Positions 1-64,000 of a stretch of 64,000 nt of DNA are shown here, piece after piece. Source of the DNA: Isoetes taiwanensis (taxonomy: Eukaryota; Streptophyta; Lycopodiopsida; Isoetales; Isoetaceae). Below the pieces are notes generated by a model. That model saw only the letters and a list, made by a program, of their open reading frames with translations. It was not told the origin of the DNA and searched no databases. Numbering within the stretch: the stretch's first letter is position 1; each line of letters opens with the position of its first letter. Location of the stretch: contig JAJEKV010000002.1 in NCBI GenBank assembly GCA_021234155.1, forward strand, positions 39,421,841 through 39,485,840, written 5' to 3'. Made by a program: the position numbers and the translations under genes.

Positions 1-2259
1 GGCTTGGACAAACGTAAGGTTGAGAAATCGCTCCCAAAAACCCACAATTGGAGAAGTCGAAGCTGCTGCCGCTTGCCAACATGTACCTGGACATCACCAA
101 CACTAGAATAAATGTGAAAAAAAAACCTCGAGGGGCTAATACCGCATGCCACGCAACAAACAAAAAACCTCTTCAACTGGACAGGCTGGTCACGCGTGCT
201 TGGCGCAAATACATTAAACAATTAAGGGAGGAAGGTTTCAAAGAATAGAGAATAAGGTACTGCTGAGAGAGACGAGGAAGCACCGATGAGATGTTGAAAG
301 ACATGCATGCTCGCCCCCTCTAGAATCTCGATCCGATGGCACAAATATGTGTGGACTCAGACTCTTATAGCCGACAGCCAAAGCCACGCAAGCCAGATGA
401 TGATGGCGAAAAACAAGTGTTTGCTAACAGAGGTCAGGATTAAATTCTAAAACTTTGGAGGGATGCTTAAGGCATTAGTTCTTACTGTGGAATATATATT
501 CTAGGGCATGCAATCCTTGGTGTCAATTGCAAGTTTGGAACAGCTGCATCGATTTACATTTTTGCTAGGTGTCATCCATGTCATTTATAGTTGCTTCACA
601 ATGCTTCTTGCACTTGTTAACACTAGAGTTGTCTCGGGGACCTGTTTGGGTTCATCAACCCGTATGGGTCCCTTAATCCATTCTCCATATTAGGGACTAG
701 TTCTTCACGATATTTATGAGATTTTAAATATGAACACCTGAATTGTAACATTAACTTGAAGTTGTACCACCATATTCAATGGCAAAACTATATTCTTCAC
801 AAGTTTCGCACAATCGCACCTTGAAATACACTCAATTCAATGGTTTCGATGATATGATATAATCTCATGACACTCAACATGGAATACAAATTTCAAGATA
901 ACATTAATTTTCTATGAATGTAGCCTATAAATGCTACTCATTTTTCAAATTTCATGTGATTTCATAAAAATTTGATATATTAATGAGCAAATCATAATTT
1001 CAATCCTTGAGAGACCCAGACAGGTCCCTAAAGAATTTCTGGAAAACAGACATCTAGGAACCATTTCATATCCATGATATTTGAAATAGAATAAGAATGT
1101 GAAGGTACTATTATTTTTCAATGGAAAAGATACTAAGTACTCCACGTCTTGGTAAATGGATTTCATTTTTTCAAAAAGTGGAGTAGTACTATGAATTTTC
1201 GAAATTTTGACCCTCGGGGGACTTGACTGGGTTCATAAAGAGCTTCTGAACTACAAACTTTAAGGAATTATTTCTCGAAAATTCTACCATAGATTTTTCT
1301 AATTCTTCTTGTGATAGATTTCTCATATCATGAATTACAAGATGGAAGAATTAGAATTCCTAGGAAAAATCATATTTGCAAAAGAATGTGAGAAATGTTA
1401 AAGACATTGAGAATAAACTTGACCCCTTTGCATTCGGCTCCATATTATGTTTGGTAATAGAAGCTTTCTATATTTTTCATAAATTTTGCTTTATATGTAC
1501 ACTCATGGATGACAACATATTGTGAGTATGTAGACAAATTTTTTATCTCAGAGCTATAATAGAATATTAAAAAAAGTGTACAAATGAACCCATTTGGGTT
1601 CATCAAGGGACAACTCTATATTCAAGGCTCTCTGGCAGATGAATAAAGTATTTCATCCTATCTTCAAGTTCACATGGTTATTAGAGAATTTTGAATACTT
1701 TATTTTCTGAGGTATACAGGTTTACAGATGGAAAAAATAGAAAGATGTAGTACATTCAAATATTCATGATACATTAGCATGTACTTTGAAATGTAGATAG
1801 ATATCTATAAATGAACTATTAGATTAGTAGAGATTAATACATACTTTATGATTTTCTTAGAGAAATTACAAAAAACATGACTTTGAGTCGACAATCTACA
1901 TTTGTCTTGTACCAGACATCTAAGCCATAGAGCAAAAACAGGATGTCTGGTGCATAAAAACCAGATGTTGGTGATACAAATTGCACACTTAAGTATGCTA
2001 AGAACCTATCCTCATGTGCGGTCCTTGGATATTTTATTGGTGGCTATTTGGATTTTTCACGGTTCCATATTTGGTTATCTTGGCTTTTGAGATGCCTTCA
2101 ACTTCCTCCTTTTCAGTCCATCAAGTTGTTGGCGAAAAACTTTGTTCTTATTATGTTTTAAAGTAGTGACGCAGTAGACTCTTTGGTATCAAGAGGGATT
2201 GATCCACTTGGTGGGGAATATATGATGTATCAGTATTACTCTCCTGGTTTACACCAGAT
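1..2259. other. AT-rich intergenic DNA, no supported gene
   Basis: I see no gene here. Short open frames lack family similarity and are interrupted. The stretch 621-1618 begins with TAGAGTTGTC and ends with its reverse complement. Inside it, variants of a 'ggacctgt-tgggttcat' motif recur on both strands near 637, 1013, 1213 and 1590. This could be a decayed miniature inverted-repeat element, but I find no target-site duplication. Confidence 0.5.
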
Positions 2260-2797
2260 ATGGTTCGTGCATTAAAGATGCCTTATTGGTTCTCAATACC
2301 AAATCTTCCTCTTGATCTAACAGCCCATCAATTTCTAGTTGCAATTGCAACTGGTCTTGGAGTTCATATCTCACATTCTATCATGAACGGTCCGAGGATT
2401 TCTTCTCTCTATGTTGATGCTTCTTCCTCTCATGTTTCTGAGATTGTTATGGCTGATGGTCCTAATCTTCTGTGCGCAAAAGAGTCATGGCAGCAGGTTA
2501 ATTGGAAGAAGGCGGCAAGAAAGAAGTCTGTTATGTCATCTCATGAGGCTATCTTGCCTCGTTCTATTCAGTGGCATGATAATTTGATGTCTGTTGATGA
2601 TCATCTCGATGTGGCAGAACATGTTGATTGTGATGAGGCCATTAAACGCCTCAAGGTGGCACAAGGAGTTTGAGTATATACTGTGTATGGATGGTTTTGT
2701 TTAGTGGACTATAGGTTTTGAGTCCCATGCCACAGGTCCCTTGTATGTATCTTGGTTTTTCTTGATAATAGATTGTCGTCCTTCAAAAAACAAAAAA
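2260..2797 (+). pseudogene. Decayed plant LINE fragment (ORF1 / DUF4283-like) with A-rich 3' end
   Basis: A 137-codon open frame (2260-2673) contains the pattern YWFSIPNLPLDL followed by an 'ATGLG' segment. This resembles the DUF4283-type region of plant L1 ORF1 (W-x-R-L-P-x-L-P-L then 'IG..LG'). About 90 bases downstream the sequence reads TTTTTCTTGATAATAGA, then TCGTCCTTC and an A-rich tail (2786-2797). The same style of 3' end is seen on the minus strand for the LINE at 44.1 kb. No endonuclease or reverse transcriptase lies between them, so this is a fragment or an internally deleted copy. The family assignment rests on short motifs and is tentative. Confidence 0.35.
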
Positions 2798-5570
2798 CAT
2801 TTACACACTTAATTTTGAAGAGCAATTTTATGGATACATGTAATGCAAATTCTATGTCAAATCAAGGCTAACAACATTTTTCTATTCTATTTGTCCCTAT
2901 GTTGCCAGAGATGTCATGAGTTCCCCTGGGACATGATAGTATCAACCTGGATAAGAAGCTTCCCAATGCCAACACCAAGATGATCATCTCCCAGCCTTTG
3001 ATCATTCACACTATCAGATGGATCCACTGCAATTATGATGCCCTCTGCAAAGACCGTCCCACTGCACGGGAATCCATCTTCCTCCATTGGAGCCTGGGGC
3101 AATGTCCTACGTTTGGCTTGCTTGGCTCAATTCTGCTTTCAAATGCTCTCTAAATGAAAGAAGACATTCAACATGGAAAATTATAACCATATAACTATGA
3201 ACACTAAAAAACAATAAACAATAAAGAATAACCATATAACATCATAACCATATCAATACATGTATAATTATTATGGGAAAGATTCTTCAGGCATATTCGG
3301 CATTGATGCCTCTTCCTAGATTCGACACGTATTTCCGGAAGGAAAAAATAGGGAGAGAAAAAAAACGCCAGATAAAATGAAATCGAGGAAAAAAAAACAC
3401 CTGGTACCTGGTCTGGGATCGCCGCCATCGCTGTAGCCATCGCCATAGCCATCTCCCTTCATCAAAATGGGATGGCCCGTCGTCAACACGGCATGGCAGA
3501 TCTGTAGGAAAAGTTCTGGCTGAAATGGCAGATCTGTAGGAAAAGTTCTGGCTGAAACTTGGCCGCTGTGCACACCCAACATAAGCTAAGCTGTTAGCTC
3601 GTGCTTGGGGTTTGTTGGGCTGCGTGGGAAATCTTGCCCGGATCTTTGTCACGGATGCTTCCATCGATGAGTTGGGGCAATTTAATCCATCTTCATTCAC
3701 AGATGGCCTAATTCAAACCGGCGCAGTTTTAGGGCAACGATTCCTTGGACTGCCGACAAACCCCGTTATTCATTCATTGGTCGATATTCCAAAGAACAAC
3801 ATCGTTTTTAGCGTTTCAGCTCCAGGCAAGCAAAAGCAAAGATATTTGTAAATGGATTGCAAATATTTGAGCTGTTGGAAACCGGTCGTCATTTGCCTTT
3901 CTCGCTTTTATTTTCCCGTTCATGGTACTTTCTATAAATCTTAATAGCTTCGAGATCTGTCTTCACCGCCGTAGCTTTTGTTCTACTTCCAGACCGTGTT
4001 GCAAGGTTAAGTTTGAATTCTTTGAGTCATTGGTTAGTGCCCCTTATTCTTAGGTAGAGGATTCAAAGGGTTTAAGCTTTAAACACTGTGACAGGTTTGA
4101 AACTAGAACAGGGACGGATGGAGGACGCAATTGGGGCTTTTTAATATGGGGTTAGCTGTGCAACAGAGCGCCCACCATCATGATTTCGATTCCGGCAACA
4201 AACCCGTAAGTATAATTGGTATAAGCTACTAAACTTGCTTCTTTACTATTCAAGTAATTACTTAGCATCCTAATGATTTGGCATTGTCAAAAGCTACAAA
4301 TTCCCGATCTCCCTGTTCCTTTTCTTCCTAACAGCGGCCATGGAAGCTTCTTCAATAACAAAAAGCGCAATAATGTTGTAGGGCATATTACTCATTCGTC
4401 CAATCATAATCGTTCCATGGATGGTGAGTGTTAAACCTCTTCATTTTCTGCTGCTCATTTTCTGTTAATATCTATCATTTTCTGTTAATATCTATCATTC
4501 ACCTTACTGTTATTAAATGCCGCTTTCTTTCTTTAGGAGAATAAGCCATCGATTTTGATTGATTAGGGCGACAACTTTAGGCATGCTGTGTTGCTACAAC
4601 ATCCCCAACATGCTGGAATGCAGAAAGCCAAAACGGGGTTAGAACTTCTCCAGAATCTTCCATAACCCCAAGGTATCTTGCGCCTTCATCCTTCCTCCCG
4701 TTTAAGCTTATTGTCAATCAACTACTCTGTTTTACTTGAAATTCAGGTTGCTCCTTATGAAGGATCTCTAAATCCATGGCGATTTGTTCAACTGCCTTTC
4801 GTAACTGAGATGGAATATTTGATCTCTAGGAACTCGCTATAGTCTTACCGACAAAATTATGTCGGATACAGCCGCAGGATCCTGCTCGAAAATAATATGG
4901 AATTTGCCACAAGTGCAGGATGGACTGGAGCCGATTTTTGAGATCATTAGGCATAAGTATTTGGTCAACGGCATTTAGTTGTTGCAAAGAGTTTTGACAC
5001 CGGTGGTTATAGTGGTCTGTACCGCTTCTGCTCATGGCAGCTTCAGGATTTGGAATGCAAATTCATGCTATAAGTTAGTGCTGTTGTATTCTGGTCGCTT
5101 CAAAATCCTTGATACTATATTTGTTCTGCATAGGGCATCGCCACCATAGTGAAGGCCTTATCTCTTTCTACATATACATTGATTAAACCATAGCCACGAC
5201 AGGATCGATTGATGGGAGTGCATATGACCACTCCAACTGCAAATAGAGAATGCCAGCAGCTTAAACAAAGGTGCAGGCTCAATTTGGAAATGTATAGAGA
5301 GCAAAGCATTAGTCCTGTTTTATCCAAGATTAGGATGTTACTTGAAGACAGATACAAGATATAAGCCTAAACTTGAAGCCCGATTAGACTTTATCTAGAA
5401 GTTACCACTTCTGTACAATACCAAAAGTGGTAACAAATTTTACCTAGTTTAGGGCAATATTAAAAATCCAAAAGCGTGAACAAAGCGGTCTGGAGTTTTG
5501 GGGCAACATAAACATGAAAAAGTTGATATTTGTATATCCTTAGAAGCTAAGTCATGCTGAACACCAATTC
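2798..5570. other. Intergenic, no supported gene
   Basis: Several short overlapping open frames lie at 3200-3850 on both strands, in a GC-richer patch containing a 37-base tandem duplication around 3497-3556. None has a recognisable domain or a convincing splice structure. The patch could be the remains of a gene 5' end, but I cannot support that. Confidence 0.4.
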
Positions 5571-5622
5571 ATGACGCAAACCCATGTTAAACACCAATTC
5601 AGTCTTCAATTTCAAAACTGGG

Positions 5623-5862
5623 ACATTTTCTTCCTCATCTTGCTTGCTAACTCTATCTTCCCTAATGCTAGATCTAGGAACAATTTTGGCTTGCTGCAGT
5701 ACTATGTATATGTACTTGATGCTAAGACAAAGATCCTTCGATCTGAGCTTTGTTTTTTTTTATACAATGGGCACATTTTCTTTCTCATCTTGCTTGCTAA
5801 CTCTATCTTCCCTAGTGCTAGATCTAGGAACAATTTTGGCTTGCTGCAATACTATGTATATG
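5623..5862. repeat. Two-copy tandem duplication (~144-bp period)
   Basis: The block that begins 'cattttcttcctcatcttgc' and ends 'actatgtatatgt' occurs at 5623-5715 and again at 5769-5859 with only a few substitutions. It makes overlapping open frames look gene-like, but no domain is visible. Confidence 0.8.
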
Positions 5863-6354
5863 TTTTCCATTGTTAACCTTTTTATAAGGAATTGTAAATT
5901 TTTTATAAAATGAAACTCATCTACATATTGCTAACGTCAAATCAGACGCAATCTTGAAGATATAAGGAAATTTACATCACCATCCATGTTCAAAACATCT
6001 TCCCTATACAATCCCAAGGATATAAGGTAATTTGGACCATCTCTTCCTTCAACATTGGGCGTCATTCATGCATTTCTATATTGCACCAAGGCCAATATTG
6101 CATCATGTATCTTCTATATAGGGTGCCCTTTGCATCCCGTTGACCAAAATAAATGTTCCAATAGATAATAAGTCCTATTGGAACAGTTGATGATACGTAG
6201 CGTCCATTGTCTTTATATTTCCAAAAATACAGTTCAATACCATCATGTTGTATAGGGGAAAGGAAATTGGGATCACATTCTGGCACGGAGGGATTGAGAT
6301 CTATTCGACTTAACACAAAACTTCTTTTGCAGTGGGTTGGAGAAGAGAAATGTT

Positions 6355-6378
6355 CGCGGCGGCCGCAAGGCCGCCGCG
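6355..6378. repeat. Perfect GC hairpin with GCAA loop
   Basis: CGCGGCGGCC (6355-6364), GCAA (6365-6368) and GGCCGCCGCG (6369-6378) form a perfect 10-bp stem closed by a GNRA-type tetraloop. The surroundings are AT-rich. There is no U-tract after it, so it is not a simple terminator, and no host RNA was identified. Confidence 0.75.
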
Positions 6379-7427
6379 ATAAATTTCTTGTATATATAAT
6401 CATATAACCAGAACATTAAAACCATAACATTAAAACCATAGAACCATAAAACATTTCTGTGGGCACGTGTCGATTCCTCAGCGACTGCTGACGTGGCCAT
6501 GTCAGCCATCCGGACAACCTCGTCACGCATGACATGGCCTGTACGCTCCAGACTTTCATTAAGGCACTTTTTCGAGGATCGAGGGTGCAGCCAGAAATAA
6601 CTGCACTCTGCCCCTTCCTTTATTTCGATTCATCCTCTTCTGTTTTTTCGCAATTCTTCATCCTCCTTTGTTTTTTCTGCAAGCATCTCCTGCAAGGCGA
6701 TCGACCGACGAATAGTAGATCGACAAATTCTTATGATGCTGGCCTGGTCGACGGATCGTGACACATCTAGCGCCGATGTTTTCACGCACATCGAGTCCTT
6801 CAAAGGTTGCTATAGTCTCAGAAGAAAGTGAGGTTTTTTCTAGTAAGTTTATAGCACTATTTTTACCACTGCTCTTGTTATTTCCATGTGCTTTACTGTA
6901 TTCTTACTTCCTTCTTCCTTTTATAATATTGAGAGGATCTGCTATCCCCTGATACAATTTCCAGCCCGAAGAACCCCTATTCTCGATTTGCAAGTGCCTG
7001 TGTAAGCAAGGAATCAGACATGGAACCTGCGTCTTCTTCCGGCAAATCTGCCAGGTACGTTCTTTCCTTCGGTTATCTTTCTTTATTCAGGTCAGGTCAG
7101 AACCATGATCATTGTTTTCTGTTTTTTTCAATGGAAGGCAGTTCCGTGTTCTTTGTTTGTATTATTTAATTGAATGCATCACTGTTATCATTTAATCATA
7201 GCTCCAAATAGGGACAAGCGACCGTAATTGCCAACTAGGAATCCTCCAAAAACAGGTGATAGAAAGAAAAAATTGCAGAGCAAGCATGTACACAAAATAA
7301 ACAACTATGAATGTTTCATTCGGTTGAACTATGAAGACGTTAGGTAGTTTAGAACATTGCACATACCTTTCTAACAAAAAATACATCCTCCCTTGCAGGA
7401 AAGGTGCAGTCTACACCCTACAATCTT
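6379..7427. other. Intergenic, no supported gene
   Basis: Open frames here (for example 6534-6761 and 6758-6952) are short, lack domains and have no consistent splice signals. I see nothing that supports a gene. Confidence 0.4.
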
Positions 7428-8470
7428 GACTCGCGAGTCGAGAATGCCTCACCCAGCCAACACTATATACTCCTCCTATTCTCACTCGCGAGTCGAGAAT
7501 TAGTCCAACGTACAGCAATGCAGACTACGTATCCCACATCCTCCCTATACCTGCCCAAGCTCTAGTGCATTATCCAGTGTCGAGTCGCAGGTGCCTCTAC
7601 CCAGTCAGAGCCATGCTCCTTCGAACCATCTTCCTCGAATATTGCGAAGGGAAGGGGCTCAGACTGGGTGGAGGCCTCTGTGAATAACCACAAGGGAATG
7701 CATTTGAGCTCCATTCCTAAGGAGGAATGGGGGACTTTCTCGACTCGCGTACACACAGCAATGCAGACTACTTATCTCACATCCTCCTTTGACCTGCCCA
7801 AGCTCTAGTGCATTCTCCAGTGTCGAGTCGCAGGTACATCTACCTAGTCAGAGCCACTCTCCTTCGAACCATCTTCCTCGAATATTGCAACGGAGAGGGG
7901 CTCAGACTGGGTGGAGGCCTCTGCGACCAATTACGGGGGAATGCATTTGAACTCTATGGGGGGGCTTTCTCGACTCGCGAATCGAGAAGGCCCTCGAGTC
8001 TTACACACAACAATGCAGACTACTTATCTCACATCCTCCCTTGACCTGCCCAAGCTCTAGTGCATTCTCCAGTGTCGAGTCGCAGGTGCCTCTACCCAGT
8101 CAGAGCCACTCTCCTTCGAACCATCTTCCTCGAATATTGCGAAGTGGAGGTGCTCAGACTGGGTGGAGGCCTCGGCGACCAATTACGGGGGAATGCATTT
8201 GAAGTCCATCTCTAAGGAGGGCTAGCGGGCTTTCTCGACTCGCGAGTCAAGAAGGCCCTCGAGTATTACACACAGCAATGCAAGCTACTTATCTCACATC
8301 CTCCCTTGACCTGCCCAAGCTCTAGTGCATTCTCCAGTGTCGAGTCGCAAGTGCCTCTAGCCAGTCGGAGCCACTCTCATTCGAACCATCTTCCTCGAAT
8401 ATTGTGAAGGGGAGGGACTCAGACTGGGTGGAGTCCTCTGCAACTAACCACAGGGGAATGCATTCCAACC
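7428..8470. repeat. Tandem array of ~240-265-bp hairpin-containing units
   Basis: The phrase 'caatgca(g/a)(a/g)ctac' followed by 'cacatcctcc' recurs at about 7516, 7755, 8011 and 8276. Each copy leads into the same block ending 'ctctagtgcattctccagtgtcgagtcgca'. Within each unit an arm reading about CTACCCAGTCAGAGCCACTC pairs with a downstream arm of the form GGGCTCAGACTGGGTGGAG, giving an imperfect stem of roughly 27 bp. Between units lie palindromes built on CTCGACTCGCGAGTCGAG, most complete at 8231-8248 and in shorter form at 7430, 7487 and 7970. Open frames in the array are by-products of the repeat. Confidence 0.85.
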
Positions 8471-9825
8471 AAAACTACCAAAACATGCAGCTGTTCGCGA
8501 GTTACTCCGATTGGTTGCTTTCTTGCTCAGCATCTCTCAACCCAGAGAGTGTCTCGACGCTAAAATATTCTCAACAAGGAAACAACCAATTGAGCGAGCT
8601 TTCGAGCAGTTCCACATTTTAAACAAGTCTAACATGCCTAACAGGATCTCTGAAACAAGCATCCTAATAAAATAGTGGTAAGCATTCACCTCTTCTCGCA
8701 AGTATTCTTTGGGCCATTGTATCACAAATTCCGCAGCCTCTCCGAGGGTTCTGTCAACCATATCAACAAGGCATCTCCATCAAAAATTGTGTTAAAGTGA
8801 TCCTTGTGTATTAGGCCAGGAAAATGATGAGGAGGGTGATGGAGATGAGAAAAAGAAGAAAACAACAAGATCCCTATCCGACCAATATCACCTCATTCTG
8901 TGCAGTGAGGCGATCTGGGGAGGCATTTTAATTTATGGTTATACTCACACTGGAGGAAAAATATGCCTGCGCCATTTTTCTTGAATTTTTTGTCATTTTT
9001 CTCCTTTTCCAGTTTGAATCAGATTCTTGGCAAAAACCTTCTGTGAAACTCGAATTTGTGCCTGATCGGAGGGGGAATTCAAGCAATTAGAATGGCTGCC
9101 CTTGTAGAGGGTCAGCTTCATTGAATTGCTTACAATCTGCTCTCTTATGGAATCTATAATTTTTGCAATTATCAAGCAGGGACAGAAACTTATCTGCGGA
9201 TTTCTTTGTGGCCCTCCTGCTGATCTCTGGAATTCGTTCTTAACAGAGAACGTTTTCCTAGACAATTATTTATCACAGGAATACACCTTTGTACCGAGTT
9301 GTGTTGAATTTGAAACAGAGATTATTGATTCTTGGTTAGAGGAATTTGGGGAATATTTGGAGTGCATTGCGATTGGTCGAAAGAGAAAATTATTGTCAAA
9401 TTGTACGCTCCATTTTGAATGATTTTGTCTCCTGTGGTTCCAGGCAAGTTCTTGATCCCATTAAAATTCCTTTGGATAATAGAGATGAAATTAATGAATG
9501 TCATAATAACTCTATTATTAATATGACTGTCAATAAATTGTTTGAATTTATCCCTCGGGTGTTTCTTCTGACGATGAGAACAGTGACAAAGAAAATGCTT
9601 GTATAAATGAGAAAGATAATAATTGGGATCTTGAATACTATCTTAACACTTCTGTCACTGTTAATAAAGACAAACGAGATCTCAATAAAGCTAAGGCTAA
9701 TAAAAAAAACTTATATCTCTGCCCATATAAATGCGCCTGCCAATAATACCAGAAGCAAGTATAAAAAAGAAAGAAGGGGGAAAGCTAAAACAAAACACAG
9801 ATAGTATCCTTATCTTTTACCATCC
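8471..9825. other. Intergenic; possible decayed LINE 5' region
   Basis: No convincing gene. The frames at 9126-9422, 9346-9606 and 9607-9804 run in the same direction into the LINE endonuclease scrap at 9864 and are rich in Asn, Lys and acidic residues. They may be decayed ORF1 or leader sequence of that LINE, but no ORF1 motif is recognisable. Confidence 0.3.
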
Positions 9826-9839
9826 TTCTTGACTTCCTT

Positions 9840-9975
9840 GCCTTTTATCATGAAGATTCTTTCATGGATCTTAGGGGCATTAAAGGAGCACTCAAAAGGA
9901 GAAGAGTCATCTCTCAGATCAAATCGTATAAGGCTGATATTATTCTCTTGCAAGAATTTGTCAATGCGCAAATCC
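9840..9975 (+). pseudogene. LINE APE-endonuclease N-terminal scrap
   Basis: The frame from 9864 reads MDLRGIKGALKRRRVI, then a spacer, then ADIILLQEF. This matches the start of plant LINE ORF2 endonucleases (N-x-R-G-L...KR..V...I....AD...LQET), where the Glu of LQE is a metal-binding catalytic residue. Similarity stops after about 35 residues, where the sequence passes into an antisense PPR segment. It is a severely truncated fragment. Confidence 0.6.
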
Positions 9976-10114
9976 ATGATACCAAATCCTTCTCAACCAT
10001 TTCTGCAAGAATCAAATTCCATGATACCAAATTCTTCTCAGCCATTTTCCCAAGCACTTCTTGTGCCTCATTAATATAGCCTAGATGGGCGTAGACATCT
10101 TTAAAATATTGCAT
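9965..10114 (-). pseudogene. Pentatricopeptide repeat (PPR) gene fragment
   Basis: Read on the minus strand from 10114, the translation contains VYAHLGYINEAQEVLGKMAE followed by KNLVSWN and then a second partial KDLVSW. This is the hallmark of plant PLS-type PPR proteins (MYAKCG...A..VF..M..RNVVSWN), which bind organellar RNA. Only about one and a half repeats remain, and the second copy of the 'aaatCCATGATACCAAAT' segment is a short local duplication (9973 and 10017). No start, no further repeats and no E/DYW domain are present, so this is a fragment, probably moved here by a mobile element. Confidence 0.6.
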
Positions 10115-10559
10115 TTTTCAGAAGCGAAGCTGTTGGAAGAAGATGCATGCCAGGTTTAAATGACAATTCATTCACGTGAAGACAAAAGTACGTAAATCAA
10201 ATGACTATGCAACATTTAAATTTAATGAACAATCATCATTTCATAGCAAAACAGGGACCTAACTTACCTCATCTTTGTGGATTTGTGCAGACTTGGCGTT
10301 CCAAGGGGAACAATTGTGATCATAACTAACTATTCCCACAAGATCTCTTTTAGCAGGTGAAAACTTCACAGCATATAATGTAAGCAAATGGCCTCTTCTG
10401 AGTCTACACAAGAGATTCCAAAAAGCAGTTATCGCAGCATATAGATGTAAACCCTATGCTTCAAACTCTGCAATTTGATTTAACCCAATATCACGACTTT
10501 TGCAACATTCTGGCGGATTTATTTTTGGGAAGGAAAGAAAGGAAATTAAAATACGTCAA
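10115..10559. other. Intergenic, no gene seen
   Basis: Sequence between the PPR fragment and the left end of the large transposon. No coding or RNA feature is recognisable. Confidence 0.5.
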
Positions 10560-10563
10560 TATT

Positions 10564-10589
10564 GGGTGAAAGCATGTTGTAGTGGAACA
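10564..10589 (+). repeat. Left terminal inverted repeat of outer element
   Basis: 26 bases identical to the reverse complement of 39126-39151. Flanked outside by TATT (10560-10563). Confidence 0.8.
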
Positions 10590-10867
10590 CCTGTCCCCCC
10601 TAAAAATGTGGTGGGAGATATCAAATTTGTGGTGCGATTTTAAATGTTTGTTTGGCGCCTAGTGCATGTACTGCCCGTATTCAATCATTTCTTGAACTGC
10701 AATAACCCAATTCCTACGCCACCCGTCCCATTCCAATTTTCTACGCCACCCGTCCCATTCCAATCTCCACCGAACCGATTTCTAAACCCACGACCCACCC
10801 GCGCCTTTCCTGAAGCACACGGCTATGGCGCTTAATCCGGTTGTGGATCAATCCGTTCATACCTTCA

Positions 10868-11622
10868 ATCATTTAATTTGGAAGCAAATCGCCTAAAATC
10901 TCAAACCGGAGCACGCGGTAAGAGAAAGAGAACTCGAACAAAGAACGGATCATAAAAGACGCCAAAGGAAAAGACAAAGGGAAGCTAAAGAAGAATTAGC
11001 AAAAATTGCATCAGCAGAGGGAGGATCCACCAGAACGGCCTCTACTAGGCGTCGGATGGTATTAAAATTGTTATCTTCATTTCATAGCACCACTAAAGGC
11101 TTGTCTAACAAATGATAAGAAAGAGGTTTTACTAGATTATCTCGCAGGATGACACAATGGACACAAAGACTTGGCGAAAGAGCCGAAAGATTTGCAAGCC
11201 AAGAGCATTGTGGTCAACAACCTCGGGGCTTCCATTCAACTTGTGAAGAAGTCTAACAGCAATGATGGTTTAGCGACCAAGAGTAGTTGCCTTGCTATGG
11301 CCGTAAGAGGAAGCATTAATACCGAAAGTGCTAATCTGTCGCTGCTTTCGGGGTTTTGGTAAACCGCTATTTGGTGTTCATCCTAGGAATCTTACCAAAG
11401 CAAAATTGAAGAGGGAAGAGATAGATTGCAAAGGGGGGAAATGGGTTTTGTACAAAAAGAGTTAGAAGAGCGGATGCAATTCCCAATTCTGTCATAGAAC
11501 TTGTGCAGCAATTTTGGACCGAAAACAATAGGGTCTCTCCAAATGCAAAGGATGTTAAGTTCAGAAGATTGGAACGAAATGTAAGAGAGGATCATGCCAC
11601 TCACTATCTGGAAGAATCACGC
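10868..11622 (+). pseudogene. Transposase-like gene of outer element, N-terminal portion (frameshifted)
   Basis: Three frame-shifted coding stretches run in the same direction. The first (about 10868-11110) is a highly basic segment rich in RERE/KRKR-type residues. The second (11171-11360 and on to about 11460) includes GVHPRNLTKAKLKRE. The third (about 11460-11622) contains ELVQQFWTENNRVSPNAKDV followed by HYLEES. The third block matches the N-terminal 'W..E.SR.SPNAKDV ... HYLE' region of the protein whose SDG/QFK core lies at 30.0-31.9 kb. It ends at a plausible donor, CGCAG|GTTTAT (11622/11623), just before the TGTGGTG repeats, which would then be intronic. At least two frame breaks are present, so the gene is dead. 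Family knowledge here comes from recall of related uncharacterised eukaryotic proteins, not from a search. Confidence 0.55.
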
Positions 11623-11639
11623 AGGTTTATTTCATTTCT

Positions 11640-11981
11640 TCTTCACCACATTTTTTATTGTTAATGTGGTATGTGGTATGTGGTTAGTGATTGCTTGTGA
11701 TATGTGGTTGCTGTGGTGAGGCCGTGGTGTGAAATAAATGCTGTCAATATATGCTTTGTGGTGCCTAGTGTGGTGAATAACATGGTGTAAAATACATCTT
11801 TGTAATATATGCTATGTGGTGCCTAGTGTGGTGAATAACATGGTGTAAAATAAATGCTGTAATATATGCTATGTGGTCCCTAGTGTGGTGAATAACATGG
11901 TGTGGTGCCTAGTGTGGTGTCTAGTGTGGTGCCTAGTGTGGTGCCTAGTGTGGTGAAAAATATGGTGTAAAATGAATTCTA
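11640..11981 (+). repeat. TGTGGTG minisatellite, left half (split by nested element)
   Basis: Units of about 61 bp containing 'ctatgtggtgcctagtgtggtgaataa' then '(c)atggtgtaaaat' are repeated, with a denser run of GTGTGGTGCCTA units at 11899-11955. The same unit continues at 29760-29990. The joining point falls exactly where the nested element is bounded by CTA/CTA. Confidence 0.85.
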
Positions 11982-12039
11982 CACACTCACCCCGGTTTTT
12001 GGTCCACTGTTGAAAACATCAGTTTTGGTAGGTCTACAT

Positions 12040-12705
12040 GTCCTGTTTTCAAAGAATCCTACATGTGGATTTGTGGAGGTATGGTTTTGTTCGATAATGG
12101 TGTTCTTTTTTCAGTGGACTAAAACATCCACTGTTGTTTTGTAGTTTCTTCTATTGTGACATGTCATTTTATAATACAATCCACTGTAGGAAAGAATACT
12201 TAAATTTCTACATGTCTAATAATTCTATTGTCACATGTCTTTATAGATGTAGGAAAGAATATTTGATTCTCTACATGTCCTATACTTCCATTCACATGTC
12301 TTTATAGTAGTAGGACAGAGTACTTTATTTGCTAAGGCATTGTAGGAAAGAATACATGAATTATGACATGTGTAATACTTCTATTGTCACATGTCTTTAT
12401 AGAAGTAGGAAAGAATACTTGATTCTCTACATGTCATATGCTTACATGTCACATGTCTTTATAGTAGTAGGACAGAGTAATTTTATTTGCTAAGGCATTG
12501 TAGGAAAGAATACATGAATTACGACATGTGTAATACTTCTATTGTCACATGTCTTTATAGAAGTAGGAAAGAATACTTGATTCTCTACATGTCCTATCCT
12601 TTCATATCACATGTCTTTATAGTGGTAGGACAGAGTACTTGATTTGTTACATGTGATGCACGCACGATCACATGTCCTTATACTAGTATTCCATGTAAGA
12701 CAAGT
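12040..12705. repeat. Subterminal tandem repeats (~110-bp period) of nested element
   Basis: A unit containing 'gtaggaaagaatacttgatt', then 'tctacatgtc', then 'cacatgtctttatag' with '(a)gtagtaggacagagta' recurs about four times (around 12187, 12250, 12350, 12405, 12500, 12565). It carries many ACATGTC motifs. Its position just inside the left inverted end fits the subterminal repeat zones where transposases bind in CACTA-like elements. That role is inference. Confidence 0.7.
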
Positions 12706-12947
12706 TACTTCAATTACTTAACACCTATTTTTGCATAACAAAACCATCAAGAATTTGATTTGTATTCCTTGAGGGGGTGCAGGACCGGTGCAAAAATGCA
12801 ATATCTCATCTATTGTCCCTTTACCCCTCATGCTTATAGAAAACTAGAATGCAAAGGCATTATGAAGATCCCAAAATTGAATTGAACTGAATTTAACTTT
12901 AACATCCATGGGAACCAACAAGTCTATCGATCCTGGCGGCGGTGCGT

Positions 12948-13085
<138 letters not shown>

Positions 13086-13136
13086 GAATTGTATTACGTC
13101 TTTTGGGAGGCCTCCCAGGCCTATAAGACGAGAAAA

Positions 13137-16100
13137 TTAATTTACATCATAAAATATTAGATGAGTCTCCATTTCCTCATCTAATTCCTCACTCTCATTC
13201 CAGGTTTCATCTTCATTCAACAGTGTGTTCACATCTTTTGTACATCTCTCTCTTAGTTGTAGTGTCTCAATTAGAAAAGATCCAATTCTGTTTCCATCCA
13301 ATTCAAAGAAAGTACCTAGGTCAGGTGCATGTGTGCCATGTCTATCTCGGATCATGCTATATGCTGGGCACCTAAGTATGACATTTTCTTCATCTTCAAT
13401 GTCATCTTTTCCGCATACCTTGCAGCACCTCAAATGCCTTGGGATAGTTCCCCAACGGCCAACTTCCACCCCAAGATGGTGTGAACTAAGTCGTATTCTG
13501 CTAATGGTGTGTCTTTTCCTCACGGATATGTTCTCCCCTAAGTATGCAGCAGTCTCTAGTGAGGGATTCATATGCATTCTGTATAGTAACATCTTCGTTT
13601 TTGGATTTAGCCAAAGTCTCCTCTTAACCTTTTCATGAACCCATGCCCTCAAGTGATCATTTTGGGGTATATCTTCCCATACAATATCCCACCTGGCAAA
13701 CCATTTAAGAACATCAGCAAACCATCCCTTATTTTCAGTGCCCAGCATGGCATGATGGGGAATGCGGGTGTTATTCATTTTCTTGACCTTAGTCAAGTAT
13801 TTAATGCACTTGAGCAGAGCTTCTCCTTCAAGTGTCATAAGGCCACACTCAACTAGCATCATCGGGTAGGGTGTTTGTGCCTTTACTCCTAGCTCCAGTC
13901 TTAAAAATTTCTTGTGCACCTGCTCTATGTCTTCCCATAAGCACTGTGGCAGCCCTGGCCCCCAAATTTCAGCCCCATAGAGTATTGTGCTTTGGACCAG
14001 CGCCTCATAGAGTTTGCTCTTAAGAGCCCACGCCCAAATGTGAGACTTCCTGCATGTGCTTTGCATAGAGTATAGCGCTTTTTGCCCACTTTCCACCCTT
14101 TGTGCTATGCATGCATGCCATTTGTGATTTCTTCTTATGACAAGCCCAAGGTATTTGTATGCTTTCGCATGTCTCCACTAGATCCTCCTTATATTTAAAA
14201 CCGGTTCTTGCCCGAGAGCTCCAAAACGTCATAATCTTAGTTTTTTTCCAAATTGACTTGCATCCCTGTCCTGTCACAGAAAGTGACCAAAAGGCCCAAT
14301 AGCTGTTGCATGTGCCCATGTGAGCGTGCAAAAAGCACTACATCATCCGCATACAAGCAATTGGATGACATAACCATACATCTCCGTGCCTCCATCACAA
14401 TTATCTTTCAGCCACTCCTCAAGGCTATCTATAAAAAGACCAAAGATCGTAGGAGACAGGGGGCATCCCTGTTTCACGCCAATGTTACTTTCCGTTACAT
14501 CTGATATGACTGCTTTGAATGGCATCGATAGCTGCACCAACACTTTTTCATATAATATCTGCACTGCATCTGTCAACTGTTTGGGTACCTGTAAATATTC
14601 CATTCTTTCCCATAGCTTGTTCCGTGGAACTTTATCAAATGCTTTACGGAAGTCAATAAAAGCAACATACACTGGTTTTTTGGTGCCCTTCACTGTATCA
14701 AAAATGCATTTTAGTGTGAGCAGGTGGTCTAATGTAGACATATTTGCACGAAATCCTGCCTGAGTCTTGGCTCTCTTATCATTATGTTCAGCCCATACAC
14801 TAATTTTCTTCTCTATTATGCTAGCAAAAAGCTTGGAGAATAGATTGCTTACCATGAGAGTACGATAATTATTGCCATCCAGCATAGATCCACTCTTGTG
14901 TATGGGAACAATTCTGTTAAGTTGCCAATCCTGGGGGAATCCCTGTTGCATCGCTATATTGAACATGCGCGTTATTACTGCATACATGCTCTTCCCGGCC
15001 CATTTGAGATGTTCTGCGCTCAGCATGTTCTGATCCTTTGCTTTTCCATTTGCAAGTTTGTTTATGCCCTCGGCTATTTCTTCCTCGAAAGACCAAATCA
15101 GATTTTGCTTTTGGCGTTACTTGGCTGTTAACATCATAGTATAGCTTTTTGACTTGGCTCCAAAGCTCGGCTGCAGAGATGGGAAGATCTCTGTGCTTGT
15201 GCTTCTTCAGATTTTTCCAATATGTTTTCGGATCTGCATGACATTGTTGGACCAGAAACTCCTGCTTTGACAAGATAAAATGTCTTTTCTTTTTCTTAGA
15301 ACAATCCGTTGATATTTCTTCCTCATAGTTTTCTTGCTTTCTCCCGGCTTTCTTTCCATTGTTTCTTAGCCGCACGACACTCATCGTCATACCATGATTT
15401 TACGAGGAAGTCCCTTTTTACCCGATTTGGTTTACATTGATGTATGGCATCTGCAATTATCTTTATCAATTGACTGTGCATATCTGCGGCATTGTCATCC
15501 CAAATGCTTTGTTCTATTTGCTCTTCCACATATGCTCTATATGCCTCTGCCATAGCAGGTCTGATCATACAAATAGGTTGCGGGGCAGCATTTTCCACAG
15601 GGGATGGCATTCTACTCTTACCTATGGAGAATATCAATGATGCATGGTCTGATTCCAGGTTTTCTCCCCCAACTTCGAAATCTGTTATTAACTCCAGAGC
15701 ATTTTGTGATATGATCAAATAGTCAACCACACTCTTGGATCTGCATGTACAAGCTTTGGAGTTAGGAAATCGATCCATTCCATTACATACCAGGAGTTCA
15801 GCATTTGTGCAAAGATTTAATAGTTGGCAACCGGATTTTGTGGTTGTCGGATCAGCAGACAATCTGCTCCAGCCTAGCCTAGCAATTTCTGAGTCCTCCA
15901 TCGATTTAAACCATAAAGGCTCATCTTCCCATGTATGGATTGTTGCTTGTGTGCTTCCTGTTCTCCCATTGAAATCGCCTACCAATATGACAGTCCCCAC
16001 ATCATCGATATTCCATGACATCTTGTTCCAATTCAAAGAATATATCTTCACCAGAGCCCCATCCGAATAGGCTGTTTATGTCTTGGTGCGAAGTAACATG

Positions 16101-16411
16101 CCCATATATATCATATTGTTTTGTTGCTTGATCCGCATCCATATATATTGATTATTTATATCTTTCTTGACAGCCATCACTACATCCAGATACTCGTCTC
16201 TGACATAGCATGCCACACCGCCATTTCCAATATCTATATCTGTGAATCTTCTGTTCTTAACTGATGTTATCCGTGTGAATCCTTCTATGTCCGGTAATGC
16301 ATATAAGTCATGTTCCTTGGTTTCTAAAAAACACAGCAGATCAATGTCTCTTAGTTCCTCCTGCATACTCAGGATCTTAGTCTCGGTCAGTTTGTTGATA
16401 TTCCAGACCAT
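13137..16411 (-). pseudogene. LINE-A ORF2 (endonuclease + reverse transcriptase), frameshifted
   Basis: This polyprotein would nick target DNA and copy the LINE RNA. Endonuclease: CFLETKEHD near 16320, VGDFNGRTG near 15970 and ESDHASL near 15640. Reverse transcriptase: WQLNRIVPIHKSG near 14900, AFIDFRKAFDKVP near 14640, GVKQGCPLSPTIFGLF near 14460, then Y-A-D-D at about 14347. A one-base shift just before YADD ends the 14343-15026 frame at LLVCG-stop. Other breaks lie near 16060, 15350, 15120 and 14100-14330. The C-terminal Cys motif at about 13410-13380 reads CKVCGKDDIEDEENVILRC, with Asn where LINE-E keeps His. The fragments together cover the usual ORF2 domain order. Confidence 0.9.
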
Positions 16412-16435
16412 TATCCTGAGTGCCTCCCATTTGTC

Positions 16436-17149
16436 CTATTCCTCAATGATCACCTTGCCTTTGACCCATTTTGCTTTTTGATTGTTTTGTCTGGCTTCCT
16501 TGTACTTAGCAATTTCTACTTTCTTTTCTGCTAGCTGCTCTTTGGTTAGATCCTCATTGATCCAAATAAATTTCCCCTTCAATGTATATGTATTTTTCAG
16601 CACCAAGAATCGATCATCCCTGTTTGCAAACTTGACAATCATGTGTCTAGTTCCTGTGTCTCTTTTCCCTACCCGGAATGCATCAGAGATGTCTACCTTT
16701 TGGATGCCCATGGTCTCTTGGAAGAACTGCTCTGCTGCAATTTTAGGCTTCTCCTCTGGCTTTTCTGGCAGCCCTACAATCCTGAGGTTCAAAGCTCGGC
16801 TCTTCCTGTCCTGTATCTCCATAAACTGCTCAAGGGTATTGCGCAAATCAGAAATTTCAGTTACCTCATCATCCCCAGGGCCGGGTTCCCGCTTCAATTC
16901 TTCAATGTCACTCTTTACTGCTTCAAGTTCCTTCCTTATTTGCTGATAATCAGATCTGATTGCTTCATTCTCCTCTCTTAATTTTCGTATTTCTTCTAGC
17001 AGGGCCTCTTCCCGTGATGCAGCTTCTTGCCGAAAGAGAGATAGTTCCTTCCATATGGTGGTGAGGGAGATCTCCATCCCTGAATCAGGACTAGAGGGCC
17101 CTCCATCAATTGGTTTGTCCTTTCTGGTTTGTCTTTTGGTGGTCGCCAT
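16436..17149 (-). CDS. LINE-A ORF1 protein (coiled coil + RRM-like, nucleic-acid chaperone type)
   Basis: The frame is open for 237 residues from ATG at 17149. Residues about 30-88 are a charged coiled coil (KELSLFRQEAASREEALLEE and following heptads). From about 118, RALNLRIVGLPE starts an RRM-like domain, followed by the conserved DAFRVGKRDTGTRHMIVKF and FIWINEDLTKEQ segments. This architecture equals the L1-type ORF1 protein, which trimerises and coats LINE RNA in the cytoplasm. I chose this start because it follows the conserved leader and aligns with the LINE-C start at 52196. The alternative upstream TTG is not needed. The related LINE-D ORF1 (260 aa) is also open. Confidence 0.85.
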   Translation of the reverse strand: MATTKRQTRKDKPIDGGPSSPDSGMEISLTTIWKELSLFRQEAASREEALLEEIRKLREENEAIRSDYQQIRKELEAVKSDIEELKREPGPGDDEVTEISDLRNTLEQFMEIQDRKSRALNLRIVGLPEKPEEKPKIAAEQFFQETMGIQKVDISDAFRVGKRDTGTRHMIVKFANRDDRFLVLKNTYTLKGKFIWINEDLTKEQLAEKKVEIAKYKEARQNNQKAKWVKGKVIIEE

Positions 17150-17353
17150 ATCTAACAACTGCTGAAAATCTATACCCGACCGGAAAATTGCAATTACAGA
17201 TACTTAAAAAGATCCAAACCTGGTCATGCTATATACTGTTAGAAAGCTCTCGGAATCCTCTTTCCAACGAGCCCAAGAACGTGCCAATCTGACACTCTGG
17301 GAGAGAGTTATGGCCTGTTGAACCTTCACCTCTGAAACCCTAGCATCCAGCGT

Positions 17354-17555
<202 letters not shown>

Positions 17556-20418
17556 GTTGTATTTACGTTTAAAAGACCATCAGGTCTATACAACGTTCAC
17601 CCCAGATTACATACAATCCAATATTACATATGAGCTCTCAGTCAGAGTCTCATTAATTACTCTGCAATCTCATCCTTCTCATAATCTTCTAATAAAGATT
17701 TAAAGTTATCAATATGCATCTCTCTTATTTGGTACATATCTACTAGGTAGTTACAAACATTTTTTTTCGGGAGTTGAAAGAACTGGATCAAATTATAGAC
17801 ATGCACATCGTGTTTCCACTTCGAACGCCGATATGCCGGATATTTAACATTTAATAATGATGTTCTTAGTCCTCGATTTCATCTTGGCCGCATACTCTAC
17901 ATGTCCTCCTATGTCTTGGGATATTCCCCCATCTCCCAATCTCCACCCCTAAATGATGTGAGCTTAGACGAAATCTGCAGACCATGTGTCTCATCTTGGT
18001 TGATTGTTTTTCTGTCAGGTACCGCGCCTCGTGCAAAGCAGGGTTCAGTGATTCTTTATAGTATAGCATTTTCGTACCAGCACCGTCCCACATTTTTAGC
18101 TTAATATGATCCTTGACCCAGTCTCTTATCTCACTTTTATTTTTATTTCGGGGCACTTCCTCCAAATTCATCCCCCACTTTCCAAGCCATTTTTTGAATA
18201 TCAAAGATGCCACCCTTTAACTTACTTTCCTCCAATGCCATACGAGGGAGTCTCATCATCATCCATGCCCCAGTACTTTATTAAGATATATTAACGTCTG
18301 GTACAATGCTTCTCCTTCTAATGGGAGCATCCCTGTTTCAGTCAATATCATCTCATATGGTGTTTGTACCTTAACTCCTAATTCTGACAGTAGGAATTTT
18401 TTTTGGATCTTCTCCACCTGTTTCCACATGTCCAAGGATAACCCTGGCCCCCATACCTCTACTCCATACAGAATGACTGCTTGGACTAGAACTTTATAGA
18501 GCATTTTCTTTAAACTGAAATCTACAATTCGAGCTTTCTTGCATTTTTTTTGGAGTGCAAACAGCGCACGTAGCCCCCCGTCAGTTCTCTGTGCTACTGC
18601 CTTGTTCCACCTATAGGTCTGGTCAACTATCAGCCCCAGGTATTTATATGTGTTTGTTATAGCCGCCATCTCATTCTTATACATAAAGCAGTACTTATCT
18701 GTTTTTGTGGTGCCAAAAATAACCATTTTTGTCTTATCAAGATTAACCGTCATCCCCTTAGAGGAACAAAAATCCGCTAGAATATTAAGATGTCTCTGCA
18801 TACCTTCTTTGCTTCTGGAGATGAGTACAATGTCATCTGCATATAGCAACAAACGAACTGTGAATCCTGCAATTTGAGATCCATCTCCGCCTCCTAAAAA
18901 AATCCAGTCCTCAAGTTCATCTATAAAAATACCAAACAGAGTTGGAGACAACGGGCAGCCCTGCTTGACTCAATATTATCACATTATGTCCTTGCATTCT
19001 TGAAGAGAGGTATGCCCGACAAACCGGGCAAGAACCTTCTCATATAAGCAAGCCACTGCATTTTGCAATCGTTGAGGTACTCCAAGTTTTTCCAGTCTTA
19101 TCCATAGGTTTGATCTGGGAACCATATCAAATGCTTTTCTAAAATCAACAAACGCAGCAAACAGAGGTTTCTTTGTGCCTTTAACAGAGTCTATAAGTGC
19201 ACGGAAGGTGAGTAAATGGTCTATGGTTGATTTCTTTGGCCGAAACCCAGCCTGCCCATTTGCTCTGGCCTGATTATTTTCTGCCCATGTACTAATTTTC
19301 TTCTCAAGAACTGTGGCATATAGTTTCGCAAACAAGCTGCTCACCATGATCATCCTATAATTATTTGGATCTGTGGCCTTTCCAGCTTTATATATGGGAA
19401 CTATTCGGTTTAACTGCCATGATTGCGGAAAACCATCAACAATTGCTGCATTGAACATCTTGGTGATTACTTTTACTACAGAATCTCCAGCCCATTTTAC
19501 CATCTCTGCTAATAGCCCATGAGAATCTACTGCCTTTCCATTTGCTAGTCTGTCTATTCCCTCTTTGACATCTATTTCCAAGAATTCAAATTTGTCTGTA
19601 CCAACTTTCATCTTTTCACTGCACCCTGGAACATGATATAAGGTCTGCACTTGTTCCATTAAAGACTTTGCATCTAGCTTTGTCTGTAATTGTTTCCCTT
19701 TCAAATGGCTCCAGAATCTTTTGGGCTCCACGACCAATTCCTTAATCAACTCGTCCTGCCTTTTGCTCATGTAGGCCCTTTTCTTATTTCTTATCAATCT
19801 AACATATGCCTTTTTTATTTGATTTTTCTCTTCAATATGTGCCTGTTTAAGTCTCTTCCTCATTTCTTTACACTCACTGTCAAACCAAGCATTACAGGGC
19901 AGCCCCTTAACTCTCCTATTTGCCACAAAACATTGCTTTGCAGATTCTAATAAAAGAGAAGTTAGCAGATCACTTACTTGACAAGCTTGATGGGGCCAAT
20001 CAGTTTGTTGAATCCTTGCTTCACAAAGTGTATGATATTTATCTGCTTTCCGCTTATCCATATATATGCGTCCAGGCTTAAAGTTATTCTCCGTAATGGT
20101 TTTAGAAAAGTTGGCCACCCGGATTTGGAGCATCAAAGGAACATGATCAGATTCTACTCTCATATCTCCCACTCGCAGATCCTCTATGTTTTCAGCTGAA
20201 TCTTCACTGGCGAGGATATAATCTACCACGCTTTGACCCTTGCCGCTTATCCCAAAACTAGTGCAGTTTCCAGTTCCAGGAAATTTGTGTGTCCCATTGC
20301 ATATTCGTAAATCCAACCCTCCACAAAGGTTAAGAACATGGCTACCTTGAGGACATACATACCGATATGACTCACATGATGATCTAGACCAACCCGTTTG
20401 CAGAAGCTCCTCCTCGTC
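17556..20418 (-). mobile_element. LINE-B: 5'-truncated copy, head-to-tail with LINE-A
   Basis: On the minus strand it starts inside the endonuclease domain at about 20418, directly at a (TC)n tract. It runs through the reverse transcriptase to a 3' end at 17556. It lacks ORF1 and the front of the endonuclease. It has the same strand and family as LINE-A and lies in tandem with it across a shared (GA)n tract. Confidence 0.9.
17680..20415 (-). pseudogene. LINE-B ORF2 remnant (endonuclease C-part + reverse transcriptase)
   Basis: Endonuclease end: ICNGTHKFPGTG and VESDHVPLML (near 20130). Reverse transcriptase: WQLNRIVPIYKAG (about 19420), AAFVDFRKAFDMVP (about 19150), then a break near 18960, MSPTLFGIFIDELEDW, and an intact LLLYADDIVLISRS at about 18835. 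Thumb-like region: TYKYLGLIVDQTYRWN. Cys motif: CRVCGQDEIED-stop at about 17870, so the final His and Cys are lost. There are at least three inactivating changes (at about 18960, 18235 and 17866). The 18979-20316 segment alone is open for 445 codons, so decay is moderate. Confidence 0.9.
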
Positions 20419-20572
<154 letters not shown>

Positions 20573-20635
20573 CTTTTTATGCCTCAAATCCATTTTTTTC
20601 AGCATATGCACATGATCTCAGTCCCAATCAGCTCA

Positions 20636-22247
20636 AACATGCCAAGGTGGCTCAAACATGCCACCAAGGTGGCTCAAACATACACAAGGTGGCTCAAACA
20701 TGCCACAAAGGTGGCTCCAACATGCCAAGGTGGCTCCAACATGCCACGCTGGCTCTAACATGCCATGCAAGCTCCAATATGCCAACGTGGGCGCAAAACA
20801 TGCCACGGGCTCCACCATGCCACCTAGGCTCCAACATGCCAAGGTGGCTCACAACATGTCACCTAGGCTTAAATATGCCAAGTTGGCTCAAACATGCCAC
20901 CTAGGCTCCAAAGATGCCAATCGTAGCTCTAACATGCCACCTAGGCTCAAACATGCCAAAGTGGCTCAAACATGCCACGGGCTCCAACATGCCACCTAGG
21001 CTCCAACATGCCAAGGTGGCTCAAACATGCCACCTAGGCTCCAACATGACAAGGTGGCTCAAACATGCCACATGGGCTTCAACATGCCACCTAGGCTCCA
21101 ACATGCCAAGGTGGCTCAAACATGCCACGTGGGCTCCAACATGCCACGTGGGCTCCAACATGCCAAGGTGGCTCTAACATGCCACCTAGGCTCAAACATG
21201 CCACTGTGGCTCCAACATGCCACTTAGGCTCCAACATGCAAAATGGCTCAAACATGCCACTTAGGCTCCAACGTGCTCAAACATCCCACGCAGGCTCCAG
21301 CATGCCACCTATGCTCCAACTTGCCAAGGTGGCTCAAATATGCCACGTGGGCTCCAACATGCCACCTAGGCTCCAACATTCCTAGGTGGCTCAAACATGC
21401 CACATAGGCTCAAACATGCCATGCAGGCTCACTTAGGCTCCAACATGCCAAGGTGGCTCCAACATGCCACCTAGGCTCAAACGTGCCAAGGTGGCTCAAA
21501 CATGCCACCTAGGCTCCAACATGCCACCTAGGCTCACACATGCCAGGTGGCTCAAACATGCCAAGGTGGGCTCAAACATGCCACCTAGGCTCCAACATGC
21601 CAAGGTGGCTCAAACATGCCATGTGGGCTCCACCATGCCACCTAGGCTCCAACATGCCAAGGTGGCTCACAACATGCCACCTAGGCTTAAATATGCCAAG
21701 TTGGCTCAAACATGCCACCTAGGCTCCAACATGCCACCGTGGCTCTAACATGCCACCGTGGCTCTAACATGCCACCTAGGCTCAAACATGCCACGTGGGC
21801 TCCAACATGCCACCTAGGCTCCAACATGCCAAGGTGGCTCAAACATGCCATCTAGGCTCCAACATGCCACCTAGGCTCAAACATGCCAAGTGGCTCAAAC
21901 ATGCCAAGGTGGGCTCAAACATGCCACCTAGGCTCCAACATGCCACCTAGGCTCCAACATGCCAAGGTGGCTCAAACATGCCACGTGGGCTCCACCATGC
22001 CACCTAGGATCCAACATGCCAAGGTGGCTCACAACATGCCACCTAGGCTTAAATATGCCAAGTTGGCTCAAACATGCCACCTAGGCTCCAACATGCCACC
22101 GTGGCTCTAACATGCCACCTAGGCTCAAACATGCCAAGGTGGCTCAAACATGCCACGTGGGCTCCAACATGCCACCTAGGCTCAAACATGCCAAGGTGGC
22201 TCAGGCATGCCACCTAGGCTCAAGCATGCCACCTAGACACCCCAAGT
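20636..22247 (+). repeat. 19-bp minisatellite array 1
   Basis: About 85 head-to-tail units of CTCCAACATGCCACCTAGG and variants, where the last six to eight bases alternate among CACCTAGG, CAAGGTGG, CACGTGGG and CACCGTGG. The invariant core is AACATGCCA. Because 19 is not a multiple of three, all frames are read through in turn, which produces many long but meaningless open frames (PRLQHAKVAQTCHLGSNM-type). Confidence 0.95.
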
Positions 22248-22526
22248 GGTGACATGGCATGCCAAGTAAGCAAGGTCAAGTTTTGACTAGGTCAAAAATG
22301 AAACGATGTCCATCTTTGGTCTTTTCATTGGGTGATGTTGGCAAATTTTAGGTGACATGGCTAGATGATGGTGACATGGACATGATGACTAGGACTTTAT
22401 GCAAGAAATATGATGGTAGAGGAGTTTGGCAAGGAATAGAATAGAGGGATCTGAAGAACTTAATGCGCTGACATACTTCCCCAACTCGAACCAGGCCAGG
22501 ACTTTGCGCAGCTTTCTCACCAGAGG
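22248..22526. other. Unique spacer after minisatellite
   Basis: No repeat or gene is recognisable here. It contains several 'gtgacatgg' motifs. Confidence 0.4.
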
Positions 22527-25500
22527 GGAGAGGCCAGACCCCTGGAGATGGATCTCAGAAAGGTTGTCGAGGAGATGGAGCGGGGATGGTCTTCGCCCAC
22601 CTAAACTTGGTCTCCGTGGTAATGTCGATGTTTCGAGTCCGTTGGCAGAGTTAGATGACAGTTCCGGGGTGGGAGAGTTGCCCGTCCGTGGCTAGGGACC
22701 TTCCAGAGATGACCTTTGGGTCGAACTGCTTCTGGAAGGTTTTAGGGCTCCATCTTCTCAAGGCCAACGCCCCCACTACCTCATGATATTGTGCAAGATC
22801 CTGGTCCAATCGACTGGGGTATGGCCTCCAAAACGTAAACCCCCGTGCCTTGCCGTGTTATTGTAGGGTTTACGTTATGGAGGTCGAGTTTTATTCAGTT
22901 GCACTTGAGACATGGTCTAGAAGCTGCAGTTGAAAACAAGAAGCAATAGAAACTGACGAAATGGGGTTTGGATTTACCGAGGCAGGCTTTCCTACCAGTG
23001 CTCCTCCCGAGGGCAAATGCCAATGCCTCCCTTCCCTAACCCGGTTTCCCTATCCCACCGCTTGAATCCACGCTTCAAGTAACTTGCTTCGAAAGCAGGT
23101 TCAAAAAATTCAAGATCTGTCCCCGAGAACATATCAAACCGCAAAGTGTCCCGCAAATAACCGTAGAAACCCAAGTGTTTTGTCGTTCGTGCAAGATAAA
23201 GGCTCTAATGGAGATTTGACTTCGCCATGTCGTCCAAAACAAAATAAATTACCCTAGGGACCAAGTTACACGGTCATTTTTTGCAGCAAAAGAAACACGA
23301 ACCCTCTACATGGCAGTATTCTGCACCCTCCGCTAAGGCCAATTCACTACGAACGTGTTAGACATGAGCTACTTTGGCGCTTCCTGGAGCAGGGGTGGTC
23401 TTCTGCCCACGAAACTTGGTCTCCAAGGTAATGTCGATGTTTTGAATCCGTTGGCAGAGTCAGATCACAGTTCCGGGGTGGGAGAGTTGCCCGTCCGTGG
23501 CCAGGGACCTTCCAGAGAGGACCTTTGGGTCGAACTGCTTCTGGAAGGTTTTAGGGCTCCGTCTACTAGCGTCAATGCCCTCCCACTACCTCATGACATT
23601 GTGCAAGATCCTGGTCCAATCTGACTAGGGTATGGCCTCCAAAACGTAAACCCTGTGCCTTGCCAGGTTATTGTAGGGTTTACGTTATGGAGGTCGAGTT
23701 TTATTCAGTTGCACTTGAGACATGGTCGAGAAGCTGCAGTTGAAAACAAGAAGCAATAGAAACTGACGAAATGGGGTTTGGATTTACCGAGGCAGGCTTT
23801 CCTACCAGTGCTCCTCCGGGAGGGCAAATGCCAATGCCTCCCTTCCCGGAACCCGGTTTCCCTATCCGACCGTTGAATCCACGCTTCAAGTAACTTGCTT
23901 CGAGCAGGTTCAAAAAAATTCAAGATCTGTCCGGGAGAACACATCAAACCGCAAAGTGTCCTGCGCAATGACCGTAGAAACCCAAGTGTTTTGTCGTCGG
24001 GCAAAGTACAAAGGCTCCTAATGGGGATTTGACTTAGCCATGTCGTCCAAAAAAAAATAAATTACCCTAGGGACCAAGTTACACGGGTCATTTTTGCAGC
24101 AAAAGAAACACGAACCCTCTACATGGCAGTATTCTGCACCCTCCGCTATTGCCAATTCACTACGAACGTGTTGGACATGAGCTACATTGGCGCTTCCTGG
24201 AGCAGGGGTGGTCTTCTGCCCACGAAACTTGGTCTCCAAGGTAATGTCGATGTTTCGAGTTCGCTGGCGAGTCGATCACGCCCGGTGGGAGAGTTGCCCG
24301 TCCGTGGCCGAGGGACCTTCCGTGAGGGACATTTTGGGTCGAATCGCTTCGAAGGTTTTAGGGCTCCGCCTTCTCAAGGCCAATGCCCTCCCACTACCTC
24401 ATGACATTGTGCAAGATCCTGGTCCAATCTGGATTTGGGGTATAGCCTCCAAAACGTAAACCCCGCGGCCTTGCCGGGTTATTGTAGGGTTTACGTTATG
24501 GAGGTCGGGCTTTGGTCCGTTGCACTTGGGACATGGTCGAAAGCAAACATTGCTTTGAAAACACGAGGCGCAGAGAAACCGCCGCAATGGGGTTTGGATT
24601 TAATCTCCTCCTAGTTTTGCAATTAAAAGTCTAGAGCCTTTATGCAAAGAGCAAAATTGTTTGGGATCACTTCGGGTTGGCCAATAGATCAAAACTCTGT
24701 TATTTCAGCTCGTGGCTCCCCATGCATGTTTAGAAATGATCCACCTAGTTATCAAAGAAGTCGACCACGTTTTGGCCTCCAAAACGTAAACCCCGTGGTG
24801 TTGCTAGGTTATTGTAGGGTTTACGTTATGGAGGTCGAGTTTTATTCGGGCTTGCACTTGAGACATGGTCGAGAAGCTGCAAAGAAAACAAGAAGCAATA
24901 GAAACTGAAAAATGGGGTTTGGATTTACCCTCCTCCCAATTCATCGCAATTAGAAGTCAAGAACACATTTTGTAGTAGCAAATTTTTTGAATGATTCGGG
25001 ATCGCCAATAGAGCTGGTTATTTCAGTTGCCATGGCTCGCATGCATGTTTGAAAAGGTATACCAGTCCCAAGTGCAATCGACCACGTTTTGGCCTCCATA
25101 ACGTAAACCCTACAATAACTTGGCAAGGCAATGGGGTTTACGCTTTTAGAGGCCATACCCTAGCCGGATTGGACCAGGATCTTGCATAATGTCATGAGGT
25201 AGTGGGAGGCGTTGGCGCTGAAGATCGGAGCCCCAAAACCTTCCGAAGCGATTCGACCCAAAATGTCCTCTCGGAAGGTCCCCGCCACGGACGGGCAACT
25301 CTCCCACCCTCGAATCGGGGTGGATCCGACCGCCAACTTCCTCAAACATCGACATTACCCCGAAGACCAAGTTTAGGGGGCGTAAGACCATCCCTCGCCT
25401 CCAGAAGCGCAAAGTAGCTCATGTCCAACACGCTTAAGGAATTGGCCTTAGCGGAGGTGCGAGAATACTACCATGTAGAGGGTTCGTGCTTCTTTTGCTG

Positions 25501-25843
25501 CAAAAATGACCAGGTGTAACTTGGTTCCTAGGGTAATTTCATTTGTTTCTGGACGACATGGCGAAGTCTAATCTCCATTCCGGAGCCTTTGTACTGCCCA
25601 AACGACAAAGCACGTGGCTTTCTACATGGTTGACTGCAGGACACTTTGCGGTTTGATATGTTAGATCTTGATTTTTTTTGAACCTGCTTGAAGCAGGTTA
25701 CTTGAAGAGTGGATTCAACGGTCGGATGGGAAACCGGGCTCCGGGAAGGGAGGCATTGGCATTTGCCCTCCCGGAGGAGCACTAGTAGGAAAGCCTGCCT
25801 CGGTAACCTTTGTGATGTCCGTCTCCTGGGGTCTGGCCTCTCC
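22527..25843. repeat. Compound inverted repeat built from ~810-bp units with internal hairpins
   Basis: Unit starts with 'cttggtctcc...ggtaatgtcgatgtttcgag' are seen at about 22605, 23418 and 24228 (period about 812 bp), all on the plus strand. A shorter partial unit (about 24590-24940) follows, then a copy in reverse orientation (25080-25843). The block's outer edges are imperfect inverted copies of GGAGAGGCCAGACCCC... (22527-22572 versus 25843-25798). Every unit contains one small hairpin of the form CCTCCAAAACGTAAACCC / GGGTTTACGTTATGGAGG. Short open frames recur in each copy but carry no recognisable domain and are not conserved as reading frames. Confidence 0.85.
22823..22885. repeat. 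Hairpin copy 1 (CCTCCAAAACGTAAACCC arms)
   Basis: An 18-base arm at 22825-22842 pairs with 22866-22883 with one mismatch, across a loop of about 23 bases. The same hairpin occurs at 23633-23695, 24445-24506 and 24774-24836, and in reversed orientation at 25091-25154. Confidence 0.9.
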
Positions 25844-26925
25844 AACATGCCACGTGAGCTCCAACATGCCACATAGGCTCCAACATGCCTCGTGAGCTCT
25901 AGCATGCCACCCAGACTCCAACGTGCCACGTAGGCTCCAACATGCCACCTAGGCTCCAACATGCCAAGGTGGCTCCAACATGCCACCTAGGCTCAAGCGT
26001 GCCAAGGTGGCTCAAATATGCCACCTGGGCTCCAACATGCCACCTATGCTCCAACATGCCACGCGGGCCCAACATGCCACCTGGCATGCCACCTGGGCTC
26101 CAACATGCCACCAAGGCTTCAACATGCCACGTAGGCTCCAACATGCCACCTAGGCTCCAACATGCCTCGTGAGCTCTAGCATGCCACCTAGGCTCCAACG
26201 TGCCACCTAGGCTCCAATATGCCACCTAGGCTCCAACATGCCAAGGTGGCTCCAACATGCCACCTAGGCTCAAGCGTGCCAAGGTGGCTCAAACATGCCA
26301 CCTAGGCTCCAACATGCCATGTAGGCTCCAACATGCCAACTAGGCTCCAACATGCCACCTACGCTCCGACATGCCACGTGGGCTCCAACATGCCACCTAG
26401 CATGCCACATAGGCTCCAACATTGCCACCTAGGCTCCAACATGCCACCTTGGCTCCAACATGCCACGTGAGCTCCAACATGCCAAGTTGGCTCCAACGTG
26501 CCACCTAGGCTCCAACATGCCAAGGTGGCTCACAACATGCCACCTAGGCTTAAATATGCCAAGTTGGCTCAAACATGCCACCTAGGCTCCAACATGCCAC
26601 CGTGGCTCAACATGCCACCTAGACTCAAACATGCCACCTAGGCTCCAACATGACAAGGTGGCTCAAGCATGCCACATGGGCTTCAACATGCCACCTAGGC
26701 TCCAACATGCCAAGGTGACTCAAACATGCCACATGGGCTCCAACATGCCACCTAGGCTCCAACATGCCATCTAGGCTCCAACATGCCAAGGTGTCTCAAA
26801 CATGCCACGTGGGCTCCAACATGCCAAGGTGGCTCTAACATGCCACCTAGGCTCAAACATGCCAAGGTGGCTCCAACATGCCACCTAAGCTCCAACATGA
26901 CAAAATGGCTCAAACATGCCACCAG
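25844..26925 (+). repeat. 19-bp minisatellite array 2
   Basis: The same unit and orientation as array 1 (CTCCAACATGCCACCTAGG and variants), about 57 units. It starts directly at the edge of the compound inverted repeat. The two arrays therefore flank that block as direct repeats. Confidence 0.95.
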
Positions 26926-29728
26926 TTTAAAAAACATAGTTTAATGTAAAATCTAGCAAATTTATATCTTGTTATATATTAAATCCAAAGACATATGTTA
27001 TATGGGCGACAAATTATCAGGTAGAGGTTAAACATTTTTCGAACCCTGATCCCAATGGTTTCTTGTGCAAGGTCGTGCATTACACACATATATTGAGTTC
27101 AAATGCTAGTAATAAGTCTTGTTTGTTAGACTCTTAGTTTGGTTGAACCGCATGAAATAGCAGCTTGGGGGAATTATAAATCGTTTAATCGTAGCCGTTA
27201 GGTTGCACCAAAAAGGGTTGCTACCCCCATCGACAGGCACCCTCTCTTAAGAAAAACTAAACTGCCGGTATACTTGTTTAGTTTGCGATCCTATTGTTTT
27301 AGCTTAGTATGAAAAATCTGAGGCCCATATGGGCCATGGCCAAAATGACCAGGGGTGTGCATGCAGGCCACATCCAAGCCATTTAATTGGCCATGATCAT
27401 ATGACCCGAATATAGCAGAACCTATAAAAAAAATACCCCTGCAAAAATAATGAAACATATGTTGAAAATTAAATCTAAAACTTAATATATGTAGTGAGAA
27501 AAGTGAGCCAAGATGGATGGCCTAGATTTTGAGCTTAGATGGACCAGTTGAGATTGTGATCCTTTTAGTGTAATCCTATTTGTTGCACTAAGGAGATGGA
27601 CGGCATAGATTTTTGCCAAGATGGATTCGGTTGAGATTGCAATCCTAGTACTCTCATCCTATTGGTTGAACGAAATGCCAGTTTTTCCCTCTTTGCCGAT
27701 TTCCTCTTGCCTTGCTTGGGCGCGACCGGATCTGCAGACCACGGCGTCCGGGCGGCCACTACATCTAAGCCATGGTGATCTGTAGGAGCCCATGGTTAAG
27801 CTCCTTGTGCTGGCGGGCAATTCTCGATTATCCGGCGGCTCCACAGATTTTCGGTGGCACGGCAAAGCTGACCCTCAAATTTTCAGCGATTGGTTTCGGT
27901 AGCGGCTCAGATTCTCGGTGGCTTCGGTAGCAGCTCTTAAATTTTTAATGAGGTAATGTATTTGTGAACTTATTTGAAGTTTGATTTTAGAAGGCGGTAT
28001 GATATGATGCAACCCGTGGCGGCGACTATGGTCGCTGCTTTGTTTCTTCGTAAAACGTAGATTTCTTGTATCGCCAGATCCCCGCACTTTGTTTCTAAAG
28101 GGCATTCTTGCTTGCGGGATATTATTCTTCGCTTCTTCTCATTGTTCAATAACAGGCTCCGCCTTGAATCCTTGGTTTTGAAACTTGGAAAGTGAGAGCA
28201 TGTCCGCTGCGTTATGATCTTGGAGCCCCGACACGAGGGTTCATATCCGGAAAGGAGAGAGGAGGGAAAAATGAGAGGAATGTTTGTAACACTCTATTCT
28301 ATGCTTTCCAAAGTCTCAAAGAAAGGTATTTCTTTTATGCAAAACCATAAAATCGTGTTTTGTGCCACGAACAATGATCCGAACTAGAAACACTACTTTG
28401 GTCCGGATTTTTGTAGTCAAAACTGAATTATTCTTCTTCTTTTTTATCCAAAAGAGTTATGCATCTAAATGCAAACTGATTTTTTGGGTTTAACCCATGT
28501 TTCGAGGCGGATAAATCGACCATAGTTGATAACGCAATCGTCTCAGATCATTTTCAAAATTTATTGAAGAAGGGAGTTCAAAACAGGCTATCAGCAAGTA
28601 TCAGAATATAGCAGGCCAAGAAGGCACATCAAATCCAGAGTTGTCTCCAAATCCAGAGTTGTCTCCAAAGGCTAGCCGGCATAGTAATCATAGTTTTCCT
28701 TGAGTTCCAAGCTATTAAATATTGTCCTACTTTGCACTTTATGATGCAAAATAAAAAATTTCCTGTATTAAAGGAGAACATATTGTATTGAATTTCATGT
28801 ATTAAAAGAGAACATAACGATGAATGGTCATGAACTCAAGATCTTATGTTCACTTTTCCTTAAATAATATACGAAATTTGATTATATTGTCTTTTTATGT
28901 GCAATTAAGTACTAAATTAAGTACTAAATGAAATGTTGCACCAAGAAATATGTAACAAATTCTAAAAGTGACAAGGATACAATACTAAGAAACACTTGTA
29001 CAAAGCAAAAAAACAAGTGACCTTTTCTCGATCAATAGGTAATAACATCACATACTTTTAATTAGAAACCACAATGTTCTTATTTGTAACATTGTTTCCG
29101 GCGTCTTGATGTGCATTATTTACATGTAGACATTTATTTGATATGCCATGTGTCAATATCTCATTAGTTAAACAACCACACTAGAAACTCACGTTTTTTT
29201 CTATGTGTTATTATATTACTTTTTACATGTCCTCATTTTAAGAAAACAATAGCTAGATTTCAATAACACATGTAGTGTTTCGTAAATTAAAAAAAGGCCA
29301 TGCGTGGTTTTCTTAATTTTGCAAAAACAACATTTGAAACGACGTGTCCATATTGAGGAAAAGAACATTTGAAAATATTATTTTTCTATTTCCTACGTGT
29401 TTTTTTTATAGTTCTTTATTTCTAGTGTTGTAATTTAGTTTTTCAGGTGTAGTAAAATTAAAACCTATGCGTGCTATTTTAAAGCTAAACAACGCATGAT
29501 TTTACAAAAAACAACAGCGAAGGAAAAAAGTACACGTTGACAAAAATTCACAAAAACTATATCAATTTTTTCTACGCGTGGATTTTTCTGCCAAAAGACC
29601 ACCGTGGAAATTTTTTGCCAAAAACCACTGTCTCTTTGTGCAAATCCGGATAAACGGGCCACGTGGACTTTTGGGGCCATTTTGGTGTTGTTTTTGGCAT
29701 AAAACAACACTTTCGTACAACTAAAAAA
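26926..29728. other. AT-rich right arm of nested element, no gene
   Basis: No supported gene. An ~85-bp near-duplication lies at 27507-27668 ('agatggatggcctagattttg' ... 'cctatttgttgcac' twice). A 19-base duplication 'aatccagagttgtctccaa' lies at about 28635-28670. Toward the right end, motifs such as TACATGT and CACGT recur, as in the left subterminal zone. Confidence 0.45.
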
Positions 29729-29759
29729 CAACTGTGGACCAAAAATTGGGATCAGTGTG

Positions 29760-29990
29760 CTATGTGGTGCCTAGTGTGGTGAATAACGAGGTGTAAGATG
29801 AATGTCTGTAATATATGCTATGTGGTGCCTAGTGTGGTGAAAAATATGGTGTACAATAAATTATGTAATATATGCGTTGTGGTGCCTAGTGTGGTGAATA
29901 AGGAGGTGTAAGATGAATGTCGATAATAATATATGCTATGTGGTGCCTAGTGTGGTGGAAAATGTAGTGTGCAATAAATATGCTGATCAC
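29760..29990 (+). repeat. TGTGGTG minisatellite, right half
   Basis: Four units of 'ctatgtggtgcctagtgtggtgaa(t/a)aa' with TAAGATGAATGT-type spacers, continuous in unit and orientation with 11640-11981 across the nested insertion. Confidence 0.85.
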
Positions 29991-30004
29991 CTTGTTATCT
30001 TCCT

Positions 30005-31900
30005 TGCGGTTTGCAATTGTTCAGAAATTCAAGACGGAACATCCTAGTGTTATGATCAAACAGAGGGATGTTTGAAAAGTTGAAACCATGGTTTGTTGTA
30101 AAATTAAAGGACTTCAATAGTTCTTTTTGTATATACCATGTTAGAATCACGGATGCTAATAGATGGCTTCAATAGTATGAGAACTAAGCACCCAAAAAGT
30201 CACTGCGGTGCACTTGTCGACTTTTTCTTGGTCGGACATATATGGTGAATGCGGTGAATGTCCCCAATACAAAATAAGCAAGAAGTCTGTGGCAGGGAAT
30301 TTTATGTGAGAAAACTAGCTTCCAACCTTACCATAAGAGGGAATGCATTCTGGGTGAGTGTAAAGAGTGTGGGATTAAGAAGTTCCCTATCTGCCCACAT
30401 GAACAATCTAGTGATAGTGGCATGGTGAAGTGGGAATACCTAGACTATGAAAAAAAAGCAGTATTGAGAGATGGCAAAGAAGAAGTCTAAGCTCGTTCAC
30501 CAACACAATGAAACTGCAAGTCTTTCACTGGTGAACAAAATGTTGGAGAAGCTTCCAAATTTTCCTTTACACAACTTCAGATATAAGTGGCAGGCAGGCC
30601 AGTACAAAGAACTCCTTGATAACTTGCCTGGAGATGCTTACCTATCTGTGGTTGACTTCACGAGAATTATACTTTTAAGGAGCGAAATGAAGTTCAGTCC
30701 ATGCGCTGGGTCAACAACCAGATAACTATATTTGTTCAAATAACCTATCAGGTTGATCCACAGACAGACACCATTGAGAAGGAAACACACTACTATGTGT
30801 CGGATGATAGGGAACATGACACACTTTTTGTTCAACATTGTTTTATGAAACATTTTGAGTACTTAAAGCAGAAAGGCAATGTCCCCAAACAAAGACTATG
30901 TATTTTCGGATGGTGCTTTGCATCACAATTCAAAGCGGCCGGATCATTTTATTTTGTTGGAAGGTACGGTTGTGATACGAGGTCAACATGATGTGGAACT
31001 TCTTTGGATCAAACCATGGAAAAGGTGAACATGATGGGAAGGCAAGAGAATTGAAAAGATGGATCACGAGGTCTACGGCTTAAACATCCCCGACATTAAA
31101 CTAGATAATGCCCATGATGTGGTGAAAATTGCGAGAGAAACAATTTCAATGTGGTACATCCGAGTGGACCTAAAATGGAAGAAAAGTTCGAGATACTTAC
31201 GGGAAATAAAACCTGAGGATATCAACAGGAAAAAGGCTTGGGGTGCAGAGACAATTCCAGAAACCAGGCAAATTCATTCAGTCCATGGATTCAGCACAGG
31301 AAATCCAACACAGCTACATACCAGAAAGCTATCATGTTTTTGCAGCAATTGTTTGGATGGAAAATGGGACATGTGTGAGAACGAATTGTATGTAGATGAA
31401 TGGGACCTTGTAGTCGTTGAACCATCCTCCAATGTTCATGCGGATGTGGAAGAGACCCGCAAGTCTACCAGGCCACTATACTCAACCTTGGCAAATGTAC
31501 TTGCAGAAGCACTTAGAGAAGGAGACAGCTTTGCAGTTGCTGCACCTAAAGGGAACGAGGAGGATTCTGTATTTTGGATGTTTATATGCACCAAGCCAAA
31601 CTTTGAAGTTGAAAATGACTTCAAGCAGAACGGAAACTTGTTTATGAGAGGTGAAACCGTTGTGGAGGGCATTTACTATAGAAAGAAGCCTCAGTCAAAG
31701 GTGATGTATGAGTTGTTGACAAACGAGCCAAAGTCACTTGTATTCTCTACTCAAATTTGTGCTATTCGAGTTCCCATGCAAAGAGATCAAGAAAGGTGCT
31801 CGAATCTGTTTCTGTGCTAGACCAGGCAGATGAGGAAAAGATTCTAGAAAACTTGCCCGAGGTTTTATCTGATGAAGATAGCATGTCTGATGAAGAATAG
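30005..31900 (+). pseudogene. Transposase-like gene of outer element, main portion (frameshifted)
   Basis: Coding pieces in order: QKFKTEHPSVMIKQR then MFEKLKPWFVV (30035-30105); a Cys-rich knuckle CILGECKECGIKKFPICPHE (30344-30403); NYTFKERNEVQSMRW (about 30670-30710); HYYVSDDREHDTLFVQHCF (about 30800-30850); a core with FSDG (about 30908) and ASQFKAA (about 30928-30948); WNFFGSNHGKGEHDG (30993-31037); a second Cys motif CFCSNC...C (31337-31380); and an acidic tail ending DSMSDEE-stop at 31900. A related domain order (Cys knuckle, SDGC-x2-QFK, WNFF-GKGExDG, CFC) is known to me from uncharacterised transposase-like proteins in animals and seed-free plants. The fold and the acidic residue in SDG suggest an RNase H-like nuclease, which is inference. 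At least four frame breaks (about 30070, 30210-30260, 30665, 30905) and another at about 31795 show that it is dead. Confidence 0.65.
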
Positions 31901-32094
31901 CTGAACACATTCTTACAGGTTAGGAAATGATTCAGAAATTTTGAATATGTTGTTGTGTCTTGCCTTGTTTGGGAATAATATAAGAAACTCAATTCCATGC
32001 TCAATTGTATTTTGATGTCCCTTGCTTCAATGTAATATGTTTGCTTCTGATGTAATATGTAATTGTATTTTGATGTCCCTGATGTAACATGCCC

Positions 32095-32195
32095 CAGGTT
32101 CACCACATGTTTCACCACATGTTTCACCACATGTGTTTCACCACATGTGGTGACACATGTGTTTCACTACATGTTTCACCACGTGTTTCACTTTC
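32095..32195 (-). repeat. CACCACATGTTT tandem repeats
   Basis: Short units TTCACCACATG(T) repeat about seven times just downstream of the transposase-like gene, including the palindrome CACCACATGTGGTG. Their orientation is opposite to the TGTGGTG repeats upstream of the gene. Confidence 0.8.
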
Positions 32196-32538
32196 TGTCT
32201 CTTCTCCCGGCAGGATAGATCATACGAGCGGCTTTTCTACTGAAATGCTTTCCTTTTCCTTAAATTCTCTCGGTTCCATCAATTCCTCTCATCATCCTTT
32301 GGCTGACAGCCGTACCCGAAAATCATTATGGGATGGCGAAAATTAATGACCTCGGGCAACCCAAAAGGCCCGAGATGCCATTCTTCTTGCTCCCCGCCCG
32401 AAGTTTACATTTATTCTTATTACAGCGGTTCGGGGCGCGAGCCGGTTCTTGCCAGCGAGTCCCTTACAAGTTCTGATTTCTGGTGGGTGGGAAGCGGTTT
32501 TTCTGATTTACTGACTTCAGGCGGCTACTACAGCAGAC

Positions 32539-33178
32539 ATGGCCAACTTCACCTCTTGGATGCTGCAAAACGATGGAGTGCCGGAATGGGACAATGTGAC
32601 CAGAGAAGAAGAGCCCATAATACCTAGGCGTGCTGTCCCGATTTTCAGCCATGCAGAATGGATGGACATGCTCAGGATACAGAAATTACTCTATTCACCG
32701 GATGAGAATATGACCACAGAAATGCTGAAAACTCTCACCAGGAGGTTGAATTGTATACCACAGCTCCCAGACCTCTCAACTTACTCTGCCTCCACTGAAA
32801 TTTTTACACACCAGCATCTTTGGCCCGTTCCTCATACTATTGACCAGGATCTGCAAAGGTTGAGACCTTTTTACGCTTAATGGCTACCAAGCCTTTACGC
32901 TAAAATGAGTTCCTCTTTTGTTATGATAGGTTGTTTACTGAGAGGACCAATTCCTTCACTTCAGGGATATGTACTATCATCACAAGGCCTTGCAGGATGG
33001 ACATGGAGAAGCTGCTATTCTGTTTGGTAACACTCCACCATTATGGTTTTTTGCTTTCCCTCCAGAATGGGAGCAAATAGGCTGGGAAGCTGACCCGGTG
33101 GCCACTGATCTGGTGATCATAGAAGATGACGAGGAGGAGCTGGACCCAGATCTCTTTTTGATAGACCCACAGGAATGA
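32539..33178 (+). CDS. Hypothetical two-exon protein within outer element
   Basis: Exon 1 is 32539-32858 and exon 2 is 32965-33178, giving about 177 residues. The 106-bp intron (32859-32964) begins GTTGAG and ends in a pyrimidine-rich TTCCTTCACTTCAG. Splicing joins CAA-AG|G-GAT-ATG in frame. The product starts MANFTSWMLQNDGVPEWDN and ends in a strongly acidic tail (EDDEEELDPDLFLIDPQE). No domain is recognised. It lies 0.64 kb downstream of the transposase-like gene, on the same strand and inside the outer inverted repeats, so it may be a second transposon protein or captured cargo. Unlike the transposase it shows no frameshift. The start was chosen as the first ATG. Expression is unproven. 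Confidence 0.45.
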
Positions 33179-33334
33179 AAACAAGTGTATATAATCTGAA
33201 ATGTAACCTTATGTAATCATTTTATATGTTTAATATAAATCTTCACTCTTCAATCTTTACTGTTTAATTGACAGGGTGAAAGTGACACACAGAAAAATTA
33301 CATTAAGGATGAACGGAATGGGACAGAGAAACAC

Positions 33335-33607
33335 ATGATGAAACCCACCACTGGAAATCTGTCACATCAAATGCAAGTTCAATCATTCAAAAGCTGGCTG
33401 TGCAGGAAAGATTGGAGGGAAACCCTAAATCTAGTTTTGCATGCAGACATTGGCTTATCCCGATCCAGCTATGGCGGAAGGAAACAGAAGGAGAACATGG
33501 GCACAAACAATTTCGCCCGGTTCAAATGCGATGATCCGGTAAGACCTATAATTGAGCAAATAAACCCGAAAACAGAGGCGGATATTAGAGGAGCGGAGGA
33601 CCCATGA
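33335..33607 (+). CDS. Short hypothetical ORF (90 aa), possibly a third exon
   Basis: The frame is open from ATG at 33335 and is rich in charged residues (WLCRKDWRETLNLVLHADIG; YGGRKQKENMG). A possible acceptor TTGACAG precedes it at about 33274, so it might be a downstream exon of the preceding ORF, but I could not find a donor that avoids the stop at 33176-33178. Nothing is recognised in the product. Confidence 0.2.
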   Translation: MMKPTTGNLSHQMQVQSFKSWLCRKDWRETLNLVLHADIGLSRSSYGGRKQKENMGTNNFARFKCDDPVRPIIEQINPKTEADIRGAEDP

Positions 33608-34295
33608 ATTCCGAGGTATTCTAGGCTTAAAACATAGGTTAATTCCTCTCTGATGGGCTTAAAGAATTAGAAGCCAAGGCAGTGATAGGCGGTTGCCTTT
33701 CTTATTACTAATGATGTTGTTTTACACAGATGCAGTCAGGAGACTTAACAGAGCTGGTGCAGCCGGCCACGTGGTTCCGGGGTGGCGATGATTCTCGAGG
33801 ATGAGTTCGCAGCTCTCCCATGCTTGAGGAAGAGGATATGTTCATCGAACTAAAAGCAGGAAATGATCCATGCTTCAGCCATTAAAAAGTGCTCAACAGG
33901 CCAGCTGCATGGAGACACAACAACCTGAGACAATACTTTGTCATAAGTGGGAGCAGAAATGAGAAGCTCATGTTTTAGTGTTCTTTGGATTTCACCAACT
34001 ATTCATTCAGAAAAACTTGATGAAATCTTGGACATACTTGGAAGAAGAAGAGTTACTGAGATCTCACAATGCGGGGATCCGATTGAGGCCCAAAGAATCG
34101 TATGTCATCATTAACCTCTTCAAAAAAATTTATTATTATATCTCTATTGCATTTTGATAATACTAGAAGCTCAGGGTTATAGTTTTCCCTGATTTTTCTG
34201 CATACTTCATTTCATAAGAAGTATGAACTATTCTACCGGGTGTGGTAGATTTCCATATGTATTTTTCTCCCTTTGAAATATAAAAACAATGTTTG
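33608..34295. other. No supported gene
   Basis: Broken short frames only. Part may be 3' sequence of the preceding ORFs. Confidence 0.4.
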
Positions 34296-34370
34296 CATCA
34301 CCACAGCTTCACCACAGTTTTCACCACATTTTTCACCACAGCTTTCACCACAGATTTCACCATAATCAGC
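34296..34370 (-). repeat. TTCACCACAG tandem repeats
   Basis: Six imperfect units of (T)TTCACCACA(G/T) in CACCACA orientation, as in the other right-arm arrays of the outer element. Confidence 0.8.
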
Positions 34371-34929
34371 CAGGGGCATTGACCATTTTTTGACCCGTCC
34401 GAAAATGGAATGGCTCTCGATTCCCCGATAGTATCTTGAGTGATTTTGGTGACAAAGAATATATGGATCCCAAATTAGGTCCCCTGAATTGATATGAGGC
34501 CAAAATTCATTGAGCTCTGCTTTGTGCAAGCAAAGATTCTTGCAAGGCCACTAACTTTTGCTTGAGGGAATTACGTGTTTTTTCTTTTTCAGTTTCTTTT
34601 GAACTCTATTTCTTTTGAACCCGAGCCACCCATCTCATATTTTCCTATTTGCCGAAATGGTTTACCATATTTTGTTAGTGTGCGGATCATAGATTCTCGC
34701 ACCTTCAAATTCCTTGTTTGCATTTTATAATTAATGACAAAAGTTCAAATAACCGAAAGAAACAGTTGGAAACTTCGTGAGAACAATTAAAGCAAAACAA
34801 GTTCTATTGCAAAACAAGGACTATTGCAAAACAAGTTACGTCATTAATGAAAAGCCTTTACAAAGAATAGTCACAAGGACTATTGCCAAAAAAATTGAAA
34901 CCAGGGATTACAATACAAATCTAAACTAA

Positions 34930-35253
34930 TCAGGTGGGGGCCATCTTGAGCTCTATATGGAGGTCGTCCTCGCAGGCATACATCTTCATTTCGAGGAGTC
35001 GCTCCTCGTCATCATAACCTGCATGCACCCACTCAAGCACCCGCAATGAAGCGACAGCTTGATGATCCATGATGAGCTTCTCCACCTCTGGTGGAGTGAA
35101 CTTGGCCACCATCAGAATCGGGCCTCCTCCTGCGGTGGAGGAAGACACAGATCCTCCGCAGGAAGCCACGGATTCTGACCGTGCTGGCTGCAAAGGAGCA
35201 GGCACAATGGCCGGGATAGTGTTCCTGCGGAGTGTAGTCTTGAACTTAGCCAT
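34930..35253 (-). CDS. Hypothetical small protein (107 aa)
   Basis: The frame from ATG at 35253 gives 107 residues: a basic start (MAKFKTTLRRN), a Ser/Gly-rich linker, then a compact, charged C-terminal part with FTPPEVEKLIMDHQAVASL and EDDLHIELKM. The start sits in a strong context (CCGCCATGGC) after a CT-rich leader (about 35254-35310), typical of plant mRNAs. The frame extends further upstream to 35397, but that part reads into the minisatellite flank. No domain is recognised. It lies on the strand opposite to the transposase-like gene, in the right arm of the outer element, so it may be cargo. Confidence 0.35.
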   Translation of the reverse strand: MAKFKTTLRRNTIPAIVPAPLQPARSESVASCGGSVSSSTAGGGPILMVAKFTPPEVEKLIMDHQAVASLRVLEWVHAGYDDEERLLEMKMYACEDDLHIELKMAPT

Positions 35254-35392
35254 GGCGGAAGTGAAGGAGATGGACGGAATGGGGAAGGAGTGAAGGAGAT
35301 GGCGGAATAGACGATGGGGACGGAATGAAGCTGCAGGGCATCCATACGATTTTGGGAATGAGGCAGAAGAGGAAAGGGACGTTTGCATGCAT

Positions 35393-36090
35393 GCCACCTA
35401 GGCTCCAACATGCCACAGTAAAGGGTCAAGCATGCCACATAGACCGAAAGCATGCCACCTAGGCTCCAACATGCCAAGGTGGCTCAAACATGCCACCTAG
35501 GCTCTAACATGCCACGTAAGCCCCAACATGCCACCTATGATTCACCACATGATTCACCACATGATTCACCAAATGCACCACATGATCCACCACATGCACC
35601 ATTTGCATCACCAAACATGTTGGTCAATGGAAGTCAAACATGTAACAAAGGTCACGTAAAGGCTCAAGCATGCCAAGGTGGCTCAAATATGCCACCTAGG
35701 CTCCAACATGCCAAGGTGGCTCAAACATGCCACCTAGGCTCCAACATGCCACGTAAGCTCCAACATGCCACCTATAATTCACCACATGATTCACCAAATG
35801 CACCACATGATTCACCACATGCACCATTTGCATCACCAAACATGTTGGTCAATGAAAGTCAAACATGTAACAAAGGTCATGTAAAGGCTCAAGCATGCCA
35901 AGGTGGCTCAAATATGCCACCTAGGCTCAAACATGCCAAGGTGGCTCAAACATGCCACCTAGGCTCCAACATGCCACGTAAGCTCCAGCATGCCACCTAT
36001 GATTCACCACATGATTCACCACATGGTTCACCAAACGCACCACATGATTCACCACATGCACCATTTGCATCACCACATCTATCACGACAT
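35393..36090 (+). repeat. Higher-order repeat: 19-bp minisatellite combined with TTCACCACATGA units
   Basis: Three large repeats with a period of about 225-240 bp (starts near 35451, 35688 and 35916). Each contains 19-bp CTCCAACATGCCACCTAGG units followed by GATTCACCACAT/GCACCA units, then (in the first two) a shared spacer 'catcaccaaacatgttggtcaatg'. A 254-codon open frame (35452-36216) runs through the array, but it encodes only repeat translations (PHDSPHDSPNAPH, QTCHLGSNMP) and I do not regard it as a gene. Confidence 0.9.
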
Positions 36091-37430
36091 GTAACACCAC
36101 ATTGTCATGAATCTTTGAATACATCAATTTCTTTCCGAGATTTGAACTCCACCGAGTGTTGCTCGTCAGCCGAAAAAAGTCTATTGTATACAATAGTATA
36201 CAACAATGTACATTAGAGTGTCAATGAAAGAATAGGTTACAAGAATAACCTCTTTGGTTACAATAATACAAACATGTGATTACAAGTAAAGATCTATTGA
36301 TCTGTCAACCTCAGCTTCATTACTACAGCAACTGTGCTTCACAACATCAATCATCATTCTGCGCGTGTCCAACATTTCATAACTAGAAATTGATACACCC
36401 CGCAACAAACATATCAGGCCTCACATTGGATGAGTAATACCTTCAAATTCTTAACTCACCTTGCATTGGGATAGTATGTCCAAGCCTCAGATATTTGCAG
36501 CCACAACATGCTTTACAAAGACACATATAGCAAGACACATATATGCTTGAAATGTCATGGAGGTGTCTTTTGCTTGGAATTCTGCTCTTGCTTTTTCTCT
36601 GAGACACTTCCAGCTGCAAAAATTTAACAGATTCGGTAACTATATGGGTCAAATTAAAAAGAAGACAGGCACAAAAGGTTGGAAGTTACCTTGTGACTTA
36701 CATTCACCAAACGATTTGTTCAGATCATAACCTGATGCATCTGCTGATTTGGCAGATTGGTGTGGAGCATGACTTAATGCATCTGGCGATCTCGGCGGAT
36801 TGTTGTCCGCCTTGGAGCACCCTCTCGGAGCTTGACTTGACTTGGCACTTTAGATACACAAAACGGGGAGAAGCAAAAGAGACTAAGCCAGCCAGATCTT
36901 GTTTTATGTCGGGCTTACTCCCTTTTCGAAGTTTCTCGCTTGATGTATCTAATTTAACACCGAGTGGCGATGTCATCCTAGGGGCAAATTAGATACGACA
37001 AAATGAAAAACGAAGGAGACTAAGCCGGGCCTACTCTCTTTTCGAGTTTCCTGCTTGATGTATCTGTCCCTTACATCAGGCCCTTAGCATGTAAACTAAG
37101 CTACCTATAAGTGCTCACCTGTAAGTGCCTCAGTAGCTTGAAGTTGCTTTTGATCCTCCCTACTCACACCTAAGGCTTGTACCCATCTTTGTAGAAAATT
37201 CATGACAGCAATTCTCAATGCAATGATGATTGCAAATCCCGCAAAGAGAACATAAATTTGTCAATGAGAATACAATTATACTAAGCACTTCAGAATTTTG
37301 TTATGAAGTACCTCAAGAGGTCGAAAGCGGACTTACAATCAATCACCGATCTTGCCTTACACCGAATCACTTCGATCTTGTAGAGTTGATCCATTCTCCC
37401 AAAGGTCCTGTTGAATTCAACCGAAAGTAA
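36091..37430. other. No supported gene; local duplication 36848-37068
   Basis: A roughly 130-base block ('gatac...agactaagcc' to 'tttcgaagtttctcgcttgatgtatct') occurs twice (36848-36951 and 36990-37068) with indels. No coding feature can be supported. Confidence 0.5.
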
Positions 37431-37439
37431 TCCAAGGTT

Positions 37440-38060
37440 AGTACCACATGACACAACAGCACACCACTTTACACACCACAAATTCCATCATGACAAACTT
37501 TGCACCACAAATGGCGTCATATTCACCACATGTGGTGTGGCATGTGGCACCAGGGTGGCGTCATATTCACCACATGTGGTGTGGCTGGTGCCACATGACA
37601 CACCACCTATGGCACCACAATGCACCCAAGGCACCACATATGGCAATCCATTACTTCGCACCACAAATGGCGTCAAAGACACCACATGTGGTGCAAAATG
37701 TGGATCCATAGTGGTGCCACATTAGACACCACATGTGGCACCACAATGCAAAGAAGGCACCACATCCGGCAGGCATCCACCACCCCATATGTGGCAGATA
37801 GCGTGGTGCAATATTTAGCGCAGCAGTTGGCACCACATATGGCAGACAATCCACCATTCACAAGTATCACCATATCTAACATCACATATGACACTAAGTA
37901 TAGAAACATATGGAAGCCAATTCACTATTCAGATAAGGTACCATTGTTTGGTACTATATGTGACACTACATATGCTACAAACTACATTATTAACATATAA
38001 TTGGCACCATATGACTGTCTGTTAACACATTTGGAGCTACATACTACTGTGAACTGAAAT
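37440..38060. repeat. CACCACA/TGTGGTG palindrome-rich repeat
   Basis: About 20 spaced CACCACA motifs, several joined into the palindrome CACCACATGTGGTG (for example at about 37520, 37571 and 37680). Spacers are of the kind 'ggcaccacatatggca'. The zone lies in the right subterminal region of the outer element. Confidence 0.85.
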
Positions 38061-38243
38061 TATCCACCACAACTCGAAACTAACAAAGACAAATTTCCTA
38101 CACATAACTCACAACACACCCAAATGAAGAAGTAAGTGGTGTACCGATTGTTCAAGCTTGCTAGACCTTTGCTTTGGAAAATAACAGTTCCAATATTAAA
38201 TTGCATCATATGGTGGTTCCGGAAGAAGAGGGTTGAAAAGTAC

Positions 38244-39120
38244 CTATTTTTTCGATGATTTTCCCCAGATTCTTCTTACTACGACTTGAGGAGGCTTGAA
38301 TTGTGGCCTAGTCATTTCAAGAGAGGAAGCATCATCTCGTGGCGGGTTGCTCTGCTTCCACACTATTTGAAATGCTTGTATGCTTCCTCTTACGTTGGGA
38401 CGGAGAGTCTTCGACCCTTTTTCTCTTAATCTGTTGCGGAACTCAACCGGTTTATTTCTTTTCCTTTTGTGTGAAGGTAATACGCAATGACCATAGTCTC
38501 GTGAGGCCATGCCTCCCCGTGCACACTTCCTCGCCTGTGTGATTTTTTTGTAAAGGCACATATATTCATTATACCTCTCCTTGCTCGGATTCTTCAACCC
38601 GCATGATGAAACAAAACAATATTCTAAACAACAGAGAATCATGGGCATCCCCGAATCTAGAATGCAACCCACCGTAAGTGGATTTTCCTAATACTTTCGG
38701 GTCCCCAAACGGACTTCGATTTCTTCTTGTGTGGCGTAATGCTTTTCTTGCCTGTACATTTCCTTGTAGGTGTATCCCGTGGCATTCAAGTCCGGTATGA
38801 TCGAGCCATTTCGTGGATCGATCTTCTTGCCGTAAATCAAAATGGTCTTGGCGGATTAAGGGAGCGCGTGATCGAGTTTTTGAGGGAAAATGAAAATTCG
38901 AGAATCGAAAATGGACTTGCCGGATTAAGGGGCGCGTGATCGAGTTTTTGAGGGAAAATGATGGGTAATGCGTTCTTTGAATAAGCCCTGAATAAGACTG
39001 AAAGGACAAAATTTTGAATAAGTAATCATGTGTATTTTTGAAAAAATAACTCCCTCTCCCACTACAAATTCGGTAGTTCCCACCACACTTAGCACCCAAA
39101 AATGTGGTGCTAAAATGCAC
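38244..39120 (-). other. Two overlapping unassigned ORFs in right end of outer element
   Basis: Minus-strand frames of 183 codons (39120-38569) and 142 codons (38672-38244) follow each other with a frame change. The second contains a basic patch (SHKRKRNKPVEF). The first includes a direct duplication: the block reading 'ggattaaggg(a)gcgcgtgatcga' then 'gtttttgagggaaaatga' on the plus strand is present at 38857-38899 and 38923-38962. No domain is recognised and codon quality is poor. They are probably not genes. Confidence 0.2.
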
Positions 39121-39125
39121 GTTTT

Positions 39126-39151
39126 TGTTCCACTACAACATGCTTTCACCC
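39126..39151 (-). repeat. Right terminal inverted repeat of outer element
   Basis: The reverse complement is identical to 10564-10589 over 26 bases. Flanked outside by TATT (39152-39155). Confidence 0.8.
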
Positions 39152-39155
39152 TATT

Positions 39156-40018
39156 GGCTAGATATCAGGAGTTAGGATTTCAGCAAACAACAAGCTAGGA
39201 ACATAAACTCTAATATAAGAATTCTCGTTTGCAAGATATAAAAGTTTAAGGATGTAAAGCAAGAAACCTTACAATGAAGTGAAGCCAACGCGTTATCACT
39301 ATAGTCCTCCTAAGAAATGATCATACTTTATAAGGAAAAGCATATGAATTTGCAAAAAAAAAGGCAGAATCACAGACTGGTACCAAGTTTGAACTGGAAT
39401 TGAGATACAACATGCATCCGGCATGTTTTGTTTTAGAGAAATTTTATCTGAAGGTACAATTATGCAAGAATCTGGGGATACGGCAATGATAATAAACATA
39501 AAAATTGATTAAATGATACAACTAACCATCAATTTAATATCAGTGCCCAGTCCTACGCCAACAAGTTGTTGTACCAAAGAGCTTCAACGGCGGTCTCCAA
39601 TTCCGATGAGCTTATACCTGCATATTTTACACTGGGCACCTGAATGTCTTGGCTAAGGATTCAGGAAAAGATGCGGCCCTGTTGATGCGGCCATGTTGAT
39701 CGACCTTCCAAGAATCTAAATTCGGGATCTGCCTCTGCCGCTTTTAAGTTATCTGGTGGCGAGGGAACCTAAAATAATAATATTAATATCACATATTCAA
39801 TAAAAAAAGAAACATGCAAGGGGAAATATCTACAACCACGTGATTTGCCCTCTTCTCTAAAATCAATGGCTAAAAAGAAGGTGCACTCTACAAATACTGT
39901 TTAGTACATGCAAATGAATACAGCGGGTAAATCATAGTAAAACCATGTAAAAAAGCATACAAAAACACAAAAAAAACCCCTATTATTGTGCTGTATATTG
40001 TTTACTCAAATACAACAT
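39156..40018. other. Intergenic, no gene seen
   Basis: AT-rich with short broken frames only. Confidence 0.5.
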
Positions 40019-40199
40019 GGCGGATTTGATGGTTGGTTCCAATGCATGAGTCTACTTGGCAATAATATGGCAGATATTTTGGTCGTCCTACATTTGAATC
40101 CGATATTGGCGGAGTTCTTGGTTGGTTCGAGTGCATGAGTCTACTTGGCAACAATATGGCGGATATTTTTGGTTCGTCCCACGTTTGAATCCAATTTTT
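40019..40199. repeat. Two-copy ~89-bp tandem duplication
   Basis: 'ggcggatttgatggttggtt' to 'catttgaatccgatatt' (40019-40106) is followed directly by a diverged second copy (40107-40199), sharing 'gcatgagtctacttggcaa' and 'aatatggc(a/g)gatattt'. Confidence 0.8.
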
Positions 40200-41960
40200 G
40201 TTGCTTCGAAGTCAGCTATCTTTTAATAAGATGGTTTACTTGAGCTCCAAGTTTGAAACCTTAATCCCTACACAATGTGCTTCTTCCCTTTTTCATTTGG
40301 TTTGGCCCTAGCATTTGGATCACGTGCCCACATTCACAAATTAACAATATCCCAACTACATTTCTCAAGTGTACATGGATCATGTGTTCATATTTCGACA
40401 TTAGAAATATTTCATTTACATTTCTCATATGATTTTTAGCACACTAGCCTAACCAAGCCTACAACCTTTCTTGCAATTCTAGCCTATCCACGTGTAATTT
40501 CCATGTCATCAAAATCTGATGTGCCTTGTTTTGCACCGTCAGATCTTCACTTTCAAAAATCTAAGGCTAGAAAAATTAGAAAATACGCTAGAAAATATAG
40601 CAACGGAGATTGGAGGAGGCGCTTCAATGGGATCCTCGTTTTCTTTTCTTTTGCATTTTAATTATTATATCTTTTTGTTTCATCATTGTTGAGTTTCGTT
40701 CTTTTCGGTGGAGCTGTGCAAATCCGGCAAGCTCTTGTGGAAGCAAATCCAGACCCAAATGGAAATGGTCGAGATGATTTTGGGTACGCAAGTTAGGGCC
40801 TTTTTTTTTTTTTTTTTTTTTTTTTGAAGGTGCAAATCCGGCTCCAATGCGGTAGCTTTAACAAGCTTTGTATTTGTTGTTCATTTCCATTCGCGACAAG
40901 GGTAGAAGATTTGGATGTCCGGCCCCAGGGTTTGGATATGTTTCGATTTGCCACAAGAGCACAGGGTTTGAATTTGTTTTTAAATTTCAATTTGCCACAG
41001 AAGATTTCATTTTGGGGCTGCATCTAGCATTTTCTTTGGTGCAAAGATTGCCTTTCCGGCTCAGGTAATTCGATCTTCTGCAATCTCTGCTATTTTTTTG
41101 TAATTTACTTAGCTCCTAGCATTACTCCAGCTCTATCCTTTTTCTGTAGGTTTGATTTCATCTTTAGCATCTTTTGTCTTTCTAATATAACATACAATCT
41201 AGATATAGTGGTTAGACGAAGCCTATGTTTCATAAGATGGCGTGTACCCTTGTGTGGTTTATCCCTTTGCAATCCTGTATAACTTCCCTTTATTCTGGTA
41301 GTTAATAGGGTTGGACCTTTCAATCTAGGCCAAAACCACGAAGAAGGTAGTGCTGAGGTTACAATGCCAGTCTTGCAAGCGGGTCTCACAACAATATATT
41401 CTTCTTACATATATGGAAGGATATATGTTGAAGCATACATAATTTGTTGATGCTCTATGAGAAAGTTGTATCATGTTACAGTAAAGTTAAAGAAGTCCAT
41501 GGTAACGACCATAGCTGACATTCATGTTTGTAAATGCAGTGCATAGCTCAATATCTTCTTTTGTGCAAAGGCGTTGAAATTATCTCATTTGGTTATCATT
41601 ACCACGTAGATAAATCTTCTTCTTATTTTGCTATGCTTCTTAACAGAGAAAGATGCTTGCATATCAAGGCATAACAACTTACGTTTCATTTTGCAGCCTG
41701 ATAATTATTGAGCAGCATATTTTTAAGTCTGCACTTGGAGTCCTTACATTTACACAAAAGAGCTTTGCTCTATCAGGTATTCTGCCTTGCAATATATAGT
41801 TTGTTTACAATCCATCGGTCACGAGCCATCTATTGGCTCTACAGAAAAACAGTGAGCTGGATCTAATGTGCTAGGAACCTTGGAGTTTTAAAGCTTTCAG
41901 CTCATGTGCTGCCGTAAGTGGGAATTTGCAAAATCTCTCTGAGAAAGGAAATTTATTTTA
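40200..41960. other. Intergenic, includes (T)25 tract at 40801-40825
   Basis: A homopolymer of 25 T lies at 40801-40825. It could be the poly(A) of a minus-strand retroposed sequence, but no coding homology lies to its right. The rest has no supported gene. Confidence 0.4.
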
Positions 41961-42860
41961 GCGTTTATTGCATATCTGGATTAATTGGATCAGTTTAGGT
42001 GCACTTGTTGGTAGCATGTTAGGAATAGCTATAGGAAGAATTGTAGAAAATACCGTTCTTGACCAATGTTTGGGTCGAACTGAGATGATTATGTTACTTG
42101 AGCAACACAATGTCTGCAATACAAAAATTGTTTTCAGTCAATCTGCAGTTGTTGCCATTCTTTACATGAGTTGCGTATATAATGACAGGTATGATACTAT
42201 CATGCTGTATATATTTCCTATTTTATTGCCTATGTCTAATTGACAAGTTTTCAGTGCATAATTGTGGAAGACATCCACATTCTGGCATCGCTTGAGAATT
42301 TCATTCTTCTCAATAATTCTCTATTTACTGCATGTACTACAAGCATGATTATATTATCTCATTTCATAATCCTTTACATTCTGATTTGAGAACTATCGAG
42401 GCTGAAAGGTTGTTTCTGGAAATTTTGCATCAGTGCAATCGGGAAAGTCTCATCTCACCTCCAACATCCAAGTCTATATTGGTTTGGATATTCCAAAAAG
42501 AATGTCTTTGTTCAATGTCTTTAACTAAAGACGCCAATGTCAAGAAACTAAAGACACCAATGCATATACAAGATTCTTATGTTGCTTATTGGAAGAACCC
42601 TCTTTTGCAGGCAGCCTACCTTAAAATGCCGGCAAGAATATGGTAGTTAATGACATGGCAAATATAAAAATTGCTTTAACTCAAGCCCTAAAGCATTGTC
42701 CCTACATTGCATCAAATCTGTTTAAGCATAGTATCATCAAGGTTATACGTAGATGGCTTATCCTCTATAGTCTTCATGCTTCATTTAAAACTTTTATTTC
42801 TGGTCTTGAGCTAATTAATAGTTACAACTCTGTGCATCCTATGCATGTTCCTATGTAAAT
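41961..42860 (+). other. Gene-like plus-strand region, possibly several exons, unidentified
   Basis: A frame ending SCVYNDR runs into a good donor (GACAG|GTATGA, 42187/42188). A second frame (about 42380-42643) contains ERLFLEILHQCNRESLISPP and DSYVAYWKNPLLQAAYLK. A third (42650-42750) contains IKIALTQALKHCPYIASN and ends at a possible donor, ATCAAG|GTTATA. The composition is more protein-like than the flanks, but frames 2 and 3 are separated by a stop at 42644-42646. I recognise no family. It may be a diverged pseudogene. Confidence 0.2.
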
Positions 42861-44080
42861 CTTTCCATACTGGTTTGCTGGGGCAGGCATCTTGCCATTT
42901 GCTCCAATTAAGAGCTATGTAACTTGGTAAAACTACACATTTTGAATATGTCCAAAGATGCTATCAAATTATCACATGTTAATATTGTATCCATGGAAGA
43001 GAGAATGTTTTGTGCTTGCTTCTTGTTCTATCTCTTGAGGTTGCTTTGGTAGCTTCAATGCTCAAGCACAATATAGTCACTCATGCCATATTTCTTCATC
43101 ACGGTTCAAAGTTCTTATGTTATTGTATCTTGCTATCTAGAACCATGTCTAGAACTCATATGCATGACAATAATCTTGTTGCGAATGTCACGATGTTTTT
43201 CTTGCTGAAGGACGACGTAAGCGCTTGCTTTATTCCTAGAGTCGTGGCTTTAATTTATTTTCCTTCTGCCTCAACCAGTTTGCTCGAACTGTCAGGTTCT
43301 AGAATGAATTACTTTTTGCAACAAGCGTAGGCTTTGAATTATAAAGAAAAGCTTTTTGTTTTTCTCTCTCCTCCCTTTTTTTTTCATTCTATCACCAGTA
43401 CAAGCATATCAATGAAGATTATGAGAGATGCTCCTATATGCTGGGTTTTCTTTTATGACCAAAACATTGCTTTGAGATTAGGTTATCTTAAAAAATAGCC
43501 TCTTGATTGAGCAAAGTTTTACCCTAAAGTACGGCATAAGCATGTAAAATTCAAACTACAAATTATTTACAAATGTCTCTGTTGCAAATGCTCTCTGTTA
43601 TAATCAATAGGAACACGAATATATTTAAACATTTCTTTCTTAAACAACTTGCAAGTTAATAACCATTGCTCCATACGACGCAAAGACAATGACAAAACCT
43701 ACATAGGCCAGACGACAAATATCGAGGCATGACCATGTTATCAGTAAATGAAGTCGATTGAAAAAATGATCAAGGACATTGCCAAGTACAACCATTCCAT
43801 GATCATTTCGAAATCCAAATACTTCATACAACCAACAATAAGAAAAAAGATAATTAATTAAGAAGAAAATCCAACAAGAACAAGCCATCCTGACAGGCTA
43901 CAACAATCTAGCAGTCAACACGTCCAAAATAAGAAAGTAGGGCCTTCTAAATGGCTTTGACTTTGACTTTGGATACAAGGGAAAAAGATTAGCCAAAAAT
44001 CGCAGTCTAGTGATACCAAGCCTAAATAAAAACTTAAAAAGTCTTACCTTGCTAAAGCCTTCTGGTGTGCCTTTTGCTAG
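42861..44080. other. Intergenic, no gene seen
   Basis: Short frames such as 43010-43330 lack motifs or splice support. Confidence 0.45.
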
Positions 44081-44082
44081 TT

Positions 44083-45075
44083 TTTATTTTTTTTTTTATT
44101 TTGGAAGGATATGAGACTCTTTTTATTGACAAGAACAAAGGCACAATACACAATACACAGACAGGAATAAAACCTTAGTGGATAGGCTGACCCAACTAGG
44201 CATAAACACCCGTTGCAGAAGAAGAACACTGTAAATACATCTGCCAAATTATCTCTTTTTTATCATCAGCAACGATAAGCTTTAGTGATCTTCTGCTGAG
44301 CACAACGAAGAAGCTGCTGATCAGAGATGTGTGCACCTTGGAAAATACACAAACGTCGCCTCTGCTAGATAGGCCACAAAATCCAACTAAAAGCAAGATG
44401 AAATGCCTGCTTACGCAAGTTAGGCCAAACAGGGGGATAAAGTGCAAGTAGGACTCCTGGCTAGTGAGAGACACACTGAAAAGAGTGAACAACCACGCCC
44501 AAGCAAGCCGTAGATGATCGCACAAGAAGAAGCAGTGTTCAATAATTTCAACATGTTGGCCACAGAGAGGGCAACGATCTGAGACTCTAGGGTTCATTTT
44601 GTGAACTATCGCTGACACTTTAGGGTGGAGCAATTTATCCCATGTCCACATCCAAACACTTTTCCACTGTGGTTGAGGAGCCTGAAGATACCAGTGCTGG
44701 GATGGGGGAGAGGCTCACAATCTAAAAGCAGCCTGTACGTGGAAGAAACAAACTTTTATGGCTTAACACATGCATCACATATCCAAATAGGCATATAAGC
44801 CTGTGGTTGCTGCACAATGGATGGCAAAAAATCAGTCACCCCAGCCCAGATTTGTCGATTCCACCTGTATAACAAAAATCTCGTCTGAAAAGCCTCCCAT
44901 GATAGAAGATGACCAGAATTATACCAAGCTGCAATCGGTAAAACCCCAGCTAGCCGCCAACGCCGTTGGGTCTTTGGATATACAAGTGCACATAAAGCCT
45001 GCTGATCATGTGTACCTTGCAAGGGAAGCCACCAGCATGACATTGGCAATGAAGCACAACCAAACATCGATACCT
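44083..45075 (-). mobile_element. 5'-truncated L1-type LINE with poly(A) and zf-RVT domain
   Basis: On the minus strand, frames at 45067-44756 and 44651-44196 carry the C-terminal region of a plant LINE ORF2. These include WNRQIWAGVTDFLPSI and the zinc-binding domain found after plant reverse transcriptases (zf-RVT): KMNPRVSDRCPLCGQHVEI with C-x2-C-x8-H-x4-C, then LAWAW. The 3' end reads ...CAATAAAAAGAGTCTCATA, then TCCTTCC and an A-rich tail (44083-44101 on the plus strand). It belongs to a different LINE lineage from copies A-E: a poly(A) tail, no (TC)n, and a different Cys domain. Everything upstream of the C-terminus is missing and the frame is broken near 44700. Confidence 0.75.
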
Positions 45076-45689
45076 AATACATCTACCTGTTTTCTCTTAC
45101 TTTGCCTCCTTTCCTGTTTAAAACCCTATATTGATTATTTCCTCAATGGTTTGTGGTGCGTCTTCCTACGGGAAATCATGCAACATGTTCATATTCATTT
45201 TCTTGTTGCCCTTTTAGTACAAACTCCATGAGGGCAACCCTCTGTGCAACAACACCACCTTGTTTTTCTTGTTAACAATTGGATATTGTTGAAGACGCGA
45301 AATGAGTAAAAGGCTATCAAATGCATACAAATGCATCCACAAATACAGTCAACCTGCCGTACCTGCCGTGGCTATGGCTACGAGGAGTTGGGCTCATGTG
45401 GAGTTGCTTTAAGATGCTGAAAGAGAGTATATAACTGTTGGACATTAGATGGATGGCATGCAATATATATGGCCATAAGAAATGCTAAAAGGTTAAATCA
45501 AAGCATTCTCTTACATGGATTGCACTCTTTTTCCATTTCAGTACAGTTTATTACACCCATTTGTTTGGCAACACCACCCCCCAAATTCCTCATCACCGCT
45601 CTTTATGTTAGAAGGCCCATCAAAGCAAAGCTTCGATTGTGGCTTATCATGCAATCTATTTTTGTTCAATCGAAGAAATCCAAAACTAC

Positions 45690-48566
45690 TCATATGCTTG
45701 AAATATAGTGTGGCAGTCCCATTTCTTGCAAGGGAATGCCAAATTCTGCGAGTTTAGCTTCAAAAGCCTTCACAACACTGTTATGAGCCTGCAGAATAAC
45801 CAAACCCATCATATATGATTATCTTAATACTGCCAAAGAATTACTGCGATCGTACCTTGGTAACTTTTCCTAATTCATAATACAATGCCTTGACTTGTCT
45901 ATTCTTCGTCTCTAAGGCTTTTTCAACTCCATACTTCACATAGCCGATGGCATTTGGCTCCATCTTTGAGGCATTCAAAGCTTCACCAAGCTGAACATCC
46001 TGGATAAAAATAGCATGGATGAATTTCCCTTTTTCCCCTTCAGTTTTCTTTTGCTATTAATGGTCATATAACAAGTACCTTCTTTTCAAGTTCTTCACCC
46101 AACACATGCACCTTCTTTTCAAGAAGCAAACTCTTGAGTCCACATTTCTGTTGCACATCGAAGATACTATTCTCAAACTTGCCATATAATTCATCTCTTT
46201 CACTCTGGACCTGAACACACAGCCAAGTCAAAAAAGACTAGAAACCATCAAGATCCATCACATAACATGTGTAATAATACACACAAGATAAGAACCTTTT
46301 CAAAATTCTCTTGCATAATTCTGTATTCCCATTCAAGGTCTTTAAACTGTTTTAAAGTATCTGCATATTGTCCTCTAGTTTGATGCAGAGACAACTTATC
46401 CTAAAGCACATAGTCGTAAAATGAGATTTGTTTAACAATAAATAGAAATACCTCTAACATCTGTGCAAGAACTTGGGAACATATGCCACAGATGAGCAGA
46501 AATGATATAATGCTAACCCATGGCGTAAAGTGGGCCTCTTCTTATTGTAATGGAATATTGTTTCTGCAATTCTATACATATAGGCTTCCGGCTATCCTAT
46601 ATTTTACATAATTTATCAATTTCTGGCCAAGCATAAAAAGCCCTAATTCTTAAATTACAACCAATAGACAATTTACAACAACATTCCTTCCGCACTAAGA
46701 GAAAAAGTTCGACCTTCTCATAGTTTGCTAGTTGTTTCCGCAGACTTTCAACTTCTTTAAGGGCCCTCGTTAATGGTTCTGTAAGTCTCTTGTTCTCTTG
46801 CGCTATCTCATACATGAGCTTCTCATTTGCAGCTTCCTTTTTCTTCATTTCAGTTACATCTTCCTGATAACAAATATATGGAAAGCAGGTTAATAGAAGA
46901 CATTTCTTACTGATACTACTGATGAATCCAAACAAATCACGAGTATGACTCGTAACCTTCTAATGAGTAATAACCACAGTAGATTAATTTACAGGCTGCC
47001 CCACAAAACACTGACCTTCAATGTCTTTATGAGGTCAAGATTGTTCTGAGTTATATCATTGTAATAGCATTTTATTTCATTGAAATCTTTTTCATGCTTC
47101 CTCATCAATTCATTAATGTGTGAGTTCTTGCGTTCTTCAATCTCATGTATTTCCTGTCTACGACGAATTTCTGCATCATCTTTTATTGCCTTTATCTGCA
47201 TAAATTGTCAAGATTTAGTATCATACTTCATTGGTTACTGAAAATTAATATAGCCACCTTCTTTTCAGATTTTGCTATCATATCTTTTGCTTGAGTATCC
47301 AACTCTTGCCTGAGCTTGGTAATCTCCTTAGAGTGATCCTGTGGCATTAAAATTGCACAAACATCAGCATCAGCAACAATGGGATAATATGATGATGGAT
47401 GAAGTTTTGAGACTAATTACCAGCTTCATCTGTCTGATGTTATCCTCGTATCCTATTTCTACTTCCTTCAGTCTTTCCTTCAAAGCATGATGATCATTCC
47501 TGCAGGTTGTCCCCAGAACTGCATGAGAGCATTGTAAATGGTTAGGCCGTGTGTGCCAACCTTCAACTATCCATAATAACATGGGTGTTTGAGAAAATGA
47601 GTGCCAGTTCAGAATTGGGATCAGTGCTTTTGTGCAACCATTATAGATGGGAATTATCTTTAATTGTCTTAGTAATTGCATTAGTAATAAGTTCTATCAT
47701 AAGAATCACACTTGCATGACATGCAAAGATCCTTACTAATTGTATTAGTAATAAGTTCTATCATAAAAATCATACTTGCATGACCTGCAAAGATCTAATG
47801 CCCCACATGATCACTAAAACTTGATGAGATGGTTTATTATTCTGCATTTATTAACAATTGAGCAGTTGAGCTACACAAAGTGAACCTACAGAAGATCTGC
47901 CTCGCGTTTAGCTGCTTGTTCTCTTTGAAGCTTAAGAACCACTTCATTATCGCTCTTCACAGTGGAAACTATGTTTTGTTGTTCATACAATAAATGTTTC
48001 ATCTTTTGATTAAAAACCTGTGAGTTTGCTGTTTTTCAAGTCAGCAATGCCGTTTTCAGCAGACTAGTTGGATTTATGGAAGTACAAAAATATCCACGAA
48101 CCTTTATTTCAGCCTGGTGGCGCTCTTCAAGAGCCTCCAGCTCCCTATCCTTATTGCGCAGCTGGACTTGTAATAACTCGTGGTCCTTCTTTCTTATTTC
48201 CCAAAAAGTCGAAACCTTATCCTGATCATTGATTCTCATTAGATAGCATTTTTCTTGTACCCACAAGAAAGATTGTATTAAGTAATGTAATATAATGTAA
48301 TGTAATGTGACACTTTGCAGTGATGAAACATGACTCCACATATGCAATCAGTGTTCAAAACAAACCCAAAAACTTCATACATTTGACAAACAACTTACCC
48401 TGTCCAACTCCATCCGGTTCCGGTCCCTGCTTTCCTTTTCTTTTTCCACCTTCAATGCATCAATTTCAGCCTGCAGCTGGGCAGGAGTGGGACCTTTGGG
48501 ACCAGCATCTTTGTCCTTCTTTCCTTTACCTTTGCCCTTTCCCTTGACATCCTTCTTGGGCGCCAT
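45690..48566 (-). CDS. DRC4: Dynein regulatory complex subunit 4 (DRC4/GAS8), 11 exons, intact
   Basis: Exons (minus strand): 48566-48399, 48221-48102, 48017-47890, 47499-47421, 47338-47258, 47195-47016, 46863-46714, 46400-46296, 46210-46079, 45999-45856, 45788-45690. All introns are GT-AG. All junctions fall between codons except exon 3/4 (phase 2), and the joined frame is open for 461 residues (human GAS8 is about 478). Key conserved stretches: VSTFWEIRKKD, RNKDRELEALEERHQAEIKV, HEIEERKNSHINELMRKHEK, YYNDITQNNL, ENKRLTEPL, LRKQLANYEK, VQSERDELYGKF and a C-terminal EAKLAEFGIPLQEMG. The N-terminus is a Lys/Gly-rich MAPKKDVKGKGKGKG tract; the rest is mostly coiled coil. DRC4 is a scaffold of the nexin-dynein regulatory complex in motile axonemes, so in a plant it implies flagellate sperm. 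It is the only clearly functional host gene in the window. Confidence 0.95.
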
Positions 48567-51500
48567 TGCAGGACTTGCAACTGTTTCTTTCTTCTTTTAC
48601 AAACTACAAAAAGGCGCATATACAAAATCGTTTAGGGATTGAAAAATGGCAAAAGTGAATTTGTTAAGTGCTCTTATAAACATTCCATTATCTAGAAGAC
48701 ACTCCTATTGTACTTAACATAAATTGTGCAAGTCCAAGGTAGTTTTGCCAATGGCAAAAGATGCTCATTTTACACAGCAAAGCCTGATTTCCTGACATGG
48801 GGCCTTATACTACGAAAAAGATATGTAACTCGCGAAGAGGCACAAAAGGTGGTCTTTTTAGCTGTGATAAGAGGCTACAACAATCAAAGAAGGCAACATT
48901 CTTACAACAATCAAAGAAGGCAACATTCTTTCTTTCACAAAGGAAAGAGCAAGGGGGGATTATGAAGGACATAAGCAATTAACCTCAGAACTGTTTTGTG
49001 GTTTGAAATAGTTCTACATGATGACATGATATTGACAAGTCATGCAAGTGACTTGTTGCATCAAATCAAGAAGCATTTAAGGCCGTTTTGTCTTGCTTTT
49101 GCGTGGTTGAAAATTTGGCAGCGCAAGCATGTCATATCTGGCGCAATATAACAAAGGTTTGCACAATCCTTCTTTTAACAATATAAAAAGCAAGGTGAGG
49201 GATAAGATTTTGGTTGATGTATGTATTGTAAACCATCGGGGGCATGCCTAGTTTTAACCATCTTCTTTACACTAGTCAGACCATGCAGCATACAAGGAGG
49301 TGGCACTGGCTTGTGGCTAAAAGTATTTTTAGCTAATCTAAGAGGTACAGTCAATGAAAACAACTTGGCATGCTTGAGCAGTCTTCTCTGCAGCTGTACA
49401 TGATGCAGAGCAGACTTACTGTTTGCAAATCTTCCACTGTGGTTGCATTTTGTACCAGAATCCATTGGCTAAGACTTTTGATATAAGGCTTGGGTATGGA
49501 CGGTAGATACCAACAAAGAGCTAGTTTCGAAATTGGAATGTTAATGAGCAGTTACATAAGTGTTTATATATTCTTAGACCATGTACTGGTAGCATGCCAG
49601 TTAATTGCGAATATCAGCCTCTGTGTTATGTTCTCTAAAGTAAATGTGCGAAATACTTACTTATTAATTAATTGAGACCATAGCGAAATTAGGGAAGTAG
49701 TCACTCCACTGAATTGTACTGGAGCATGTTCCCAGGCATCGGCAACCAAATGTAACAAAATGAAAATTGGTCAATAGCCTGTGCATAGCTGTGTCCGGCC
49801 AGGTCTGCCTGTCTCTGTTATGGAATCGTATGCCCTAGGTTTTAAATTTCATATTTCTAGGTTTAGAACAAAACCTGCGATTGCAAGCTTCTGACGTAAA
49901 CCGACTGAAATATACCTGCGCCAAATTGAGAAGCATTTATCACGAGGAGCTAACCGTGCCCTCCTTGTGATTACCAATAGAGACGACGATCCAGAACTGC
50001 CACCGAATTTTCAAGACCGTCCATTTTTGTGGATGATGATCCAATGGCTTAAGCCGTACACTTTTGCATCCTCGTTTATTTTCGAATCCGCTGCTAGAAT
50101 ATCGTTTTTTTTTCCTCCAATTTCCGGTTTTTGTTTCGATTCAGCAAACTTTCGCCTCGCCAAGTTAATATTTAATAATATACTAGTAAACGTGTGCTCG
50201 GTGTTGTCGGGCTAATGTCTTGGCATGTGTCTTTACTTGGCCTTTAATATCTTTATGCAACTACAACATTGGATTGAACAATCTCTAATGGTACCAGCTT
50301 CAAGCATGGTCTTTGTATTTGCCATCATGGTCTTTGTATTTGCCATCACTTTAGTAGTGATTTTAAGAAGCGGCAGTAGGTTAAGCATTGTGACTCTCAC
50401 AATTTTCTAAAAAAGATCTTAATGAAAAAGAAAAATGAATCTGATCTTCATGGTAAAGATATTTTCACCTTAGGCAGAATATTTTTTTCACTTCTAACCT
50501 GCAACCTTAGGCAGAATATTATTTTGCAACTCTAAATGATTTTGTTTAAGTACGCACATGCAAAGGCAAAGCAACATGGTATTTAACATGGGCATAAAGA
50601 AAGACTTGCAAATGTAGCTCAGGCTAGAGAAACTTGGAGGCAAACTCCGACTTCAGTAAGAATCTGCTGGTCCTTCGAAGGCTCTGTTTGATCACGATCA
50701 TGTCAAGATTCTCTCTTGCAAGAGGCCATTGCTTGTATTTCTTTCTTGTGCAAAAAGAATGTATAAGCTATTGGCCGTGGGCTTTTGTACTTGAAGCAGG
50801 ACTTCGGTCTGACGGACAACAGACCCGGCCCTTGTTTTGTAGGGCGGATCCAACTTTGCTGGACTTCGCGAGCTTTAGAAGCTTTGTTTCAAATTGTACA
50901 ACACCAATTTGGCCTTGCTGCCTTAGTTTCTTAGACTCTTAGATTGCGTCGCCTTAGATTCTTAGGTGTTGCAGAGGCTTTGAAGAGTTTCATAGATCTT
51001 CTAGAGGTTCCGGAGAGGTACTGCGCGCTTCTGTTCGGATTGCAAAAGCATTTTCTTACCTTTGCAATGGTTCGGGGCATTTTATTTGCCATTCGCACAT
51101 GTATTTTCATACGTATCTACACAGGCAGAGGACCGCTCTAGTATACGGAGGTATGAGATGTTTATTTATGCACTGTAGATCTGCAATATTTTTGGAAATA
51201 TGCCAAGATCCAATGGAACAAAAAAAACATTTAACACTTGAGCCATTAATATCTATATACGCAATCAAACAATAACAAATATAATTCTTGTCCACTCTTT
51301 TAAAAGTATCATTTTATTTTCCACACGTGAATTAAAACAAAGGGCACATCATTTGCTATCGTGTAGATAATTACTACTTGATATATGTGCTGCTAAATAT
51401 GATATGTTCACCTAACTCTTAGGATGCACTCAATTTCAAACTGTAGTTGTCTGTTTGTACATTAGTACCTATTGCTATGTGAAAGAAAAAAAATCTTGTT

Positions 51501-51689
51501 TTAACCATGAATGAAACTTTGTATGTGAAACAAGCATTTTTTTGTGCAAAGAAATCACAACAACAAAAATACATAAATGCTTCAGTTCAAAAACTCTCCT
51601 TGGTAAAAGCAAAATCCATTTAGCTGCTTATTTTAGAAACGAATTAATATTTTTGGGAACAAATTTTGCAGACATCTAGACTGAGAAGC
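48567..51689. other. Intergenic upstream of DRC4, no supported gene
   Basis: The DRC4 promoter presumably lies just above 48566, but I see no decisive element. Small tandem duplications occur at 48879-48931 (22-base unit, 'acaacaatcaaagaaggcaac') and 50307-50348 (20-base unit, 'catggtctttgtatttgcca'). Frames at 49967-50215 and 50634-50942 have no recognised domain. Confidence 0.4.
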
Positions 51690-52406
51690 TCACTGCCGGA
51701 ATGTGGCGTGTCCCACGATCCTTCTTTCCAATCCGGAAAGCATCAACAAAATCTGCTCTAGTTATCTTCATCTCTTCGCTAAAGAATTTTGACACTACCT
51801 CTTTTGTGTTCTCATTCTCCTTTTCTATCAATCCCACATGCAGATGTTTAAAGCTCGTTGTTTCCGTTCTTGTGTCTCTACATACTCCTCAAAAGCATTC
51901 TTTAAATCTGAAATTTCTGTCGTACCATCTGATCCTTCAACTTCTTGTAATTCCTTGAGTTCCTATTTGACATGATCCATTTCTTCTCGTAATTGCTGGA
52001 AATTTGTGTGAAGATAATCGTTTTTCTGCCATCAGCTTTCTTGTCTGAATGCTTTTAATTCATTCCAGATAGCCATGAGCGAAATTTCCCCAAATAATTC
52101 TACCTGTATGCCGACCTGCCCAGATGATTCCCCATCAGAGTTTGATTCTTTATGCTTCTGTATTATTTTCTTGGATTGTTTCTTTGGGGCAGCCATGGTG
52201 CTGACAACAACTGCTGAAAATCTATATCCGACCAGAAAATCACAATTACAGATACCTAAACAGATCCAAACTTGATCAATATTATGTATCTTAGAAAGAT
52301 TTCGGAATCAGCTTTTTAACGAGTCCAAGCACGTGCCAATCTGACACTCTGGGAAAGAGTTATGGCCTGCTGAACCTTCACCTCCAAAACCCTAGTGCTC
52401 CAACGT

Positions 52407-52409
<3 letters not shown>
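51690..52409 (-). mobile_element. LINE-C: 5' fragment (leader + ORF1 part), 3'-truncated
   Basis: On the minus strand the leader (52409-52197) matches that of LINE-A, including CAGAGTGTCAGATTGGCACG and GGTGAAGGTTCA. ORF1 starts at ATG 52196 (MAAPKKQSKK) and continues through a decayed coiled coil. It ends in the RRM-like part at DAFRIGKKDRGTRH (about 51,700), where similarity stops. The rest of ORF1 and all of ORF2 are absent. The 5' end abuts (TC)n. Ordinary LINE truncation removes the 5' end, so loss of the 3' part suggests later deletion or recombination. Confidence 0.8.
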
Positions 52410-52446
<37 letters not shown>

Positions 52447-52456
52447 GAGAGAGAGA
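52410..52456 (+). repeat. (GA)n at 5' end of LINE-C
   Basis: Short GA tract with a GGGGGA interruption, directly adjoining the LINE-C leader. Confidence 0.95.
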
Positions 52457-52641
52457 CGTAGAGCACCTTAGCAAAAGCTAAACCAAGCAAAACCATATTT
52501 TAACTAACTCAATGTAGAATAGTGTAATATTTAAGACCGTAACATATCTCTTCAAGAGTAAATTAAAGATGCATTCAAACAAACAGAAACGATTACTCCC
52601 TTCTACGAAGGCAATTTCTGTTGTCTAAATACGTCAAAGGT

Positions 52642-52643
<2 letters not shown>

Positions 52644-52730
<87 letters not shown>
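52644..52730 (+). repeat. (GA)n microsatellite
   Basis: About 87 bases of uninterrupted GA, followed by degenerate GAGAGAATAC and GAGATGG repeats to about 52820. Confidence 0.95.
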
Positions 52731-52734
<4 letters not shown>

Positions 52735-52819
52735 TTGGCCAGACATCTTGTAGAGAGAGATGACGAGAGAGAATACGAGAGAATACGAGAGATGAGAGAT
52801 GGGGAGAGATGGAGAGATG

Positions 52820-52848
52820 GGTGAGAGTGGGAAAACCCAACTCTCACC
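52820..52848. repeat. Hairpin GGTGAGAGTGGG / CCCAACTCTCACC
   Basis: Near-perfect inverted repeat with an AAAA loop and one bulged base, at the right margin of GA-rich DNA. A near-identical hairpin lies at 60424-60452 in the same position relative to another GA tract. Confidence 0.8.
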
Positions 52849-53486
52849 TCGAGATGATTCGCCCCTAACCGTTTAGGCGCTTTCATTGCCCACTAACCAA
52901 ACAATTAGCCTTAATTTTATTTGCCAAAAAAACCGCCCAAATGTTTCCCTACCCATACCCGGGCCATTTCCCTGTTTCTTGATCTTCAAGGCGCTAATTC
53001 TTGCTCCAAGTATCCAATTCCTCGAAGCAATTAGCCGATTACGATCCGGTATTCATCCGATTCTGGCGCAGGCATTTTCATTATATTTTTGTGCATTCGT
53101 TCATTAATTTCGATCGTCAATTTCCTTTTATGTCGTCCTTATTCCCAATCAATTAATTGGATTCAGATGTCTAAGGCCTCTCGATCCGCTTTGCCCGGAA
53201 ACCGGCAAGCCTTTTCGTGCCTCCTCGGATTGAAAAAATGGCACCAAGAAGGACCCGAAAAATGACAGGCGGATCTCCATGGATGTGCAATTGGAGACTA
53301 ATTACGAGCCAATTCCCTCTTCAAGGCAGTCAAAAGAAAAGAGATCCAAGCGTGTATTCAAATAAATTGGGCATCCTCCAATATTGTGAGTGAATCTTTA
53401 GAAACCGATTACTGCTTTGGCTATTGTTGTGCATGAGCGGAAAATTCGAAAGTGATAGACACAAAGAATAGGAAGTCCCCCGTGCA

Positions 53487-53756
53487 ATGGATGGATCACG
53501 GTGTCTCCACATTCCTCAATCTCCCGAGCGAGATGAAATTGGTAACCTGAGGCACCCTCAACCTCTCCAACACACGTGGAGGGAAATTATGATGAAATTG
53601 CAGCCCTTTGTTGGGGGTTTAGTGGAGCCGAGACAACTAAAGAACAAATGGGATAAGCTGCAAGCTAAATTTAAAGATGAGAAGGAGGCTTGTAGCCATA
53701 CAGTTCTCGAACCATCAAGTTGGCGATGGTATGACCGTAATGGAAGAAGTTAAATA
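53487..53756 (+). pseudogene. Myb/SANT-like DNA-binding protein of Harbinger element
   Basis: The frame contains TWREIMMKLQPFVGGLVEPR followed by QLKNKWDKLQAKFKDEKEA and WRWYDRNGRS. This is the typical trihelix/Myb_DNA-bind_3 pattern (W..I......P....QL.NKWD.LK..FK...). It stops at 53752-53754. Related but frame-shifted coding continues to about 54390 (MTQSICEMTKETLLEIAKLL), where the C-terminal part of such proteins would be. The gene is therefore broken. The frame before residue 30 is not convincing, so the true start is unclear. Confidence 0.6.
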
Positions 53757-54567
53757 TGGTGTTACCTCGATAATCCAATACCGTCTTTGGTGATGATGGT
53801 GAATTTGGCAATGAAGCTTTTCGAGGTGCAGACTTGCATGCCAATTACTCGAGAATCTTTCATGAATGACAGTTTTTTGAAACCCCATTTGGAACAGAAT
53901 CAAAACATTTGAAGACCAATTTGCTGATCCACCCAAATTCAAACAATGATGTTAACACGGAAATCCAAGCAATCCAAAGATGCCGAAAATTCCAATCAAT
54001 AGGACACCCACGAGAAACCGCATTTATTCTTCAAGTCCTAGATCAAAAGACATGTAATCACTGAGTTTGTGGAAAACCTACAAGTAGAAAGAAGTCCAAA
54101 GTTGCAAATAGATGAGGACATTGCAATGGGAATATCACGGATGGCAAGCACATTTGGGGACACAGAGGTGAAGAAATTAGATTTTCTAAAAAGAAGAAAG
54201 TGCAAGAAAAATTGAGTTGGTCGGGAATTGGAAACAATAAGATCTCATAAAAACGGTCCTGAAAATTGCAGAGTCAATGGTCGCAATGACTCAAAGCATA
54301 TGTGAAATGACAAAGGAGACCTTGCTCGAAATTGCCAAACTTCTTTGCCAAAAACAAGGAATAAAGGTTCGTTTTCGGTTATTTGCTTTTTAGAATTTCT
54401 TTTTTTTGAACCTGTCACAAAATCATCCAAAGATTCTTAAATATTAAAGAAGTTGTATGTGACCCTATTATTTTAGCATTAAATATTGCCTTCTAGTCAC
54501 AGTCATCCAAATTCGTAAAGGCTACTTAAGCTCCCTCCAATTCTTGCATGCAAGCCCCTTCGACAAT

Positions 54568-55132
54568 ATGGAGAGAGTCGTGAACCGAAAGCGCCAACGC
54601 TCTCCTAGCCGAAGCTCCTCTTCTTCGAGTTCCTCTTCTTCGAGTTCCTATCAAACTCCACCCACCACATCTTCATCTTCCTCCGAAAGCCCTACTACTC
54701 GACCATGATACCTGGCCTACCTCCGGTGATGAGGTTCTTCCGCAGGGCAGTGGGGGGATTCTCTGCCGGTTTTAGTGACCCTTTGTCGGCTTAGAGAATA
54801 TTTTTCAGGAAAATCAAGAAGACTCTTCGGACGAAGTGGAGCAAGAAGAAAGCGAGTTTTCATCTCCCACTGTCCAGCCAGGAGACCCTGAAGTTGAAGT
54901 TATGTCTCACAAGGTTATTCATTGCAGCTTCAGTAAGGAGACCATTTCAGTTTTTATTCGAATGGGCATTTCCGTGGATCAGGAGGTTTTGGAATGGGCA
55001 GCAAATTCTGCAAACAACCGTACAGGGCATATGGAGTGTGTCTATTTGAAGCTACAGGAAATGTGGTGCCTCCATCAAATTCGTAGTCCAACCTTTCCTT
55101 GTGATCTGTGTCCCCTTTCTATGCGAATCTGA
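54568..55132 (+). other. Ser-rich and acidic ORF pair, possible two-exon gene, unidentified
   Basis: ATG at 54568 opens a 46-codon Arg/Ser-rich frame (MERVVNRKRQRSPSRSSSS...) that stops at 54706. A good acceptor (TATTTTTCAG, 54808) precedes a second open stretch, 54809-55132. That stretch starts ENQEDSSDEVEQEESEF and continues with VIHCSFSKETISVFIRMGIS and LEWAANSANNRTGHMECVYL. I could not find a donor joining the two in frame. No family is recognised. It sits between the two Harbinger genes and may be cargo or host sequence. Confidence 0.25.
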
Positions 55133-55692
55133 CTCTCCTTCACTTCTTTTTTTTGTTATGCATTTTCTTTTTATAAAATGCCCTTGTTTCTGTTAAATGG
55201 CATGGTCGCCATTCTTTTTCTCATATGATTGCTTTCGGGCCATGGTTGAAAACAAATGCCAATGTGTATTCATGCAGATTTCCTGGTATCATTGGAAGGT
55301 GTGCGTGACTTGTTTTAGTATAGTGAAGTCATTTGACTCACTTAGAATGTTTCGGCAGCTCAAATGCTCAAATATTTTGAACAGGGGCTTTATATGCCCA
55401 TGTAATCTTTTTTTTTATGAATATAAACTTCTCTTTTCAAACTTGTTTGTGTACAAATGATTTTTCCCGCTCTTGTAAGTTCTCTAATTGTGAAGTCACG
55501 GGACTCACTAATTACAGAACGTGTTGTTCAAGATTTCTAAGTGAAATGTTTTGAGGCTCTAAATGGAAACTTAGCTCTAAACTCAATCACTTATTTATCA
55601 TAATGTAAGAAATGCCCCACAAATAAGTAAAGATAGCGAGATGGATAAGAATTGACATTTGAATTTAATATTTTTTGTCTACAAAAAAACAA
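55133..55692. other. No supported gene
   Basis: AT-rich sequence between the Ser-rich ORF and the 3' end of the Harbinger transposase. Confidence 0.4.
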
Positions 55693-56749
55693 TCACGGGA
55701 TCACATGTCCATCCAGATTTTGAAATAACACGTGCCTCATTTGATCACCTTGTTTTTTTAATGACCTGTTCATGGCTTCTGTTTCATAGTAGTAAATTGG
55801 TGGAGGATCATCCTCAATTGGCAGCATGTCCCAGCCCTTGTGTTCCATTATACAGAAGTTCCAAAGAACACAACATGCGTGTATGATCTTGGAAGCTTTG
55901 GCAACATGCACGGGCAAGTGTTTCAGAATTCTGAATTTTTCCTTAACAATCCCAAATCCATTCTCCACACACACTCTGCCCCTACAAATCCTTTTGTTGA
56001 ACTTACCATAAGCACCCTGATTTTGAGGAAAAACTTTAAGGAGAAAGGGCCTGCTAGAATAGGCTGAGTCACCTAATAGAAGAGGTGGAATATTTACCTG
56101 AACATCTTGATCAGTAGGCTGCCCCTTCTTCAGTTTTCTGCCACTAAGAGTCACCACTGGTTCTTGCAAAATTTGTTTGGAGGCAATTTTGTTATAGATG
56201 GAGCTCTTCTTGAACTGGTTTGAATCATGGACTGAACCTGTTCTTGTTACACAAACATTTATAAAAAGTCTGCTATGTGTCACAATTCCTTGCATGAGAC
56301 ATGAATGCCTCTTATGTCTGCTGTAATAGTCTTCCCCATTGTCTTTTTTTTTGGGTTTCCTCCATAAAAAATTATGGGATCCGCTAACCGCACCATATAT
56401 ATTGGGCAACCCCGTTGCATCATGGAATTCCTTAATGCAATCAATTAATCTTGCACCCGTAGGCATTGCAACAAAACGTTTGTAAAGCATTGTCTTGAAG
56501 CCAAAACAAGCGTGATTTTCTTGGTATATTTACATCTTTGTTGTTTTCCCAACATAAAATCTCGGCCAGACATGTAAGGGCATATCCCGTGTGCAAGAAA
56601 ATACGAAACCATAGCAACTGCTTTCCTGGATCAACAGGGGGCCTTACTTTAATACCGGGCCCGACAAGATAGGGCACAATTAAACCTACCAATCTCTCAA
56701 ATGTGGCTCTCTTCATCCCGTAAAAATTGGTGCCACATATCATCTTCAA
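55693..56749 (-). pseudogene. PIF/Harbinger transposase (DDE_Tnp_4 type), inactivated
   Basis: The N-terminal part (56749-56500) has FYGMKRATFERLVGLIVPYL and a helical region (KQLLWFRIFLHTGYALTCLAE). After a frameshift near 56480-56500 the catalytic part (56490-55693, 265 codons) follows. Motifs: IYGAVSGSHNFLWRKP, where the family has A-x-D-G-(T/S)-H, so the first catalytic Asp is Ser here; PPLLLGDSAYSS with the second Asp; and GRVCVENGFGIVKEKFRIL with the catalytic Glu. The C-terminal CCVLWNFCIMEHKG segment is also typical. Loss of the first Asp plus the frameshift mean it cannot be active. It is convergent with the Myb-like gene at 53487. Confidence 0.88.
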
Positions 56750-56760
56750 AGGGAGCTATA

Positions 56761-57488
<728 letters not shown>

Positions 57489-57699
57489 GTATTAAATCTT
57501 TGGGAGGCCTAAAAGGCCTAAAAGACATCCCGTGTTTAGATACAATCATAAAAGAGAAAATGAGTCTCAGAATCCTCATCTTGCTCGTCACTCTCACTCA
57601 AAATATCTTCTTCTTCAAGAAGACTATTCAACCTTTTTAAACAAATCTCTCTATGTTGTAGAAGATCTAGTAAATAGGCATCAATTTTCTCCCCATCCA

Positions 57700-59375
57700 T
57701 GGAGAAGAAAGTTTGTAGATCCTCAACAAGAATATCATGTTGAATCCGAAGTGAGTAGTAAGCTTCACACCTAAGTAATGTGTGTTCTTCATCTTCTACT
57801 TCATCTTCACCACATACCTTATCTTTCAGACCGGGGAATTATATGCCCCCATCTACCCGTTTCCACACCCAAGTGATGAGAACTAAGGCGAATTCTACCA
57901 ATTGCATGCCTCTTCTTTATAGAGATGTTATCCGCCAAATACTGCGCCACTTCCAGCCTAGGATTCATGTTTTGTCTATAAAGAATCATCTTCGTCTTTG
58001 GTTGTGCCCACATCTTTCTTTGAAACTTATCAAAAACCCATTGCCTTAGATTCTTACCCTTTGAGATTGCCTCTTCCCAATGAATATCCCATCTTCCTAG
58101 CCAACATCCCGAAACCATCCTTTATCTTTGCTGGCCAAAAAAGCCTTATGTGGAAGCCTAGTATCATCCATATGTATCACTTTATTCAGAAAGCGGATGC
58201 ATCTTATCATGGCTTCTCCCTCCAATAGTAAGAGGCCACACTCCGCTAGCATCACCGGATATGACGTTTGGGCCTTAACTCCCAACTCGAGCCTGATAAA
58301 CTTTTTTAAAATCTGCTCAAGATCATCCCATAGACCTTGCGTGATACTGGGCCCCCAGATCTCACTACCATACAATGCAACACTTAGCACCAAGGATTCA
58401 AACAATCTCTTCTTAAGTGTCCATGACCATAGATGTGCCCTCCTGCATAGACTTTGCATGGCATAAAGAGCCTTATGGCTCCCATCAACTCTATGAGCAA
58501 TGCAAGTATTCCACCTGTGATTCCTATGAAACATCAGCCCCAGATACTTATAAGAATCACAAGTGCTTACCAAATGATTTTTGTATCTAAAAGTGCTTTC
58601 CTGCTTGAGTGCTCCCACTGTCATAATGCTAGTTTTCTCCAAGTTCACTTGCATCTCGGTAGAGTCACAAAAACGAGCCAGCCCATCTAAATGGCTTTGT
58701 ATACACTCCGAGGAGCGCGCAAAGATGACCACATCTGCATATATTAGCAACTTCACCACAAAGTCATGTAGCAAAATACCACCAGGACAATTTGCCTGTA
58801 ACCAACTTTCCAACCCATCAATAAATAATCCGAACAAGGTGGGAGACATGGGACACCCTTGTTTCACTCCAATGTTACTAGATATATAATCAGGAGTTTG
58901 TAGAGATAGCGGAAAAGACAATTGTATTAGCACCTTTTCATATAGAACCTGAACCGCCTCTTTGAGTTGAATTGGCACATTGATCTTATCCATTCTCTCC
59001 CATAATTGTGATCTTGGCACTTTGTCAAAGGCCTTTTTTAAAATCCACAAAGGCCACATATGCCGGTTTTTTCGTGCCTTTCACTATATCAAATATTGTT
59101 TTCAGTACTAACAGATGATCTAAGGTAGACCTTGCTGCCCGAAAACCAGCTTGTGATTCCGCCCTCTTGACATTAATCTCAGCCCATGTGCTGATTTTAG
59201 TTTCCAAAATAGATGCAAGGAGTTTAGGCATTAGACTACTAACCAAAATGGTCCTGTAATTGCTTACATCATTGAGAGATCCTCCTTTGTGAACTGGTAC
59301 AACTCTGTTAACTTGCCATTCTAAAGGAAATCCCTGCTCTATTAACTGGTACAACTCTGTTAACCTCCCGCACAT
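57700..59375 (-). pseudogene. LINE-D ORF2 remnant (reverse transcriptase C-part)
   Basis: Recognisable: WQVNRVVPVHKGGSLND (about 59310), KPAYVAFVDFKK (about 59060), a frame break at about 59040, AFDKVPRSQLWERM, GVKQGCPMSPTLFGLF (about 58860), then LLIYADVVIFARSS at about 58740. The second Asp codon of YADD is missing, a 3-bp in-frame deletion of a catalytic residue. Later: YKYLGLMFHRNHRWN, a break near 58100, and a Cys region (about 57835-57780) with KVCGEDEVEDEEHTLLRC, whose first Cys is lost. Not active. Confidence 0.9.
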
Positions 59376-59377
59376 CC

Positions 59378-60160
59378 CTATTCTGTGACAATCGCCTTCC
59401 CTTTCAACCATTTCACGGTCTGATTTTTCTGCTTTGCCTCCTTGAATTTAATGAGCTCTTGTTTCTTTTCCTGCATCTGTTCTTTTGACAGGTCCTCGTT
59501 TACCCAAATGAATTTACCTTTAAGGGTATGCCTTTGTTTCAGGATTTGGAATTTTGCCTCTCTGTTAGGCAGCCGAAGTAAGATATTGCGAGTGCCTGCA
59601 TCTCTTTTCCCCAACCTGAAAGCATCTAAAATCTCAATCTTGGGTACGAGCATGTCTTCCTGCAGAAATTTCTCAACTGTTTCTTTCGTATTTTCATTGG
59701 CATGCTCGGGCAGTCCTACTATTCTCAGATTTAGTGCTCTTTGCTTCCGTTCCTGAGTTTCCACATAATCATCAAACAAGGTTCTCAAATTCCCAACCTC
59801 CTCCATTGCTGAATCCAATGCATTTTCAGAACTTTTCTCCTTCAAAGCCAGAATCTCTCCTTTTACCTCATTCAATTCACCCTGCAGTTGCACAAAATTT
59901 GAGCGAAGGGCTTCATTTTCCCTTCGCAAGTACTTGATCTCTTCCAGAAGTTTCGTTTCCCTAAGGGCTGATTCTTGCCTGAAAGTAATCAATTCATTCA
60001 TGATAGCAGCAAGGGAGAGTTTCACCTCAGATTCATCCTCCGCACCACATTTCGTCCCTGATTTTCCCTCCTTCTTATTCTTCTGATCAACGGATTCTGC
60101 TTCTGAAAGGTCAGCATCGGTGTCAGCACCAGACGATCCCCCTGTTTCGGAAATGTCCAT
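59378..60160 (-). CDS. LINE-D ORF1 protein (coiled coil + RRM-like)
   Basis: The frame is open for 260 residues from ATG at 60160 (MDISETGGSSGADTD). An acidic N-terminus is followed by a coiled coil (KLLEEIKYLRRENEALRSNF and onward) and then RALNLRIVGLPEHANEN, starting the RRM-like domain. DAFRLGKRDAGTRN and FIWVNEDLSKEQMQEKKQ complete it, ending KGKAIVTE. It is similar to the LINE-A ORF1, with a different N-terminal 40 residues and an unrelated leader, so LINE-D is a separate subfamily. The frame also extends upstream to 60451 through T-rich and TC-rich sequence, which I regard as leader. Confidence 0.82.
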   Translation of the reverse strand: MDISETGGSSGADTDADLSEAESVDQKNKKEGKSGTKCGAEDESEVKLSLAAIMNELITFRQESALRETKLLEEIKYLRRENEALRSNFVQLQGELNEVKGEILALKEKSSENALDSAMEEVGNLRTLFDDYVETQERKQRALNLRIVGLPEHANENTKETVEKFLQEDMLVPKIEILDAFRLGKRDAGTRNILLRLPNREAKFQILKQRHTLKGKFIWVNEDLSKEQMQEKKQELIKFKEAKQKNQTVKWLKGKAIVTE

Positions 60161-60342
60161 TTTGGTCTTCGGCCCCTTTTTAACTTTCTCCACAGCGACA
60201 GATTTGGACGACCACTCTTGCCCCCCGCCATGTGCACTCTTTTTCTTGATTTCAGCCCCCCGCCATAGTCGGCCCAAAACCAAATGCGACCCACATGATC
60301 GCTTTTTTTTTTTTTTTAGAGAGGAGGAGGGAGGGAGGGAGG

Positions 60343-60345
<3 letters not shown>

Positions 60346-60379
<34 letters not shown>
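60346..60379 (+). repeat. (GA)n tract flanked by 20-bp direct repeats
   Basis: Short GA tract preceded by GGAGG repeats. CCCACATGATCGCTTTTTTT lies on both sides (60290-60309 and 60385-60404), so the GA-rich block sits between direct repeats. Confidence 0.85.
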
Positions 60380-60381
<2 letters not shown>

Positions 60382-60423
60382 TCCCACATGATCGCTTTTT
60401 TTGGGCGAGAGGGGCGAGAGGGA

Positions 60424-60452
60424 GGTGAGAGTGGAAAAAACCCACTCTCATC
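60424..60452. repeat. Hairpin GGTGAGAGTGG / CCCACTCTCATC
   Basis: Inverted repeat with an A-rich loop. It is homologous to the hairpin at 52820-52848, including the flanking GA-rich context. Confidence 0.8.
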
Positions 60453-60789
60453 TTTTAGTGCACGAGAGGGGTTTTTTGCCTTAACTGACATTTAGGGGGT
60501 TTCCCATCGTGCTTTCCTGTTACCATTTTTTTCCCTTCTTCCTGCATGCGGGCAGGGCTCCTTTTTGCAAGCATTCGGCAAGTAGAGCACCATCAAAAGC
60601 CTTGCACCATCAAAGCCAGCTGTTTTGATGCATCATCCGGCTGTTCTGATTGAATCATCTGGCTGTTCTGACGGATTGTTGCTCCTGTCCTACTGCTCTG
60701 ACGGATTTTTCCTTCTAGTTTAGAAGCATTTTAAACTTGATTGTTCCTTCTATTGGAAATTTTGAAGAATTCGGATCTAATGTTTCCTT
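60453..60789. other. Spacer between LINE-D and LINE-E
   Basis: No gene. A short motif 'ctgttctga(c/t)' with 'ggattgttgctcc' and 'ggatttttccttctag' recurs between 60630 and 60760. Confidence 0.5.
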
Positions 60790-63110
60790 CTAGTTTGGGT
60801 TTCGTGCTCTGAATAGAGCTGAACAGAGCCTAGATATGCGTTGAACAGAGCTGAACATATCATCTAATATGCCCTCAAGTGGGGCAGCATTAGGCTCGCT
60901 CTCTTCTTTTTCATAGTCGTCCAACAGTTGCCTATAATTTTTAATTGATACTTCTCTCATCTTCATCACATCGGATAAGAAATTTCCGATAGTGTGGACC
61001 GGTTTTCCAAAGAAATCATGCAAAGAAATATTATCTAGAATACCATAGCAATCTCTAATATTCTGGTAGGCAGGGCAATGTAATACCAAATGGTTCTCAT
61101 CCTCTATCTCATCATCTCCACATACTCTGCATGTACGTCTGTATCTTGGAAGATTCCCCCATCTCCCAACCTCTACTCCCAAATGATGAGAACTTAGTCT
61201 TAATCTGCATATCATATGCCTTTTCTTGTATGAAACTTTGCCTGCAAGATGGGGCGCTGAACATAAATTGAGATTAATTACTTGCCTATAGAAACTCATC
61301 TTTGTTCCAGGATTACCCCACATTTTGTGCTGCACATTAATTTTTACCCATTCCCTTAATACTGCTTGATCATTGGGTACATTATCAATTGACATGCCCC
61401 ATTTCCCAAGCCATTTCTGTACGTCTGCATACCAGCCTTTTATCTTGCTTTGTTCCATGGCTAATCTCGGGAGCCTTTCATTTTCCATCTCGGTGACCTT
61501 TGCCGCATATTTTAATGTGCAATATATAGCTTCTGCTTCGAGTAGCATCATGTCCGAATCCGCCAACATCATTGGATAAGGAGTTTGCATCTTTACTCCT
61601 AATTCTGTCAATAGGAATCTTCTCCACACTCTTCCACATATCTTGTGATAATCCCGGCCCCCATGCCTCACATCAGAGCACCACGGATCTCACTGAGGAC
61701 TCATATAACATCTTTTTAAGCTTCCAATCAACAATTTCAGCTTTTCTGCATTTTCTTTGTATGGTAAATAATGCTTTTGTACCTCCATCCATCCGTTGCT
61801 CAACAGCCTTATTTCAGGTATAATTATGGTCAATTATCAGCCCTAGATATTTATATATACTAGATATCTCCATCTCCTGACCGTCATAGAAAAAATAAAA
61901 ATCCCGCATTCTAGTTCCAAATATCAGAATCTTGGTTTTTTTAAGATTGACTTTCATCTCAGTAGCCTTACAGAAAGAGACAAAGGGCGTCTAAATGCTT
62001 TTGCATGTCAGCAGCATTTCTAGCAAATATAACAATATCATCAGCATAGAGCAACAGTGTGATCACATACCCTGCAATCATGGTACCTTCACCTCCATGC
62101 GTTTTTAGCCAAGCTTCAAGCTGGTCTATATATGTGCCGAACAACGTACGAGAGAGTGGACAGCCCTGCTTCACCCCTATGTTGCTCACTATGTCCTCGT
62201 CACATTCCTTACGCAGCGGAAAAGAAAGTTGCACTACTACCTTTCCATATAGAACGGATACTGCATTACGTAGTGCTTGCGGTACCCCAATGCATTTCAT
62301 ATAGTCCCATATATTTCTTCTCCGTAGCATATCAAACGCTTTTGTAAGGTCCACAAAAAGCGCAAAGAGGGGTTTTTTGGTATTCTTCACGGAATCCATT
62401 ACTGCTCTAATTGTGACTAAGTGATCCACCATGCATTTTTTGGGCCTGAATCCTGCTTGTCCCGCTGCTCTACAATTATTTTCCTCTGCCCATGTATTTA
62501 TTTTGCGCTCCAGTATTGTTGCAAACAATTTGGAGAAAAGGCCACTAATCATGATCATCCTATAATTATTAGGATCTCTAGTATCACCTGCTTTATGTAC
62601 CGGTACTACCCTATTTATTTGCCATGCCGATGGGAATCCATGCAATAGTGCGTCATTCATCATATTGGTTACAACCCTTGTCACAGTAGGACCAGCCCAT
62701 TTAATCATCTCCACTGCTAACCCAAATGCATCTATTGCTCTTCAGCATGATAATTTACTTATCCCATTCTTCACATCATCCTCTGTGAAAACAAGAATTT
62801 CCCCTTTCCTGTGCATCTTATCATTTAAACCAGCAATGTGGTAAAGACCACGTACCTGTTGCATTAAGTCTTCCACTTCCAGCATATTAGGTTGATGTCC
62901 TTTTGATTTCAATCGTGCCCAGAATCATTTTGGTTCATCTAGTAAGGTACCAACTAGTATTTCTTGCTTTTTATGCAGATATAACCTCTTTTTCCTCCTT
63001 ACTAACTTACGATATTCCATTCTGCTCTTACATTTATCTTCCTTTGCTGCCATTTTGAATTCAGCTATTTTCGCCTTACATTCTTGGTCATACCATCCAT
63101 TGCAGGGCAA
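60790..63110 (-). pseudogene. LINE-E ORF2 remnant (reverse transcriptase + Cys domain)
   Basis: Segments: 63110-62925 (linker), 62714-61968 with WQINRVVPVHKAG, LFVDLTKAFDMLRRRN, GVKQGCPLSRTLFGTYIDQL and an intact LLLYADDIVIFARN (about 62040), then a frame break at about 61970. The region 61671-60790 is open for 293 codons and covers the C-terminal domain with the complete Cys motif CRVCGDDEIEDENHLVLHC (C-x2-C-x9-H-x4-C, about 61130-61075). A stop lies at 62925 and a deletion near 61665. It has the best-preserved catalytic and zinc motifs of the five copies, but it is dead through truncation and frameshifts. Confidence 0.88.
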
Positions 63111-63125
63111 TCCTTTTGCTTCCCG
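60790..63125 (-). mobile_element. LINE-E: 5'-truncated copy
   Basis: On the minus strand it starts at about 63125 in the linker between endonuclease and reverse transcriptase (LPCNGWYDQEC, as in LINE-B GLPCNAWFDSEC) and runs to the C-terminal domain. ORF1 and the endonuclease are absent. Unlike copies A-D there is no (GA)n immediately at its 3' end. The closest GA tract is 410 bases further left, so the 3' end may be deleted or replaced. Confidence 0.85.
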
Positions 63126-64000
63126 TCAGAGTAAAAATTATGAACACCTAGTATATTTTATTTTGTTAACTATGGGCGATTTTTTAATATAATAATATTT
63201 TTATTAATTATTGTGTGGGCGATTTTGTTATATCAAAAATTCTATTAAGTTATATATGGGCGATTTTTTTAAAATGGAAATCTTATGCTTATTTTGATGG
63301 ACAATTTACACTACAAGTTTTTTGTTTTTCCGCCTTACTTTTTTCCACAAATTCAATACAAACTATAAAATACTCATTAACGAAGCTTATTGGTTGAATA
63401 GACAACTTACTTTCGTTGTACTTGCCAAAAATTGGCGTCATATGAAATATCACCTCCAATGTCTTCCACACCAATTGTTTTCTCTGATGATGATGTACCA
63501 ATTGTTGTTGTGCCTTCTGGATAAACGTTTCTTATGCCTCTTCTTGTACATGCAGACTTCCATAATTCAAATGCCCTGTCATATGGAAAGGTATCGACTC
63601 TATAGCTGGTCTTATACAACCTTATCGTTGTATCCAAATTCTCATCCAAAGAAAAATACAGTAATGCTTGTTGGGTTCTTAAGGGAAGCCCACAATGAGC
63701 CCCAAGAAATTCTTAAAGATCATAAGCGGTGCTACGATTCTTTGCTTCAAATCTCAAACTTTCAGGAGTTGGTGTTACGATTCTTCGCTTCAAATCTCAA
63801 ACTTTCAGGAGTCAGTGCTCGATGCTATCAGAACGCAATCAATGGCTCGAAATCCTGCGGAATTTAAGACTGAAGCTACGAAATCTTTGTTGCCCATTTC
63901 TGAGAAGCCTAATCCGAGAAGACTTTATTCCAGGAGCCCTAATTCGATTCCGAAAGCCCTAATTTTGAATTGCAATGGTGATATCGGGATAAGTTATCAC
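63126..64000 (-). other. Window edge: unassigned minus-strand ORF and short tandem duplication
   Basis: The minus-strand frame 63649-63407 (80 codons) contains DTTIRLYKTSYRVDTFPYDR followed by AFELWKSACTRRGIRNVYPE and a Ser/Thr-rich end. It looks protein-like but I recognise no family. A start (MGNKDFVASVLNSAGFRAID) lies upstream at 63896 in a frame that stops after 30 residues, perhaps an earlier exon. A 43-base tandem duplication ('cttcaaatctcaaactttca' core, 63733-63817) lies between them. The 63126-63400 stretch is AT-rich with three 'tgggcgattttt' motifs. Confidence 0.3.

Follow-up and report, generated by a model that had tools for sequence, protein, structure and literature searches.

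The Sola superfamily of DNA transposons is reportedly due to Bao et al. in 2009. Its members, as characterized in the available text of PMC10741241, carry a DDD transposase, generate a 4-bp target-site duplication, have terminal inverted repeats (TIRs) of 11-1124 bp and, in some cases, exceed 15 kb. Published excerpts report Sola elements in ferns (PMC6890710, PMC6786969) and in moss (PMC9033089), and describe dictyostelid Sola2 elements with AWWT duplications (PMC3627910). Here, we analyzed a window of 64,000 nucleotides from Isoetes taiwanensis (the whole stretch of DNA under study) and consider it likely that the 28.6 kb at positions 10564-39151 represent a single inserted DNA transposon of the cut-and-paste type, large in size and probably a member of the Sola superfamily. 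The element is most likely now inactive, with a broken copy of its own transposase.

The first-pass annotation had proposed identical 26-bp inverted ends with TATT just outside both, and this is what we observed. The left TIR (10564-10589, forward) is identical at 26/26 positions to the reverse complement of its mirror, the right TIR (39126-39151, reverse), and direct reading of the sequence placed a TATT target-site duplication next to each terminus, at 10560-10563 and 39152-39155. When the flanks were compared in register, the match was limited to these 4 bases, TATT; the duplication was read from one copy at one site, where a chance match has a probability of 1/256. With up to three mismatches allowed, the outermost 21 bases occurred at two sites in the whole window, both of them the termini, and the same search in 100 shuffles returned a mean of 0 sites. 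The next-best matches to the 26-mer within the window had 9 mismatches, and an exact search of viral contigs with the first 21 bases gave no match. Both ends begin with GGGTG (GGGTGAAAG), not CACTA.

Between these ends, tblastn matches of relatives in both arms supported the earlier call of a transposase-like gene. The N-terminal piece lies at 11467-11661 on the forward strand (the extent of the coding match) and was found with two liverwort proteins, P0026 (E 1.4e-7) and P0029 (E 3.9e-7); a candidate splice donor was read inside it at 11624/11625. The catalytic and C-terminal region, placed by tblastn of relatives and by reading of frames and stops, occupies 30011-31814 on the forward strand and contains four frame changes and stops. 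In position, codons 30654-30656, 30909-30911 and 31033-31035 line up with three conserved Asp residues; they do not all share a frame. Residues 309-371 of P0026 matched 11467-11661 and residues 383-741 matched 30683-31742; for both liverwort proteins, one part fell in the left arm and the following part in the right arm (30683-31745), with strand and order kept. From the sequence, a single transposase gene apparently extends across the element, with an ~18-kb intron-like stretch inside that contains two LINEs, and we infer an intron within the gene. This arm-to-arm link leans on two gene models of one species: at E 1e-3, the left piece was matched by just two of the 31 relatives, both of them gene models from one liverwort, and neither model contains the first Asp motif or a counterpart of ~30011-30683.

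These 31 relatives, with E-values down to 9e-106, and the at least 312 found by a profile search came from animals, a liverwort and metagenomes. In an alignment of 21 relatives, Asp 323 and Asp 364 were present in 21/21 and Asp 240 in 19/21, being absent from the two liverwort models; a DFxEN motif surrounds the first Asp in 131 of the 150 proteins fetched. These conserved residues point to a transposase of the DDD type, and their order, together with the pattern of hydrophobic stretches, would suit an RNase H fold. For the transposase region, no Pfam model reached the cut-off. The same was true of the six relatives tested, so that this transposase family can escape routine annotation. A PDB sequence search with 31035-31820 returned two matches at E 0.35, which we took as chance, and keyword searches of the open literature that they covered found no description of the element or its transposase under a family name.

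Animal relatives, for example the Holothuria, Lottia, Rotaria and Asterias proteins, have the same catalytic motifs as the transposase in the window; in the tree, however, ten named animal proteins formed a separate group (100/100), whereas the window row, on a long branch of 1.52, grouped with liverwort and environmental proteins. A search of prokaryote genome contigs for the transposase pattern yielded 43 stretches that came down to one locus, L001, from a MAG, which is probably a stray animal contig. L001 likewise shares the catalytic motifs but differs from the window element in that its contig is 4 kb long and carries one long frame (690 aa, intact), flanked on both sides by a repeated motif that is a different one and lacks strand polarity. 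The longest inward matches in L001 were 12 bp (three tied), a length reached or exceeded in 84 of 300 resampled controls, with no matching 4-bp flanks, and we therefore assign no TIR to this locus. Stretches with the pattern in viral contigs numbered 124 and 16, with 0 confirmed as transposase relatives, and a search of phages with P0030 as the sole query found none.

Two LINE bodies, each with RVT_1, are nested at 12950-20567 on the reverse strand, with Pfam RVT_1 matches at 14343-15116, 18259-18969 and 18979-20583 and (AG)n tracts at 12950-13082, 17356-17532 and 20420-20567. By their content, the two LINEs and the AG tracts (7.6 kb) are foreign. Beyond them, 20631-26923 is a candidate part of the element, in which a GC-rich block, made up of inverted and tandem repeats, has 19-bp minisatellite arrays on either side (20631-22236 and 25840-26923). 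The element had been estimated at about 10.8 kb without its insert; this approximate figure was not established, as the residual size is 11.8 kb if all of the motif-poor DNA at 12950-29700 is taken as foreign and ~21 kb if just the LINEs are.

We next consider the TGTGGTG motif, which occurs at 71 sites in the whole window against 7.8 expected, 65 of them in the element, mostly outside the coding matches, and 6 elsewhere. The copies had been described as pointing inward from each side. This holds overall, with a strand switch at ~31.2 kb (23 forward and 1 reverse before it, 5 forward and 36 reverse after it), and fails for six copies: 11644, reverse, in the left arm, and 32146, 37531, 37575, 37687 and 39103, forward, in the right arm. 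Two subterminal forward motifs (10607-10634) are followed by an array of 12 motifs (11644-11955, forward; 11 forward and 1 reverse) in the intron-like stretch, built of 57/58-bp and 12-bp units. A second copy of this intron-side array, with 8 forward motifs and 81% identity to 11752-11977, lies at 29758-29979 (forward). The first mainly reverse array (32101-32152, 5 motifs, 4 of them reverse) lies 3' of the transposase region, and further reverse-strand arrays follow at 34299-34352 (5 reverse motifs), at 35543-36101 (13 reverse motifs, within 225-bp repeats that also carry the 19-bp unit) and at 37474-38071 (16 motifs, 13 reverse and 3 forward). These counts came from separate motif searches, since our 7-mer control left out words built from just two letters, TGTGGTG among them; several other 7-mers enriched in the arms in that control were overlapping pieces of the same arrays.

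The right arm also holds three possible genes. Frame reading pointed to a possible second gene at 32539-33178 (forward), with two open stretches in different frames and an acidic end; its 189-aa composite, used as a query, gave 47 candidates and no relative. A possible short gene at 34930-35253 (reverse) had no family by frame reading and Pfam, and a possible right-end gene at 38244-38855 (reverse), open but for one internal stop, matched no Pfam family at the cut-off. Rfam at gathering thresholds gave no match in the whole window.

As a working model, the element would encode, in left-to-right orientation, a DDD transposase that binds the 26-bp ends, perhaps aided by TGTGGTG sites. The enzyme would excise the element and integrate it through cuts staggered by 4 bp, so that, judging from the anatomy, TATT would be left on both sides. 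Two LINEs may then have inserted into the transposase gene, within its intron-like stretch, and the gene decayed; movement of the present copy would therefore depend on enzyme from an intact relative.

Sola is probably the best filing for this transposon given its 4-bp duplication and apparent DDD pattern, an assignment by printed features. The Sola hypothesis of the first-pass annotation agrees with the 4-bp duplication (TATT on both sides of the one copy), TIR length (26 bp, within 11-1124 bp), size and putative DDD pattern, all within the ranges given in the available text of PMC10741241. As for the duplicated bases, TATT differs from the AWWT described for dictyostelid Sola2 families in the excerpted PMC3627910. 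This difference, the absence of any Pfam family at the cut-off, both for the transposase region and for six relatives, and the extra open frames and motif arrays would favor a single DNA transposon from a superfamily not yet described that makes 4-bp duplications; we regard this as possible if rather doubtful, as the duplication length, TIR length, size and putative DDD pattern all fall within printed Sola ranges and Sola is already reported from ferns and moss.

That the element is instead of a Mutator/VANDAL-like or CACTA type and made an aberrant duplication of its target is very improbable. VANDAL motif arrays likewise lie in introns and other non-coding DNA (PMC5735166), and CACTA elements likewise have subterminal repeats and a large size (PMC2613891, both as excerpted); however, Pfam at its cut-off detected no Mutator or CACTA transposase or integrase domain in six frames of the arms, the ends do not start with CACTA, and the duplication is 4 bp, not the 7-12 bp given for Mutator (PMC10741241) or the 3 bp given for CACTA (PMC2613891) in the text available. 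Nor did we observe the TTAA duplication of Kolobok and piggyBac (available text of PMC9587614; TATT here), or the TGTNR ends and integrase-type transposase of Ginger (available text of PMC2836005; GGGTG here). It is scarcely credible that the ends come from two separate elements, such as outward-pointing CACTA-type elements: the end contains TTGTAGTG/CACTACAA, with CACTACAA at 39131 and TTGTAGTG at 10577, but the identity extends 5 bp inward past this CACTA-like string and stops outward exactly at TATT, and we rejected the outward reading for want of a partner within the window (CACTACAA left of 10577 or TTGTAGTG right of 39131). We tested the separate-elements reading further and assign both ends to one element because an apparently single transposase gene, matched by one protein family in order, starts in the left arm and runs on into the right, and because the motif arrays fill both arms, stop near the ends and lie inside rather than outside them.

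We return to one probably Sola-like transposon and its likeness to known systems. With Sola, a superfamily reported in moss and ferns, it shares a 4-bp duplication, a TIR length in range and, putatively, a DDD-type pattern; it differs in its extra open frames and in its 65 motif copies, 59 of which fit one polarity. We think it unlikely, if conceivable, that a Sola-like land-plant lineage independently built a VANDAL/CACTA-like motif-array system, in which a putative element-encoded protein (from the frame at 32.5, 34.9 or 38.2 kb) would recognize ~60 center-polarized TGTGGTG copies lying between genes and in intron-like DNA, for anti-silencing or for joining distant ends. By analogy, the strand-polar arrays resemble those of CACTA and VANDAL that are bound by element proteins; a plant member with such arrays would point to an origin of motif-array control beyond the Mutator and CACTA elements, and the element offers a specific motif together with candidate genes for its reader. 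In the excerpts available, the VANDAL elements of Arabidopsis (PMC5735166), with their VANC anti-silencing proteins (PMC10398659), have a dense, tandem short motif in one orientation, as here; the transposase and the duplication length are different, and we recognized no VANC-like gene. CACTA elements (En/Spm, Tgmt*; available text of PMC2613891) are similarly large, with short TIRs and subterminal motif repeats at both ends, but their motifs lie near the ends, whereas those of the Isoetes element are spread through its arms.

The inverted ends proposed for the element in the first-pass annotation were borne out: 26 of 26 bases are identical in inverted orientation, with TATT immediately outside both ends (10564-39151). 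Local alignment of the 600 bases from either end limited this identity to those 26 bases, and a third copy of the 26-mer was absent from the window, where the next best matches carry nine mismatches. As the ends and the duplication indicate, the element would have moved by cut-and-paste transposition with a 4-bp stagger. Outside the element, we observed a ~250-bp unit in four tandem copies in the left flank (7467-8464), and a DDE_Tnp_4/Plant_tran frame at 55693-56529, which we take to be probably a PIF/Harbinger-type transposase. The Plant_tran match in the flank was above cut-off; matches to zf-RVT and DUF4283 both fell below theirs. Together with the relatives in liverwort, these matches point to a land plant as the host.

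The transposase-like gene between these ends was recovered by tblastn as plus-strand pieces in both arms. At E 1e-3, 30 of 31 relatives matched the window in 72 pieces, all on the plus strand, within 11467-31814. The left-arm piece was matched by two of the 31 only, both from the liverwort Calypogeia fissa: P0026 (residues 309-371 in the left arm and 383-741 in the right arm) and P0029 (residues 306-368 and 380-698, respectively). With a wider query set, 124 of the 150 fetched proteins matched the window in 278 pieces, two of these in the left arm. Judged from sequence, the order and strand of the pieces fit a single gene with an intron-like gap at ~11.62-30.01 kb, for which CAG/GTTTAT at 11624/11625 is a candidate splice donor and a degraded stretch near 30009 a putative acceptor. 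Several relatives, P0001, P0005, and P0012 among them, start just ahead of the acceptor-side point, which would speak for an old intron at that place. Both liverwort models are without the protein part that other relatives match at ~30011-30683, including the first Asp motif, and we infer a missed exon.

The window copy of this gene is broken, with frame shifts between matched pieces at ~30.45, 30.66, 30.98, and 31.08 kb and three stops in the first right-arm piece. Asp codons occupy the three family Asp positions (30654-30656, 30909-30911, and 31033-31035), not all in the same frame. Among 21 aligned relatives, S322-D323-G324, H358-G-K-G361, and D364 are among the invariant residues, D323 and D364 lying 41 residues apart, while D240 of a VVDFAENY motif is found in 19 of the 21 and is missing from the two liverwort models. 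Hydrophobic stretches around the conserved Asp residues would be compatible with an RNase H fold.

Apart from RVT_1 of the nested LINEs, the element's ORFs matched no Pfam family at its curated cut-off, and neither did six-frame translations of the right arm, the left arm, and 20568-29700, or six transposase relatives. Weak below-cut-off matches appeared in several of these domain searches; the lowest E among the six relatives was that of DUF6597 with P0005 (2.4e-4; 21.6 bits versus a cut-off of 27). A profile search returned at least 312 related proteins, with the animals Holothuria, Lottia, Rotaria, Littorina, and Asterias among the matches listed; one of the best 120 of these, P0085, carries a precomputed Pfam domain. 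A 40-row tree combined the composite of the broken window transposase with 39 proteins that we chose from the 150; in it, the window row grouped with two liverwort proteins and 17 unnamed proteins (20 rows; support 100/100), and the opposite group contained all 10 named animal proteins used. The exact place of the window row is unsure because its branch is long and it fills 49% of the kept columns.

Two minus-strand LINE bodies with RVT_1 (by Pfam) lie within the gap at ~13.1-20.4 kb, accompanied by three (AG)n stretches (12950-13082, 17356-17532, 20420-20567). For the LINE copies at 12950-20567 and 57376-62741, the 3' sides adjoin long (AG)n (12950-13082, 17356-17532, and 57376-57489), and 12974-14945 aligns with 57376-59336 at 66%, part of the (AG)n tract included. 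They possibly represent a plant LINE with (AG)n microsatellites as its target. A 57/58-bp repeat array flanks the gap on both sides (11752-11977 versus 29758-29979; 81% identical). The middle section (20631-26923) comprises two sets of like-oriented 19-bp minisatellite arrays, one on each side of a GC-rich block (22527-25843) of ~810-bp tandem units and inverted copies, in which no Pfam family reached cut-off. Since the 19-bp unit recurs in the right arm (35390-35999), intermixed with CACCACA motifs, the middle section may partly be the element's own.

The window contains 71 TGTGGTG sites versus 7.8 expected, 65 of them inside the element (28.6 kb) and six outside (35.4 kb); 12950-29700 contains just one. 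To the left of ~31.2 kb, the best-splitting cut, 23 sites run forward and one runs in reverse, compared with 5 forward and 36 reverse sites to its right (Fisher p 9e-12, which overstates the polarity because the sites are tandem and non-independent and the cut was picked from the data). When neighbors at most 300 bases apart were clustered, all five left clusters were mainly forward (two being single sites, one of these within a LINE), and four of five right clusters were mainly reverse and one even. Orientation changes between position 31118, which is within the transposase region, and the 32.1-kb array. The coding match (1,975 bases, an extent set by us) holds two of the 65 sites, one of which, 11644, is beyond the candidate donor.

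A related locus, L001, has an intact 690-aa transposase relative with a repeated TAYGTCCAACAC motif on both sides (571-3728 for the whole arrangement); its contig, filed under a bacterial MAG, is probably animal in origin. This motif, chosen by eye out of L001 itself and different from TGTGGTG, occurs eight times at up to two mismatches versus 0.55 expected, four on either side of the frame and none within, in unpolarized orientation (left, three forward and one reverse; right, four forward). From this single case, repeated motifs around the transposase may be a habit of the family.

By analogy, the motif arrays are putative binding sites that would mark a long element for proteins it encodes. 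TNPA is described as binding such repeated sites in CACTA elements (PMC2613891), and VANC as binding short same-orientation motif arrays in the introns and upstream DNA of VANDAL elements, thereby causing loss of DNA methylation (PMC5735166; PMC10398659). Candidates for a putative array-binding protein are three possible genes at 32539-33178 (plus strand), 34930-35253 (minus), and 38244-38855 (minus, one internal stop); a protein database search found no relatives of the first.

TATT does not match the AWWT duplications described for dictyostelid Sola2 (PMC3627910). Sola elements are otherwise described with a DDD transposase, 4-bp duplications, terminal inverted repeats of 11-1124 bp, and sizes mostly of 2-9 kb and in some cases >15 kb; they are known from moss and apparently uncommon in flowering plants (PMC10741241), and ferns are also among the hosts listed (PMC6890710; PMC6786969). 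Overall, the fit to Sola is good by described features rather than by sequence, and, given a single element, we somewhat favor its assignment to Sola.
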